NCBI GenBank assembly: GCA_032622095.1 | Contig: CP136061.1 | Coordinates: 19,408,991-19,472,990 of the forward strand | Reading direction: 5' to 3' | Length of the DNA stretch: 64,000 nucleotides | Source: Siphonodentalium dalli | Taxonomy: Eukaryota > Mollusca > Scaphopoda > Gadilida > Siphonodentaliidae | Part shown: piece after piece, positions 1 through 64,000 of the stretch | How the letters are laid out: the number at the start of each line of letters is the position of its first letter | Numbering within the stretch: the first letter of the stretch is position 1 | The notes under the pieces: generated by a model | Database searches by the model: none | Told to the model about the DNA's origin: nothing | The model's input: the letters and a program-made list of their open reading frames with translations, nothing else | Program-made: the position numbers and the translations under genes

Positions 1-136
1 ATTATTGATAGAATAACTGATATGGGATGGATAGCGTAGTATGGTTATATACCGAAGTTTTTAAATATTGCAAGATTTCATAGGACATATGCGATAAAAA
101 CAAGACTTCGTTTCAGCTGCGCCGAAAAATATTTTG

Positions 137-160
137 ACTTCCGGTGACGTGATGACGTCA
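137..160 (+). promoter_or_regulatory. Putative proximal promoter: ETS site and CRE/ATF sites
   Basis: Seen: ACTTCCGG (137-144), a consensus ETS-family site, runs directly into TGACGTGA (145-152) and a perfect palindromic CRE, TGACGTCA (153-160). They lie 67-90 bases before the first ATG of the NSMCE3-like gene, and no TATA box is nearby. Known: ETS plus CRE sites are common in TATA-less promoters of widely expressed genes. Inferred: this is the core promoter of the gene starting at 227. Confidence 0.55.
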
Positions 161-226
161 TTTGCCGGGAAAATCCCCATTGAAAACGAAAGAAGTTCGA
201 AACTGAATTCATTTTTGGATGTGAAA

Positions 227-274
227 ATGCCGCCGAAGTCGAAATCAAAAGCTTCATCTAATAGTGACGACGAT
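227..274 (+). CDS. NSMCE3: NSMCE3 exon 1 (start codon exon)
   Basis: Codes for 16 residues, MPPKSKSKASSNSDDD, a basic then Ser/Asp-rich start like the tails of other Nse3 proteins. The ATG sits in a fair context (GAAAATGC). The donor after GAT is GTGTGT, weaker than the other donors in this gene, so the exon end is the least certain junction. It closes in phase 0, matching exon 2. Confidence 0.65.
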
Positions 275-3200
275 GTGTGTTATAATTTATATTAAATCTG
301 AGTCATTTGTATGTTTAAAATTTAATATTTCACGCGCTATGGGTCGTATGAGCATAAATTGGCTGTAATTTGTAAAGTATACTATTAACTATTATGACTT
401 ATGTAAATTGTAATGTCTAATGATATTGATAAGGCCTAAAAAAATAATATCTGTGTATGGGAGGCCAAATTCACATTTAATAATGAATTGCGCTTAAGCG
501 CAATTGATTGCGCTTAAGCGCAATTGTGACTACTAGTACTATCTAACCTACCCATAAATTATTAGCATGACCTGGTGTATCACCTAGCAACACAAGATGA
601 GCATTGGGCTAATTTTGACCTGTACTCAACAGTCAAACTGTGAGAATGTGTTCAACAAGGAGAATCCCTAATTACATATTATCAGCTTCCCTCTATCCAA
701 AGAATTGATGTCGCCTTCCCGGAACTCTAGTAATGTTTTGTATGATGTTTTTAATGTATTTTTGCACAGATTTTAGCCTTTACTATGGTAATATCCTATA
801 CATGCATGCGGTGCCACTGCATGAGGGCTTTCTTACCTCATACAGTAATGCTCTATTTAATCGACTTCTTAACCACAGCAGAATTATGGGTAACTTTTCA
901 GGATTTAGTCAGAAATATGGCTTGTTGCCATTCATCGAAAAGCTCTCGAGAGCTTTCCGATGAATGGCAACAAGCCATATTTCCAACTAAATCATGAAAA
1001 GTTATCCATAATTCTGCTGTGGTTAAGGAGTCGATTAATTAGAGCATTACTGTATGGTTTACTTATTGACTTAAATCAGGGGGAAAAAACCCTATTTTCA
1101 TATTATCAGCATCCCTGTCCAAAAAATGGTGTGTAATTACTGGAGCTTTGGTGTCTCAGTCCTGAAGCTCTAGTTTTTCTTATTAAATCAGCAGCTCTTG
1201 CACAAATCTATAGTATTTCCATGATCATATAGTGTGAATGTGGTGTCACCGAGGGCTTGCTTCCCTCATATGATGTGCCTGTATACTCGAAAATTGAAGA
1301 AAATCAATGTCGCCCCGACTAATACAGAAAGTAATGCTATTGCAAGTAGCCCCAACTAATATATACCGAAGATAATATAATGCTATCACGAATCGCTCCA
1401 ACTAAAACAGAAGGTGATACTATTGCGAGTCAGCCATTTTGATAAAGAAGTTGGGCTAGCTCCCTACCCATCCAAACCAATGAAACCAAGAAGTGACATG
1501 TCAATAGGAGTTAATGCTAAGTTATGGAGAAACCTATTTATTCACCAGGGGTGTTTTGTTACATATAACCATGAATTGCGCTTAAGCGCAATTGATTGCG
1601 CTTAAGCACAATTAATTATTAAATGTGAATTTGGCCTCCCATATCTGTGTGTTTCCGCTAACGCGGGTCCCAAAAATGTTGGGTCGGTAGGTAGGTAAAC
1701 TTTTTTTTTAAATGACTAATGTGGCATAAAATTTGATATAAAATAAAAATTATTATATGATTGATGTAATTTGTTTTTACATTACGACACCACTGTCATA
1801 CCCCGCTGAACAAAACAAGTGTCCATTTGCACCGCGGTGTATTTGCCGTTCGGCCGCGGTGTCAGAGTTTGAAACTGCAGTTGAGCACCGCGGCCGAACG
1901 GCAAGTACACCGCGGCCGAACAGCAAGTACACTGCGACCGAAAGGCAACTACACCGCGGCCGAACTGCATGTACACCATGGTTAGATTTCTGGTTTGTAT
2001 AGTCTTTTTTTCAGTTTAATGAACGTACACCGCGGCAACTACACCATGGCCGAATGACATGGGGGACAGTGCGTTAGTCCGAGGGTTCGATAGTCCGAGG
2101 GTTAGTCTAATGACTCTAAAGTGGTACAAACGAAGGGTTTAATACAATGTAGTCTATGGCCGTATGGGTTTGATACAATGATAATCCGAGGGTTAGTCTA
2201 ATGACTCTTAATTCTAAAGCGGTACAAACCAAGGGTTTAATAGTCCATGGTTTTGATAGTCAGAGGGTTCAATAGTCCGAAGGTTCAATACTAGTCCGAG
2301 GGTTTGATAGTTCCAGGGCCCATAGAAGCGCCATAGTAGTGTTGTGTCTTGGATATGGGACTGCATTACGCCATAGTAGTCCCATATCCAAGGAAGGGCC
2401 CCGGCAGCAGGGTTTTGTGTCACACTCCCATGGCCAACAACTGGAAGGCAATATAATATCAGGGTTGTAGAAATTAGAATCACAAAATCAAATACAGATT
2501 TCACGTATGAAAGGTCAAATACAATATGCAAACATAAACATTTACCGGTACCGGTATGACATTTCAAGCTTTTAAAAAATGTCGCTTTCTAATGGTACCG
2601 CATTCCAATATATGGCACCAACATTCTTGTCCTGTTGTTAAACTCGGGCACATTGATTGATGATGATTCTTGTTCAATTTCGCGCCAAATGAAATTAACT
2701 TATGACGAGAAAGCAAAGAGGCATTACACAGATTACTATAGTCGATGTCATTTTACCTCCCTTGTCACGCGTAATTGGAAAATCATGGCGACTTTTAACA
2801 GGCAACCACAAATAATTGCACGTTTGGGCCTATATATAGGTGTGTGGCAGAACTCTTGGTCTATTGAACCCTCAGGCTATTGAACCCTCAGACTATTGAA
2901 CCCACAGACTTTTGAACCCTCAGACTATTGAACCCTCAGACTTTTGAACCCTCAGACTATCGAACCCTGAGCCACCCTCAGACTATTGAACCCTTGGACT
3001 ATTGAACCCACAGACTACTGCACTGTACCCGTCGCAAGGCAACGATCACATTCGTAGCCAGCTTTTTAAATCGATCACAATTGTTGGGTTTTTTTTCACA
3101 GGCGATCACATTCTTAGCTAGATTTTAAAATTCCATTGTATTATGCGCAATACCAGTATATACATGTATCAGTAGGATATCCCCCGTAAAGAAGACAAGT

Positions 3201-6200
3201 TATAATTTATGAGGGGGTATCAGCTATTTGTCCGTCTGTCCATCCATGGGAATCTGTCTGTGCATCTACATTTATGATTATGTTTTTCATACTTGGCACA
3301 GATATTCATCACTTCTCTCAGGTGCCTAATATAAATAGTGATGGTTGAGGATTTAGGCTGAAATTAATAATAGTGATGGCATTATCACTCTGTGTCAAAT
3401 AATAGTGATCTTTGGGAACTTTCTCCAAAATTAATAATCGTGCTGACACTATTATATATAGGCACCTGAGAGTATGTGAAATTAACCTGTGGACCTGCGA
3501 TATGAGCTCGATCCAACTTTAAAAAAAAAGTTAAATTATCCCCATTTTTCGACTTAGAAATATTTTGCAACATGCACAGACATTCATAATTGGCTACGGC
3601 AATCAGCAATGCCGAAGCCATTTGCTGAAGCAAACTGGGCCTGGCAAAGGGTTGCCGTAGCAGATTGATGAAGCCAAACATTTTTAAAAACACATATGTT
3701 AATATGACCATTCTTAATGAAGCCCAGTTGACCTGCGGGGGTATCCTTAGTCACATTGGGACAGTCACACCTCTAGTTGTTGTTTTCTTTATTCACATCT
3801 GCATCGAAACAATTAAGGTCTTAGATGTTGTCAGAAGGAGAAACAATTAAGGTCTTCTTAGATGTTGAAGGAAAAATAATTCAGCCGGTGAGCGAGATAA
3901 ACTGGGTAATTTTCAAGAAACATTCTCTGAAGTTAAAATATTGTCTCTTTCACAGAAAAACACATACTTCATTGTCACCAATGATAGTTTATCTGAGTCA
4001 CATAGACATATCAAAGAATAATATGAGAGCAACTGCCCATTACATGTTGAGGTAAAACAAATTAAGGTGGGCGGAAAGATAAACTAGGTAATTTGCAAGG
4101 AAAAGTATCCGAACTTCAATTATTACCTCTATCGCATAAAAAACATGCTTCTTTGTCACCAATGATAATTATAAGAGTAACTGTTCATTAGATGTTGAGG
4201 TAAAACAAATTCAGGTAGGGGGAGATAAACTTGGTAATTTTCAAGGAAAACTTTGGGGGGGGGGGGGTGGGGTATACTAGGTAATTTAGAAAATTAATTT
4301 GCTTCTGCCAAGCCAGGAACAAACATGCTTCCTTGTCACCAATGTTAGTTTTTCTGAGGTACATAGTCATATTAAATGTGAATGATAAATCGAGAGTATC
4401 TGGCCACTACGTGTTAAGGTAAGAAAATTTCACATGGGCAAAATGATCTTCAATTATTCAATTTTCAGTTTGAACTGCTCAAAAATAGAAGTATATGCTG
4501 CAGCTAATGGGTACATATTTATCTTTATAGTCACCAGTGACTCTCACTAACATTTACAAGAAACTTTGTATATAGCATGATATCTGGTTCTACTAATGTA
4601 ATTACACCAAGCTTCAAAATAGAGTGTCGGCCGTTTGCAGAATGAAGTTGCCAGAGGGCTAGCATCACCAAATTCACACTCTGGGAACTTCAATCTGCTT
4701 AAGTCTCAACTACTATGGGACCAAGGATTAGATTGAAGTTCCTCAGTTGAAGTTGGTGACGTTCACCCATTAATCACCTTGATTATGAATTTTATCTCCT
4801 GCAAATTAGGGGATATAGAAACTGAACAGAAGGGAAAATTAACTAAACATAATATTATTTTGAGACCATAGTTACTTCTCAGAAGATGAGGCCTACGCAG
4901 AATGAGGTCTCCAGAGGGTGAATTTGGTGATGCTAGCCCACTATGCATCACTTAATTCATCCTCTGGGGACCTCATTCTGCAAATAACAGACACACTGTT
5001 TAAAGGCTTAAATTCCAAATATGTTACTGAAAAACACATTGTTCCTCCGTTCTGACCCTATTCCGATCATCACAAAACTTCATATAGATCTTCAGGGTGA
5101 CCTCCAGATGGGAGCCATCGATTGTTTCTGAAATTTGTTTTAAAAAAACATGGCCATCTTGCATCCATCGGAAGCCTGCAGTCTTATATTTTGAATTTGT
5201 TTTTGTAAATTTACAGGCATGATTTGGAAGATTTTTGATGAAAAACCATGGCCACCGGCAGTCATTTTGTAGTTTATTCTTTGCATGACTAAATCCTTTG
5301 GCACACCCTACAGACCACATTCCTCATCCGATCATCACCAAACTACAATGCATCTTCAGGGTGACCTCTTGATTGCCATCGATATTTTCAGAATTTCGTT
5401 AAAAACATGGTCGCGCCAGTGGCAATCTTGGATTTTACTTTATATAAATCTCTTCATGTTGACATCAAGTATTACTTAAACATTTCAACTTTCAGTATTC
5501 CTAATCACTCTATTGACTGTAATACATGAAATTATCCCCCATCAAACTTGATTTTTTTCCGAAATTTGTCAAAAAACAATTTACACATTACAATCCATTT
5601 ACTGAATTTTTTTTACTTTCCTTCTTCTTTATCACTCTATTAACTGCTCAGCAAAAAATTATTGACGCCTCCCCAAGTTGAGCTCCAGTGTAATCGACAC
5701 TTTCATTTTACAAAACATCTAATATATGATACACTATTTTTTGTAACTTAGAGCCAAGAGGAATGGATGGATACTGAACCAAGTACAAGTGGAACTCAGT
5801 TGACGCAGTCTCAATCACAGACACAAAGCAATCGTATTCAAAAGGTGTCCGCAGTGTCTGATCCAGAAGAATTCGATAGAAGAGTAAGTTTGTTTTAGCT
5901 CATACTTTTTCTAAGATTCATGTCCAACGTGTCTTGCATTAATTACTTTTAGAGGTTACAGTGGCATCAGAATACTTCTGACTCAATGTAGGGCCCTGCG
6001 AATTGGGGGTTTTCATTTTCTAAATTGAATCGTTGTCTCTAGTGTACGAAACAATTCGGAGAACACTTGTATCGGTAGCCATAACCATAATGAATCAAAC
6101 TCATCATACAGATAAATATCTTGTAAATATCTATCCACATTAATGTGTCATTTGAATTTTGTGCAATAAACCATCTACAGTACCGTGTTCTAAATGTGAT

Positions 6201-9200
6201 GCTACCAGAATATACTAGAAAGATAGTATATTACTAGAGTATGGATTCAGCTCATTTCCAATATGAATATAGATGACAGATGGATGTGACAGTGATGAGT
6301 GGTGGATGGGGAGTAACTCTGCTTAACATTATTTCGAACCTACACATTTGGCAAACTTCATCAGTCTCCATACATTATACTGAAATCTGCTGTTTAAATC
6401 ATTTTGAACTCCTTCTCCTATGGTACTAGTAGTACACTGAACGGAGGCTGGTGAGGTTTGCCAGATGATTTTGTAATTCCCTTATGACCCGCAATTCCTG
6501 GAATCTCACATCCTGGCAGTTATTATTGTAGAGATTGTCCAGTATATTTATAGATCATTTGCGACAATGTTATCATGTGTGGTTGTTTGCAGGGTTCGCG
6601 CTGCCACTTGCCAAATTTGCCAATGGCAAAAATAATTCACATTTGGCAAAAAATATTTTTATTTGGCAAGTAAATTTTTAATTCCTCAATAAAGTTGAAA
6701 ATTATCGGTCAATCAATACCATTCATTTTAGGAAACTATTACAATTATATTGGTGGTGTTTTATATGGTTTCGGAAAAGTTAACACATCCAATAAGATGC
6801 AGTTAATTATAATCTGGTAACATTATTATCGATGGGTGGATGGATTACCAATATTTAGTGTGGTGGTGGTGTTTACATAGCTATACCTCTTGTGATGTTT
6901 CCTTCTGATGAAGCAACTCATCTACCATTTTATTGTTCGGTGATTGGTTTATTGTTGTATGATAAACCACAATAGAGATGAATGCGAGCATAATTATTAA
7001 CTAACTGCTTTCCTATCGATATCAAACATCATTCAAACCGTGAGTGTTGAAACATAAAACTCAATAGAATAATAGAATTTGGCAAACGTAAATTTCTGTC
7101 CAGCGCGGACCCTGGTTGTTTGTAAGTACAGTACTGGGAATTTCTTCAGGCCAAAAATAAAAAAAAAACATTTTGATCAACATAGAAACCATGGAAATTC
7201 ACCTGGTGAAATGATTTTGAATTAGAAGGGCCATGTTTTGAATTAGAAGGGCCATGTTTTGAATTAGAAGGGCCATGTTTTGAATTAGAAGGGCCATGAT
7301 TTGCATCGAATCAAATAATATAAATGATTTTGAATCACATCGAATCGATTTGCAGAACCCTAATTCAATTATTTCTTGACTTACAACTAGGCCTGTAATG
7401 ATTCATCGTGATTTCAATGCAATCGCAATTGTTCTAATCTATGCACTGCATCACGAATGTCTGTAGTGATGCATCACGATTAGCTTACTTTTGCATAAAA
7501 AAATCATCAAATACTATCTGACAACAATCAAGTATTGAGTTTGTCAACATTTTATTCCCAGAGGCACATATCAATTTCATGAATAAGAAAGATACAGCAG
7601 ATTAATTTGCCCTTTCTAGAGGTTGAAATTTCTATGATTCCTGCAATGAAGGCTGAATTAATTTATAGTGGCAACTATTAGCAATACTGTGTTGTGATGC
7701 ACATCGTCACACAAACATCATGATGCATTGTGGAGGTTCACATAACTGCAGCCCTATTTATAACTCATTATATTTATTTCTTGATTCTATTAGTTTAATG
7801 ACCTTGTAAAGTTGATTTTATTAGGTTAATGACCTTGTACAGTTCCTGTTGATTAAAGATCAGAAGAAAGCACCAATTAAGCGACAAGGTGAGCTTCTTG
7901 TGTGTACCCACAATTGTGTGTCAACCATTTTATTCAGCACACATTACAGTCCATTGGTCCTCATCCCTCATCCTATTGTCACCAAACTTCATATGGATCT
8001 TTGGGGTGACCACTGGATGGGAACCATACATTTTTCAAAATTGAAAAAAAAATCTGAATCCATCGGCATACCCTGCGTCTCGGCGCACCCTGCGTCTCGG
8101 CGCACCCTGCGTCCCAAATTTATTGGAGAAATCTTTTTAAAATTTACAGGCATGTTTAGGATCATCTCTAGATGTGAGCTATTGAATTTGAATTTCAATG
8201 TAACACATGGCTTAGATTTTAATCTCAGCATCACTAACTCTTCTTGGACGACGTACAGTCTGCATTTTTTATCCCATTGATCCAAAACAACATATGGATA
8301 TTGAGGGTGACCTGTAGCTCTTTAATTTCTCTGAACTTTGTTTATAAACATGGTCGACAGTGGCCATCATGGATTTCACATTTCAATCTCACCACACAAG
8401 AGATGGGCGGTATTGAAATTTAAATCTCGGTATCAGTATCGGTAAATTTTCATTGATTTACCTTGGTAACTGTATGGTAATTGACCCACCCTTGTATTTA
8501 TGGTTAAATCTCAATGAAATTTCACAGGTATGATTGGGATCATTGTTTTCGCATCATCAGTTCAATCCCTGCAATATATTTTTTAAAACTTTATTCTACC
8601 CCTCGAAGAGAATTATACTCGCAAAGAGAATTTCAGGTATTCGCCCGTCCGTCATTCTGTCTGGACATCTATCCCTCCATTTTTTTCCTGGCAGATGTCT
8701 CAAACAACAGTTGTGAAATCAGAATGAAATTTGGTATTGATGTTCAGTACTATGAGGGCATTCAACAGAGTTTTCAATCGTTTTTTTTCCCAGATTTTCT
8801 GTTTTAGAGTTACATGTATGTATTCATCTTTTTTTATCTGGAAATATTGTCTTTTTTGTCCTTCCGAGCAGATATTTCTACCACCGGTTGACGAATCTCA
8901 ATGAAATTTGGTATTGATGTTCACTACTATGAGGGAATTCAATGGAGTGTTCACCTGTTGTTTCCGGATTTTTCGGTCTAGACTTATTCGTCTTTGTTTA
9001 TCTGAAAATGTTGTTTTTGGTCCGTCAGAATAGATATCCCAACCACCAGCAGGCCTGCAAATTTGAGGCGAAAAAACGTTCTGTTCGCCTGGAGGTTATC
9101 TAAAATGAAAATGCCATGACCGAAAAACAGGTCGTGCCAGAGTTTTATAAATGCAGGTCTCATGATAACTAATTCTCACCTTAATTTTTGCTCAATCAAG

Positions 9201-12200
9201 TCCCAAAATGAGACATTCAAATTTATTACGGTAGATCAGTGAGTTGCCCATCTGTAGTTAATATTAACAGTTGTAGTGATTATTGTAATGCCCTAAGTAA
9301 TCGACTCCATACCCACAGCAGAATTATGGGTAACTTTTCAGGATTTAGTCGGAAATATGGCTTGTTGCCATTCATCGGAAAGCTCTCCCCGAGAGCTTTC
9401 CGATGAATGGCAACAAGCCACATTTCCGACTAAATCCTGAAAAGTTACCCATAATTCTGCTGTGGTTATGGAGTCGATTACTTAGGGCATTACTGTACAT
9501 GATATTTCATTGTCACTTCAGATATCAATAAGATAGTTCTCAGAGAATTCACAAAGGATGCAAACCTGGCTATCAAAAAAGCCTCAGAAAGATTGACAAT
9601 GGTGAGTAATAGAAATAATAGACAGCTTCTGATGTAAGTATTGATTTATATTGGTATAACTTGCGAATAGTAACATGAGGGGAAACAAGATTAAATGGAC
9701 AAAAGGCATTCACTGTGGGTATAAATCTGAATGATCAAAAAGGTTTGTAATATCATCATCATTAAGAAGAACACCGAAAAATAAATAGGCTTTAAAAACG
9801 TCATTGATTAAGTTAACACTAACAGAAAATTGTGCTTCATTCTTCTCAATACACATTTGAGTGATCATAACTTCGGCTGCAACAATTCAGACCTTCACTG
9901 CGATTTTACTATCACTCACTATGCGATGCACATCACAATGCAAATTTTTGGCGACTGACGGCTGTGAAAACTAGATGAACCACATAATAAATATTAGTAT
10001 TTATATTCTCATCAGTGTTCACCTCCGCATATTCATTGAAGTCAATTACAAGACCTAACTAAAATGACCAAAATGCATGGCCAGGTATTAGAAGTAGCTA
10101 ATACAGTCCCCAGATCTGCCCAGATGGGAAGTTTTGAGTGGAAAAGTTTGGATCGCGCACATGAGTTGTTTTTGCATCGCATCGCCCCCTCCCAATATGA
10201 TGCAATGAACTTTAAAACGTGATGCATCGAAATAGCGATGAATTGTGGCAGCTCCAATCATAACCACTACTGCTGTTGGCATATTGTGCTTTATTCTTCT
10301 CAATACACATTTTAATGATCATTTGCAGGTTTTCGGCATTGACCTGATTGAATTATCTGACAAACATAAAGGAACCTACCTTCTCATCAACAATATAGAG
10401 ATGGATCCCGCTAACCCTCATATTGAATGGTAAGCTAATGAGGTGTATCATACGCAACAGGGGGACCTCATGTTATTCAATTATGCTCTACATGAAGGCA
10501 TATTGTGTTTAAATCAAACTGTTATTTCCATAAAAATATCCAACCATACAAATGAAATTTCAGAAAACATAGCATCTAAATGTACACAAATCTAACTGTA
10601 CAGAAATGTAATTATTTGATATTTTATATGGATGGAATTATTCACCGACAGACACACAATTCCACCAACTTACTAGGGCCACTTCATATATAAATGTTAT
10701 AAAAATAACTATGTTGAGCAAGATTTATTGTCATTATGCATCCGAACACCCAAGCACAAATGTTTTCACAGCACAACCACTGAGATCAATTTACAAAACC
10801 TGTACAACATCCTGACAACATGAAATTTAATGGATACGATTCAGTATTATGAGGTATACTTTACGTAGGTCACTAACTTGTTAATTAAATAAACTCATAT
10901 TGACAAAAATTCAGTGTACTGAAAGCTACAGTCATCGTGGTGTGCAATGTTGTGAAAGGGTTAACATTATCGCACTCATGTGTTGTTCTGCAATATTGTG
11001 CCATGAGATACAACTCATACCTTCATTTCTAACTTTCACACGCTTATGTAAATTTATGGCATCCTGTAAGAATTTGTGTAAGAAATGGTAATAAACACAT
11101 GATACTGTACCAGTGTGTTGACTCCAAGCCTGATTATAGCGTACCTGTCATTTGCAGAATGAGGTCCCCAGAGGGTGAAATTAGGGACCCTATCCCACAC
11201 AGCAGGTTAGCATCACCAAATTCACCCTCTGGGGACATCATTCTGCATGGCCTCATATACTATGGGAGACATAGACTCAGATTGAATTTTACTAAATTCA
11301 CCCTCTGGCGACCTCATTCTGCAAATAACAGTCACACTAAACTCAGGCTTGCTCGACTCGTTCTGATATATATTTCTATGGCCAAACAAAATTAATGTTC
11401 TGTTTCTCAGACTCCTTCCTGATGGATGCTTTTTTTGGCCCATAGAAAATAAAAATAATGAATCATCCTACAGCCCAGCTTCACAATTTTGTCCACAATC
11501 TCTGACTGCTACTGGCCATAAATCTGACTGGACACATTTCAACTTGTATTTGTTATTTCTGATGCTGTATGCAATTGGGTTGTGCAACTGATTGTCACAA
11601 TGAAAGTGTATTAAAAACCTGCCTGCCCATTTTGTTAAAATGTGTCCGAGAAACAGATCAGAAACTTTGTGTGGCCTAATCTCACAGGAATGGGATACTT
11701 CTCTCTCTCTCTCTATGAGAACCTTATATCCTCAGGTTACCAGAAGAAAGTTCAAAAACTGCATTGTTAATGGTTCTGCTGACAGTAATATTTATGAATG
11801 GAAATGAGATAGATGACGGTAAGTATGACACTTAAAAATAAGATTCAGGCTTTTTTATCAGCCTAGCTTCAAAACCATTTATTTTATAATGTTAAAGTGA
11901 CCTATTTATTGTGTTTTTGTTATATTTAAGACTGGAAATAGTTTTTATTTCTGACTTTTTGGCTGTCGTTTTCTGCACTGTTTAGTGACAGAGAATAGAG
12001 CACTGACACTATATTTTTACATCAATCATTGCGCTCAGGTGGACTCTTATTTTTACGACCACTGTTCAAATAAAACACTAATGAAGCTCACTAAAAGTAC
12101 ACGGTGGCAGTGTCTTGTCACCAATACAGTTTTAATCAACCTGTCATGAGCCATCACAAAAACGACCACATAGAGTTTAAACTTTTAAGCGATCCGCAGT

Positions 12201-15200
12201 TTTCAACAAAGCCAGTAAGAGCTCAGCATCAAGTCAAATATACAGGATGTGTGTCTGGTTGGTGTTGATTCCATGTTCAGTTTTCGGAGGTAAAAATTAA
12301 TGTATTTGTTCACTTATGGACTAGAAAAGCCATCTGGTGTTCGGAATAGAGAGTTTCTGGTTTACAGAGGTAATTTTTATTGAGAATGCACTTGGGTGAA
12401 TTTGGGACCGGACAAATTGTTCGATATGGAGAGGTATATAGGGTCCGGTTTGGGGAGGTTTTACTGTATATACATATTCGCTATTATGAAATATACTGAA
12501 AAATATAAAAGTAGCCAATGTTTATTTTGAGTCTTTCTTTACCTGTGTTATATCTTACAATACAACAACATTTACACATTCTTTCTACAGGGCAATTGTG
12601 GGCAGCTTTAAAGAAATTAGGAATTGATCCTGAGTATGTATTTTTATTATATTTTATATACATGGAATCCATTATATAAGCCATGGTCTGATACACAGAA
12701 TCCATGATTAAGCAGTATTCAGATACACGGAAGTCTTTAGCATACCACTGCATTTATTTAGGGTGACCAATAGTTCCTGAGATATGCTGTTCACAATAAA
12801 TAACTCTATTTGTTTTATCAGATTTTTTATCATCATCATATTCATCGCTTGTTGGTCAGAGCTAATGAGTACTGTTATTAAAAAAAATTACAGGAGCAAG
12901 GTAGACAGACAAATTTGTTTAAGCAATTATCATACAGGGAGTTAAGTGGAAGAGAAATGTTGTCAATGGAGCACTCTGTATCGCTGACAAAAAAATAGTA
13001 CACCTTCAATTCTGTCCCCTTTGTCAAGGCCATTTGTATCCCTTCTCCAACACCCATCATCTTATCATATCATATATCATATCACACATTTCTTGTATAG
13101 CGCACATATCACCAAGGTTTCAACATTAAACTAAATAAACAAATTCCAAAATTTACAGTTCAGACATGCGATAATTATGTAGCCCGCATTGAAAGCTGGT
13201 TCATTAGTTCCACGCCTAAATGTTCAGAATAAAATTCCGTGAATAAATGAGTTTTCAAAAGACCTTTGAATTCATCATATCCAGGACAGCTGCAGATGAT
13301 AACCGGTAGAGAGGCTATTGAAAATGATATGTCACCGAAACTACTGTCAACCTTCGGGTGCATTAAGTTCTCTGATATGAGATGCCTGAGTGGTACATAT
13401 GCACATATCTTATTATTGAGGCGTTGTGGTGCACTGTTTTTTATTTTACTTGAAAGTCATTGTGAGCACCTTGAACTTAATCCGCTGGTAAACGGGAAGA
13501 CAATGTAGTGTGAACTATGTCAGGGTAATGTGATCTTTATGTGGGATCTTACACACCACTATGGCCGCAGTGTTTTGTATTCGCTGCAGTCTTGACATTT
13601 GTTTTTGGTTAACACCGTCCATCAAAGAATTTCCGTAGTCCAAACGGCTAGTGATAAACGCATGCACTAATACTTCTGTGGCAGATCTGGTCAGATAACG
13701 CTGTATTCGACTGATATTACAGAGATGATAATTGCTGACTGGCAGAGTTCAAAGTGAACTAATGATAATCATCTAATGTATATTTTAGTTACTCTCACTA
13801 TTTGTTTATTATGTACTCTCACCTGCCTAATAATAGCACAGGCCGAATTATAATGCAGGGCTGAAATTAATAATAGTGCAGGCAATTTCACTATGTATAT
13901 ATCATTGCCTAATAATAGTGCAGGTATTGTATTATTGACTGAAATTAAAGGCCCACTTAATTTAATGTTGCTTTCGTTGAGTTACCAACATGTTTTTATA
14001 CGCCCTTTTTGAAAAAAGGTCGTATTATGTTATCAGTCTGTCCGTCTGTCTGTCTGTCCGTCCGTGTTTACTAATGACTACCTATGTGGCTAAGATTGTG
14101 TAAAATGGATATTTATGTGCATAACTTCCGTTGCGTGGCTAGCCACGTAACAGCTTTCAGATGGACGTTCTAAAATGATCTATTTGGCCTAATCAGCTTA
14201 TTTAATTTGTAGTCACTCAAAATTTGGAGAAAAAAAAGTCCATCGATTTAGACATCCATGACCCGTCAATAGGAGATGTCGGACACTGACAAGACATTTA
14301 TGTGGCTAGCCACCCAATCACGGACCTGTCAGTTTCTCCTATTCCACTGTCCCAGTTGCTGTGAGCAAGTTTTTGAGTTTTAATCAGCAGCTTCTGCTAT
14401 AATTCCAACATGTTATGAATCCATAATCTGGAGTTTTATCACTATCTACTACTTGATAGCCACTTAAAATTTTATGGCTACTTGAGAAGCCACATAAAAA
14501 CTAAAGCCACATTACCATTTCTAGCCACATAGGTCGAAGCCACATATCTACCCATTTGTTGGTACGTCCGTCCGTCCGTCTGTCCGTCCGTCCGTCCGTC
14601 CGTTAACATTTTTGGTTTCCGATCGATAACTCCAGTTTGGATTATTTGATCTGAACCAAAGTTGTTATGTGTATTTCCCAGCTAAAGATACAGGCCAAGT
14701 TCGAATATGGGTTATGTCCAATTATTTTTACATGAGTTACGGCCCTTTTTCGACTTAGAATTTGACCGTCTGTTAACATTTTTGGTTTCCGACCGATAAC
14801 TCCAGTTTGGATTATTTGATCTGAACCAAAGTTGGTATGTGTATTTCCTAGCTAAAGATACAGGCCAAGTTCGAATATGGGTTCCGTCCAATTATTTTTA
14901 CATGAGTTACGGCCCTTTTTCGACTTAGAATTTGACCGTCTGTTAATATTTTTGGTTTCCGACCGATAACTCCAGTTTGGATTATTTTATCTGAACCAAA
15001 GTTGGTATGTGTATTTCCCAGCTAAAGATACAGGCCAAGTTCGAATATGGGTTCCGTCCAATTATTTTAACATGAGTTACGGCCCTTTTTCAACTTAGAA
15101 TTTGACCAATTTCATAACATTTTGGTTTCCGACCGATAACTTCAGTTTTTATTATTTGAGCTGAACCAAAGCTGGTATGTGTATTTCCCAGCTAAAACTA

Positions 15201-18200
15201 CACGCCAAGTTTGAATATAGGTTCTGTCTAATTATTTTTACATGAGTTATGGCCATTTTTCGACTTAGAATTTGACCACATTTTGGCATTGAAATTAGGG
15301 GTATATCAGATTTTCTTTAAATGTAAGCTCAAAGTATTATCTTATTTTGTGATAGTACAATTCGAAATGGCTAAAGGGCGTATTTTGCCACACCCTAGCG
15401 ATGCTCTTGTTATCATCTAAATTGTAGTAAAAAGTGTTTTATTTTCAATGGAGGGGGAATAGCTCTATATCTTAAAGATAGAGTTATTCCCCTTTCATTG
15501 AAAATTCATCTTTGGTTTGAATTATGTTGCATTCTGCGAGCCAAAATGTGGGTAATCTTTCTATAATTTCAGCTGTTTTCTATTTCCCTATGTGCATCTT
15601 CTGAGACACAGATGTTTCAAATAGTGATGAACTGTAGTATTTTAATCATATTTTATGGCATCGATTGTTATTAACCCTTTCAGTGCCAAGTCCGATTTTT
15701 GTATCAACCCATATACCCTGTGCCAATGCATTCTCTTATATATGTGAGTCGACCATAGGTCGCCTCGCATATATAAGAGAATGCATTGGCCTAACAAATT
15801 TTCATCATTTGTTATTATTTTTTACAATTTTTTACAATTTTAATAATTTTTTCTTATATTCTACTCTCTTTCATTGCCAGACTTATTTTGTAGGTTTAGT
15901 GCCAGGGAATCTTACATTTTTCATGGGCATCAAAATTATTACTATGAATACTTGGTGATAGTTTTGAGTTATAACATGCCCCTAAGGTTTTATCCAGTTT
16001 GTTTTTAAATTTGCTATAGCATGCTTAAGCATATCCAAAAAAATTCAACCCAAAAAAAATTCAACCCAAAAAAATCTAGGGCCGATTTTACAGACCGTAA
16101 ATTAGGACCAATGAGATCGGCCCTAACCGTATATCAAGTCACTATAAACAAAATAATCGGTGACTCAAAAATTAAGCGGGCCTGTAAATAATCATGCATG
16201 CACTGTTATTCGGCAGGTGAGAGTACTGGTATCATATTCTTTCTTGTTCACAGTTCAACACATGAGACTTTTGGAGATGTCAAGAAGCTGATCACTCAGG
16301 AATTCGTCAGAAAAGGCTACCTCGACTATATTAAACAGCCAAACACCGATCCAGCATTGCATGACTTTAAATGGGGTCAGAGGTCAAAGCATGAAACATC
16401 AAAGAGGAACATCCTGGAATTTGCCTGCCAAGTGAGTTATTCTGTGATGATAACACTAAATTTTTCAAGCTCACAAGTGTCCGTTGATTATGGCAGGGTT
16501 TCTCAGGCATGGGAATCGATGAAAGTTTTATGGAGGTTAGCCATGAGCAATACTTTCAAAAAGATTCAATGCATTGTTTTCATTTTCCTTTCTAGAACTA
16601 AGCATTTATGTTTAAATATTTGTTTTCTGTTTAAGTGTATAAATCTCAGCCATGGTTTGTCAGATCTTAATGAAATTTATAACAGATGTTTGCCATCAGG
16701 AGCATTGGATATTTATTTTAAATTTAGAGATTTAACTTATGCTCAGTTTTAAATTGAATGTAAGTGGGAGTACATCTAACAAAGGCTTTGCATTTTGAAG
16801 GGGCCTACTGGCGCAAGCTCCATCAACAGCCCTGTTTTTTTTTATTTGCGGGGCCTTTTTATAGCCTTATGAAGCCTGGCATATAGAAAGGGATGCTGAA
16901 TTACAAACATACGAAGTATAAACAAGGAAGTAAGTTTGACTGATCAAACTGCTCTAATACTTAGCATTTGGGTAAATGCTTGATTCGTGATCTAGTTCAG
17001 TTTGTGCTTGAAATGCATTTGATTTGTTATCATCTGCTGAATTTGTTATGATTACTTCTTTGTGAACTCCAAATTTTGATAATAAAAGTATTGAATGTTA
17101 TGGCTGATACATGTACATGAGAAAATATGAACTATATATAGCACAAGAACTAGGACCTGTATTGAAGTTTTACTTCCCAGTAAAAATATTTCTCAAATCA
17201 TTGTTATTTGCAGAAAATTTCTCCAATTACAGTAACATACAAGTTGTTTTGTTATGCTCTCTTCAAAAATACAGCATCTTTTATTCCATATGAAAATAAA
17301 ATTTACTGGGCCTTTTTTCAGGCCTCGTATCATTAACAAAATGAGAAGCCTGATTCAATTATATATTAACTCTTTCTATACTAAATGGATTCTCCCACCA
17401 AGTCAAAAAGTGTACAAGATAATGGTCTATTATTGATTTGGAGGGATGTAATATAAGCAGATGACAGATAATAAAAGCTCAGATGGAGTCCTATTTATTG
17501 AGGGAAATGTCAGCTAATGGTCGTTTGTTGAACTTATTATCTGAACATTTCCTATGGGATAACTACTCATCCATGATGCTTTAGTATAGAAAGGGTTAAA
17601 CTTATTATCTGAACATTTCCTGTGGAATAACTACTCATCAATGCATGTTTAGTATAGAAAGGGTTAAAGACATATTATGGACTTGTTTGGGTGGGTGAAA
17701 CTAATAAGTTAGTACTCAGGTGCTATGCCAACTGAAGGAATGTAGCATTCTACTAACATCGCCGAAAATCTCAAACAAATTGACCGTACCACTCCATACT
17801 AAGCTCAATTGTAAATATTTACTTCTTGATTGGGGATGCAACTATCGGTGATAAACTAACGCAATCGATTTCGCCATCAAGGTCACTGCATTTAATTAAT
17901 ACACTATGTAAGAGTGACAGTGTCTGTTGTCAACTTGGATATATTTACTTTGAGCAAGATTAGTCTACATTTCTATTTGTTCACCCTACCGGAGTGTTTC
18001 ACATCACTTTAACCTAGTGTTGTATGGTATTGCCAATTTAAAATAGTGCAATAGTTTGAAAATATCTCTGCAAATGAGTTATTCTGTGCTGAATTTAGCT
18101 ATATTTAGTGTACACAATATTCCATGGCAATAATTATACATTATAAACATGTAACTTGTGCGCAAAACAATGAATATTTTGTATGATAGACATTTCATTA

Positions 18201-21200
18201 AGTAATACCTATTTCCTAACCCTGGAACAAAGTCTGGATTTGCAGGTGAGTACACCAGCACCTGTTTGCTGGCATTCCATGTTGACTTCCGATTGAAAAA
18301 GACTGAACCACCATGTGTTTAAAAAATTTGACTATAAATATTTCAGCTAAACTAATAACTTTGTATTTGAAATGAAAGTGCCATAAATAGTTAATTTTCA
18401 TCTAAATGAAAGGAAGCTGTAATTATGTTTATCAGAAAGTCCCCGATTGTATTATTGCATTGGAATATTCCAGTGCTGTAAGCACATGGTACTTTCACTT
18501 TATCATGTTTCATGTTGTCGTTAAATTGGTGGAAATTGAAACATGCCACTTGCATGGAATGTGCCAGATAAGTACATATTGACTACCAGGCTAAATAAAG
18601 GGCTGAAAACATGTCATTAATTCAGCCCAATCCTAGAACTAAGTTTCCTGTGTGTATTTGGTAGATACACCTCGATAGACACGTCACAACTGAGACGTAT
18701 GCGATATTATTGAAGTGCCGAGATACCACATTGAAAATTTGCGTACCCCACGATCTTGGTTAAGTTTACTCAATGATTAACTGATAAAATGCATTACAAT
18801 AAGTGTTCGGATAACAACGATCATCATAGAAGTCATAGCATTGTAACGTGGTGGGGGTCTTGACTATATTGTTGTTCTGTCGTGGTAGTGTGGACTGTTT
18901 CCCCCTACTCGATGTTACAAAAATAAATATTGTTGTAGATCTTGCGATCTGTATAAATCTTGAACCGTATTCTGTGATTCTGGAGTTCTTGGAATCTGTG
19001 TTCTTGGCTTAGAGCTCGCTATGAAGGCCCAGCTATATGATAATCCTTTACGGAAGGAAGTATCTAGTAAGCCCGTGGAGTACCAAGTTAACAGACAAAT
19101 CCGTTACAAAACGGTATGATTTAATCATAAAAGTATCTTCTCAGATGTGAATACAAGTATTTCAATGATGATAATCCACTGTAGGTCTGTGTGGGTAGCA
19201 CTATCAGAATATATATGGCCTGATATACTTCCAACTTAGCATAAAACCAGCTACAGTGTGAGCCAAGGTATGGCCAAGTCAAGTTAAATGACGAAGAAAT
19301 GACAATTAGGCAATTCGCCAAATGTCTAAGAAATATCCAAAGACAAGGGTGACACTCCGAAAAACCCTGTACCAAGTCTTGGTTAAAATGCCCAATGGGT
19401 CTTTAAATGAAAGTCAGTTACATGTAAGTACTGACAGCCGTTTACGTGAATACGTAATCTGTTGAAGTGTACCCACTGTAGGTAGCATCGGCCCTTTTAT
19501 ACGACGCGACCCACAGTGGGCTGTACTTACTACCTACAAACTACCCACAAATGATACCCACAGCTACCTTGTAAGGTAGCTAGCTACCTTGAAATAAGAC
19601 GTTACAAAAACAGCGTCAGAAATCACTAAGGTAACAACTAAAGGCGGAAGTTACCAATGACGTCACGCTATTTATAGCTTGACACGAAGAGTGGGAAAAT
19701 CCCAGAATGATATAAATACAATGTAACGACGATGTCAATGAGTGTGAATAAGATAAGAATTAGAACAGATAGTTAGGTAATAATTAGATGAATTTGCAAA
19801 TTAAGGGTTAGTTATCTGACAAATATAGGTAGTATTAAGAATATGAATGCATAAAGTACAATTTTAAGTGAGGAAAGTGATCAAAAGTTACCGATCGACG
19901 AAATAACAATGAATGCATTGTAATTAATATAGTAATACAACGGAAGGTGCCCTGTAGTTATGCTACAGCATCAAGGGTTATACACTGCAGTGGTTTTTTT
20001 AACCTGTAATGGTATGTGCGTACTGTTCAGTGTGTGTGCATCGCAGACAATCAAAGCAATCATCAATGGAATCAAACAAACAATGTTGTCAAAATAATTT
20101 ATTAATTTACGATGTCACCGATCATTTCTTGTACGCATGTGATGACAGTTCCTAGTCACAATGAAACACACCAGTCCGTACAATACAGAAAAAAGTAAAT
20201 GGTACGCATTACCAATTTGCCATAATGATTTATCAGTAACAATCAGTCGGTGGTGTACAAAACGATCCCAGGAAGGAACTTTTTGTTGAAGTAAACCAAC
20301 AATGAACAGTTTTATTTTGTATGAAGTTTTATTTTATTAAAGGCACGTGAGGCCTTAGTTGTCGAAAATATTCATATTTGTTCCAATCACCGTAAACAGA
20401 AAAACATTCGAATGCATAGTTTCGTTCATATATACCATGACTATCGCGTAAACAGCATGTTATCATAAAGACCTACTATATTTTACCTAGGCAAGAGCCT
20501 GATTGTGTTACAGAAGACAGCACAATGCTACTGGCTAATCACACAAAAATGGCATAAACGCTCTTTATTAGTTCCATATCAGGAATTCGCCAACAAAGAA
20601 CGCTCTTTGTGTTTACCATCATAATATAAACAAACACCAGAAAAGTAACTTTTTATGCTTTTGTTTACATAACAATGGTCAAATATATGACAATAACATA
20701 CTGTTTATGCGATATTTCTTATTTGTATACGGACAAAGTCTGTCTACATTTTGATGTTCTTTCTGTTTGTGGCGGTTTTTGACGGTGGAAATATTTTTAC
20801 AGGATACCCACCGCCAAGGCCAACCGTACCTTTAAAACAGCATAAAGCAATGTTCTCTGAGTGTATTATATATATGTTTACATTCACATGCATCGGTTAT
20901 AACTTATATTTCCCATTAGGTGCACCAAAGCAAAATTGCGCACCTGGATACAAAATCAGGCGCACAATAAACTGCGCACCTGTGTTTTTCAAAATTGAAG
21001 GACTCGGCGGTGTAATACAGTGTTGGTTTTCATACCACTATTTATTACTTTTTCAGATCTATGATAAAGAAGCGTCCGAGTGGCAATCACAGTGGGCTGA
21101 TATCCTGCAATCTGAGGAAACTGTAGACGAAACAACTGACGTCACCGGCATGGAAACACAAGAGGCAACTGTTGTGCAAGATGAAGATACATTATCAGAA

Positions 21201-21242
21201 ACACAGACTCAGAGTCAAAGGTCATCACGGCGGAGAAAATGA
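227..21242 (+). CDS. NSMCE3: NSMCE3 (Nse3, MAGE family), SMC5/6 complex subunit, nine coding exons
   Basis: Joined exons: 227-274, 5752-5883, 7825-7888, 9522-9601, 10329-10429, 11736-11818, 12591-12633, 16254-16431, 21057-21242. Every junction is GT-AG, phases agree throughout, and the product is 304 aa ending in TGA. Residues 1-60 are a low-complexity Ser/Gln/Asp tail. Residues about 61-260 form a MAGE homology domain of two winged helices, with family-typical stretches VNDLVQFLLIKDQKKAPIKR (61-80), GTYLLIN (123-129), ALLMVLLTVIFMNGNEI (151-167), LWAALKKLGI (172-181) and DFKWGQRS (221-228). The end (about 264-304) is acidic and Ser/Thr/Gln-rich, closing on RRRK. Known: Nse3 binds the RING protein Nse1 and the kleisin Nse4 and contacts DNA in the nuclear SMC5/6 complex, which acts in homologous recombination and replication-fork stability. 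The length matches the ~304 aa vertebrate protein. The single multi-exon MAGE gene fits an invertebrate, so NSMCE3 is favoured over the mammal-expanded MAGE-A to -H genes. Confidence 0.9.
457..1642. mobile_element. Non-autonomous element with 8 bp target duplication (hAT-like), intron 1
   Basis: Seen: ATCTGTGT occurs at 449-456 and again at 1643-1650. Between them the ends are inverted copies starting ATGGGAGGCCAAATTCACAT and extending about 70 bases into two tandem copies of a palindrome, GCGCTTAAGCGCAATT. The 1186 bp interior has no transposase-like reading frame and contains a nested 210 bp palindromic MITE (843-1052). An 8 bp duplication is typical of hAT and P superfamilies; the ends are not the usual CAGGG type, so the assignment is tentative. 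Confidence 0.65.
843..1052. mobile_element. 210 bp palindromic MITE, TA-flanked (family P, copy 1)
   Basis: Nearly the whole element is one inverted repeat: CAGTAATGC at the left end, CATTACTG at the right, TA on both sides, apex near 950. Such elements fit a Tc1/mariner-type TA target. Other copies are at 9283-9495, 37891-38103, 40285-40412 and 60316-60417. Confidence 0.75.
1794..2060. mobile_element. Truncated MITE with internal CCGCGG repeats
   Basis: The left end TACCCCGCTGAACAAAACAA matches the terminal repeat of the complete copy at 44897-45271. Inside, an imperfect ~23 bp repeat containing CCGCGGCCGAACGGCAAGTA recurs several times. The right terminus is missing: sequence passes straight into the TCCGAGGGTT array at 2073. 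The CpG-rich interior contrasts with its AT-rich surroundings. Confidence 0.6.
2073..3020. mobile_element. Foldback-like element with tandem-repeat arms
   Basis: The left arm (about 2073-2317) is built from short repeats of the form AGTCCGAGGGTTCAATAGTC. The right arm (about 2857-3020) is built from the reverse complement, GACTATTGAACCCTCAGACT. About 540 bp separates the arms and includes a 15 bp-arm hairpin (2348-2362 with 2378-2392). Tandem repeats within inverted arms are the hallmark of foldback elements. No transposase reading frame is visible. Confidence 0.5.
3180..3780. repeat. Diverged interspersed repeat (GTCCGTCTGTCC type)
   Basis: Begins near GGGGGTATCAGCTATTTGTC with a short TCCG/TCTG tract and ends GGGACAGTCACACCTCTAGT, an ending also found near 36118. 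Related pieces occur at 32518, 34670 and 35145. It looks like an old non-coding transposon. Confidence 0.4.
3832..4430 (+). repeat. Diverged ~180 bp tandem repeat, three to four copies
   Basis: The phrase TTGTCACCAATGATAGTT recurs with changes near 3970, 4150 and 4330, about 180 bases apart. Between them, GATAAACTGGGTAATTTTCA also recurs. A G-run interrupts the array near 4254-4267. No coding capacity. Confidence 0.5.
4608..5010. mobile_element. Hairpin MITE family A, copy 1
   Basis: Starts CAAGCTTCAAAATA and ends TTTAAAGGCTTA. It carries two inverted blocks built on GAATGAGGTCCCCAGAGGGT and its complement, the family A hallmark. The target duplication is degraded. Confidence 0.6.
5050..5420. 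repeat. Interspersed repeat, two tandem ~220 bp units
   Basis: ATCATCACCAAACT followed by ATCTTCAGGGTGACCTC occurs near 5070 and again near 5330. The same block recurs at about 7965, 8280, 34565 and 36165. Non-coding. Confidence 0.45.
5752..5883 (+). CDS. NSMCE3: NSMCE3 exon 2
   Basis: Residues 17-60, beginning SQEEWMDTEPSTSGTQ, a Ser/Thr/Gln-rich linker before the MAGE domain. The acceptor is TTTTTTGTAACTTAG and the donor AGA|GTAAGT is a strong consensus. Phase 0 at both ends. No domain is visible here, so the evidence is the splice signals and the phase-matched position between exons 1 and 3. Confidence 0.75.
6590..7114. mobile_element. hAT non-autonomous element with perfect 8 bp TSD
   Basis: GTTGTTTG at 6582-6589 is repeated exactly at 7115-7122. 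The ends are CAGGGTTCGCGCTG and, inverted, CAGGGTCCGCGCTG: the classic CAGGG hAT terminus. It is 525 bp with no transposase reading frame. A related start, CAGGGTTTGCTCTGG, is at about 23567. Confidence 0.8.
7215..7300 (+). repeat. 21 bp tandem repeat, four copies
   Basis: Four nearly identical copies of GAATTAGAAGGGCCATGTTTT, the last ending in GATTT. They lie within the right part of the hAT-like element at 5989-7362 and are absent from its sister copy at 26314-27630, so they expanded after the two separated. Confidence 0.8.
7388..7756. mobile_element. hAT-like MITE, intron 2
   Basis: Starts TAGGCCTGTAATGATTCATC and ends GCATTGTGGAGG...CTGCAGCCCTA; the ends are imperfect inverted copies. 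Flanks CTTACAAC and TTTATAAC match at six of eight bases. Inside are many GATGCATC/ATCGTGAT motifs, as seen in hAT families with TAGGGCTG ends. Confidence 0.6.
7825..7888 (+). CDS. NSMCE3: NSMCE3 exon 3, start of MAGE homology domain
   Basis: Residues 61-81 plus the first base of codon 82. It encodes VNDLVQFLLIKDQKKAPIKR, the first helix of the first winged-helix unit and closely like vertebrate Nse3. The acceptor is TTTTATTAG and the donor CAAG|GTGAGC; the phase 1 end pairs with exon 4. Confidence 0.88.
7930..8370. repeat. Interspersed repeat, two diverged units
   Basis: Repeats the CACCAAACTTCATATGGATC / GGGTGACC block seen at 5050-5420, with a second weaker unit at about 8280-8370. The short triplicated phrase CGGCGCACCCTGCGTC lies at 8075-8112. 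Confidence 0.4.
8560..9040. repeat. ~180 bp diverged tandem repeat
   Basis: ATGAAATTTGGTATTGATGT followed by ACTATGAGGG and TTTATCTGG occurs at about 8723 and 8899. A third relative is at 35247. Preceded by a GTCCGTC tract. Non-coding. Confidence 0.45.
9283..9495. mobile_element. Palindromic MITE family P, copy 2
   Basis: Near-perfect inverted repeat of 213 bp, apex around 9388, TA on both sides. The left terminal base pair has mutated (TTGTAATG for CAGTAATG). It lies 26 bases before exon 4 of NSMCE3, so it abuts the splice acceptor region. Confidence 0.75.
9522..9601 (+). CDS. NSMCE3: NSMCE3 exon 4, MAGE domain
   Basis: Residues 82-108, with INKIVLREF followed by an amphipathic helix ending ASERLTM. 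The split GAT codon (Asp82) is completed across the intron. The acceptor is TCACTTCAG and the donor ATG|GTGAGT; the exon ends in phase 0. Confidence 0.88.
9872..10256. mobile_element. hAT-like element with perfect 8 bp TSD, intron 4
   Basis: ATCATAAC at 9864-9871 is repeated exactly at 10257-10264. The ends TTCGGCTGCAACAATTCA and, inverted, TGGAGCTGCCACAATTCA match well. The 385 bp interior has GATGCATC motifs like the element at 7388-7756. No coding frame. Confidence 0.75.
10329..10429 (+). CDS. NSMCE3: NSMCE3 exon 5, MAGE domain
   Basis: Residues 109-141 plus two bases of Trp142. It encodes VFGIDLIELSDKHKGTYLLI, the beta wing of the first winged helix and the best-conserved MAGE stretch (usual form VFG..L.E.D.....Y.L). 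The donor is TG|GTAAGC. A hAT insertion lies 64 bases upstream of the acceptor. Confidence 0.92.
11125..11351. mobile_element. Hairpin MITE family A, copy 2
   Basis: CAAGCCTGATTATAG to CAGGCTTG. Flanks GTTGACTC (11117-11124) and CTCGACTC (11352-11359) match at six of eight bases. The interior is a hairpin of GAGGTCCCCAGAGGGTGAA with its complement, then a second half-hairpin. Confidence 0.7.
11736..11818 (+). CDS. NSMCE3: NSMCE3 exon 6, MAGE domain
   Basis: Completes Trp142 and runs to residue 169. It encodes LPEESSKTALLMVLLTVIFM and NGNEI, matching the MAGE signature LLM.VL..IFM.GN. The acceptor is ATATCCTCAG and the donor GACG|GTAAGT, phase 1. Confidence 0.92.
12591..12633 (+). CDS. NSMCE3: NSMCE3 exon 7 (43 nt), MAGE domain
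   Basis: A 43-base exon encoding GQLWAALKKLGIDP (residues 170-183), the MAGE LW..L..LG helix. It begins by completing Gly170 and ends in phase 2 at GA|GTATGT. It is too short to call on its own, but the motif and both phase matches make it secure. Confidence 0.88.
13055..13724 (-). mobile_element. L2/CR1-type LINE remnant, reverse transcriptase C-terminus
   Basis: Reading the minus strand from 13724 gives RYLTRSATEVLVHAFITSRL then LDYGNSL, LQRIQNTAA, HITLT, a stop, and LHCLPVYQRIKFKVL, then past a frameshift FKGLLKTHLFTEFY. These match in order the conserved C-terminal motifs of L2/CR1 reverse transcriptases (TSRLDYCNSLL, LQRVQNAAARL, LHWLPV..RI.FK). The 3' end carries GCGCTATACAA and an ATGATAT repeat near 13060-13100, as L2 tails do. 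It is 5' truncated and inactive. Confidence 0.75.
13997..15412. repeat. Interspersed element with TCCG microsatellite and ~171 bp tandem repeats
   Basis: Opens with CGCCCTTTTTGAAAAAAGG and a TCTG/TCCG tract (14035-14065, 14560-14604), and closes at AAAGGGCGTATTTTGCC. From about 14605 to 15280 there are four copies of a ~171 bp unit beginning AACATTTTTGGTTTCCGA and containing CATGAGTTACGGCCCTTTTT. The first three are nearly identical and the fourth is diverged. No protein signature. Confidence 0.65.
15671..16126. mobile_element. TTAA-flanked hairpin MITE family B, right end damaged
   Basis: TTAA then CCCTTTCAGTGCCAAGTCCG, followed by the shared ~75 bp hairpin (15716-15791) and an AT-rich body. 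It aligns inverted with 60690-61070 (shared TATGCTTAAGCAT block). The right terminus is eroded near GATCGGCCCTAA. Confidence 0.65.
16254..16431 (+). CDS. NSMCE3: NSMCE3 exon 8, second winged helix
   Basis: Residues 184-243, with FGDVKKLITQEFVRKGYLDY followed by DFKWGQRS and a helix ending NILEFACQ. This is the C-terminal winged helix of the MAGE domain. The acceptor is TTCTTGTTCACAG and the donor CAA|GTGAGT. The reading frame runs on past the donor to 16752 by chance. Confidence 0.92.
17366..17667. mobile_element. TTAA-flanked MITE family S with two satellite-like units
   Basis: TTAACTCTTTCTATACTAAA at the left and TTTAGTATAGAAAGGGTTAA at the right. The right ~70 bp, including the terminal repeat and TTAA, is present twice in tandem (about 17526-17597 and 17597-17667). 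This looks like an early state of the arrays at 38919 and 56642. Confidence 0.7.
18842..19606 (-). other. Possible solo LTR or promoter-like segment (weak)
   Basis: TGTAACG (18842-18848) and CGTTACA (19600-19606) are inverted 7-mers, as at LTR ends, and a TATAAAAG box reads on the minus strand at 19494-19501. No matching flanking duplication, primer-binding site or gag-pol frame is seen. Further right, TGACGTCA (19658-19665) followed by TATTTATA (19669-19676) is another promoter-like pair of unknown meaning. Confidence 0.2.
19740..21056 (+). other. NSMCE3 intron 8 remainder, no recognised feature
   Basis: AT-rich intron sequence before exon 9. I see no coding motif, tandem array or terminal repeat. 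The open frame before exon 9 (from 20751) is intron read-through: it has no splice signals or conserved residues until 21057. Confidence 0.6.
21057..21242 (+). CDS. NSMCE3: NSMCE3 exon 9 (stop codon exon)
   Basis: Residues 244-304. It opens with IYDKEASEWQSQWADIL, the closing helix of the MAGE domain, followed by an acidic Thr/Gln/Ser-rich tail ending RRRK and TGA. The acceptor is a long T-rich tract ending TTTTTCAG. Confidence 0.9.
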   Translation: MYDKEASEWQSQWADILQSEETVDETTDVTGMETQEATVVQDEDTLSETQTQSQRSSRRRK

Positions 21243-21557
21243 TGACTGTATTAGGATGTTTGTTACATAATTGTTAATCAATAACTCAGAACATCACAGA
21301 TTAATACCCAGTAACTGCTATTCAAACAATTCTTACATTCTGATTGGCTCTCCTGAACCACAGAGGTCATCACAGAAGAAATTAATAATCATGTTGTAGC
21401 AATGATTCCTGCATCATTATCAGCATATCTGTTAGAGAGGAGGTGTTTTTATGCATTTAAAGTAGCTATGACCAGCATCATCATTGTCACAATCATTGTC
21501 ATCACCATCGTCATCATTAATATCATTGTCATCATCACCATCTTCATGAATCTGAAC

Positions 21558-21682
21558 CAAGCCTTGAAATATTGTGTCATACGTTTGCAGAATGAGGTCC
21601 CCAGAGGGTGAATTTAGTGAATTTATCACACACTGTGGCCTTGCATCATCAAATTCACCCTCCGGGAACCTCATTCTGCTTT
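21558..21682. mobile_element. Hairpin MITE family A, copy 3 (half element)
   Basis: CAAGCCTTGAAATATTGTG then one GAGGTCCCCAGAGGGTGAA hairpin ending CCTCATTCTGC. The second half and right terminus are missing. Confidence 0.65.
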
Positions 21683-21700
21683 GGTCACAACTGTTATAAT

Positions 21701-21706
21701 AATAAA
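21701..21706 (+). promoter_or_regulatory. Candidate poly(A) signal for NSMCE3
   Basis: AATAAA (also overlapping at 21705-21710) lies about 460 bases after the NSMCE3 stop codon, just beyond a truncated hairpin MITE. It is the clearest canonical signal downstream, but AT-rich DNA gives chance matches. Confidence 0.3.
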
Positions 21707-21792
21707 TAAATAATGCCTATGGATTCATTTTCGGCAATATTCAGTTCAACAATGAGCCACACACCGCTATACATGACTCAAGTAACTACCCA

Positions 21793-22247
21793 TTAACCCT
21801 TTACCCAACAAAACGGCCAAAAACGCCCAAATAAAGCTTCAACAGCCTAAAATACCCTGTGCCAATGCATTCTCTTATATATGCGAGTCGACCATAGGTC
21901 ACCTCGCATATATAAGAGAATGCATTGGCCTAACAATTTTTTATCATTTTTTTTAAATAAATGTTTCTAACAATTTTTAGGACATAAAATAAAAAAACAT
22001 CCATTACCCTGCAGGGAGCCCCACACATATATAGAAGCATATAGAAGAGTGTCGTCTGCTCATGTTTGTCTGGGGCTCTGTATGGGTGAAATTATAAAAT
22101 TGTTAAAGAATACAAGAAAAAATTATTAAAATTGTAAAAAATTGTTAGGCCAATGCATTCTCTTATATATGCGAGGCGACCTATGGTCGACTCGCATATA
22201 TAAGAGAATGCATTGGCACAGGGCCGTTCTGTTGGGTAAAGGGTTAA
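21793..22247. mobile_element. Complete TTAA-flanked family B element with two hairpins
   Basis: TTAA at 21793-21796 and 22244-22247. Inverted ends CCCTTTACCCAACA and TGTTGGGTAAAGGG. It has two ~75 bp hairpins (about 21851-21931 and 22146-22222), each with arm CCAATGCATTCTCTTATATA, around an AT-rich core that includes CCCTGCAGGGAGCCCCACAC. TTAA targets and CCCT ends are piggyBac-like. Confidence 0.75.
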
Positions 22248-22355
22248 CAAGGCTACACAGTCATTTAGATTGTCACAGAATGATAGATGTCTGGACTGAT
22301 ATACAACAGCCTCGAATGTCATGTGAAGGTTAGGTGAAGTAAGGGAGCTGAAGCA

Positions 22356-22609
22356 CAAGCCTTGAAATAGCGTGTCTGTCATTTGCAGAATGAGGTTCCC
22401 AGAGGGTGAATTTAGTGATGCTACCCTGCATAGCGGTCTAGCATCACTAAATTCACCCTCTGGGAACCTCATTCTGCTGAGGTGTAAGCAGAATGAGGTC
22501 CCCAGAGGGTGAATTTGGTGATGCTAGCCCGCTATGTGGTGTAGCATAACTAAATTCACCCTCTGGGGACCTCATTCTGCAAATGACAGACACGCTATTT
22601 CAAGGCTTG
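22356..22609. mobile_element. Hairpin MITE family A, copy 4, perfect 8 bp TSD
   Basis: CTGAAGCA at 22348-22355 and again at 22610-22617. The element is 254 bp: CAAGCCTTGAAATAG...CTATTTCAAGGCTTG, made of two adjacent hairpins joined at GCTGAGGTGTAAGC. This is the cleanest member, and the exact duplication supports hAT-type insertion. Confidence 0.85.
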
Positions 22610-22634
22610 CTGAAGCACTATATGGCACTGTTCA

Positions 22635-23023
22635 CAAGCCTTGAAATAGTGTGTCTGACATTTGCAGGGCTAGCGTCACCAAATTCACCCTCTGGGAACC
22701 TTTTTCTACTTAGGCCTCAACTGCTATGGGAGACCTAGGATCAGATTGAAGTTCCCCAGTTGAAGTTGGTGATATCCACCCGTTAGTCACCTCGATTATG
22801 CATTTTATCTTCTGCAAATTAGGGGATATAGAAACTGAACAGATGGGAAAAAGTAACTAAAAACAATGCTAATTTGAGACTATAAATACTTACCAGAAGA
22901 TGAGGCCTAAGCAGAATGAAGTCGCTGGAGGGTGATACTAGCCGGATGTGCTGGGTAGCTTCACTAAATTCACCCTCTGGGGACCTTATTCTGCTAATGT
23001 CAGACACACTATTTCAAGGCTTG
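22635..23023. mobile_element. Hairpin MITE family A, copy 5
   Basis: CAAGCCTTGAAATAGTG to CACTATTTCAAGGCTTG with the longer family core (TGCAAATTAGGGGATATAGA). The left hairpin is internally deleted. No clear target duplication. Confidence 0.7.
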
Positions 23024-23070
23024 ATCTGAACAATCTTGAAATTGAGCAGTGTGAAGAAACTCACATAACA

Positions 23071-23358
23071 TTTTGTAAATATGTGATTGGGGTAAATCGT
23101 ATGGCATAGATTCAGGCAGTGCGAGCAGAACTTGGTAGATATCCTATTATGAATTATGCCATATCACATGCAGTTAAAGATGCGATAATGTCATTGATCA
23201 CAGACCAAGAATATCTTATTTATAAATCTACTAAAGTAACGGAAGATCTTATTACACCAGATAAATGGTCGTTTGACTCGGAAGTCCCTAAATATAAAGA
23301 TATTTTCCATAGTGGGGATAAAGCCTTGAAATCAATTAAAAAATCTGAGATAACTTAA
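23071..23358 (+). mobile_element. LINE fragment, reverse transcriptase C-terminal region
   Basis: The frame reads FCKYVIGVNRMA, a stop, then VRAELGRYPIMNYAISHAVK and further to a stop at 23356-23358. The pattern FCK..LGVNR....AVR.ELGRYP is typical of the segment after the thumb in a widespread animal LINE group. The piece at 40936-41154 looks like the following region of the same kind of protein. Truncated at both ends and broken. Confidence 0.55.
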
Positions 23359-24367
23359 AACATTATCATGTATGCTGGTTAAGATGAGATATATTCAACG
23401 ACAAAAATCCATCAGGTAAAAAACAAGTTGTGAACTTATAGAAGCGTGAAAATAAAATACCAGATAGAACCATATTTGAACCTCATTAAAAATTTTGTGT
23501 TGAATATATTTCACAAAGCTTCGGAATAGCAACCATGGTTTAGAAACTGAGAAAGGCAGACACAATCAGGGTTTGCTCTGGCCCAAAATTCCCAGTTGCC
23601 AACACTTTTGCCAATTGCATTTATTTTTAGCCACTTTATATTTTATTTTGCCACTTTTTTCCAACTCATATTTTTTGGTTCCAATTTTGAATTGAGTATT
23701 TCCAAAAAGTAAACAAGCAAATTACCTTAATATTATATTTTTATTTTATCAATGACATATTTATGATAATTTATCTAACACTGAATATCAATACACAGTT
23801 TCTTAACGAAGTGGGCTTCAGGAGTGTTTATCAAATTGGAGTCAACTTTGTTATAATTGAGTAGAAAGTCGAAACCCATTCAACACAGCAATATAATAAG
23901 TTGATATGAGATAAGCCACGGATCCATTACATACTTTCATTTAGGACCCAATTAGCCATGTTGCAACCGGATAGTAATATGTGTTTTGTTTCCGACCGAA
24001 TGTAAGCTTTATTATATACCCTGTGGGGATCAATTGCCAAAATGCAAAAAGCTACTTGCAATTTTTTTTGGCAAATCTGAGAGAGCGTTTCTTTGCATAA
24101 ATAAACGACAATCATCAGACCGTTAATATTTCCGACCCACAGAAATTCTTAATATTGAGAAATGACGAACCTAGAACATGTACTATCATCTGCAACATGG
24201 TCCAAAACTTTCTACATAAACAGTGTGAATCACCAAACATTGAAAATTAATATGCTTATGTTACTATATTTATAATCACATTTTATTTGACATTATTTAT
24301 GTAATTGTTTTGACATCAGCCTCCAGTGGGTGAATCTGTCAATAAATCTTATCAATCACTATAGTCT

Positions 24368-24890
24368 ATATCATCATCATTATCATCATCGTCATCATCA
24401 CTATAGTGTATATCATCATCAACATTATCATCCTCATCACATCATCATCATTCATTGTAATTGTAGTCTCCAACATCATCATTATCATTGTCATCATCAT
24501 CGTCTTAATCAATGTTAATGTCATCATTATTATCATCGTCATCATCATCATCTTCATAATCAATGTAAATGTCATCCATTATCATCATAATCATCATCAT
24601 CATCATAATCATCATCATCATCATCATCATAATCATCATCTTCATAATCATCATCATCATCATAATCATCATCATCATCATCATCTTCATAATCAATTTA
24701 AATGTCATCATTATTATCATCATCATCATCATCATCATCATCGTCATAATCAATGTTAAGCTTAAGGTCATCATTATCATCATCATCATCATCATTGTCA
24801 TTGTCATAATCAATGTTATCATTATTATCATCATCATCATCAACATAATCAATGTTAATGTCATCATCATTATCATCATCGTCGTTGTAG
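24368..24890. repeat. CAT/ATC trinucleotide microsatellite
   Basis: About 520 bases of imperfect ATC repeats broken by short ATAATCAATGTAAATGTC spacers at somewhat regular intervals. The long open frames here (poly-Ile, poly-His, poly-Met/Asp) are artefacts of the repeat. A minor related tract is at 21470-21545. Confidence 0.95.
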
Positions 24891-24961
24891 TGAACTTTAT
24901 CATCGTTATCATTTTGTTTTTGAGTATGATCATGTTCTGCCAGCTGATCGCTGTCAACAGT

Positions 24962-25072
24962 CAAGCCTTGAAATACTGTGCCTCACATTTGCAGAATGAG
25001 GTCCCGAGAGCATCACCATATTCACCCTCTGGGGACCTCACTCTGCTTAGGCCTCATCAGCTGGGAAGTATA
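24962..25072. mobile_element. Hairpin MITE family A, copy 6 (truncated)
   Basis: CAAGCCTTGAAATACTG and one hairpin with a shortened loop, then TTAGGCCTCATC before the family core is lost. Directly follows the microsatellite. Confidence 0.6.
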
Positions 25073-25760
25073 TACAGAGGCAGCTTGTCTCTACAAGCAG
25101 ATTACATGTTCTGCTGAAGTTGGGCCAATACCCAAAACGTGTAGCTTTTGCACCTTAAAATCGCATCACTTTCCCACCAAGTGGATAGCCACAGCAATAC
25201 CATAGTCACACTCATTACAAGTTACACATGCATGTTCGAAAACCAAGTTTATCCGATTATTTTACCTGATTTATGGACATTTGTCTATTTTTAGAAAGTT
25301 TGACTAGGGCGATATCTTCAACGAATGTTAACCTATTCCTCTTTCACAACAAGTACAGACATAAATTGTCATGCTGTGCTATATGTTCATTCTGTGTATG
25401 GACCTACTTGAGCACACTAGCAGTCGGCCATTAGTTATAACTAGAACTCAGAGATTGTTGCATCGGAACAATTGTATCTCAAAGTTTCAAACATTGTATG
25501 ATGTTCCATGATTGTGAATGATAATAGCCTTTCAACTGAGTGAGTTTCATGGTTTTCATGATATTCCAGGTATATTTTTCCACTGGAAAATGGTCATAAA
25601 TGTCATAGGCCCAGCACTCAACATCATAACGTCATTAGCAGTGAAGAGGTTAAAACCAATATTAAATTCTTTTCTGACAGATCCACTCTTTTAGCCAAGA
25701 AATCTTGATGAAAGCCATCTTCAATCCACAACCCTCATTTTCATTTTTCTGTTAGTTGTG

Positions 25761-26205
25761 CAAGCCTGCAAGTAGTGTGTCTATCATTTGCAGAATGAGG
25801 TCCCTAGAGGGTGAATTTAGTTACCCTATCTGACATAGCAGGCTAGCTTCATCAAATTTGCCCTCTGGGAACCTCATTCTGCTTAGGGCTCATCTTCTGG
25901 GAAGTATCTTTCGTCTCAAATTAACATTGTTTTTAGTTACTTTTTCCCTTTTGGGAAGTTTCTATATCCCATAATTTGCAGAAGATAAAAAACATTATCA
26001 AGTTGACTAATGGGTGAATATCACTAACTTCAACAGGGGAAATTTAATCTGATCCTAGGTCTCCCATATCAGTTGAGGCCTAAGCAGAATGAGGTTCTCA
26101 GAGGGTGAATTTGGTGATGCTAGTCCACCATTCAGGATAGCGTCACTAAATTCACCCTCTGGGGACCTCATTCAGCAAATGACAGACCCACTATTTGCAG
26201 GCTTG
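25761..26205. mobile_element. Hairpin MITE family A, copy 7, full length
   Basis: CAAGCCTGCAAGTAG to CTATTTGCAGGCTTG. Flanks TAGTTGTG (25753-25760) and TAGTTTTG (26206-26213) match at seven of eight bases. Both hairpins and the whole ~200 bp core are present, so this is a good full-length reference (445 bp). Confidence 0.8.
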
Positions 26206-26419
26206 TAGTTTTGTAATATTATGTTGGAATAGGTTTGCCTGTGTGTTGATCAGGCCTGGTGCTATAAACATATATAACGGAAGCTGTATTCATCACTCTG
26301 CAGCTGGTTGAGATAGAGCCCTGCGAATCGAGGATTTTAATTTCGAATAAAATCTCGATTCGAATCAGATAAAAGATTTGGAATTTTGCAAATTGAATCA
26401 TTGTTTTGATTGTATGAAG

Positions 26420-26539
26420 CAAGCCTTGAAATAGGGTGTCTGTCATTTGCAGAATGAGGTCCCCAGCGGGGTAGCATCACTAAATTCACCCTCTGGGGAC
26501 CTCATTCTGCAAATGACAGACACACTATTTCAAGGCTTG
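26420..26539. mobile_element. Hairpin MITE family A, copy 8 (120 bp), perfect TSD
   Basis: GTATGAAG at 26412-26419 and again at 26540-26547. This is the smallest member: the two family ends flank a single degenerate hairpin. It still shows an exact 8 bp duplication, so small internally deleted forms were mobile, or were deleted after insertion. Confidence 0.85.
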
Positions 26540-26655
26540 GTATGAAGAGTGAAAATACCAAACAATTCAGAAAACACTTAAATCGATTGATGTAACAATT
26601 CAAAAACATCATAGAGATAAGAGATCATCAACGGATCTTATATTACCTGACCATA

Positions 26656-27096
26656 TGTGACCCGCCATATCAAATCCAGTCAAAAGTCGGGATTTTTTTA
26701 CCCTGTGCCAATGCATTCTCTTATATATGTGAGTCGACCATAGGTCGCCTTGCATATATAAGGGAATGCATTGGCCTAACAATTTTAATAATTTTTTCTT
26801 GTATTCTTTAACAATTTTATAATTTCACCAATACAGAGCCCCAGACAAACATGAGCAGACGACACTCTTCTATGTGCTTCTATATATGTGTGGGGCTCCC
26901 TGCAGGGTATAATGGATGTTTTTTATTTTATGTCCTAAAAATTGTAAGAAACATTTATTTAAAAAAAATTGTTAGGCCAATGCATTCTCTTATATATGCG
27001 AGGCGACCTATGGTCGACTCGCATATATAAGAAAATGCATTGGCACAGGGTAAAAAAACTCCCGACTTACGACTGGATTTGATATGGCGGGTCACA
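26656..27096. mobile_element. TA-flanked element carrying two family B hairpins
   Basis: The ends are TGTGACCCGCCATATCAAAT and its inverse; TA lies on both sides (26654-26655, 27097-27098). It holds hairpins at about 26700-26776 and 26975-27051 and the same AT-rich core as 21793-22247, but different outer ends. Sister copies are at 54071-54532 and 57815-59696. Confidence 0.75.
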
Positions 27097-27639
27097 TATT
27101 ATTAAATGCGTCTTCTGTGCAATAGACCACCTACCACTAATTTGAATATACCGCAAGTGACAAGAAATACAGTATTACTGCATACATCTCATTTTCGTCA
27201 TAAATACAGATGAATGTGACTGCGATGAGTGATTGGATGGGGAGTAACTCTGTTTAACGATATTCCGTATTTTGACATTCGGCAAACTTTGTCAATCTCC
27301 ATATACAGTAGTATACTGCAATCTACCATTTGTATCATTTTGAACTCCTTGACCTGTGGTAGTATTGTAGCGGAGGCTGGCAATGTTTGTTGAATTATTT
27401 TATATGTAATTCCCTTGTGACCCGCAATTCGCAGAATCCAGCAGTTACAGCAGTCATTATTACAAAGATCAAGCAGTCTATTTATAAATCATTTGCGACA
27501 CTGTGTGTGGTTGTTCGTTAGTATGGTGAAGTCTCTTCATGCCAAATATAAAAACAATTTTAACAATGAAAATTCACCTGGTGGAAATGATTTGAAAATT
27601 AATTGCATCAAATAGATTCGCAGGACCCAAAGTTGAGAG

Positions 27640-29640
27640 ATTGAAGAATTTACAGTTTCAGAATCAACCAGTTGATAAGTTTGAAAGTTATTTTTAGTTA
27701 ATGTACTCATGCTGTTGTATGTTTTCTTACAAATAAAACTGTAAAATATATCAAAAAGCTTAAATAATGCAAAGCCATTTAGAATTATTGATACTTACGT
27801 TCTAGTTTCCAAATTATATGAGAAAATTTCATTGACATATACATTATATGTTGTTACCCTCTTCCTTATTCATGTGCCTGTCCACAAATCACAATGTCAC
27901 AGACGCCCGCTCAACATCTTCTTATGAAATCACTTGCATGCAGTGACTTGGTGATTTCACACTACAAATTAAAACGAGAACCATATATCTTATATACTCC
28001 AACTGTTAGTCAAAACCATGAATAGTGGTGTTAGCTAATTTGCATACACTTAGATAACACTAATATTTTAAATTTAGACTTTAATCGGACATTTGTTATT
28101 GTGTTCCTTTTATATAGAAGCAACTCACTTGATCTTGTTATGCCTTGTTATGCTTTGGGCTCATAAGTGATAAATTCGGTTTAACAAATAACGTGATACT
28201 GAAATGCGAAATGTGAAATCATACTGAACTATTCCGATATAAATCTGACTAAAGAGCTATCTGATTGCAATAACTTGGGAATTGATTTCCTGATGATTTG
28301 AATATTCTATGTGATCGTAATGTCATGGAAATGCTTTTGACTCCAACTTCGATGGGGTGCAGAAGCACAAACAAAAATATTAAACCATTTCAATGATTTG
28401 TCATTTTATGAAACCTTGAAGTTTCAAAAAAGTTCTGAAATATGGATGCACAAAATGTTTTACTTTGGTAAAAGCCAACTCTGGTGCGAGTCTATTGATA
28501 CCCAAACCAAATGATAACCACCGAAAAAAGTTAAAATCATACCTTTTCAAAATAAAGTTATACCTTCCTGTGTCAAATGATACCTTTTCAAAATAAAGTT
28601 TCAAATGTTTTCTTTTGTCAAATGGAAGTGTCCTCTTTTCCCCCCACGGAACTAATTTTGAAAGTATGCTAATAGTATGTGTTGTTTACTCAGTCAAATC
28701 TGCACTGGCCTTTTAGTATAAGTACCACTTGACTTTTCAAGTATCATTTGATTCGGGCATCATTTGACTTTGGTATCATTTGACCCACGCTTCAAACTAA
28801 GAGGGTAAAATATGCAATAGGAATGAGAGATGGGAAAATATTAACCCCTTTTACCAATTCCATGTCTTTGAACCTTTTCATTAAATAAATAACTATATTA
28901 TTTTGATATCTCACATGGCAATTCGCAACAAGATAAATGGAACTGCTTACACTATGATAGTGGTGACAGGCTCTATAGTTTAGATGTTATATTATATTCT
29001 TTTTTGACCCATAGTTTCCAATAAATTTTGTTATTTTGTACAGAAACTGTTGTCTATATTACTTTAGTACATAACAGTATACTATGTGATCTATGATCCC
29101 GATCAAATTGTTTTGGGAATCCCACCCAATCCCAAAAAAATTTGCACTGTCTCAAAAATCAAATTTGCTTCTATAAAGTTAAGTTCATCAACTATTGCTT
29201 GTGAAACAATTGCAGGTGTAATTTATAGGCCTACTAATAAAACTCAAATTGTTTATTTGTCCGCTTATAGGCAATCAAACGGCTGGTCCATCGGAGCTGA
29301 AAATTTGTCTTTCGGAGTAATTTCGCCCAGAGAGCATTATTAGATAGGTCCCATTCACCCCAGATGTCTTAGGAAACTAATAATTATTTTATGTATATTT
29401 TGGCTAGAGGCCACCAAATGTTTGGACCCTCAGAGCTGAAAATTTGTACATATGGGTAATTTGACCCAGGGATCTTATTAGGTACTAGTAGTTTCAATTG
29501 ACCTCAGATATCTTACTTTAAAAGGCACTATAATACTTAATTTAACTAAATAATTATAATCCCAAAATGTTTGCAATCTCGTCAGTGAAAATTGAAACAC
29601 AGGAATAAATTTACCTGTGGAGTGTACGTCATGAGATCGA
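27640..29640. other. Intergenic AT-rich DNA, no gene recognised
   Basis: No splice-flanked coding block. At 28540-28790 several short GTCAAATGATACC / GGTATCATTTGAC phrases in both orientations suggest a worn inverted repeat. Near 29290 and 29425 a ~135 bp unit containing GAGCTGAAAATTTGT is present twice, diverged. The 85-codon frame at 29086 is not recognised and is probably chance. Confidence 0.5.
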
Positions 29641-29660
29641 TGGTGTTGACCTCAGATGAT

Positions 29661-30296
29661 TTAAAGGGGTACTGTACACTAAATCCGGCCATTTATGGGA
29701 CCATCTTCTTTATACTCAGCAGAATATTTGCAACAAATGAATGAATTTGAGCCATGAATTAGTAAAAATACACTTGTGTGCACCATGATCGATGCAAACA
29801 ACATGGTAATTATAATGAAAATGAATTTATGACTCCAGCCATTTAATTATTCATTGTCCCCTCAAAGTTTGAAAATCAGTTTCATCCAATTTTTCTTGCC
29901 TGATTTATGCCCCTTAGTTTGACCATTTTTTTTGTCATAAGTGCAATATCCCGAACAAATATTAACCAATTTCAATATTTTTTTGGCTTGTGAATTGGTT
30001 GCCTCAATAGCTAGGTTGAGATTGAAACACTGCCAATGTCAGAGTTAGCTCCTTTGGAGTTAGCCATCTTGGAGTTAGCCACCGTTTCGAAGGACACTGT
30101 TCAGCAACCTTTTATTTTCATCATAATTTCCATGTTGTTTGAAGCGTTCATAGAGCTCACAAGTGTATTTTGCACTAAACCGTGGCTCAAATTCATTCAT
30201 TTGTTGCATATATTCTGTTGAGTATAAAAAAAGATAGTCCCCACAAATGAATGTCATGGGAAAGGTGCCTTTGACCTCAGATGACTTAAAGGCGTG
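29661..30296. mobile_element. TTAA-flanked MITE family D, copy 1 (diverged)
   Basis: TTAA then AGGGGTACTGTACACTAAAT, CCGGCCATTTATGG and GCAACAAATGAATGAATTTG. It aligns with the better copy at 62779-63048. The right half matches inverted (CATTTGTTGCATATATTCTG near 30200) but the right terminus is altered next to a G-run. Confidence 0.5.
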
Positions 30297-30299
30297 TGG

Positions 30300-32440
30300 G
30301 GGGGGGGGGGGCAAATAAATTATATGATCTATAAAGAGCATTTATTATCAGTCCAGAAGATATTTGGAAAAATTTATTTAAAGAGGCAGTAATAATTAGC
30401 AATGAAGAGCGTTTATTATCAACTTAAAAGAAAGATGTAACTTTATTCGGAGAAGTCATGCAATAGGTGGTGTTTACCTCAGGTGACTAATAGTTATTTA
30501 ATGACTTGATAAATTATGCATTCTTCACCACAGCAACACCATGCAAGCTAGTAGTAATATATACTATTAATATAATCAACAAAAACAATTCTAATATAGC
30601 CTATCAAGGCTATCATCTCAGGTGATTACATTTGAAAAATACAAAGAACCTAAAATAACTAAATAAGAAGTGACTGCTAATATCTAAATGTTCCAATCAT
30701 AATCAGATTATTTTTAATTTATTAACAAAAACATCCATTCCAATTGTTGGTATGAATATGCCAAAAGTGAATTCTAGGACTCCCAAACAACAGATACATG
30801 ATGGAATACGATACAGAGAAACATAATGATGTCGTGTCGAATTAATTCGTTTCGTTTCATGGCAACAACAGGAATGTTAAAAACGTATTTTTAAACCGTG
30901 CTGAACGGAAGTTGCTATGCTCGACATGTTTTCGTTTGTTTGTGAACTTTTCAAGCATTTTGGCTTCATGTGAACTATGGAAGATACATCGAGAACGGTT
31001 TGTATATATAGTAGAGGTTTATCTCTTTTCATAGTTAATATACAGGCTGAGTTGTGTCCGATTTTCAAATGGCAATACATAATTAATCGATCGATATGTT
31101 TAAAACCCTGCCGCCGTTCTCGGCTCACGAGTGACAAAATTGGTTGTCAAGTCTATGCAAGCTCAAAGTTGATTCATCCGAAAGATGGAATCCAACGCAA
31201 ACCACATATGATGTGACACCTTTATATTTTTTTCAGCTGGGGTGTGTCTGTATCGGTATCCAATTATGTCATAAACTTTGTGCTTCTATTCTATTTCGAT
31301 GTGAATTTAATTTGCGAAAATGTGGTGAATCCTGAATGTTTCCATTGTGATTGTTGATTTCGGAGAACACAGCTGTCAAATCTGTACAGGTGGAAACCAA
31401 CAGTGTTAATGAACAATGATCAGCTACATTGTACCAAGATATGTGACCCAGTGTCATTTGAGTGGACAAAGCGAGCTGACTACCATATAAATTAAAACTA
31501 AACGACAACACGCAATGTGCATTAATGAACTGTGACATCGTCAGCTGACTAGGATAACACTATTATTCGATCTCTGAGCCATAGATCAATGTTGGATGCG
31601 GATGCATTTTAGACATCGCTGTCCCATCATGAACACACCAACAGATATTTATGGTGATATTGTTACCATCCTTATAATATATTCATTAAACATTTCATCA
31701 TTTTAAACACCTCGCTGTCACTTCTATACGTTGACCCCAAATTACCAAAGTTAGAACTTGGCGTACATCGCAGCAACTATAGGCCAAAGTTCTAACACAA
31801 ATATCCTCATACAAAAATTATTTATATATGGAATTGCTGCTGTTTAGTGTGGCTGATGGTGCTCATTTATGTAAAATGATACAACAATCCCATCAGCCAC
31901 ACTAATGTGCATTTCTGTATTCATGAATGCATTCCCGTCTCGTGTATTGTCACATGACAGTGTTCATTTATACTGAAATGCACACATGTTATATTAATTT
32001 TGGCAGACGCATCTGCTCGTTGATTGAAACAACCAATTCTTTCAGTCCCCATTTAATGTTAACATTTATATGTGACCAATGATTAACTTGATGGCATTTT
32101 CACCAATGTTGTGATACAAGATTTTAACCAGTATCAGAAGCAAATACTTCCAAATTGAAGCAGACTGCAATTAACTTCTGGCAATATTTTAATCTCGAAC
32201 CGACCATGGCTTTCTGTATTCATTAAAGAATATGATGGTGCACATTTACAGTATGTATAAAACATTACAACAATGAACCCATCAGTCGTAGTGTGTACAA
32301 TACTGTCGATCAGTAATACATGTACTAGTATATTCATGTAGTCCTCGAAATTGGCCATGGCAAAGCTTTATGCAATGCCGTGGGAAATTTAACATGCCAC
32401 TGCATTAAATTTGCAGTAGGCAATTTTTCTTAATTTTTAG
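30300..32440. other. Intergenic DNA, no gene recognised
   Basis: A G-run at about 30299-30312. A perfect 16 bp-arm hairpin, TTAGTGTGGCTGATGG (31844-31859) with its complement (31890-31905), has a 30 base loop. The short frames at 30877-31540 lack splice signals or known motifs. Confidence 0.45.
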
Positions 32441-32517
32441 GGCTGATCCATGTGTATGTACATGTACCAGGGTTTCCCCTGGGGGTTAGGGGAATGGTAC
32501 CCCTATAACCACTGGGG

Positions 32518-33120
32518 GAATTCACAGTCTATCAACAGGGGGGTATACTGTTATCAGCTCGTCCGTCCGTCTGTTGAGCCATCTGTTCGTCCGTGGACAC
32601 AAATTTGTCCGGAGTTTTTCTCAGTCGATTTTTGATCCTAGCTTTTATTCCTACATTTTTAGGTCAATTTTTTAAAAACTTGGCACATATATTTAGTACT
32701 TACCATGGGAACCTGTGCACCTGCGATTATGACGTCTGTTCGACATTTTTTGGTGGAGTTATCTCCCTTTTTCGACTTAGAAATTTGTTTGCAACGTGCA
32801 TAATTTTGTCCGAGCTTTTATTTCTACATTTTTAGGTAAATGTTTTTTAATCTTGGCACTGATATTTAGTACCATGGGAACCTGTGCACCTGCAATTATG
32901 ATGTCTGTCTGACTTTTTTTTGTGGAGTTATAACTTATGATTAGGGTTAGGGGTTAGGGTTAGGGATACCTGTTGACTTTTTTTTGTGGAGTTATGATTA
33001 GGGTTAGGGGGTTTTGGGTTAGGGATACCTGTTGACATTCTTTCACCCAATATATGGTAATGGCTACTTCACTCAAATAACATTTTGAATACGGGGGGGT
33101 ATTATCTGGGACAAGCCCAT
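32518..33120. repeat. Interspersed repeat with interstitial TTAGGG tract
   Basis: GTATACTGTTATCAGCTCGT plus a TCCG tract, then two diverged ~170 bp units containing ACCATGGGAACCTGTGCACC. TTAGGG-type repeats (GGTTAGGG variants) lie at about 32941-32967 and 32999-33027. A relative with TAGGATTAGGATTAGGGG is at 34670-35115. Non-coding. Confidence 0.55.
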
Positions 33121-33558
33121 CTCTAGTTTAAAATGGAAATTCCCAAACATCAAAGGGCAACTGTGGGAGAAATATCCACCAACCTGCAGATTTATTTAAT
33201 TGCAAGCCACGTTTAAATAAGACAAGCCATGAATATAACTCATCAAAAGTTTCCTGGTACAATAAATTTACTGGAAATGTAAATTAAAAATGCTGCATAT
33301 TTATTATAAACAGGCAGTCATACTCGCAATAATCCCATGGCCACCCCAAGTTAAATGGTATGCTTGAACAACTCTATGGTAGTGACCGAATGATACCTCT
33401 GTCACAGGAAGATTCCATTCCCACACAAAACATAGCCTAGGAGGTACATTCATTGCTATTAAGCCTGATTGATCACATACCGGTACACCTGTTTCCCAGA
33501 CAGTAGTGGCACAATCATGTAGATCATCAACGGAAGCATCTATTGTTAAATCTAACTT

Positions 33559-33580
33559 GGGGGGGGGGGGGGGGGGGGGG
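33559..33580 (+). repeat. Poly-G tract of 22
   Basis: Uninterrupted run of 22 G. Shorter G or C runs lie at about 4254-4267, 30299-30312, 34663-34674 and 36277-36288, several of them inside the TCCG-type interspersed repeats. Confidence 0.9.
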
Positions 33581-34544
33581 TGTTCAGTTTTTCCAAGTTA
33601 TTCAGTAATCGTAGAATTACCATATAATTAATCATTTATTAGCATGCTTAGCCTTATGCGGATGATTACATCTGCTGAAAGTACGTTCATGTATTTTAAT
33701 TAATGTTGTATCAAAATTGCCAACTCACAACACCCATTTTATCATATAAATCAAATATAGTGACTCCATTTACAAAATCATACTGGTTTGTTAATCGACG
33801 ATTTGTTCGGGGTGATTGGGGACTGTTTGTTTACATTTTTGCATAGTTCAGATGCAGATCCATTGTTGAATGGTTCGACAATAATATTTGAATGTTACAT
33901 TCTTCAAATGTGGTTAGTCATAAAATATCAGTTTGAAGTAGTGAAATAAACACATGATATGTCTTTAAGTCATTCTATATGAATATTTATTATATACTTG
34001 CCCATGAATTATAAGGTTTTAGCAGTGATATATAAGTGATATCCCACTAGTGAGATATCGATATCTCACTGGTATTATTGCGCCAAATGGATCCTCATGT
34101 GTGTAGTCAGGTTATACTTCATAGTGAATGATTTCCTGCACACATTATGTATTGACATTCATTGGGGGCCATCGGCAAGTAACGAAAGTATATAATAAAT
34201 ACAAAATCTATACTTTTTGAGTGTTTTAAATATGGGACTATTTTTTTGGGCGTAATGTGTCAGCTTGAAATTTCTGATGTATTGACATTCATTGGGGGCC
34301 ATAGGCAAGCAACTAAAGTTTATAATAAACAGAATATCCACACTTTTTCAGTGGATATGGGTTAAATCTCATTCGTGATGACAAAACATTTGAATTTCGA
34401 CTCGTGGCAAAAGCCACTCGTGGAAATTCAATGTTTTGTCATGACTCATGAGATATAACCCATATCCACTGAAAAAGTGTGGATATCCTCTATTTATCGC
34501 ACTGAACATGTATTATTTCATATCTACAATGTATGTGGCACACC

Positions 34545-35400
34545 CTACAGACCACATCCATCATCCAATCATCACCAAACGTCATATCAATCTTCGGGTG
34601 ACCAATAGATGGGAGCCATAAAATATTCTGAATTTCGTTGAAAAACATGGCCATGTTTATACCCCCCCCCCCCCATGTTGCGGGGTGGGTATACTGGAAT
34701 CAGCTTGTCCTTCGTCCATGGACACAAATTTGTCTGAAGTTTTTCAGTCGTTTTTTTATCATTTTCCGTGAAACTTGGCACAGGCATCAACCACCATGGG
34801 GACCTATGCACCTGCGATTATGACGTCTGTTGAACTTTTTTGGTGGAGTTATCCCCCTTTTTCGACTTAGAAATTTTTTGTAACATGTATAATTATGTCC
34901 AAGCTTTGATTCCTACTTTTCGGGTTAATATTTTTGAAACTTACCACATATATTTAGTACCATGGGAACCTGTGCACCTGCGATTATGATGTCTGTCCAA
35001 TTTGTTTTATGGAGTTATTCCCTTTTTCGCAACATGCATAATTTTGTCCGGACTTTTATTCATGCATTTTTCAGTCAATAGGTTTAGGATTAGGATTAGG
35101 GGTTAGGGTTGTGAACCTGCAATGGGAATCTGTTATTTTATTATTATACCCCCTTTTTTAAAAAAAGGGGGGGATACTGTTTTGCACCCGTGCGTCCGTC
35201 CGATGTCTGTTCATGTCATAACTTAAACAGTAGTGCTCGGATCTCAATGAAATTAGGTATGGATGTTCACTACTATGAGGACATTAAATAGAGGTTTCCA
35301 TCGTTTTGTTCGGATTTTCCATTCTAGAGTTATTCATCTTTGTTTATCTGGAAATAGTGGCTTTTTGGTCCGTCTGGTGTCTGGAATGTATGGAATGGTG
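34545..35400. repeat. Cluster of interspersed repeat fragments
   Basis: Three pieces in order: a CATCACCAAACGTCAT / GGGTGACC unit (34545-34655), a C-run plus TCAGCTTGTCC element with TTAGGG-like tract (34663-35115), and a CCCCCTTTTTT hairpin start with GTCCGTCCG and an ACTACTATGAGGACATT unit (35145-35400). All match fragments elsewhere in the window. Confidence 0.45.
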
Positions 35401-35626
35401 ATGATTATTAACTAAATTTAGATTGATGGATAATAATCACTGTCATGTTTGTCTGAGATTTTCCAAATTCCCATTGGTCGCACCATTTGTCTTTTAACAA
35501 TTGGGAAGCTTTTATAGTTCTGCCTACTCAATTTCTGTTTCGTGAGACTGTCCCCAAGTTCAATGTGGAGCTAAGCATATTTTTATTGCGTATGCTGTAA
35601 CTTGTAATGACAGCATCACTATAACA

Positions 35627-36049
35627 ATGGCGACTTGCGGAGCGAAAAAAATAAGTGCAATTTGGGACTACTTCACCGTATTGTCCCCCACAGACAAAAC
35701 AGCTAATTATGCCCCTCCTCACGTTTGTTGTTATTGAAGACAGTTCTGATCACGACTGTACTAATTAATTCATACAGTGTGTGCTTCAAATTATTGACGT
35801 AGCATGTGCCGTCACATGGCACTGTTTGGACGATGACAATAGCTTCTTTTTAGGCTGTTACAATTGCATTTTACATTCAATACTATGGTTTTATTGCATA
35901 TGTTTATTAAAGCGTGCATATTGCTCTTAGATACTAGAACGTTTTTGTTTTGACAATCGGTAAAAGCCGATGTTCAACTGCGAGGTACGATTAATATCCG
36001 ATGGGCTATTATCGGCCGATGGCCGATTCCGATTATCGGAACATCACTA
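35627..36049 (+). mobile_element. hAT relic with BED-finger-like start and TIR-like end
   Basis: A 36-codon frame from ATG 35627 contains KKISAIWDYFTVLSPTDKTA, resembling the beginning of a BED zinc finger (S.vW.yFt....dk..A.C..C) of hAT transposases or ZBED proteins, and stops at 35737. Downstream, ATCGGCCGATGGCCGATTCC and TCGGAACATCACTA (to 36049) resemble hAT terminal sequence. The central transposase is gone. Confidence 0.4.
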
Positions 36050-36474
36050 ATGTTTACTCGCATGTGAAATATCTTAGTGTTTTAAAAACAAGGCAAGGGG
36101 GACAGTCACACCTCTAGTTAAATTTACTGTTTGTATGAATAAATCCTGCGACATCCCTCATCCGACCATCAATAAACCTCATATGGATCTTCAGGGTGAC
36201 CATCTTGATTTTACTTTATATTTATCTCTTCTGTTCATGTTGACATCTAATATTACATCGACACATGAAATTACCCCCCCCCCCCCCATTTTTTCTAGCT
36301 TGAGCTACAGTGTCATTGACACTTTCATTACTGTTATATAATAAACATGATGGTCTTCAGATAGCATACATGTAGATGCCTTCATTTCCTTGTGCACTAG
36401 CAATTAAGTAGTTTTCTGTGTAGGTCCATCTAAACTTTGCATCCTGAGATAAGCTAGACTTGGAAACCCCTTAA

Positions 36475-36634
36475 AGGCCCACTTAATTTTCGAGTCACTG
36501 GTTATTATGTTCACAGTTTATTACACCGGCTTAGTTGTTAATACAATGTTTTGGAGCTTCCTCTTTCAAATGGTATGTAATATGGAATATATTTTATATT
36601 TGTTATCTGGGGGATTCGAAAATTAAGTGGACCT
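36475..36634. mobile_element. 160 bp TTAA-flanked MITE
   Basis: TTAA at 36471-36474 and 36635-36638. The inverted ends AGGCCCACTTAATTTTCGAG and AGGTCCACTTAATTTTCGAA match at all but three bases. Single-ended relatives are near 13946 and 16150 (inverted). Confidence 0.7.
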
Positions 36635-37161
36635 TTAAGGGAGATACCTAAAAGTTCAATAATTTAGACCAAATACACAAATTCCAATGATTTTCTAAAA
36701 AAACAAATATGGAAAATAATTTTGTGAACGAGTGGTCAATATGCTGGAGGAAAAAATTTAGTTATTTACAAGTAGGGAGGTGGTCACGGTGGATCCCTGT
36801 TTGGTGGAATTTTTATTTTCAGCTCTGTGTACGGAATGTAATGGCAGAACCCCCTCCCTGAGATGATATCCATAATCTTGCTAAACCCGACAGACCTTCA
36901 AAGATAATGCCTGGAAATATACATGTATGTCAGCAAAAATGAGAACACCCCAAGGAATCTATATGAGCAATTGAGCATGATTTCCGACATTGAATTTGTC
37001 ATACCATATCACAGAGAGTATGAAAGTGTCACAGAGAGCACTTCGGGAACCATATTCTGAACATCAGAGATCCACATCAGAATTTCAGCATCCAAACAGT
37101 GGCCTCCCATTTGCCACTTGGTTTAAAGAGGAAGAAGATATTCTTATCGGATGGTGCAGAT

Positions 37162-37582
37162 CAAGTCTGAGTTTAGTGTGTCTGTCATTTGCAGAATGAG
37201 GTCCCCCAGAGGGTTAATTTAGTGACGCTATCCTGCACAGTGTGCTAGCATCACCAAATTCACCCTCTTGGGTCCTCATTCTGCAATTCCCAAATGGTGA
37301 ATATTGTGATGTACCCCCATTGTGAACCTTGATTATGCAATGCGTCATCGGTCAATTTGAGGATATAGAGAAACTAAACTAAAAAAAAAATAGAAGATAC
37401 TGCAAGATTTGTGAAGAAGTTTCTGATAATAAAGAAACTTTCCCAAGAAGATGAGGCCTAGGCAGAATGAGGTCCCCAGAGGGTGAATTTGGTTATGCTA
37501 GCCCACTGTGCAGGAGAGCGTCACTAAATTCACCATCTGGGGACCTCATTCTGCAAATGTCAGACACACTTTATCCAGGCTT
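37162..37582. mobile_element. Hairpin MITE family A, copy 9, perfect TSD
   Basis: GTGCAGAT at 37154-37161 and again at 37583-37590. Full two-hairpin structure with internal core, about 421 bp; the core has some substitutions (AATTCCCAAATGGTGAAT). Confidence 0.8.
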
Positions 37583-37890
37583 GTGCAGATCCTCGTCTAT
37601 TTCACCAGCCCCTCATGAATCTGATTTCATTTGAACAATGTTGACTCTTAGCTCAACATATTTATCATGTTCAGAGTTAATTACATGATCTGAAAGCAGG
37701 CATGCAATACACAATGATTTGTCTTTGAATTTGCTATGTATAGAAAAACGCCCGTTGCATTCAACAATGGGTAAATAATGAAGGTATACTGAAGTGTAAT
37801 AAACCTTTCATGCCCTTTGAACAAGTGTGTACCTGTTTGGGCCCAGGACATAGGGAGCTGATTGTTTGACTCCTTGCTGTTTTAAACCTA

Positions 37891-38103
37891 CAGTAATGCC
37901 CTAAGTAATCGACTCCTTAACCACAGTAGAATTATGGGTAATCTTTCTGGATTTAGTCGGAAATATGGCTTGTTGCCATTCATCGGAAAGCTCTCACCGA
38001 GTGCTTTCTGATGAATGGCAACAAGCCATATTTCCGACTAAATCCTGAAAAGTTACCCATAATTATGCTGTGGTTAAGGAGTCGATTATTTAGGGCATTA
38101 CTG
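37891..38103. mobile_element. Palindromic MITE family P, copy 3
   Basis: CAGTAATGCCC to GGGCATTACTG with TA on both sides. Inverted repeat over the full 213 bp, apex near 37996. Nearly identical to the copy at 9283. Confidence 0.8.
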
Positions 38104-38649
38104 TACTTGTAAATCGAGTACATGGCTTTTGTCCGAAATACATGTACTTGATTTGAAGTTGTGCTGGGAACTAGCAAATTATTTTGGCCAATTTATTGGC
38201 GATTTCTGAATACTTGTGGCCATTTTGAAGGAACTTTAACCAAACTGGTAAAGCCATATATACACAAACATATCTGAACAAAAAAACATTAAAGGGACAC
38301 CTCGTGACTCTCCCATACCCCGTATTAAAGCTCGTGGCTCTTCCCCATACGACATTCAATTCGTTTCAATTCAACTTTTGCCGAGTTCAGACATGACGAT
38401 TTTTTTTGTTCAGATATCCTCAAAACAACTAATCGTGGGGTGAAGGAGAAGATCACTCGATCTTTTCGACCATCCCTGGCACTTCGCACCCATCCACTTT
38501 CCTCTCATATTGGGGGAAAACCATGCAAAAAAGAACCATGCACTAAACAAATGACATGTAACAAGCAAATAAAAAAAAACAACAACAAAAATTACACTGG
38601 AATTCTTTTTGAGAACCTGTTGTAACAGAATGCTGTGAGCCCCACCCCC

Positions 38650-38822
38650 TCCATTCCACAGCCTTAATTTGCAGAAGATAAAATGCATAATCGTGGTGAC
38701 TAATGGGCAATATCACCAACTTCAACTGGGAACTTCAATCTGATCCACGATCTCCCAAAGCAGTGGAAACCTAAGCAGAATGAGGTTCCCATATAGTGAT
38801 TTTGTGATGCTAGCCTGCTGTG
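38650..38822. mobile_element. Hairpin MITE family A, internal fragment
   Basis: Carries only the family core (TTTGCAGAAGATAAAATGCA, ACTTCAACTGGGAACTTCAA) and half a hairpin. Both termini are missing. Confidence 0.55.
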
Positions 38823-38918
38823 CAACACTTTGAAAGTTACCCGGTATCACCCAGTGTTCACACTTGCCCCCAGCTGTCACTCTTCCAAGTTGAGACTCTG
38901 TTACTTATGAGACATTGC

Positions 38919-39675
38919 TTAACCCCTTCTATACAAAATGGATTCTCCCATTCAGTTATAAAAGTATACATTGGAATGATCTATTATTCATTTGGAGGGG
39001 TTTTCAGGTAATAATAGGCTAGTAGACAGAAAAAAAGGTGATACAAGAGCAGAAGGATTCATTTTCATTGGTGGGAAATGTTCAGATAATGATATTATAT
39101 GTGATATCTACTCATCAATGATGCTTTAATATAGAAAGGGTTAAAGTTATCTGAACATTTTCTAGGGGGTAATTACTCATCAATGATGCTTTAGTATAGA
39201 AATGTTTATACTTATTATCTGAACATTTCCTATGGGATATCTGCTCAGCAATGATGCTTTAGTATAGAGAGTGTTAAACTTATTATCTGAACATTTCCTA
39301 TGGGATAACTACTCATCAATGATGCTTTAGTATAGAAAGGGTTAAACTGATTATCTGAACATTTCCTGTGGGATAACTGCTCATCAATGATGCTTTAGTA
39401 TAGAGAGTGTTAAACTTATTATCTGAACATTTCCTATGGGATATCTGCTCATCAATGATGCTTTAATAGTATAGAGAGGGTTAAACTTATTATCTGAATA
39501 ATTCCTATGGGATATCTGCTCATCAATGATGCTTTAATAGTATAGAGAGGGTTAAACTTATTATCTGAACATTTCCTATGGGATATCTGCTCATCAATGA
39601 TGCTTTAATAGTATAGAGAGGGTTAAACTTATTATCTGAACATTTCCTATGATGCTTTAGTATAGAGAGGATTAA
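38919..39675. repeat. Satellite array derived from TTAA MITE family S (about 8 units)
   Basis: The left end TTAACCCCTTCTATACAAAA matches family S. From about 39120 to 39675 a unit of 67-71 bp repeats head to tail: AACTTATTATCTGAACATTT, CCTATGGGATATCTGCTCAT, CAATGATGCTTTA, TAGTATAGAGAGGGTT. Each unit ends in the right terminal repeat plus TTAA of the MITE. Confidence 0.85.
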
Positions 39676-39913
39676 CTCGGTGATCTAAGATAATCTAACG
39701 AGAACTAGATCAGACAGAACAAACTATTGCATCCCCATTTCTAAAAGAATTAGTGACTTGAAAGAAACATGATGTCAAGGTAAAGAACTAGTTAGGCTAA
39801 ACCTAAAGTCTGGGCTTAAAATCTGACGAGAATCAGAATCATGATTCGCTGTTTGATTCTCATTAAACACAGCTGAATCGATGTAATTTGATTCTCGCAT
39901 AATTTCTGGGATT

Positions 39914-40176
39914 TTAACCCTTTCACGACGGGGGTTGCGCTGATGCAGCATTAAAGATCCTGTGCCAGTGCATATTCTTATATATGCGAGTCTCTCATAA
40001 GAAGCTTCGTAAATACAAGAGAATGCACTAGCTTACAAGGTCAAGGTAAATATTGTTAGGCCAATTTATTCTCTTACATATGTGAGGCTGCCTATGGGAG
40101 ACTCGCATATATAAGAGAATGCATTGGCACAGGGTTTTTGAAAAATTTCAGGAAGCTCCAATCATGGACGGGTTAA
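39914..40176. mobile_element. TTAA-flanked family B element (CCCTTTCACGACGGG ends)
   Basis: TTAA at 39914-39917 and 40173-40176. The left end reads CCCTTTCACGACGGG, the right ATGGACGGG; two diverged hairpins lie at about 39957-40032 and 40057-40136. Relatives with the same ends are at 56191-56368 and 63411-63743. Confidence 0.7.
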
Positions 40177-40284
40177 GGCCTGAAAGTCAGACAATACTAG
40201 TTAATGACTAACGAGAAGTGACTTCTCAATTTAATCCTGCAGCTGGGCCACAAACATTCATGTTCCAACATATCAATTCGCCTT

Positions 40285-40412
40285 CAGTAATGCCCTAAGT
40301 AATCAACTCCTTAAACACTGCAGAATTATGGGTAACTTTTCAGGATTTAGTCGGAAATATGGCTTGTTGCCATTCATCAGAAAACTCTATTACCCATAAT
40401 TAGGGCATTACA
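40285..40412. mobile_element. Palindromic MITE family P, copy 4 (right arm mostly lost)
   Basis: The left arm is complete (CAGTAATGCCCTAAGTAATC onward) to the apex, then only TACCCATAATTAGGGCATTA of the right arm remains. An asymmetric internal deletion. Confidence 0.7.
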
Positions 40413-40935
40413 GTAATTGCACAGAAACATTTGTAAATGGCATGGCCTTGCACTCCTATCAGATATTTCTTTATTTACCTTTCCTGATTTATTGGTATCT
40501 GATCTGATCGTCTGCATTGTATGATATTGGCACAGGGGTATCTTTTGAGAAGCACATTTTTTATGTATATTATCTTGATGATATCATAAAATACCCCTGT
40601 GAGTGTTTGAGAAGTTCTTATTGCGGATTAATGTGTAAAGGCATGTATGTTGTGTACATAAGTCGTGAATGCTGTTATTCAATGGAAGTTAATGAAGTAA
40701 ATTGAATTAATTGATACCAACCTGGAGCATGGTGTTTCTATGAAGGAATTTAATAGAAATACTGGGGAATTGGTGAGTATTTCTATATTTTGTATTAAAA
40801 CATTTTAATATGTGCAGTGAGCCACTCCTTTCTATGGAACTTGACCGTTTCTTAAACAGGGAGTTGTTAAAATTAATATTGAAATAATAATTTACATCGA
40901 CCTCGGGGCGTAGCAGTCACTGAAATATTGGTACT

Positions 40936-41154
40936 GGGCAGTTAGGACATATTGGAGACGAACTGCACTACTTATTAGAATGTAAATGTTTATGTGAGGC
41001 CAGACATCGCCTCTTGCCTAGCAAATATACCAGCATAGAACATGCAACTATTAATATTTTAGATGACATTCTGAATTTGGAAGATGTGGCTTGTCTGCGC
41101 AGACTATGTTCATTCATCCGACTGATAAATCTTAAGTTAAATGATATTGACTAA
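40936..41154 (+). mobile_element. LINE ORF2 C-terminal fragment with (TTG)n tail
   Basis: A 72-codon open frame beginning GQLGHIGDELHYLLECK, then ARHRLLPSKYTS, and ending LINLKLNDID plus TAA. GDE.HYLLEC followed by R..LLP is the typical end of a group of animal LINE proteins. Eight bases after the stop a TTG repeat (about 41162-41198) starts, consistent with a LINE 3' tail. 5' truncated. Confidence 0.6.
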
Positions 41155-41857
41155 TATGCAGTTTGTTGTTGTGGTTGTTGTTGTTGTTGTTGTTGTTGAA
41201 TATAACGATGAAAATGGTACTGGCGATTGTGACGACGAGTAGACGAAGACGTTAACGTGATGACAACGAAGACGGTGATACTGATGACGACTGCCATGAT
41301 GTTGATAATGATGACGATGAGGGAAGTTCGTGTATATATTGTACATATGCTGCAACATTCTCAATCTTTTGTATATATCTTCTAATTGTATCTCAATATC
41401 TATTTGATAAGAGAATAAACGTATTATAGGAAGGTGATATCCATCTACTATTCTTGTATTGACTCCTTCGATAATTTCCAGTCCCTTTTGTCCCAAAACA
41501 GTGAAAATACATGTATTTAATCATAACCGGGAATATATGCATGATCAAATGTGTAGAAAACACTTTCAAGTCTTGAGGTCAAGTCAATAATATCTACACG
41601 TAGCCCTTTATTGTAACACTTTGTTTGCATAGATTTGGTTGTAGACTATAATTAGCTTACAATTGTCTCCTCACTATTGGTGCAGTTCATATTTCAATGA
41701 AGATTAACAACCACAATGGTGTGTATAAGGAATTATATGTTTGATATCACACACATATATTCAAAGGATAAGTTGACAATGAAAGCATGACATCACTGTG
41801 TATTTATTCTGTTCAATCAGTCGACTGAGGACTAGATCTCCTATGTGAACTGCTAAC

Positions 41858-42685
41858 TAGCCTGGATATAGTGTGCCTGAAATATGAAGAATGAGTTCCC
41901 CAGAGGGTGAATGTAGTCACACAGCATGCTAGCATCACCAAATTCACCCTCTGGGGACCTCATTCCGCTTAAGCCTCATCTTCTAGGAAGTATCTATAGT
42001 CTCAGATTAATATTGCTTTAGTTACTTTTCCCATCTGTTCAGTTTATATATCCCCTAATTTGCAGAAGATAAAATTCATAATTGAGGTGATTAACTTTTT
42101 ACCCAACAGAAGGGCCCTGTGCCAATGCATTCTCTTATATATGCGAGTCGACCATAGGTCGCCTCGCATATATAAGAGAATGCATTGGCTTAACACATTA
42201 AAAATTATAAAATTGTTAAAGAATGTAAGAAAAAATGGTAAAAAGTGTTAAAAAAAGATTTTTTTTAGGCCAATGCATTCTCTTATATATGCGAGGCGAC
42301 CTATGGTCGACTCGCATATATAAGAGAATGCATTGGCACAGGGCATAACTGTAACTATCACAATGTGGTCAAGGAGCCGGTTCCAATGATATCCATATGT
42401 GTATGGTTCTATTGAGACAGACCGAAGATATTTTAGGCTGTTGAAGCTTTATTTGGCCGGTTTTGGCCGGTTTGTTGGGTAAAGGGTTAATGGGTGAACA
42501 TCACCAACTTCAACTGGGGAACTTCAATCTGATCCTAGTTCTTCCATAGCAGTTGAGGCCTAAGCAGATTGAGGTTCCCAGAGTGTGGATTTGGTGATTC
42601 TAACCCGCTGTGTTGGATATATAGCATCACTAATTTCACCCTTTGGCAACCTTATTCTGCAAATGTCAGACAAACTAAAACTTGA
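41858..42685. mobile_element. Hairpin MITE family A, copy 10, split by a family B insertion
   Basis: Family A sequence runs from 41858 to 42090 and resumes at 42491 (ATGGGTGAACATCACCAACT), so the gap is an inserted element. Both outer ends are worn (TAGCCTGGATATAG; AAACTTGA). Confidence 0.75.
42091..42490. mobile_element. TTAA-flanked family B element nested in family A
   Basis: TTAA at 42091-42094 and 42487-42490. The ends are CTTTTTACCCAACA and TGTTGGGTAAAGGG. Removing it with one TTAA restores the family A sequence GGTGATTAATGGGTGAA, which fixes the target site. Hairpins at about 42115-42190 and 42268-42345. Confidence 0.85.
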
Positions 42686-42688
42686 CTG

Positions 42689-42745
42689 CTATCCAATGCC
42701 ATTCTCTTGTCTTCTTAAAGAAGACAAGAGAATGGCATTGGATAG
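42689..42745. repeat. Perfect 57 bp palindrome (28 bp arms, 1 base loop)
   Basis: CTATCCAATGCCATTCTCTT then GTCTTCTT, one A, and the exact complement. It starts like the family B hairpin arm (CCAATGCATTCTCTT) but the apex half differs. It sits directly beyond the right end of family A copy 10. Confidence 0.85.
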
Positions 42746-43203
42746 AAAGAATACGATATATGTCTTTCTCAGAAGTTTAACTGATGTAAAATTTACAGCA
42801 CCAGACATGGTTCCTGACTCTGACATAATTATTTCCAACATTCATATTAAAGATCCACAGTCCGATTTGATATAAGCCAATTTTCTGCCAACTAGGCAAA
42901 TGAAAAATACTTAAAATCACCATCATTTGTATCACAAAAATCCACAAAGCTCTCCATAAGTAATAACGCTCTTTATTATCCACTTTTTGGTGATGTAAGC
43001 ATGGCCACTCTTTATAAGAGGCTGTCATTGGATTTTTTGCTCGGATGACCAAAATTCGAAATGTGTTAAAACTCAATTTTAAAGATAATATCTGGTATCT
43101 TACTCTCCTATTAAAGGGCTCATGTAATTAACAAGTCCCATCTATTAATTATTTTTGGTATAGCAGATGATGGTTTTAGGGTGTCAAATCAGACAGGGCA
43201 TCT

Positions 43204-43431
43204 TTAACCCTTTGAGCGCCAGGTCGATTTTTGTATCAACCCATATACCCTGTGCCAATGCATTCTCTTATATATGCGAGTCGACCATAGGTCGCCTCGC
43301 ATATATAAGAGAATGCATTGGCCTTTTTTACAATTTTTTACAATTTTAATAATTTATTCTTATATTCTTTAACAGACTTATTTTGTAGGTTTAGGGCCGA
43401 TAAGATCGGCCCCTGGCACTCAAAGGGTTAA
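43204..43431. mobile_element. TTAA-flanked family B element with a single hairpin
   Basis: TTAA at both edges. Inverted ends CCCTTTGAGCGCCAGG and CCCTTTGAGTGCCAGG, with one hairpin (about 43248-43323). At 228 bp it is a compact form of the family at 15671 and 60690. Confidence 0.8.
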
Positions 43432-43439
43432 AGAAACTT

Positions 43440-44460
43440 TGATATTTTACATGATGCCAGCTTGACACATATGGAATTCTGGATTAATATTCTATCAATA
43501 CATGTACATTGTTTAATTTGATCACATACCGGTGTGTGTCCAGGGACTTAGAAGGAAGTACTCTTATGTGACACATATACATCTTAAGATGTAAAAAAAA
43601 TATTGATTATCTTGATGTGGAACAAGTACTTTATGTGTAGGTATTGTGATTTGACACCTTAATTTATCATGGAGAATTGTTCACAATACACCATTGATGA
43701 ATGCAGATCAATCACTTTAAGCTGTATAAAGGAATCTATGCTAGTTACACACATGCGTATATTGACTTAATGTGCGCCGTATATTGATATAATATGAGCC
43801 GATTGTTTCTTGTTCTAATGTTTTCTGTATTGTCGAGGTTGGGAATACCCTTGAACCTGAATAAGTACAATGATATAGAAGATTCTACCTGACGTGAGTG
43901 TCACGACACAGTTTTACCTATTGTGTGTGGTTTGGACCCCCCATACAGACACGTTGCTCAAGCCTTGTTATATTTTCATTCAGAAGGACTCGTTGAAAAT
44001 CTCACCGGAAAAAGGGGCCTAACAATAAGTGAATTATGTGACAATTATTCCATACATGTATAATATTGAAAACTTACATTGTGATCCTATTGTACCTTCT
44101 TTTATCATCAAGTTTAGGCCAAAGAAAAAACAATTGTGGCTGGGATTTACCGATTGACCATACTAGTATTTAAATCCCTAAATTGTGTTTTACGGTTTTC
44201 AAAAAATTAAAAACAAAACATTTGTAAAACATTTCATGGAAAAAGAAAAAAAACATTCGTTGTCCCTAAACAGGTTGATTTTTCGGTCATAGCATTGTTT
44301 ATTACAGTTTAAAATCAAGATTAGTCTTTGATAATCTTGCTGATAAAAAATAAGGCTGGAAAATTAAGCCATAAGAATAACGGGGTATGTCAAAATAAAA
44401 AACAAAACAATTTTTTTTAAACCATTAATGCTATATACCTACGGACCCTATTGTTGTCTG
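43440..44460. other. Intergenic AT-rich DNA, no feature recognised
   Basis: No coding motif, splice-flanked exon, terminal repeat or tandem array seen on either strand. Confidence 0.5.
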
Positions 44461-44465
44461 ACTTG

Positions 44466-45846
44466 TAATAATAATAATAATGTATAGCATTTTTAAAGCG
44501 CCTTATGCCCTTATCCCATGAGGCCCAAAGCGCTCAATGATACAACATATGACAGAGCTCCAGCACATTCAAACACATATACGCATGTACACACAAACAA
44601 TAACTACAAAGAAATAAATCAAACAATTCATATACAAATCAGGGAAGGCTGTGTGTATTGTATAAAACAATGCAGAAATATGTGCCATAGTTAAGTTTAA
44701 ACAGATACGTTTTGAGTTCTGTTTTGAAAGATTCCAAAGTAGCAAAATTCCTAAGTGTAAGCATGAGTGAATTCCAAAGGTTTGGGCCATATCATTCAAA
44801 AGATCGACGACCATAATTAACAAGGTCACGTTTGGGGACAGCAAGTAATATTTTATCAGCTGACCTTAAGCCTGGTTTACCAGGTACATACATGTACCCT
44901 GCTGGACAAAACAAGTGTCCACTTAACCGCGGTGCGGTTAGCGTTGCCACCGCGGCCGAAATGCAACTACACTGCGGCTCCACCGGCTAACAACAGTTGG
45001 GCTGCGGTGTACTTGCCATTCGGCCATGGTGTAGTTGCCGCGGTGTACGTTCATTAAACTGAAAAAAGATGATACAAACCCGAAATCTAACCACGATGTA
45101 CATGCCATTCGGCCGCGTTGTAGTTGCCTTTCGGCCATGGTGTACTTGCCGCTCGGCTGCAGTGTACTTGCCGTTCGGCCGCGGTGCTCAACTGCAGTTA
45201 CAAACTCTGACACCGCGACCGAACGGCAAATACACCGCGGTGCCAATGGACACTTGTTTTGTCCAGCGGGGTAGCTTGAAAGAAGAGATTCAATATACAC
45301 AGGGAGAGGCGAGAGACAGTCAAATTTCTTACAACATAAGACAGCAATTTTATAGTCAATGCGGGCTTGAATTGGTAGCCAGTGCAGTTCTTTGAACATT
45401 GGTGTCAGGTCTGAAAATTTAGGCTTCTTAAGAATCACATGAGCTGCAATGTTCATCATACGTTGAAGTTTATCAATTTCTGTCTTTGGTAAGCCAGCCA
45501 GAAGTGGGTTACAGTAGTCGATCTTGGAAAGAACAAATGACGAAACAAGAGTTTTAGCAGCATCGGTGGTTATGAATGGCCTGATGTGAGAAATTCTCCT
45601 TATATCCAGAAATAGACTTCTGCATAAATTGTTTATGTACACTTCCATTGACAGAGTACTGTCTAGGTGAATGCCCAGATACATGTATCTGGCACACGAC
45701 GATGGCTTTATGTCGGAATCACCTACATGTATACGAATGCAGTCCAAAGGACTGTTCTTAATTCTGTGATCTGTTCCAAATAACATCTCGGTTTGTTGTA
45801 ACCCCCAACCAGACATTTAACTTTTGTTGGCCTTGTCATAAATTGT
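44466..45846 (-). mobile_element. L2/CR1-type LINE, 3' part of ORF2 and tail, split by a MITE
   Basis: The minus strand reads YLGIHLDSTLSMEVYI, TLVSSFVLSKIDYCNPLLAG, LPKTEIDKLQRMMNIAAHVI, LHWLPIQARIDYKIAVLC, then after the inserted MITE LRSADKILLAVPKRDLVNYG, RRSFE, one stop, and YGPNLWNSL and FKTELKTYLFKLNY. This is the ordered C-terminal half of an L2/CR1 reverse transcriptase. The 3' end has GCGCTTTAAAAATGCTATAC and an ATT microsatellite, as in this LINE group. 5' truncated; one visible stop. Confidence 0.85.
44897..45271. mobile_element. 375 bp TA-flanked MITE with CCGCGG repeats, nested in LINE
   Basis: TA at 44895-44896 and 45272-45273. Inverted ends CCCTGCTGGACAAAACAAGT and CCCCGCTGGACAAAACAAGT. 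The interior holds repeated CCGCGGCCGAACGGCAAGTA-like units in both orientations. Removing it with one TA rejoins the LINE reading frame without a shift. Consistent with a Tc1/mariner-type target. Confidence 0.85.
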
Positions 45847-45953
45847 CAATAGTGGAGGAGAGGTTTGGAATTAAAAACATCTTCATAACTTCATCCATCT
45901 AGCATCGACAGACTATCACATCCAGTATGTATGGTCGGAAAATATTACCCAGT

Positions 45954-46409
45954 TAAGCCTGAGTTTAGTGTGCCTGTCATTTGCAGAATCAGGTCCCCAG
46001 AGGGTGAATTTAGTGATCCTCTCCCACATAGCGAGCCAGCATCACTAAATTCAACCTCTGGCGACATCATTCTGCTTAGGACTCATCTTCTCTGGAAAGT
46101 TTCTTTATTATCAAATTTCTAAAGAAACTTATTCACATAGATTATATTCCATTTTTAGTTTAGTTTTTCTATGTTCCCAAATTCCCGATACATTGCATAA
46201 TCGATGTTCCCAATGGGTGTAAATCACAATATTCACCATTTGGGAACTTCAATCTGAGTCTATGTCTCCCATAGCATATGAGGCCATGCAGAATGAGGTC
46301 CTCAGAGGGTGAATGTGATGATGCTAGCCTGCTGTGTGGGATAGCATCACTAAATTCCCCCTCTGGGGACATCATTCTGCAAATGACAGGCACTTTATAA
46401 TCAGGCTTG
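45954..46409. mobile_element. Hairpin MITE family A, copy 11
   Basis: AAGCCTGAGTTTAGTG to ATAATCAGGCTTG. Flanks TACCCAGT (45946-45953) and TACCCAGA (46410-46417) match at seven of eight bases. Full two-hairpin form, 456 bp. Confidence 0.8.
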
Positions 46410-46448
46410 TACCCAGATTAAATGAAATGGCTTTTATAACATCAAATG

Positions 46449-48140
46449 AACATATCCAGTAGGTTCCGCTCCATGTACCGGTATTTTTCGGACAGTCATT
46501 AACATATCCAGTAGGTTCCGCTCCACGTATTTTTCGGACAGTTATTAACATATCCAGTAGGTTCCGCTCCATGTATTTTTCGGACAGTTATTAACATATC
46601 CAGTGGGATCCGCTCCATGTATTTTGCTGACAGTTATTAACATATCCAGTAAGTTCCGCTCCATGTATTTTTTGGACAGCTATTAACATATCCAGTAGGA
46701 TCCGCTCCATGTATTTTTCGGACAGCTATTAACATATCCAGTAGGTTCCACTCCATTTATTTTTCGGACAGTTATTAACATATCCAGTAGGTTCCACTCC
46801 ATGTATTTTTCAGACAGTTATTAACATATCCAGTAGGATCCGCTCCATGTATTTTTCAGACAGCTATTAACATATCCAGTAGGTTCCGCTCCACATATTT
46901 TTCGGACAGCTATTAACATATCCAGTAGGATCCGCTCCATGTATTTTTCGGACAGCTATTAACATATCCAGTAGGTTCCACTCCATGTATTTTGCTGACA
47001 GTTATTAACATATCCAGTAGGTTCCGCTCCACATATTTTTCGGACAGTTATTAACATATCCAGTAGGTTCCGCTCTAAGTATTTTGCTGACAGCTATTAA
47101 CATATCCAGTAGGTTCCGCTCCATGTATTTTTCGGACAGTTAATTAACATATCCAGTAGGTTCCGCTCTACGTATTTTGCTGACAGTTATTAACATATCC
47201 AGTAGGTTCCGCTCCATGTATTTTTCGGACAGTTATTAACATATCCAGTAGGTTCCGCTCCACGTATTTTGCTGACAGTTATTAACATATCCAGTAGGTT
47301 CCGCTCCATGTATTTTTCGGACAGTTATTAACATAATATCCAGTAGGTTCCGCTCCATGTATTTTTTGGACAGCTATTAACATATCCAGTAGGTTCCACT
47401 CCATTTATTTTTCAGACAGTTATTAACATATCCAGTAGGTTCCGCTCCATGTATTTTTTGGATAGCTATTAAAGGTACTCAATCTGATCAGAGGGTCCTA
47501 TATTACTATTTCTTTGGCTTTGGGGGTAAAACATATTTGATTCGAGTCGAGGAACCCACCCATCAAAGCTCAGAGTGATTAGATATCAATTTTTGAAATC
47601 TATTAATTTTCGGATATCTGTCCCACAAGTTAGCAGAACCACGTGATCAAAACAGACAAATTGCGGGTGTAAGATGGATAACTCTAAAACCAAGTGCTTA
47701 CTATTAACAATAATAACCACTTAATTTTTGAGTTATCCATCTTACACCCGCAATTTGTCTGTTTTGATCACGTGGTTCTGCCAACTTGTGGGCTTCATCT
47801 CCGGGAAAAAAACTCTGAGTTCCTCGACTCGAATCAAATATTTTTTACCCCCAAAGCCAAAGAAATAGTAATATAGGACCCTCTGATCGGATTGAGTACG
47901 TTTAACATATCCAGTAGGTTCCACTCCATTTATTTTTCGGACAGTTATTAACATATGCAGTAGGATCCGCTCCATTTATTTATTGGACAGCTACATGTAT
48001 TAACATATCCAGTAGGTTCCGCTCCACGTATTTTTCGGACAGTTATTAACATATCCAGTAGGATCCACTCCATTTATTTTTCGGACAGTTATTGACATAT
48101 CCAGTAGGTTCCGCTCCATGTATTTTTTTGACAATTATTA
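46449..48140. repeat. 46 bp tandem array (about 27 units), interrupted
   Basis: Unit: AACATATCCAGTAGGTTCCG, CTCCATGTATTTTTCGGACA, GTTATT. About 22 units lie at 46449-47472 and five at 47902-48140, with two main sub-variants (TTTTTCGG versus TTTTGCTG). A 429 bp palindromic element interrupts the array. Open frames here are by-products. It lies just upstream of the first CEP57 coding exon. Confidence 0.9.
47473..47901. mobile_element. 429 bp near-palindromic TTAA-flanked MITE inside the 46 bp array
   Basis: TTAA at 47469-47472 and 47902-47905. Inverted ends AGGTACTCAATCTGATCAGA and ACGTACTCAATCCGATCAGA. The two halves pair over most of their length, with arms including CACGTGATCAAAACAGACAA. 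The TTAA used is the TTAA of the array unit. Confidence 0.85.
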
Positions 48141-48276
48141 CTGTTGATATTATTTTAAGAAATAATTGAAAAAAGTCCTTACTCTGAAATTTTATATTAA
48201 TTATTGGAGAGAGTCGGGAGCCATGAATACAACTGCTAACCCTTTGTTTACTGAATGTATTCTTCCATTAATCACA

Positions 48277-48402
48277 ACTAACCCACAGGGTAGTGTCTTT
48301 AAAAAGGAATTAAAAATATGAATACAAAAATATAAATTAATTTAGATTTTTGTTTAATATATTTTTTTTACACATTTTAACAACACTACCCAGTGGGTTA
48401 AT
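48277..48402. repeat. Small inverted repeat upstream of CEP57
   Basis: ACTAACCCACAGGGTAGTGT (48278-48297) pairs with ACACTACCCAGTGGGTTAAT (48382-48401) around an AT-rich centre. It may be a worn TTAA-type MITE. Confidence 0.4.
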
Positions 48403-48475
48403 CTTGCTTAATCAACTGAGCTGATGCAGCTACCAGTATAATATAATAGTTATTCATTCTGATCATCTTTCCCAG

Positions 48476-48623
48476 GTGACAGACATAATGAGGAACCAGC
48501 CGTTCTACGATTCTGCAATTAGCCGATCCACCTACAAAGACTATCCAACCGACAAACCCTTCATCAACGATGACTATGTACATAAAAAGACTCCCTCCAC
48601 ACTCCCAGAAAATAATAGGCAAG
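48476..48623 (+). CDS. CEP57: CEP57 exon with start codon
   Basis: The acceptor CATCTTTCCCAG precedes GTGACAGACATAATG; I start at ATG 48488 (MRNQPFYDSAISRS). Because an acceptor lies upstream, at least one non-coding or short coding exon is expected further left; I could not find it. YPTDKPF at residues about 19-25 matches CEP57. The donor is CAAG|GTATGT, phase 1. Confidence 0.75.
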
Positions 48624-51600
48624 GTATGTATGTCTTATGCAGAATGTTCAAAATTTCTACAAGTGACTAAAATAACCTACATATGCATGCCTGTGTATTC
48701 TAGAATTCTGTTCCTATTTCATCATCGTCAGGAACAAAATTTGCAGCAGATGAGCAAGCCTTGAAGTTGTGTGTTTGACATTTGCAGAATGAAGTCCCCA
48801 GAGGGTTAATTTAGAGATGCTATCCCACATTGCAGGCTAGTATCACTAAATTCACCCTCTGGGAACCTCATTCTGCTTAGATCTCATCTTCTATGGAAGA
48901 CCTAGTGTCAGCTTGAAGTTCCCCAGTTGAAGTTGGTGATGTTCACCCATTAGTCACCTCAGTTATGCATTTTATCTTCTGAAAATTAGGAGATATAGAA
49001 ACTGAACAGAAGGGAAAAAGTAACTGAAAACAATGTTAATATGAGGCTATAGATACTTCCCAGAAGATGAGGCCTAAGCAGAATGAGGTCCCCAGAGCAT
49101 GAATTTGGTGTGGGATAACTGAAAACAATGTTAATATGAGGCTATAGATACTTCCCAGAAGATGAGGCCTAAGCAGAATGAGGTCCCCAGAGCATGAATT
49201 TGGTGTGGGATAACTGAAAACAATGTTAATATGAGGCTATAGATACTTCCCAGAAGATGAGGCCTAAGCAGAATGAGGTCCCCAGAGCATGAATTTGGTG
49301 TGGGATAGCATCACTAAATTCACCCTCTGGGGACCTCATTCTGCAAATGTCAAACATACTATACCCAGACTTGAACAGCTGTATTATGCCACAACTAGTG
49401 CTGCTCTTGTTCACTAAACATTTTTATTACATTCCTTGATTTCTCGAGTGATTATAAATGTTAATTTTACTTGTGAATTATGTCACTTTAACTAGCGCAT
49501 TATGTATTCATATGTGATATCGACATTTATGCGTCATGGCAGTATTATTTGGGTTTCTGGTAAATAAGATGTTTATAGTGGAATATAATAAACAAAATAA
49601 TAAATTGATTGAACTGGTGACATGAAATATTTCATTCGAGGCAGGGTCAATTTTGTAAAACACTCGAGCGCATTGCGATCTCATGTTTGTACAATGTCCC
49701 TGCCTCTTATGAATTATTTCACATCACCAGGTCAACTAAGTGACTATATATTATTGCAGCCGTAATGGACGCCTTGAAGGGACTCCAGGATAAGATAAAG
49801 AAACTGGAGGAAGAGAGAGCAGCAGCTGAAAATAACTTTAAATCACTTGCGAGTGAAACGAGTAAATACAAAGACATGTTACAACGAGAGATTCGTATTG
49901 ACGAACCGAGGAAAGTCAGTGAAACAGCGAACTATGTCTCCAGTGCAACTGTTCCATCTCAGAGAGTAACATTTCCCACGAGGGAATCATACATTCAAAC
50001 TAAAAGCATTCCATCCAGAGATCCTCCCTATGTGCCAAGCAAAACAATTCCTGTGAAAGAATCTATACATACTAAAGGTAGATAACTTACTTTGTAATAC
50101 GACCCTGCCTAACTATGCTTAAAAGCCATGTCCTGATTGGCCAGTGGCCCGAGTTACCATGGCTATCTCGTTCCAGTTTTGTGGTACAATTCTACTTTTT
50201 CCAATTGTACCACGAAAAAAATCGGTTTATTCAGATCGCCGCACGCGACTTTTCCCGTTTCTAACTCCGCGCAAACGGGGCATCAACGGAGTACACCCGC
50301 ACCCGTAACCCTTTGAATTTTGCTACATCTTGACAATCTTGCGAATTTTCTAGCGATTTGTCGCTTGAAACCAGTTTGGTTGCCAATGAATATGGTCCAA
50401 ATGATGTTATGTTATATTGATATATGTTACGACCAAAGAAAGTTACTTAATAAGTATATTAAATGACAAAATAAATCCATGGGGCCGGGCTGTGCATTCG
50501 ATTCGAATCTCGATCATATTCGATATTTCGGAATCAAGTTGAAAATGAAAGCGTGTGTTCACCAGTAAAGAAGGGGAATAAGATTAGTTTAGTAAACTAG
50601 ATCACTTAGATCACTTAGATCGCTTAGATGATCATATTCATGTCCCAACAACGTTCAAAACAGAAATGACGGCAATCGTATTTCCTGTACAATTTAAATG
50701 AAACGCACGGGCGCCGCTGAAAACACATCGTTTTTTAGCCAATCACAACGATTATTTCTAGAAGAGGATGCCTCGAAAAGTCAACGGGGGAATTTCATAA
50801 CAAGACAAGACATTACCAGAGTACTCCATGCAAAGAAATCGAGTACGCCCATTACACCACGAATTACACCACAAAATCGAGTACGCCCATTACACCACCA
50901 TTACACCACGAATTACACCACGAAATGTTTTCTCACCTGAGACCGAAAAAGCGCAGTATTTCGTTGACTATTCAGTCGAATAGTGACCATAAACTTTCAG
51001 TCGTATTACAAAAGAAATAAATACACGGTGTATCGGTGTGTATGGTCAAGTTGTACCACAAAAAACTGATTGTAGGACTCCGCTACGCGTCGTCTTACAA
51101 TCAGTTTTTTGTGGTACAACTTGACCATACACACCTCTACACCGTGTATTTATTTCTTAATTATCTAGGCTTTCCGCCAGATTTTGGGGAACGGGTCCTG
51201 TATCTGCCGAGGGGAAAATGCAGTCAATGTCGTGGAAACACTAGTGGACCTACTTTTGTTGTATCGGCCAATAGAAGAATCAGAGAGTAGATTTGCTGAT
51301 TGTTTTGCATCCATTTTCTTCCCAAGTTACTATGCTATCAACCGCAATAACTTTAAAACCTAGAAAATTTATTAGAGTAAAATTAATTGCCAGGTTATAG
51401 ATCACCAGTGGTGAAGGCCTTGTTCGCAGTATACGGAAACGCGCCCGTTGAAGTTAAACGACTCACTATTCAAGACTCGGCAGATAGTTCGGATGCATAA
51501 CGTGCCGGAATATAACACTCAGCAGATAGACGATTAGCAGGTTGGAAGCAATGAAGGAATAGAATAAAGGCGCAATGTTTTAGTTCTAAATATCAAGCTA

Positions 51601-54600
51601 AATTATAATAAACATAGATAAGATGCTTTGAAAAAAATGGAGTGAATATATATATTTTACAACATGAAGATAGAATCAGTGGATATGATTAAATTATCGG
51701 CAGTCATTTTTCGTAACCTAACCGCAGCAACGTAACCAGCCGACTCCAAAGCATGTGTTCTAGCAATGTCGGGTTTGATCACTTCCTCAGTTCATCTAAC
51801 TGTGTCTGCAGGTTGGAGCTAGCGTGCAACGTGCATAGCCAGGTGTGATCGTTCAGAATCCGGAGCATTTCAGTAAAAACTAAATAAAGTGTACTCTATA
51901 TTCTAATTGGAACACATCGACCCTGCAACTATTTAAATTTCTTAGTGCTGTCCCAACAAAATTGAGAAGTAAATATCTTTATACCTTTATACATGTACAT
52001 ATGGAATATGTCCTGTGGCATGACAGAAGGGGGAAAATTGGCTGGGGGGAATGGGACCATTAAAGGGATCCCCTGCCCTACTAGCGGAAAGCCTGCTTTA
52101 TCATATCACCCGTCTTAAGGGAAAAGTAGCTATTCATTCTATTTTAAAGGTATACAATGTATAGATAAATTTATTTTGACATTGCAGTAGTAAACAAAAG
52201 ATGTGGGTAGCAATCTATACATCTTTCTCTGGACTTTGCATTATATATGAGGAACCTTGATTAACTCTTTCAGTGCCAGGGGCCGATCTTATCGGCCCTA
52301 ATTAACGGTCTAAAATCGGTCCTAAATTTTGTTTGTTTTTTTTTTGGAATGAATTTTTTTTTTGGGTATGCTTAAGCATGCTATAGCGAATTTAAAAACA
52401 AACTGGATAAAATCTTAGGGGCATTTTATAACTCAAAACTATCACCAAGTATTCATAGTAATAATTTTGATGCCCATGAGGAACCTTGATTAACTCTTTC
52501 AGTGCCAGGGGCCGATCTTATCGGCCCTAATTAACGGTCTAAAATCGGTCCTAAATTTTGTTTGTTTTTTTTTTGGAATGAATTTTTTTTTTGGGTATGC
52601 TTAAGCATGCTATAGCGAATTTAAAAACAAACTGGATAAAACCTTAGGGGCATTTTATAACTCAAAACTATCACCAAGTATTCATAGTAATAATTTTGAT
52701 GCCCATGAAAAACGTAAGATTCCCTGGCACTAAACCTACAAAATACTGAAAGAGTTAAAGAATATAAGAAAAAATTATTATGTCTTAATATAAGAAAAAA
52801 TTATTATGTCTTAATATAAATGGAATCACCAAGATATTTTGTTTTTATTTTGTCAAATATAGTAATGCATGGTTTTTTTCTTCAAAAGAATATATCCAGA
52901 AAAAATATTCCTTTTTAGTGTCTTCATCTCCCTGATGTACATGTGTACATGTACATAATTACACATATTATTAAAATCAGAAGTTTTGACTTAAGACTAT
53001 CTATACATATCCCATATACGTGAAGCAGAGGTACAAATAATTGACCTTTCCTAATGTTTCCATTGGTGACATAATGTATATGCTTCAAGTGGCAATGAAC
53101 ACTAAATCAACCAATATACATGTACAGTATCTGCCATAGTCATACTGTTAAAAAAAAAAAAATATATATAATTTCAACAAAGAATTTTCCGGGGATCTAT
53201 CCAACGAAATATTTTGAATTTCACATATCCTCATCTTGATTGTATGTTCGGTAGAATCTTAACAATTATTAAGAAAAGACCAAAGCAATGGATTTTAATA
53301 CATTTGAGAGGTTGAAAATATAATTTTCTTTTTTGTCTCTTTAGGTACCAAGAACTGCTGTCATATTTAATAGTTTTACACAAGAATCCAATCACCAAAT
53401 AGATGATAAATGTGATGGATTCGGTATATTTAGTGTATTTGGTGAATATGGTACTAAAATAAAAACCTGCCCCCTCACAAAAACAATTTAGAATAAATTA
53501 TAAATAAAAATATCTGCCTCCCTCATCACTTTGAAAATAATAATCCCCTGAGAAAGGAACTATTTTGTTTACCTGGTCGTAATGTTATCTTATTATAGAG
53601 ATGGAAGGTCAGCTGAATGCAGCCCAGAACCGATGTAACTTGTTAGAGAAACAGTTAGGCTACATGAGAAACATGGTTCACAATGCCGACCGAGACCGAC
53701 AGGAGTCAGCTAGTAAAGGAGCAGCGTTAGACAGAGTAACCACGGTTACCAGTTATGAGGAAAGCAATCATCCAGAGTTCCAGACGCAGCTCGACCGATT
53801 AGCAGACTTAGAGAGGGATCACGAACAGTTAACAGCCACTCAGACTTCAGCACAAGTAAGTTCATTAGGCCCCATATAGACCAAGTCATCTCGGTCCACA
53901 ACAGCTTGGGATATCGGTTGGGTTGATTTTATTTTTGGACCGAGTCCCCTCCATTTGCTCTTCAATAACAGACTTGCACTCAAAAGACGTATATGTGGAG
54001 CCCGGGCATTCACTGTGATTAATTATCTCACATGTCAGCGATGAATCTCTTTTCAAATTGGTATATCATATGTGACCCACCATATCAAATCCAGTCGGAA
54101 GTCGGGATTTTTTTTACCCTGTGCCAATGCATTCTCTTATATAATATGCGAGTCGACCATAGGTCGCCTCGCATATATAAGAGAATGCATTGGCTTAACA
54201 ATTTTTTATCATGTTTTTTAAATAAATGTTTCTTACAATTTTTAGGACATAAAATAAAAAAACAATCATTACCCTGCAGGGAGCCCCACACATATATAGA
54301 AGCACATAGAAGAGTGTCGTCTGCTCATGTTTGTCTGGGGCTCTGTATGGTGAAATTATAAAATTGTTAAAGAATACAAGAAAAAATTATTAAAATTGTA
54401 AAAAATTGTTAGGCCAATGCATTCTCTTATATATGCGAGGCGACCTATGGTCGACTCGCATATATAAGAGAATGCATTGGCACAGGGTAAAAAAATCCTG
54501 ACTTACAACTGGATTTGATATGGCGGGTCACATATACTATAATAGATAATGGTAAAGTGATGATACGATCGTTTATTGTATTGTTTACATGCATTTTCGG

Positions 54601-57600
54601 ATAGCGAGACAAATCAAAATTCTCTGGAAAACAAGTTTTTTTTTTACTTATAAATCTCGTTGCTGTGACAACTACTGACCTCTGATATGTGCATATTTGA
54701 TATCATCATGCTTGGGGAACGCTGCCCTCTATGTTCTTATATGCAAAGCTTCCATTTAACCTAATTTGAAGACATACAAGTAAGATATCTCCCACCCACG
54801 ATTCCGGATGTAAAGTCTGTTGTAGAAAAGTAACAGGAGGGGACTCAGTCCAAAACGGCATCAATCCAACCGATATCCCAAGCTGTTATGGACCGAGAAG
54901 ACTTGTAATGATGGTCCGACCACCACCCCACCTTACGTGCGTGAATAAACCACCAACCACTACCACCCCCCCTGTTACATGCTGGAATTTTATGGCCCCC
55001 TCACCTGCACTTAGTCTGTATGTTCGTGCAAAACTAAAATATCACAACAGTTTCATTATATTTTCAGTCCAATTTGGCCAATAAAATAAAATATCTGTGT
55101 TCTCAATTATATCTTCATTTTGAAATTAGGGAGGGATGCTATTTATTTTTATTTTGTCTCAAAATCTGGAAAATTTTAGAGGCCTACTCCTGCCTACTCC
55201 AGAAAAAATAAATATTTTTGTTGTTCAAATCTAACATTTACCACCAATGATTATGAATTCTTACTTGTATTATCATTTCGTCTGGCTGACATCTGCTCAT
55301 ATATATCTTTAACATCCCTCCAAATGAATATAAGACTGTTCCAATGTATACTTTTATAACTGGTGGGAAAATCTATTTATTATAGAAAGTGTTAAAATAT
55401 ACTTTCAGAGAAAAATAAGAGATCTTGAAGACAAATTAAGAACAGAACAACATCATCGAAAACTGATTCAAGAGCGGACGGATGAGGTAAAAGCTACTCG
55501 ATCAGCCATCAAACCATCAATCACAGGCAGTGCAATTCGAAAAAGTTATCAGCCAACATCGGTAAAATTTTCCTCATCAAAAGCTATTGTCCTGTCATTA
55601 GATCTCTATAGAGAATTAAATTCACCGTTCTTATAACTGTATCTGTACCTACAATTAAATCTGATAGTAACATCTAATCTGTTAACTCAACTTATTCAAA
55701 TTCCATAGTTCTCAACCTCGTTCTCTGAAATTACTCGTTCAAATACACTAGTTGTTTCTCAACTTTTTCCGATAGTCGTTTCAAGTTTATGTGTCTACAT
55801 TTCCTGACTTACACGATATTATGGTTGAACAATCTTCATTCTAGGTTAAGTTTTATAACATTCATCATTTGGTTGTGGTTCATGGATAACTTTTCTTTCA
55901 TATCATTTAAGTCATTGATTGAAAATCTTAAACATATTAACCTAATGAAGTAAAACACACCATTGTATTTTTGGACTCTTTTTTTTTTTTAATTTGAAAG
56001 TTTTTCTTCCATTTCCATTCATGGCCAAAGATTAAAATTAAATTCTTGGAATTTAAAGAGACTCATAATCTTCAAACCTCAAATTAAATCCAGCTATTTC
56101 TCCTTTTTACCATGTTCTGGTGATCAAAATAGGTCAATAAATAACTGAAATACTTATAAAGTTATACTTCTGTTTGTAGTTATTAGGCATTTAATCCTTT
56201 CATGATGGGAGCTGCGCCAGTGCAGCATTAACGATCCTGTGCCAGTGCATTTTCTTATATATATATATGAGTCTTCCATTGCTCCCTATCAGAGACTCGG
56301 ATATAAGAGAATGCTCTGGCACAGGGTTTTCGCAAAATGTCAGGAAGCTCCAGACATGGAAGGGTTAATGTTCATATATAAATATTTTAAGTATTAATTG
56401 AACTATTTTGATCCCCGAAACATAACAAAATTACTAGGCTAAATTTGAGGCTTGGATATTGTAATTTACTGGATGTTGTAACAAATCTTACTAAACTTTA
56501 CCACGCCATCACTATTATATATGATTGTTATATAATTATACTCACAAATCACTCAATTTCACATTACTCACTCAATATATTTATTGTTAATCCACTAGTA
56601 ACACTCACTCCAGACTAATATTGTGAATTATATACAGGTCTTTAACCCTTTCTATACTAAATGGATTCCCCCACAGAGTTATAAAGGCATACATGGGAAT
56701 TCTATTATTTGAAGGGGTGAATTAGCAGATTATAGTCAGAAGAAAAGATAATACTAGTGCTGAAGAATTCATATTCATTGGTGGGAAATGTTCAGATAAG
56801 TTTGTTGAACTTATTATCTTATTATTTCCCACCAATGAATTATTATCTGAACATTTCCTATGGGATAGCTACTCATCAATTGTATTTAGTATAGAAAGGG
56901 TTAAACTTATTATCTCAACATTTCCTATGGGATAGCTACTCATCAATTGTATTTAGTATAGAAAGGGTTAAACTTATTATCTCAACATTTCCTATGGGAT
57001 AGCTACTCATCAATGATATTTAGTATAGAAAGGATTAAACTTATTATCTCAACATTTCCTATGGGATAGCTACTCATCAATGGTATTTAGTATAGAAAGG
57101 GTTAAACTTATTATCTCAACATTTCCTATGGGATAGCTACTCATCAATGGTATTTAGTATAGAAAGGGTTAAATTTATTATCTCAACATTTCCTATGGGA
57201 TAGCTACTCATCAATGGTATTTAGTATAGAAAGGGTTAAACTTATTATCTCAACATTTCCTATGGGATAGCTACTAATCAATGGTATTTAGTATAGAAAG
57301 GGTTAAACTTATTATCTCAACATTTCCTATGGGATAGCTACTCATCAATGGTATTTAGTATAGAAAGGGTTAAACTTATTATCTCAACATTTCCTATGGG
57401 ATAGCTACTCATCAATGGTATTTAGTATAGAAAGGGTTAAACTTATTGTCTAAACATTTCCTATGGGATAGCTACTCATCAATGGTATTTAGTATTCACT
57501 TTAACAAATTTGTTGATGTTATCAATTTGACTATGTTTAATGGTATCTGTCCCCCGAAAAATAATCTGGAGGACTGTAAGTATGACTGGTTTAGGGCCTA

Positions 57601-60600
57601 CATATTTGATTCCACTTTGAAACATTGAATAGTAATTTTGAATATTCATAAATTACCAATGAAACAGTGATGATTACTCTACATAGAAATTAAATTTTCT
57701 TGTTTCTTAAATGCCATCATCACAAAAAAATCAGCTTTTTCAGGTGAAATGAAACTTCTTCAACTTCAGTATCTTTGGAAACTGTAGTTCTTATAGCATT
57801 CCATGTTAAACATTTGTGACCCGCCATATCAAATCCAGTCGTAAGTCGGGATTTTTTTTACCCTGTGCCAATGCATTCTCTTAGGCCAAACAAAATTAAT
57901 GAATTGATTCTCAGGCAATTTTTTTTTCAAATGAATGAGGGAGGGCGGTTTTTATTTTTATTTTTTATTTCCAGCGGCCAGTTCAGACATACATCTGGGA
58001 TCCATGAAATCAAGACCAGAAGGCTCAATTAATTGTGGAATCATTATAATTGAAACTGCGAACCAATAAACAAAACAAAACAACAGACTAGTAGTGAAAT
58101 AAAACTGGAAAAGTGTATAAAATAAAATATATGCATTGAAGTATCCTACTTCTAAAATAACATCGAGGTTGTTCCTCTTAAAGCTAAGCAAATGAAAGGA
58201 CGGAAAATGGAATGATTATATTAAATATAGTGAGGTATTAAACTGATGTTTGCCATTCACACTGTTTAAATGCGTCTTGGGAAATTGCAGACATGCTCAT
58301 TTTGCCTTGTTTCATTTAGCTTTCAACTTCTCCTGTTTCTCACTAGAGAAGTTGCGCTTACGAGTTAGCACTGTCTGAAATTTTTCAAGACACGTCTTAC
58401 ACTGTGGATGGCAACCATCAACCTTGTCCAAATCTTCCATTCCACCACATTTTATGCAGATGTCTGGGAAGGATTTACAGCTGAAATATGGAATTTCGAT
58501 TTGGTCAGAGCATTTAAAGTTCTGTCGAACATACACCCTCACAAATCACGGAATTTGCCGGTGAAGAAACGGCACGACTCGTTTGTTTGTGAACTTATAA
58601 ATAACTGTAAATAATGCAACCTGCTTTAATGAATGACATTAGTTCGCTTTATTTAATCATGTTTTTTTGCGTAAATACCGAGGCCTATCATCTCCCCAGC
58701 AGCGCACTGCCATAACTCGCCGTAGTTCGTTTCGAAGTGGTATTCCTGTCGTAATTATTACATTACCACGTGCTAAAAGCGTAAACCGGAAATAGCGAAT
58801 TCCGGCACTTCCGCAAACAGAGAACTCGCCATGAACTCGCCACTTGAATGCGAATCGGCTGCGATTTGAATTATTTGATCGTTGGTTGTTTGGATTTAAA
58901 ATAAAAAGAGTTAGGCGGCCCCTATTTTATGAGAGCGGCGGTGCCTGAGAATCAATTCATTAATTCTTTTTGGCATTAGTGTAAGTTGTTCACAATGACT
59001 AATTGTAAGAAGAGCATGAGGATCAACTTATCATTTTCTTAATTGTAGTCATCTACTTCATGTTGTAAGCCTGCAAGTCACTTTTTAACACATTACATGT
59101 TTAATAGAGCTCAATGCACACTAATATTCAACACATATCTGCTATGGACATGTTGATACAAAAAAAAAACAAACATTTTTTTTTTTTTTCAAATTTATTT
59201 TTTCGTAAGTTTTTTTGTCATAACATCAGGCATAAGCAATAAAAAGTCCTAATGCGGCCCTTTTTATTCAATGCGGCGGGGCCTGAGAACCAAAACCTTT
59301 TTTTTTTTTGGCCTTATATATGCGAGTCGACCATAGGTCGCCTCGCATATATAAGAAATGCATTGGCCTAACAATTTTTTACAATTTTAATAATTTGTTC
59401 TTGTATTTTTAACAATTTTATAATTTCACCCATACAGAGCCCCAGACAAACATGAGCAGACCACACTCTTCTATATGCTTCTATATATGTGTGGGGCTCC
59501 CTGCAGGGTTTTTTATTTTATGTCCTAAAAATTGTCAGAAACATTTATTTAAAAAAAATGATAAAAAATTGTTAGGCCAATGCATTCTCTTATATATGCG
59601 AGGCGACCTATGGTCGACTTGCATATATAAGAGAATGCATTGGCACAGGGTAAAAAAAATCCCGACTTACGACTGGATTTGATATGGCGGGTCACATATC
59701 AACATTGGTGCAATCTGCATATTCGGGGAAGGGCAGTTTACTTGTCTTTGATTATGATGGTACAGGCACGCTTGAGTTATGAATGTCAAGTTTGGACGAA
59801 CAACGAATGATGCAGAATGATGAAGGAAAAAAAAAGAGTATTTTAATAATTGTTCATCCTGGTTTGGTATGAGTCCTTCTTTACTTTTAGACATTCACGT
59901 CATTGGATATCTATATATAATAAGGGTTAATAATTGTTCATCATATGACTCATTTCTTTACTTTTATACATTGACATCATTGGATACCGGTATCTATAAT
60001 CATTATTTGATATTTAACAGCTGGAAACTAATACATTACGCAATAAGTGTAAGTTCACTCCAGAACTCTATCTAAAGAGCCATGACTCGACAAAGATGAA
60101 CAAGAAGGTTGTCAAAAAGAAGAAAAAGCCTCTAGGTGCCAAGAAACAGAAGACATCGAAAACGTCGGGACCTCACACACATTACCGACTCAACCTCAAC
60201 GACATTCCATTTGTAGCTGGCCAGGTGAGTCTTAATGGTAGCACCTATTGACCCGTGTTAAAATTAAACTTTTTCATGGGCTGATCCATGGCAGTGTGGT
60301 ATTTGTCAAGGACTACAGTAATGCCCTAAATAATCGATATAATATTTCCGACTAAATCCTGAAAAATTACCCATAATTCTGTTGTGGTTAAGGAGTCGAT
60401 TATTTAGAGCATTACTGTACCGGTATATCACCACAATGATAACTATTCAAAGAGAGTGTAGGTTTTACTCCAGGTAAGGGTCAGCCAAGAATTCATTTCT
60501 CTAAAAATATGATGGGAATATGCATTTTATGCCACAGTGAATATGTTGTGAACATTTTTAATTAAAATATTTATTAACACTCCCTTTGAGTAAATGTTAA

Positions 60601-63367
60601 TAGTTTGATATATCATCTGTACATGAGTTTAGGTTGTACAATAGATCTTCATTAGATCTTTTTTTTTTCAATAGATCTTCTTCTTTTTTTTGGGTTGAAT
60701 TTTTTTTGGGTATGCTTAAGCATGCTATAGCGAATTTAAAAACAAACTGGATAAAACCTTAGGGGCATGTTATAACTCAAAACTATCACCAAGTATTCAT
60801 AGTAATAATTTTGATGCCCATGAAAAACGTAAGATTCCCTAGCACTAAACCTACAAAATAAGTCTGGCACTGAAAGAGTTAAAGAATATAAGAAAAAATT
60901 ATTAAAATTGTAAAAAATTGTAAAAAATAATAACAAATGATGAAAAATTGTTAGGCCAATGCATTCTCTTATATATGCAAGGCGACCTATGGTCGACTCG
61001 TATATATAAGAGAATGCATTGGCACAGGGTATATGGGTTGATAAAAAAATCGGACTTGGCACTGAAAGGGTTAAACAACACTGAATGTCGAGCCACCAAC
61101 CAATATCCTTGTGGACGTAAAACATAATTGAATTGATGTCACTCACCTCGATCAGCGACCAATCAGAACTGATGTCAATCGGGTATTCACTTTACCAAAT
61201 TTGTTGATGTTATCAATTTGACTAAGTTTTGCTTCCCTTCTAGCAGGATGAACTGATGATATTGTACCGAATATTTTTTATTCTAAATCGCGTTATTGTT
61301 ATTAGTTGGCATATAGTATTTGTTTTATCTGTTGTTTGCTCTGTTCAAGCCTGCAAATAATGTGTCTGTCATTGCAGAATGAGGTTCCCAGAGGGTGAAT
61401 TTAGTGACGCTATCCTGCATAGCGGGCTAGCATCACTAAATTCATCCTCTTGGGACCTCATTCTGCTAAGGCCCTCAACTACTATGGCAGACCTTGGATC
61501 AGATTGAAGTTCCCCAGTTGAAGTTGGTGATGTTCACCCATTGGGCACCTCAATTATGAATTTTATCTTCTGCAAATTAGGGGATATAGAAACTTCCTAG
61601 AAGGGAAATGTAACTAAAAACAATGTTAATTTGATAATATAGATACTTCCCAGAAGATGAGGCTAAGCAGAATGAGGTCTCCAGAGGGTGAATTTGGTGA
61701 TGCTAGCCCACCGTGTGGGATAACATCACTAAATTCACCCTCTGGGGACCTCATTCTGCAAATGACAGACACGCTATTTGCAGGCTTGGCTCTGTTGGGG
61801 CCTCGGTGGCTCCGTCGGTTAGAGGTACAACTCCAAGCCAGCGCTGGTGATGAGGGTTCAAATCCACCTGTTTCCATCATGGACTTTGTAACTCAAAATT
61901 GTTATCTGGTGGAGTTGCCAGTTACTCCACAATGGCTGGTTGTTTGCTGCGCATGGTCAACGAGTTTATCAGCCATTGAAATCACTGTTAGATTAGCCGT
62001 ATAAGTGTGTGAATTTCCTCCACCACTAAAACTGGCAATGTCGTGATATGGCCTTAGTTGCTGAAAGCAACAATTTAACCCCAATCAGTCAATCAATCAA
62101 CTATGCTCTGTTCATAGCATATGTCACATTATGAAGGTCAATAAGTACCTAATGCAGGGAAATATTCAGGGCTGTTTAGATACCTGTTACAGGTTTGGGC
62201 GCCCAAACTCTGGTAGCCCAAATGTCCCCAAATTCTTAGTAGACAGTATTTTATCAACATGAATTTTTTTTTAAATTTTCAAGGCATAATTAAAAAGATT
62301 AACAATACATTGTGTAAATAGTAAATATGTAGTTGCAATTTGGCCTTCAGTTGCATGTCAAATGTTTTATCAGAATAATTGTGTCATCGCAAATTATATG
62401 GGGACATTCTCACCCGAAACAGGTGTCCCCAAAAATTCTCTGGGTTTGTCACTGTCCTAATGTCACTTTAACCCAAAATTAATTCTCTATAACATTTTCA
62501 TTGTCCCCCAAACTTTTCGGAGGACTATTGTAATCAGCCGCGTCCATCTGTGCGTCCATCCGGAGTTATAACTCCAGTAATGATCATCCGATTTGATTGA
62601 AACTTGGTACATGTATGTAGGTGTCTCAACCAAGAACACAGGTGCTCTGCATTCTGGGTTTGATCCGATGTTCTTTTATGGAGTTATTTCCCTTTTTTCC
62701 ACTTTTTTTTTTTTTACTTAGAATGGAAAAATAAAATATGTTTTTCATGGTTTCCAGGCTTGGAAAAACAACAGTTGAAGGGAAACTGTAAACTAAATCC
62801 GGCCATTTATAGGACCATCTCCTTTTAATCAACAGAATATATGCAACAAATGAATTAATATGAGCCATGGATTAGTGCAAAATACACCCATGTGCTCTAT
62901 GAATGATGCAAACAACATTGTAATTATAATAAAAATGAGTTTATGACCGAGTCAAGTACAGTAATTACCATCATTTGTTGCATATATTCTGTTAAGTATA
63001 AATAGGAGATGGTCCCATAAATGGCTGAATTTAGTGTACAGTACCCCATTAAATTCAAATACTTTCAAGATTGTTTAACATCTGCATGAACCATATTGAA
63101 AATAATAGCTTAAATTAGTAGCATGTCCGAGTAAAATATTATTCACCTGAATATATTTTCATTATGTTTTCAGTCAGCAACTGCAAGTCATTCCCTCGGT
63201 GCTAATGTCCAGAAGGTTCTGTCATTGATGAAGAAACACAATGCAGCACTATGTGGTGAGAATGTGGATCGGCCGAGTTCCAGTTCATCTTCCGGGTCAT
63301 GCTCTGACACTAATGACCTCTCCGAACTCATGCTACAACTGCAGGATGAATTCGGACAAATGAGTTG
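48488..63367 (+). CDS. CEP57: CEP57-like centrosomal / microtubule-binding protein (3' end beyond window)
   Basis: Coding segments: 48488-48623, 49760-50077, 53599-53855, 55409-55561, 60021-60224, 63174-63367, all GT-AG and in phase: 420 codons plus two bases. The N-terminus has YPTDKPFINDDY, matching the vertebrate YPSDKPF motif. Residues 46-75 begin a coiled coil (ALKGLQDKIKKLEEERAAAE). Residues 152-237 continue it (NRCNLLEKQLGYMRNMVHNA), followed by a basic stretch KKVVKKKKK and the microtubule-binding domain (HYRLNLNDIPFVAGQ, then HSLGANVQKVLSLMKKHNAA, LMLQLQDEFGQMS). Known: CEP57 lies at the centriole with CEP63/CEP152, binds and stabilises microtubules, and helps spindle and centriole engagement. 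CEP57L1 is the vertebrate paralogue; one invertebrate gene is likely to stand for both. About 100 C-terminal residues should lie to the right. Confidence 0.9.
48755..49373. mobile_element. Hairpin MITE family A, copy 12, with 95 bp triplication
   Basis: CAAGCCTTGAAGTTGTG to ATACCCAGACTTG. A 95 bp unit starting TAACTGAAAACAATGTTAAT is present three times head to tail (49021, 49116, 49211), nearly identical, so the duplication is recent. No clear TSD. Lies in CEP57 intron 1. Confidence 0.8.
49760..50077 (+). CDS. CEP57: CEP57 exon, start of coiled coil and long linker
   Basis: Residues 46-151. It opens AVMDALKGLQDKIKKLEEER, the first coiled coil and centrosome-localising segment, then a Ser/Pro/Thr-rich linker (for example VPSKTIPVKESIHTK) clearly longer than the human spacer at this place. 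The acceptor is ATATTATTGCAG and the donor AAAG|GTAGAT, phase 1. Confidence 0.88.
50680..51160. repeat. CpG-richer block with tandem repeat and long hairpin, unclassified
   Basis: An unrecognised 80-codon frame (50698-50940) whose end is a ~37 bp tandem repeat with CGAGTACGCCCATTACACCA. Then comes a 63 bp-arm hairpin (51012-51074 with 51096-51158), only two mismatches, loop of 21 bases containing ACGCGT. The arm word TTGTACCAC also occurs near 50181-50214 as a small hairpin. Possibly one transposon; no superfamily mark. Confidence 0.5.
52261..52758. mobile_element. Family B end fragment with 229 bp tandem duplication
   Basis: TTAACTCTTTCAGTGCCAGG occurs at 52261 and again at 52490; the 229 bp between are nearly identical. 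The right edge is TGAAAGAGTTAA (to 52758). The ~75 bp hairpin is absent. Confidence 0.65.
53599..53855 (+). CDS. CEP57: CEP57 exon, second coiled-coil block
   Basis: Residues 152-237. EMEGQLNAAQNRCNLLEKQL then YMRNMVHNADRDRQES matches the vertebrate ...NKCNLLEKQLEYMRNM motif. A heptad-rich segment LDRLADLERDHEQL follows. The acceptor is TTATTATAG and the donor CAA|GTAAGT, phase 0. Confidence 0.92.
54071..54532. mobile_element. TA-flanked element carrying two family B hairpins
   Basis: TGTGACCCACCATATCAAAT to its inverse, 462 bp, with TA on each side. Hairpins at about 54116-54193 and 54410-54488; core with CCCTGCAGGGAGCCCC. The best-preserved uninterrupted sister of 26656-27096. Confidence 0.8.
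55312..55397 (-). mobile_element. Relic end of MITE family S
   Basis: The reverse strand reads TTAACACTTTCTATAATAAA then a TTTTCCCACCA and TATAAAAGTATACATTGGAA block, the left part of family S. It lies 12 bases before a CEP57 exon, within the acceptor region. Confidence 0.6.
55409..55561 (+). CDS. CEP57: CEP57 exon, coiled-coil end; two possible donors
   Basis: Residues 238-288 if the far donor is used: RKIRDLEDKLRTEQHHRKLI then ERTDEVKATRSAIK. An equally good donor, GAG|GTAAAA at 55486/55487, is also in phase 0 and would remove 25 residues. The short form is closer to the human spacing before LETN. RNA evidence is needed to choose. Confidence 0.75.
56191..56368. mobile_element. TTAA-flanked family B element, single hairpin
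   Basis: TTAA at 56191-56194 and 56365-56368. The left end reads TCCTTTCATGATGGG, the right CATGGAAGGG; one diverged hairpin lies at about 56236-56327. Confidence 0.7.
56642..57492. repeat. 67 bp satellite derived from MITE family S (about 9 units)
   Basis: Begins TTAACCCTTTCTATACTAAA. From 56903 a 67 bp unit repeats exactly in register (56903, 56970, ...): AACTTATTATCTCAACATTT, CCTATGGGATAGCTACTCAT, CAATGGTATTTAGTATAGAA, AGGGTT. Units are nearly identical. The last unit breaks in the terminal repeat at 57492. Confidence 0.9.
57884..59313. mobile_element. 1.43 kb Harbinger-like insertion with TTA target duplication
   Basis: TTA at 57881-57883 and 59314-59316. The ends are GGCCAAACAAAATTAATGAA (left) and, inverted, GGCCAAAAAAAAAAAGG; both reach a TTCTCAGGC block. 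An inner inverted repeat, AATGAATTGATTCTCAGGCA, recurs complemented at about 58943-58963. A 3 bp TWA target with GG ends fits PIF/Harbinger. No transposase or DDE frame is visible. A 62 bp relative may lie at 11380-11441. Confidence 0.65.
58312..58542 (-). CDS. Cys-rich open frame inside the Harbinger-like element (doubtful)
   Basis: A 76-codon frame with no ATG start. It contains CIKCGGMEDLDKVDGCHPQC and KTCLEKF, spacing that could bind zinc, then a basic end (RKRNFSSEKQEKLKAK). A stop lies two codons upstream. It may be a remnant of a cargo or accessory protein, or chance. I do not recognise the family. Confidence 0.25.
   Translation of the reverse strand: MRVYVRQNFKCSDQIEIPYFSCKSFPDICIKCGGMEDLDKVDGCHPQCKTCLEKFQTVLTRKRNFSSEKQEKLKAK
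60021..60224 (+). CDS. CEP57: CEP57 exon, basic region and start of microtubule-binding domain
   Basis: Residues 289-356 (long form). LETNTLRNK begins it, a Lys-rich stretch KMNKKVVKKKKKPLGAKKQK follows, then HTHYRLNLNDIPFVAGQ, the conserved opening of the CEP57 microtubule-binding domain (vertebrate HYRLCLGDMPFVAGK). The donor is CAG|GTGAGT, phase 0. Confidence 0.93.
60316..60417. mobile_element. Palindromic MITE family P, copy 5 (left arm mostly lost)
   Basis: CAGTAATGCCCTAAATAATC then a jump to ATATTTCCGACTAAATCCTG and the right arm to CATTACTG, with TA on each side. Mirror-image deletion to copy 4. Confidence 0.7.
60690..61074. mobile_element. TTAA-type family B element, left end unclear
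   Basis: Right end CTTGGCACTGAAAGGG plus TTAA (61071-61074). The body includes TATGCTTAAGCATGCTATAG and a hairpin at about 60951-61030. It is the reverse of 15671-16126. The left edge merges into T-rich DNA near 60660. Confidence 0.65.
61346..61788. mobile_element. Hairpin MITE family A, copy 13, perfect TSD
   Basis: GCTCTGTT at 61338-61345 and 61789-61796. CAAGCCTGCAAATAATG to CTATTTGCAGGCTTG, 443 bp, both hairpins and core intact. A SINE abuts its right duplication. Confidence 0.85.
61797..62104 (+). mobile_element. tRNA-derived SINE
   Basis: Pol III boxes: A box TGGCTCCGTCGG (61807-61818) and B box GGTTCAAATCC (61855-61865), spaced as in a tRNA, but the head does not fold as a functional tRNA. 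A ~180 bp body follows, then TTTAACCCCAATCAGTCAAT and an ATCA-type repeat tail to 62100. GCTCTGTT flanks it (61789-61796 and 62105-62112). Confidence 0.8.
62505..62700. repeat. Interspersed repeat fragment (CGTCCATC type)
   Basis: CCCCCAAACTTTTCGGAGGA, CGTCCATCTGTGCGTCCATC and GGAGTTATAACTCC resemble the TCCG-type repeats at 14560, 32518 and 34670. Confidence 0.35.
62779..63048. mobile_element. MITE family D, long inverted ends
   Basis: The left AACTAAATCCGGCCATTTAT...GCAACAAATGA pairs with the right inverse (ACACTAAATTCAGCCATTTA...GCAACAAATGA) over about 75 bases. Flanks TTGA and ATTAA suggest an original TTAA target. Copy 1 is at 29661. Confidence 0.65.
63174..63367 (+). CDS. CEP57: CEP57 exon, microtubule-binding domain
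   Basis: Residues 357-420 plus two bases. SATASHSLGANVQKVLSLMK then KHNAALCGENV, a Ser-rich loop, and LSELMLQLQDEFGQMS, matching vertebrate LSEVLQTLQDEFGQMS. The donor TG|GTGAGT leaves a split codon, so the gene continues past 64000. Confidence 0.93.
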
Positions 63368-63410
63368 GTGAGTGTTCATCCACACAATCAGCTGGCTTTT
63401 ATAACCCTTC

Positions 63411-63743
63411 CATGACTGGAGCTTCCTGAAATTTTGCGAAAACCCTGTGCCAATGCATTCACTTTATTATGCGAGTCTCCCATAGGGAGCCTCGCATATA
63501 TAAGAGAAAGCATTGGCCTAGTAATATTTACCTTGATCTTGTAAGCCAGTGCATTATATTATATATGCGAGGCTCCCTATGGGCAACTCACATATTTAAG
63601 AATATACATTGGCCTAACAGTATTTACCATGACCTTGTAAATCAGTGCATTCTCCCTACAGGAGACTGGCATATATAAGAGAATGCACTGGTACATTATA
63701 TTTAATGCTGCACCAGCACAGCTACCGTTATGAAAAGGATAAT
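63411..63743. mobile_element. Family B element, reversed, with three diverged hairpin units
   Basis: ATAACCCTTCCATGACTGGA at the left and a worn TTATGAAAAGGATAAT at the right; reversed relative to 39914-40176. Hairpins at about 63445-63518 and 63546-63618, and a partial one to 63690. It begins 43 bases after a CEP57 exon. Confidence 0.65.
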
Positions 63744-63840
63744 TATATGAGGGCTTGTCCTGTATTTCCTTACGTGCAATCAAACATTTCACATTATAAC
63801 TCAAGTGTATATTGTTAGATTCCGTTGTCTCAGGTATGGT

Positions 63841-64000
63841 CAAGCCTGGTTATAATGTGTCTGACATTTTCAGAATGAGGTCCCCAGAGGGTGAATTTAG
63901 TGATGCTATCGCACAGTGCAGGCTGGTGTCACTAAGTTCACCCTCTGGGAGCCTCATTCTGCTTAGGCCTCAACTGCTATGGAAGACCATGTATCAGATT
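63841..64000. mobile_element. Hairpin MITE family A, copy 14, cut by window edge
   Basis: CAAGCCTGGTTATAATG, one complete GAGGTCCCCAGAGGGTGAA hairpin and the start of the core (GCCTCAACTGCTATGG) before the sequence ends. Confidence 0.75.

Follow-up and report, generated by a model that had tools for sequence, protein, structure and literature searches.

A small hairpin-ended unit is shared by short elements with unrelated outer ends in the 64-kb stretch of DNA analysed here (the window, to which all results refer). We consider it probable that this unit entered several MITE backgrounds, most simply by nested insertion, and then hitchhiked on transposases acting on the outer ends. The interior of the elements is most readily explained as passenger DNA that was nested or captured.

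The hairpin module and its carriers

The hairpin module is 69 nt long and consists of 32 base pairs, one T/C mismatch and an ATA loop. In the 69-nt consensus of types A, B and C (GCCAATGCATTCTCTTATATATGCGAGTCGACCATAGGTCGCCTCGCATATATAAGAGAATGCATTGGC), 27 pairs are followed by the mismatch, five further pairs and the loop, and the mismatch is invariant in all 15 aligned modules, four of which belong to type P. The predicted folds reach -55.1 kcal/mol as RNA and -36.1 as DNA, each with a z of -15 against shuffles. At up to 3 mismatches the hairpin arm has 32 matches in the window where 0.01 are expected, and a chance origin of the copies is therefore excluded; the apex has 13 matches (shuffles average 0.00).

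We count 19 modules across 11 short elements. Their outer ends fall into four types, three of which (A, B and P) lie at TTAA and one (C) at TA. The original prediction was thus right that the outer ends of the hairpin carriers differ. Reading inward from the outer end, all 13 A/B/C modules show the order CCCTGTGCC-hairpin-GGCCTAACAA in the same orientation. The elements and associated features are listed below; a strand is assigned where one is given.

21793..22247: A1, with TTAA-CCCTTTACCCAACA ends and opposed hairpins at 21861-21929 and 22149-22217; its inner unit (21855-22223, 369 bp) contains the CCCTGCAGGG core
42091..42490: A2, with ends of the A1 type and hairpins at 42121-42189 and 42269-42337; the inner unit is shortened and the CCCTGCAGGG core missing
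15671..16123, + strand: B1, with a TTAA-CCCTTTCAGTGCCA left end and one hairpin (15722-15790), after which inner spacer joins a B-type element; the right end is damaged and the end coordinate approximate
43204..43431, + strand: B2, with TTAA-CCCTTTGAGCGCCA ends, one hairpin (43254-43322) and TTAA on both sides
60684..61074, - strand: B3, B1-like (96% over 391 columns), with one hairpin (60955-61023), a truncated far end and an internal second B-type end at TTAA (60865-60882)
26654..27098: C1, with TA-TGTGACCCGCC ends, hairpins at 26707-26775 and 26976-27044, and inner unit 26701-27050
54069..54534: C2, with TA-TGTGACCC ends, hairpins at 54123-54194 and 54413-54481, and inner unit 54117-54487
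57813..59698: C3, with C ends at 57813-57860 and 59651-59698 and two hairpins, the left one split by an insert
57884..59313: the C3 insert, 1,430 bp inside the left hairpin arm, with ends GGCCAAA.../...TTTGGCC and a 3-bp TTA duplication
39914..40176: P1, with a TTAA-CCCTTTCACGACGGG left end, opposed P-lineage hairpins at 39964-40032 and 40060-40128, and TTAA on both sides
56191..56368: P2, with P ends, one hairpin at about 56234-56327 and TTAA on both sides
63401..63742: P3, with P ends, an altered TTAA at either end, and a row of hairpins at 63449-63517, 63545-63613 and, degraded, 63640-63697
52490..52758: a hairpin-free, B-ended, TTAA-bounded element, next to which 22 bases of inner spacer remain
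42689..42745: a stand-alone perfect hairpin with a 28-bp stem and a 1-nt loop, whose arm differs from CCAATGCATTCTCTT by one inserted base

This inventory refines the earlier description in several respects. All 18 of the positions predicted to hold a hairpin do contain one or a part of one; that list omitted the third, degraded hairpin of P3, and the hairpin elements begin at 15671, upstream of the start at 21793 that had been given for their span. The copy placed at 59314 represents only the right-hand part of a C3 hairpin, the left part of which runs to 57883; its reading as a separate truncated element was rejected, as it is one half of C3 split by the 1,430-bp insert. From its target site we take this insert to be reminiscent of PIF/Harbinger elements. 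Opposed pairs, described as usual, are found in both A and all three C elements (two modules each), but each of the three B elements has a single hairpin, and P1, P2 and P3 have two, one and three, respectively. The single hairpin of P2 resembles a fusion of two hairpins, each contributing its outer half. The apex first quoted for all copies is that of A, B and C only, type P having GAGTCTCCCATAGGGAGCCTC or variants of it. Finally, the core that three end types were thought to share, CCCTGCAGGG, occurs at four sites, namely A1 and C1-C3, and belongs to two end types.

Outer ends, target sites and the unit that moved

In size the elements that have both ends conform to MITEs (178-466 bp), C3 being longer through its insert only. 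Inverted ends are present in A and C, and in B2 over the first bases; the two ends of P elements are barely alike past the first 10 nt (291/300 shuffles for P1 and 41/300 for P2). Six TTAA-type elements have both ends; TTAA flanks five of them on either side (A1, A2, B2, P1 and P2) and is altered in P3, and the far ends of B1 and B3 are not intact. Among the C elements, C1 and C2 are flanked by TA at either end, and C3 by TT to the left and TA to the right.

Seven stop-to-stop frames of at least 90 aa in or near the elements were compared with Pfam and matched no family at E 0.01, so that superfamily names are assigned from target sites and termini. From the TTAA target site and the CCC-type termini, which are typical of it, A, B and P are putatively assigned to the piggyBac superfamily; C, from the TA duplication flanking C1 and C2, is presumably of the Tc1/mariner superfamily.

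Which part of these composites was mobile can be read from A2, which is inserted at a TTAA inside another repeat, unoccupied copies of which occur in the window. When the flanks of A2 are joined with one TTAA, they align without gaps over 124 columns (92.7%) to 22846-22723, and similarly to repeat copies at 49013, 61594 and 4833. In the copy at 4713-4833 the TTAA is uninterrupted at the insertion site, and this copy is the empty site. Of the other copies, three read CTAA and two CCAA at that position, and a seventh stops short of it. The outer ends are thus what moved, A2 matching its empty site. Joining the flanks of eight elements gave an empty site within the window for A2 and for none of the other seven. 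The host repeat itself (AAGCCTTGAAATAG...AGAATGAGGTCCCC) is very abundant and in places a long palindrome; copies lie at 22349-22616, 41859-42094 with 42487-42675, 61336-61792 and elsewhere.

One interior, several unrelated ends

The modules of A, B and C are 0.914-1.000 identical between types and 0.926-0.988 within a type. Mean identities within types (A 0.976, B 0.943, C 0.970) resemble those between them (A-B 0.961, A-C 0.973, B-C 0.958), and the right-hand modules of A1 and C2 are identical. The outer ends of different types do not align past TTAACCCTTT, the first 10 nt, which opens the A, B and P ends; the C ends match no other type, the first ten bases included. Over the nine of 20 ends that were compared, 28 between-type pairs aligned no better than shuffles (the lowest, 9/300, for the left ends of B2 and P2). 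The proposal that elements with unrelated ends carry the hairpin is borne out by this combination.

A tree of 18 of the 19 modules (P2 left out) rejected A, B and C each as a single clade, with AU p values of 0.032, 0.032 and 0.021, the identical A and C rows being unconstrained in two of these tests. Compared with shuffled labels, A and B show no extra clustering (500/500 as low) and C hardly any (101/500). All four labels taken jointly are more clustered than shuffled ones (7 changes, 2/200 as low), which we put down to P. The P modules form a group of their own (support 81/90) and are more diverged, with a mean identity of 0.697 among themselves. Strongly supported branches are absent from the module tree and its bootstrap is unsettled; since it is weakly resolved, more weight is placed on the inner unit. 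Between A1 and C1, C2 and C3 the inner units differ at 8/348, 7/368 and 5/337 positions (1.5-2.3%), and among the C copies at 8/347, 10/317 and 7/336 (2.1-3.2%).

Modules that are alike, A1 and C inner units that are nearly identical, and ends that cannot be aligned mean that the ends did not merely diverge and that the inner unit changed carriers. The suggestion that the hairpin moves between MITEs, or is captured by them, accordingly stands for A, B and C, among which the inner unit of A1 is as near to C as the C copies are to one another; for P, which groups separately, divergence of the ends is also possible. Agreement between hairpin and end trees, named in advance as the outcome that would speak against exchange, is not seen among A, B and C: the three clades are rejected, and the A1 unit lies within the spread of C. 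Type P carries an older, distinct hairpin lineage, for which a common origin with diverged ends is possible.

Inner edges and the route of entry

The outer edges of the modules are sharp. Against several different flanks, 16 of the 19 read exactly CCCTGTGCC; two read TCCTGTGCC and one is degraded. The inner unit accordingly has fixed edges (CCCTGTGCC ... GGCACAGGG). TA precedes 11 of the 19 edges, including all those of C and B and the left edge of A1, and is missing at the right edge of A, at the left edge of A2 and at the intact edges of P. Only in C does it flank the inner unit at either edge, and there the outer sequence is itself palindromic: C elements consist of a near-perfect outer palindrome with the inner unit at its centre and TA on both sides. 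The edge sequences suggest a TA target rule for the inner unit.

Since the edges are fixed, nested insertion of a unit with ends of its own fits better than free template switching. According to this model, a small non-autonomous inner unit would possess inverted repeats, the hairpins forming their inner portion, and this unit would have entered, whole or by half, the unrelated MITEs A, B and P (at TTAA) and C (at TA). The simplest entry would be a nested insertion through the unit's own edges; transposases recognising the outer ends would then have multiplied the composites, spreading the hairpin as a passenger. Against this model speak the restriction of two-sided TA to C elements, the single empty site obtained from eight elements, the weakly resolved module tree, and the fact that no free inner unit bounded by CCCTGTGCC alone was seen among the 11 elements.

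A possible route, to which we give clearly less credence, is ectopic gap repair. Here the break left by excision of an A- or C-type MITE would be filled by copying the interior of another hairpin element, a template switch swapping the ends. Palindromes may favour such switches, the right junction of A meets the module after just 24 bp with GGCC/CCC microhomology, and the inner unit of A1 lies inside the spread of those of C; gap repair of this kind was moreover proposed for P-element MITEs (PMC1562414). It would, however, need repeated identical breakpoints, the same edge being found at 16 of 19 positions across differing flanks.

It is rather doubtful, in our view, that the hairpin is the mobile unit itself, a tiny, sharply bounded palindrome able to invade MITEs served by different classes of transposase, so that one parasite would ride several transposition machineries at once. 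Part of this doubtful reading is that 42689-42745 would be a related form of the hairpin standing alone. No recognisable MITE ends were seen in its flanks, and an arm match like its own occurred 3 times in 60 simulated windows, so that a chance origin of its likeness to CCAATGCATTCTCTT seems unlikely.

That all types are one old family whose ends merely diverged has very little to recommend it: TTAACCCTTT opens A, B and P alike, but the ends cannot be aligned although the inner sequences of A1 and C are about 98% identical, and C lacks even the first ten bases, so that this reading is already contradicted for A, B and C and may apply to P, whose hairpins differ.

Proposed rebuilding of type B

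Returning to nested insertion, type B carries the trace of what may be a further event. In B3 the spacer matches the inner unit through ATTCTTTAAC, after which comes the B-type end TCTTTCAGTGCCAG; A1 and C1-C3 have AATTTTATAAT at this point. B1 has the same join with an altered TTAA, and in B2 12 bases are lost at the join. The B junction falls at a TTAA. A second B-type element would have landed at a TTAA within the inner spacer, and the resulting B element would combine the outer left end with the right end of this second element. By its sequence, the element at 52490-52758 looks like the second B element of such a composite. It was also considered as the original hairpin-free host and rejected, as inner spacer adjoins its TTAA boundary.

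Does the hairpin have a role of its own?

The original prediction also allowed for a replication or expression role. A hairpin kept by selection, be it as a small-RNA precursor or as a DNA structure that raises copy number, seems improbable to us, and several observations had to be weighed. The fold is very stable, the T/C mismatch is constant, and three pairs are changed on both sides, mostly in P versus the rest (columns 5/65, 30/40 and 31/39). In this pair count, made on 15 of the 19 modules including four P rows (P2, P3c, C2L and C3L left out), the covariation score was reached by 4/500 shuffles, the two-sided cells by 9 and the paired cells by 0. The number of two-sided pairs was, however, reached by 214/500 shuffles, and the covariation tool itself warns that related sequences can outscore shuffles without structure. 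It is possible that pairing is maintained in the source copies, via selection or arm-to-arm copying.

The 11 intact hairpins among the 13 A/B/C modules (C2L and C3L left out) contain nine substitutions. Against such a role, none of these is compensated and three break a pair; in its favour, six leave G-U, acceptable to RNA but not to DNA. Six substitutions are of the CpG type, a change expected when methylated DNA decays. Across A1 and C1-C3, substitutions number 6/483 in the hairpins (seven of eight, C3L left out), 13/841 in the spacer and 8/286 in the C ends (hairpin versus spacer, p=0.81; hairpin versus C ends, p=0.16), and between B1 and B3 they number 3/69 in the hairpin, 1/45 in the left end and 7/268 in the right part. 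The hairpins evolve in the same way as the other parts of the element, and no slower than the spacer.

A search of the whole window against Rfam gave no match at the gathering threshold. Below it, 51 matches were obtained for 42000-43500, of which 48 are to miRNA models and may stem from the long stems. With uncompensated changes, a spacer-like rate and no Rfam family at threshold, the suggested role was not upheld, and we see no clear sign of a cellular one; the hairpin is probably inert.

Genomic context

The window is eukaryotic and repeat-dense. In Pfam, three of five scanned frames correspond to consecutive segments of the Cep57 centrosome-localisation domain (49744-50085, 53583-53879 and 55334-55636; E values 7e-13, 5e-20 and 1e-5, of which the third falls short of the curated cut-off), and this part of the window therefore contains a gene split by introns. 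The pieces of this Cep57-like gene (49744-55636) are separated by MITE-rich stretches, one of which holds C2. A 292-aa open frame at 44938-45816 (- strand), without a Pfam match, resembles the end of a LINE reverse transcriptase. Two further kinds of repeat were observed. TTAACCCTTTCTATACTA or a close variant recurs at 67- and 71-bp spacing at 56887-57440 and 39467-39626, as a tandem TTAA-type MITE end. Three related palindromes (839-1056, 9285-9493 and 37881-38113) have arms of 103-115 bp that are 90-98% complementary, with 0-3 nt between them.

Significance and relation to known systems

If the pattern holds genome-wide, one palindromic module has crossed between TTAA- and TA-target elements, and edge and empty-site statistics could then test whether MITE interiors, whose origin is disputed, arise as copied fill or by nested insertion. 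For repeat annotation, clustering based on interiors would merge families moved by different transposases. As a passenger, the hairpin is of interest chiefly for transposon specialists.

The literature search, which covered few subscription papers, found neither a module common to TTAA- and TA-type MITE ends nor a description of this hairpin family, and six short element strings matched no paper. Exact hairpin-arm and C-end patterns had no matches in viral, bacterial and archaeal contigs, a result of little weight for eukaryotic elements.

Several known systems invite comparison. Galileo has inverted repeats much longer than those here. This Foldback-like element shares long inverted repeats with our elements and belongs to the P superfamily, and the available text describes it without the exchange of outer ends between superfamilies seen here (PMC4168063). 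The hAT-derived MITEs with tandem repeats at cod inversion breakpoints, as far as their accessible description goes, are too distant to serve as a parallel (PMC12368964).

The statement in the original prediction that no named system of this kind was known is too strong, since composite MITEs are in print and ectopically copied interiors have been proposed (PMC1562414). For the P-MITEs of Anopheles gambiae, this source proposes ectopic gap repair and macrotransposition as the origin of composite and ectopic-fill elements. AgaP2-P12MITE and the ectopic-fill P-MITEs resemble the elements described here in having the ends of one lineage and the interior or second end of another, and the macrotransposition proposed for AgaP2-P12MITE resembles the putative history of type B; however, the ends of AgaP2-P12MITE differ inside one superfamily (P), whereas here TTAA- and TA-type elements have a hairpin-bounded unit in common (PMC1562414). 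In the composite MITE MER6, as here, a foreign module entered a MITE and the composite then spread; MER6 has one mariner-derived carrier and a V-SINE domain, in contrast to the at least three carrier types and one hairpin-ended unit described here (PMC6887750).
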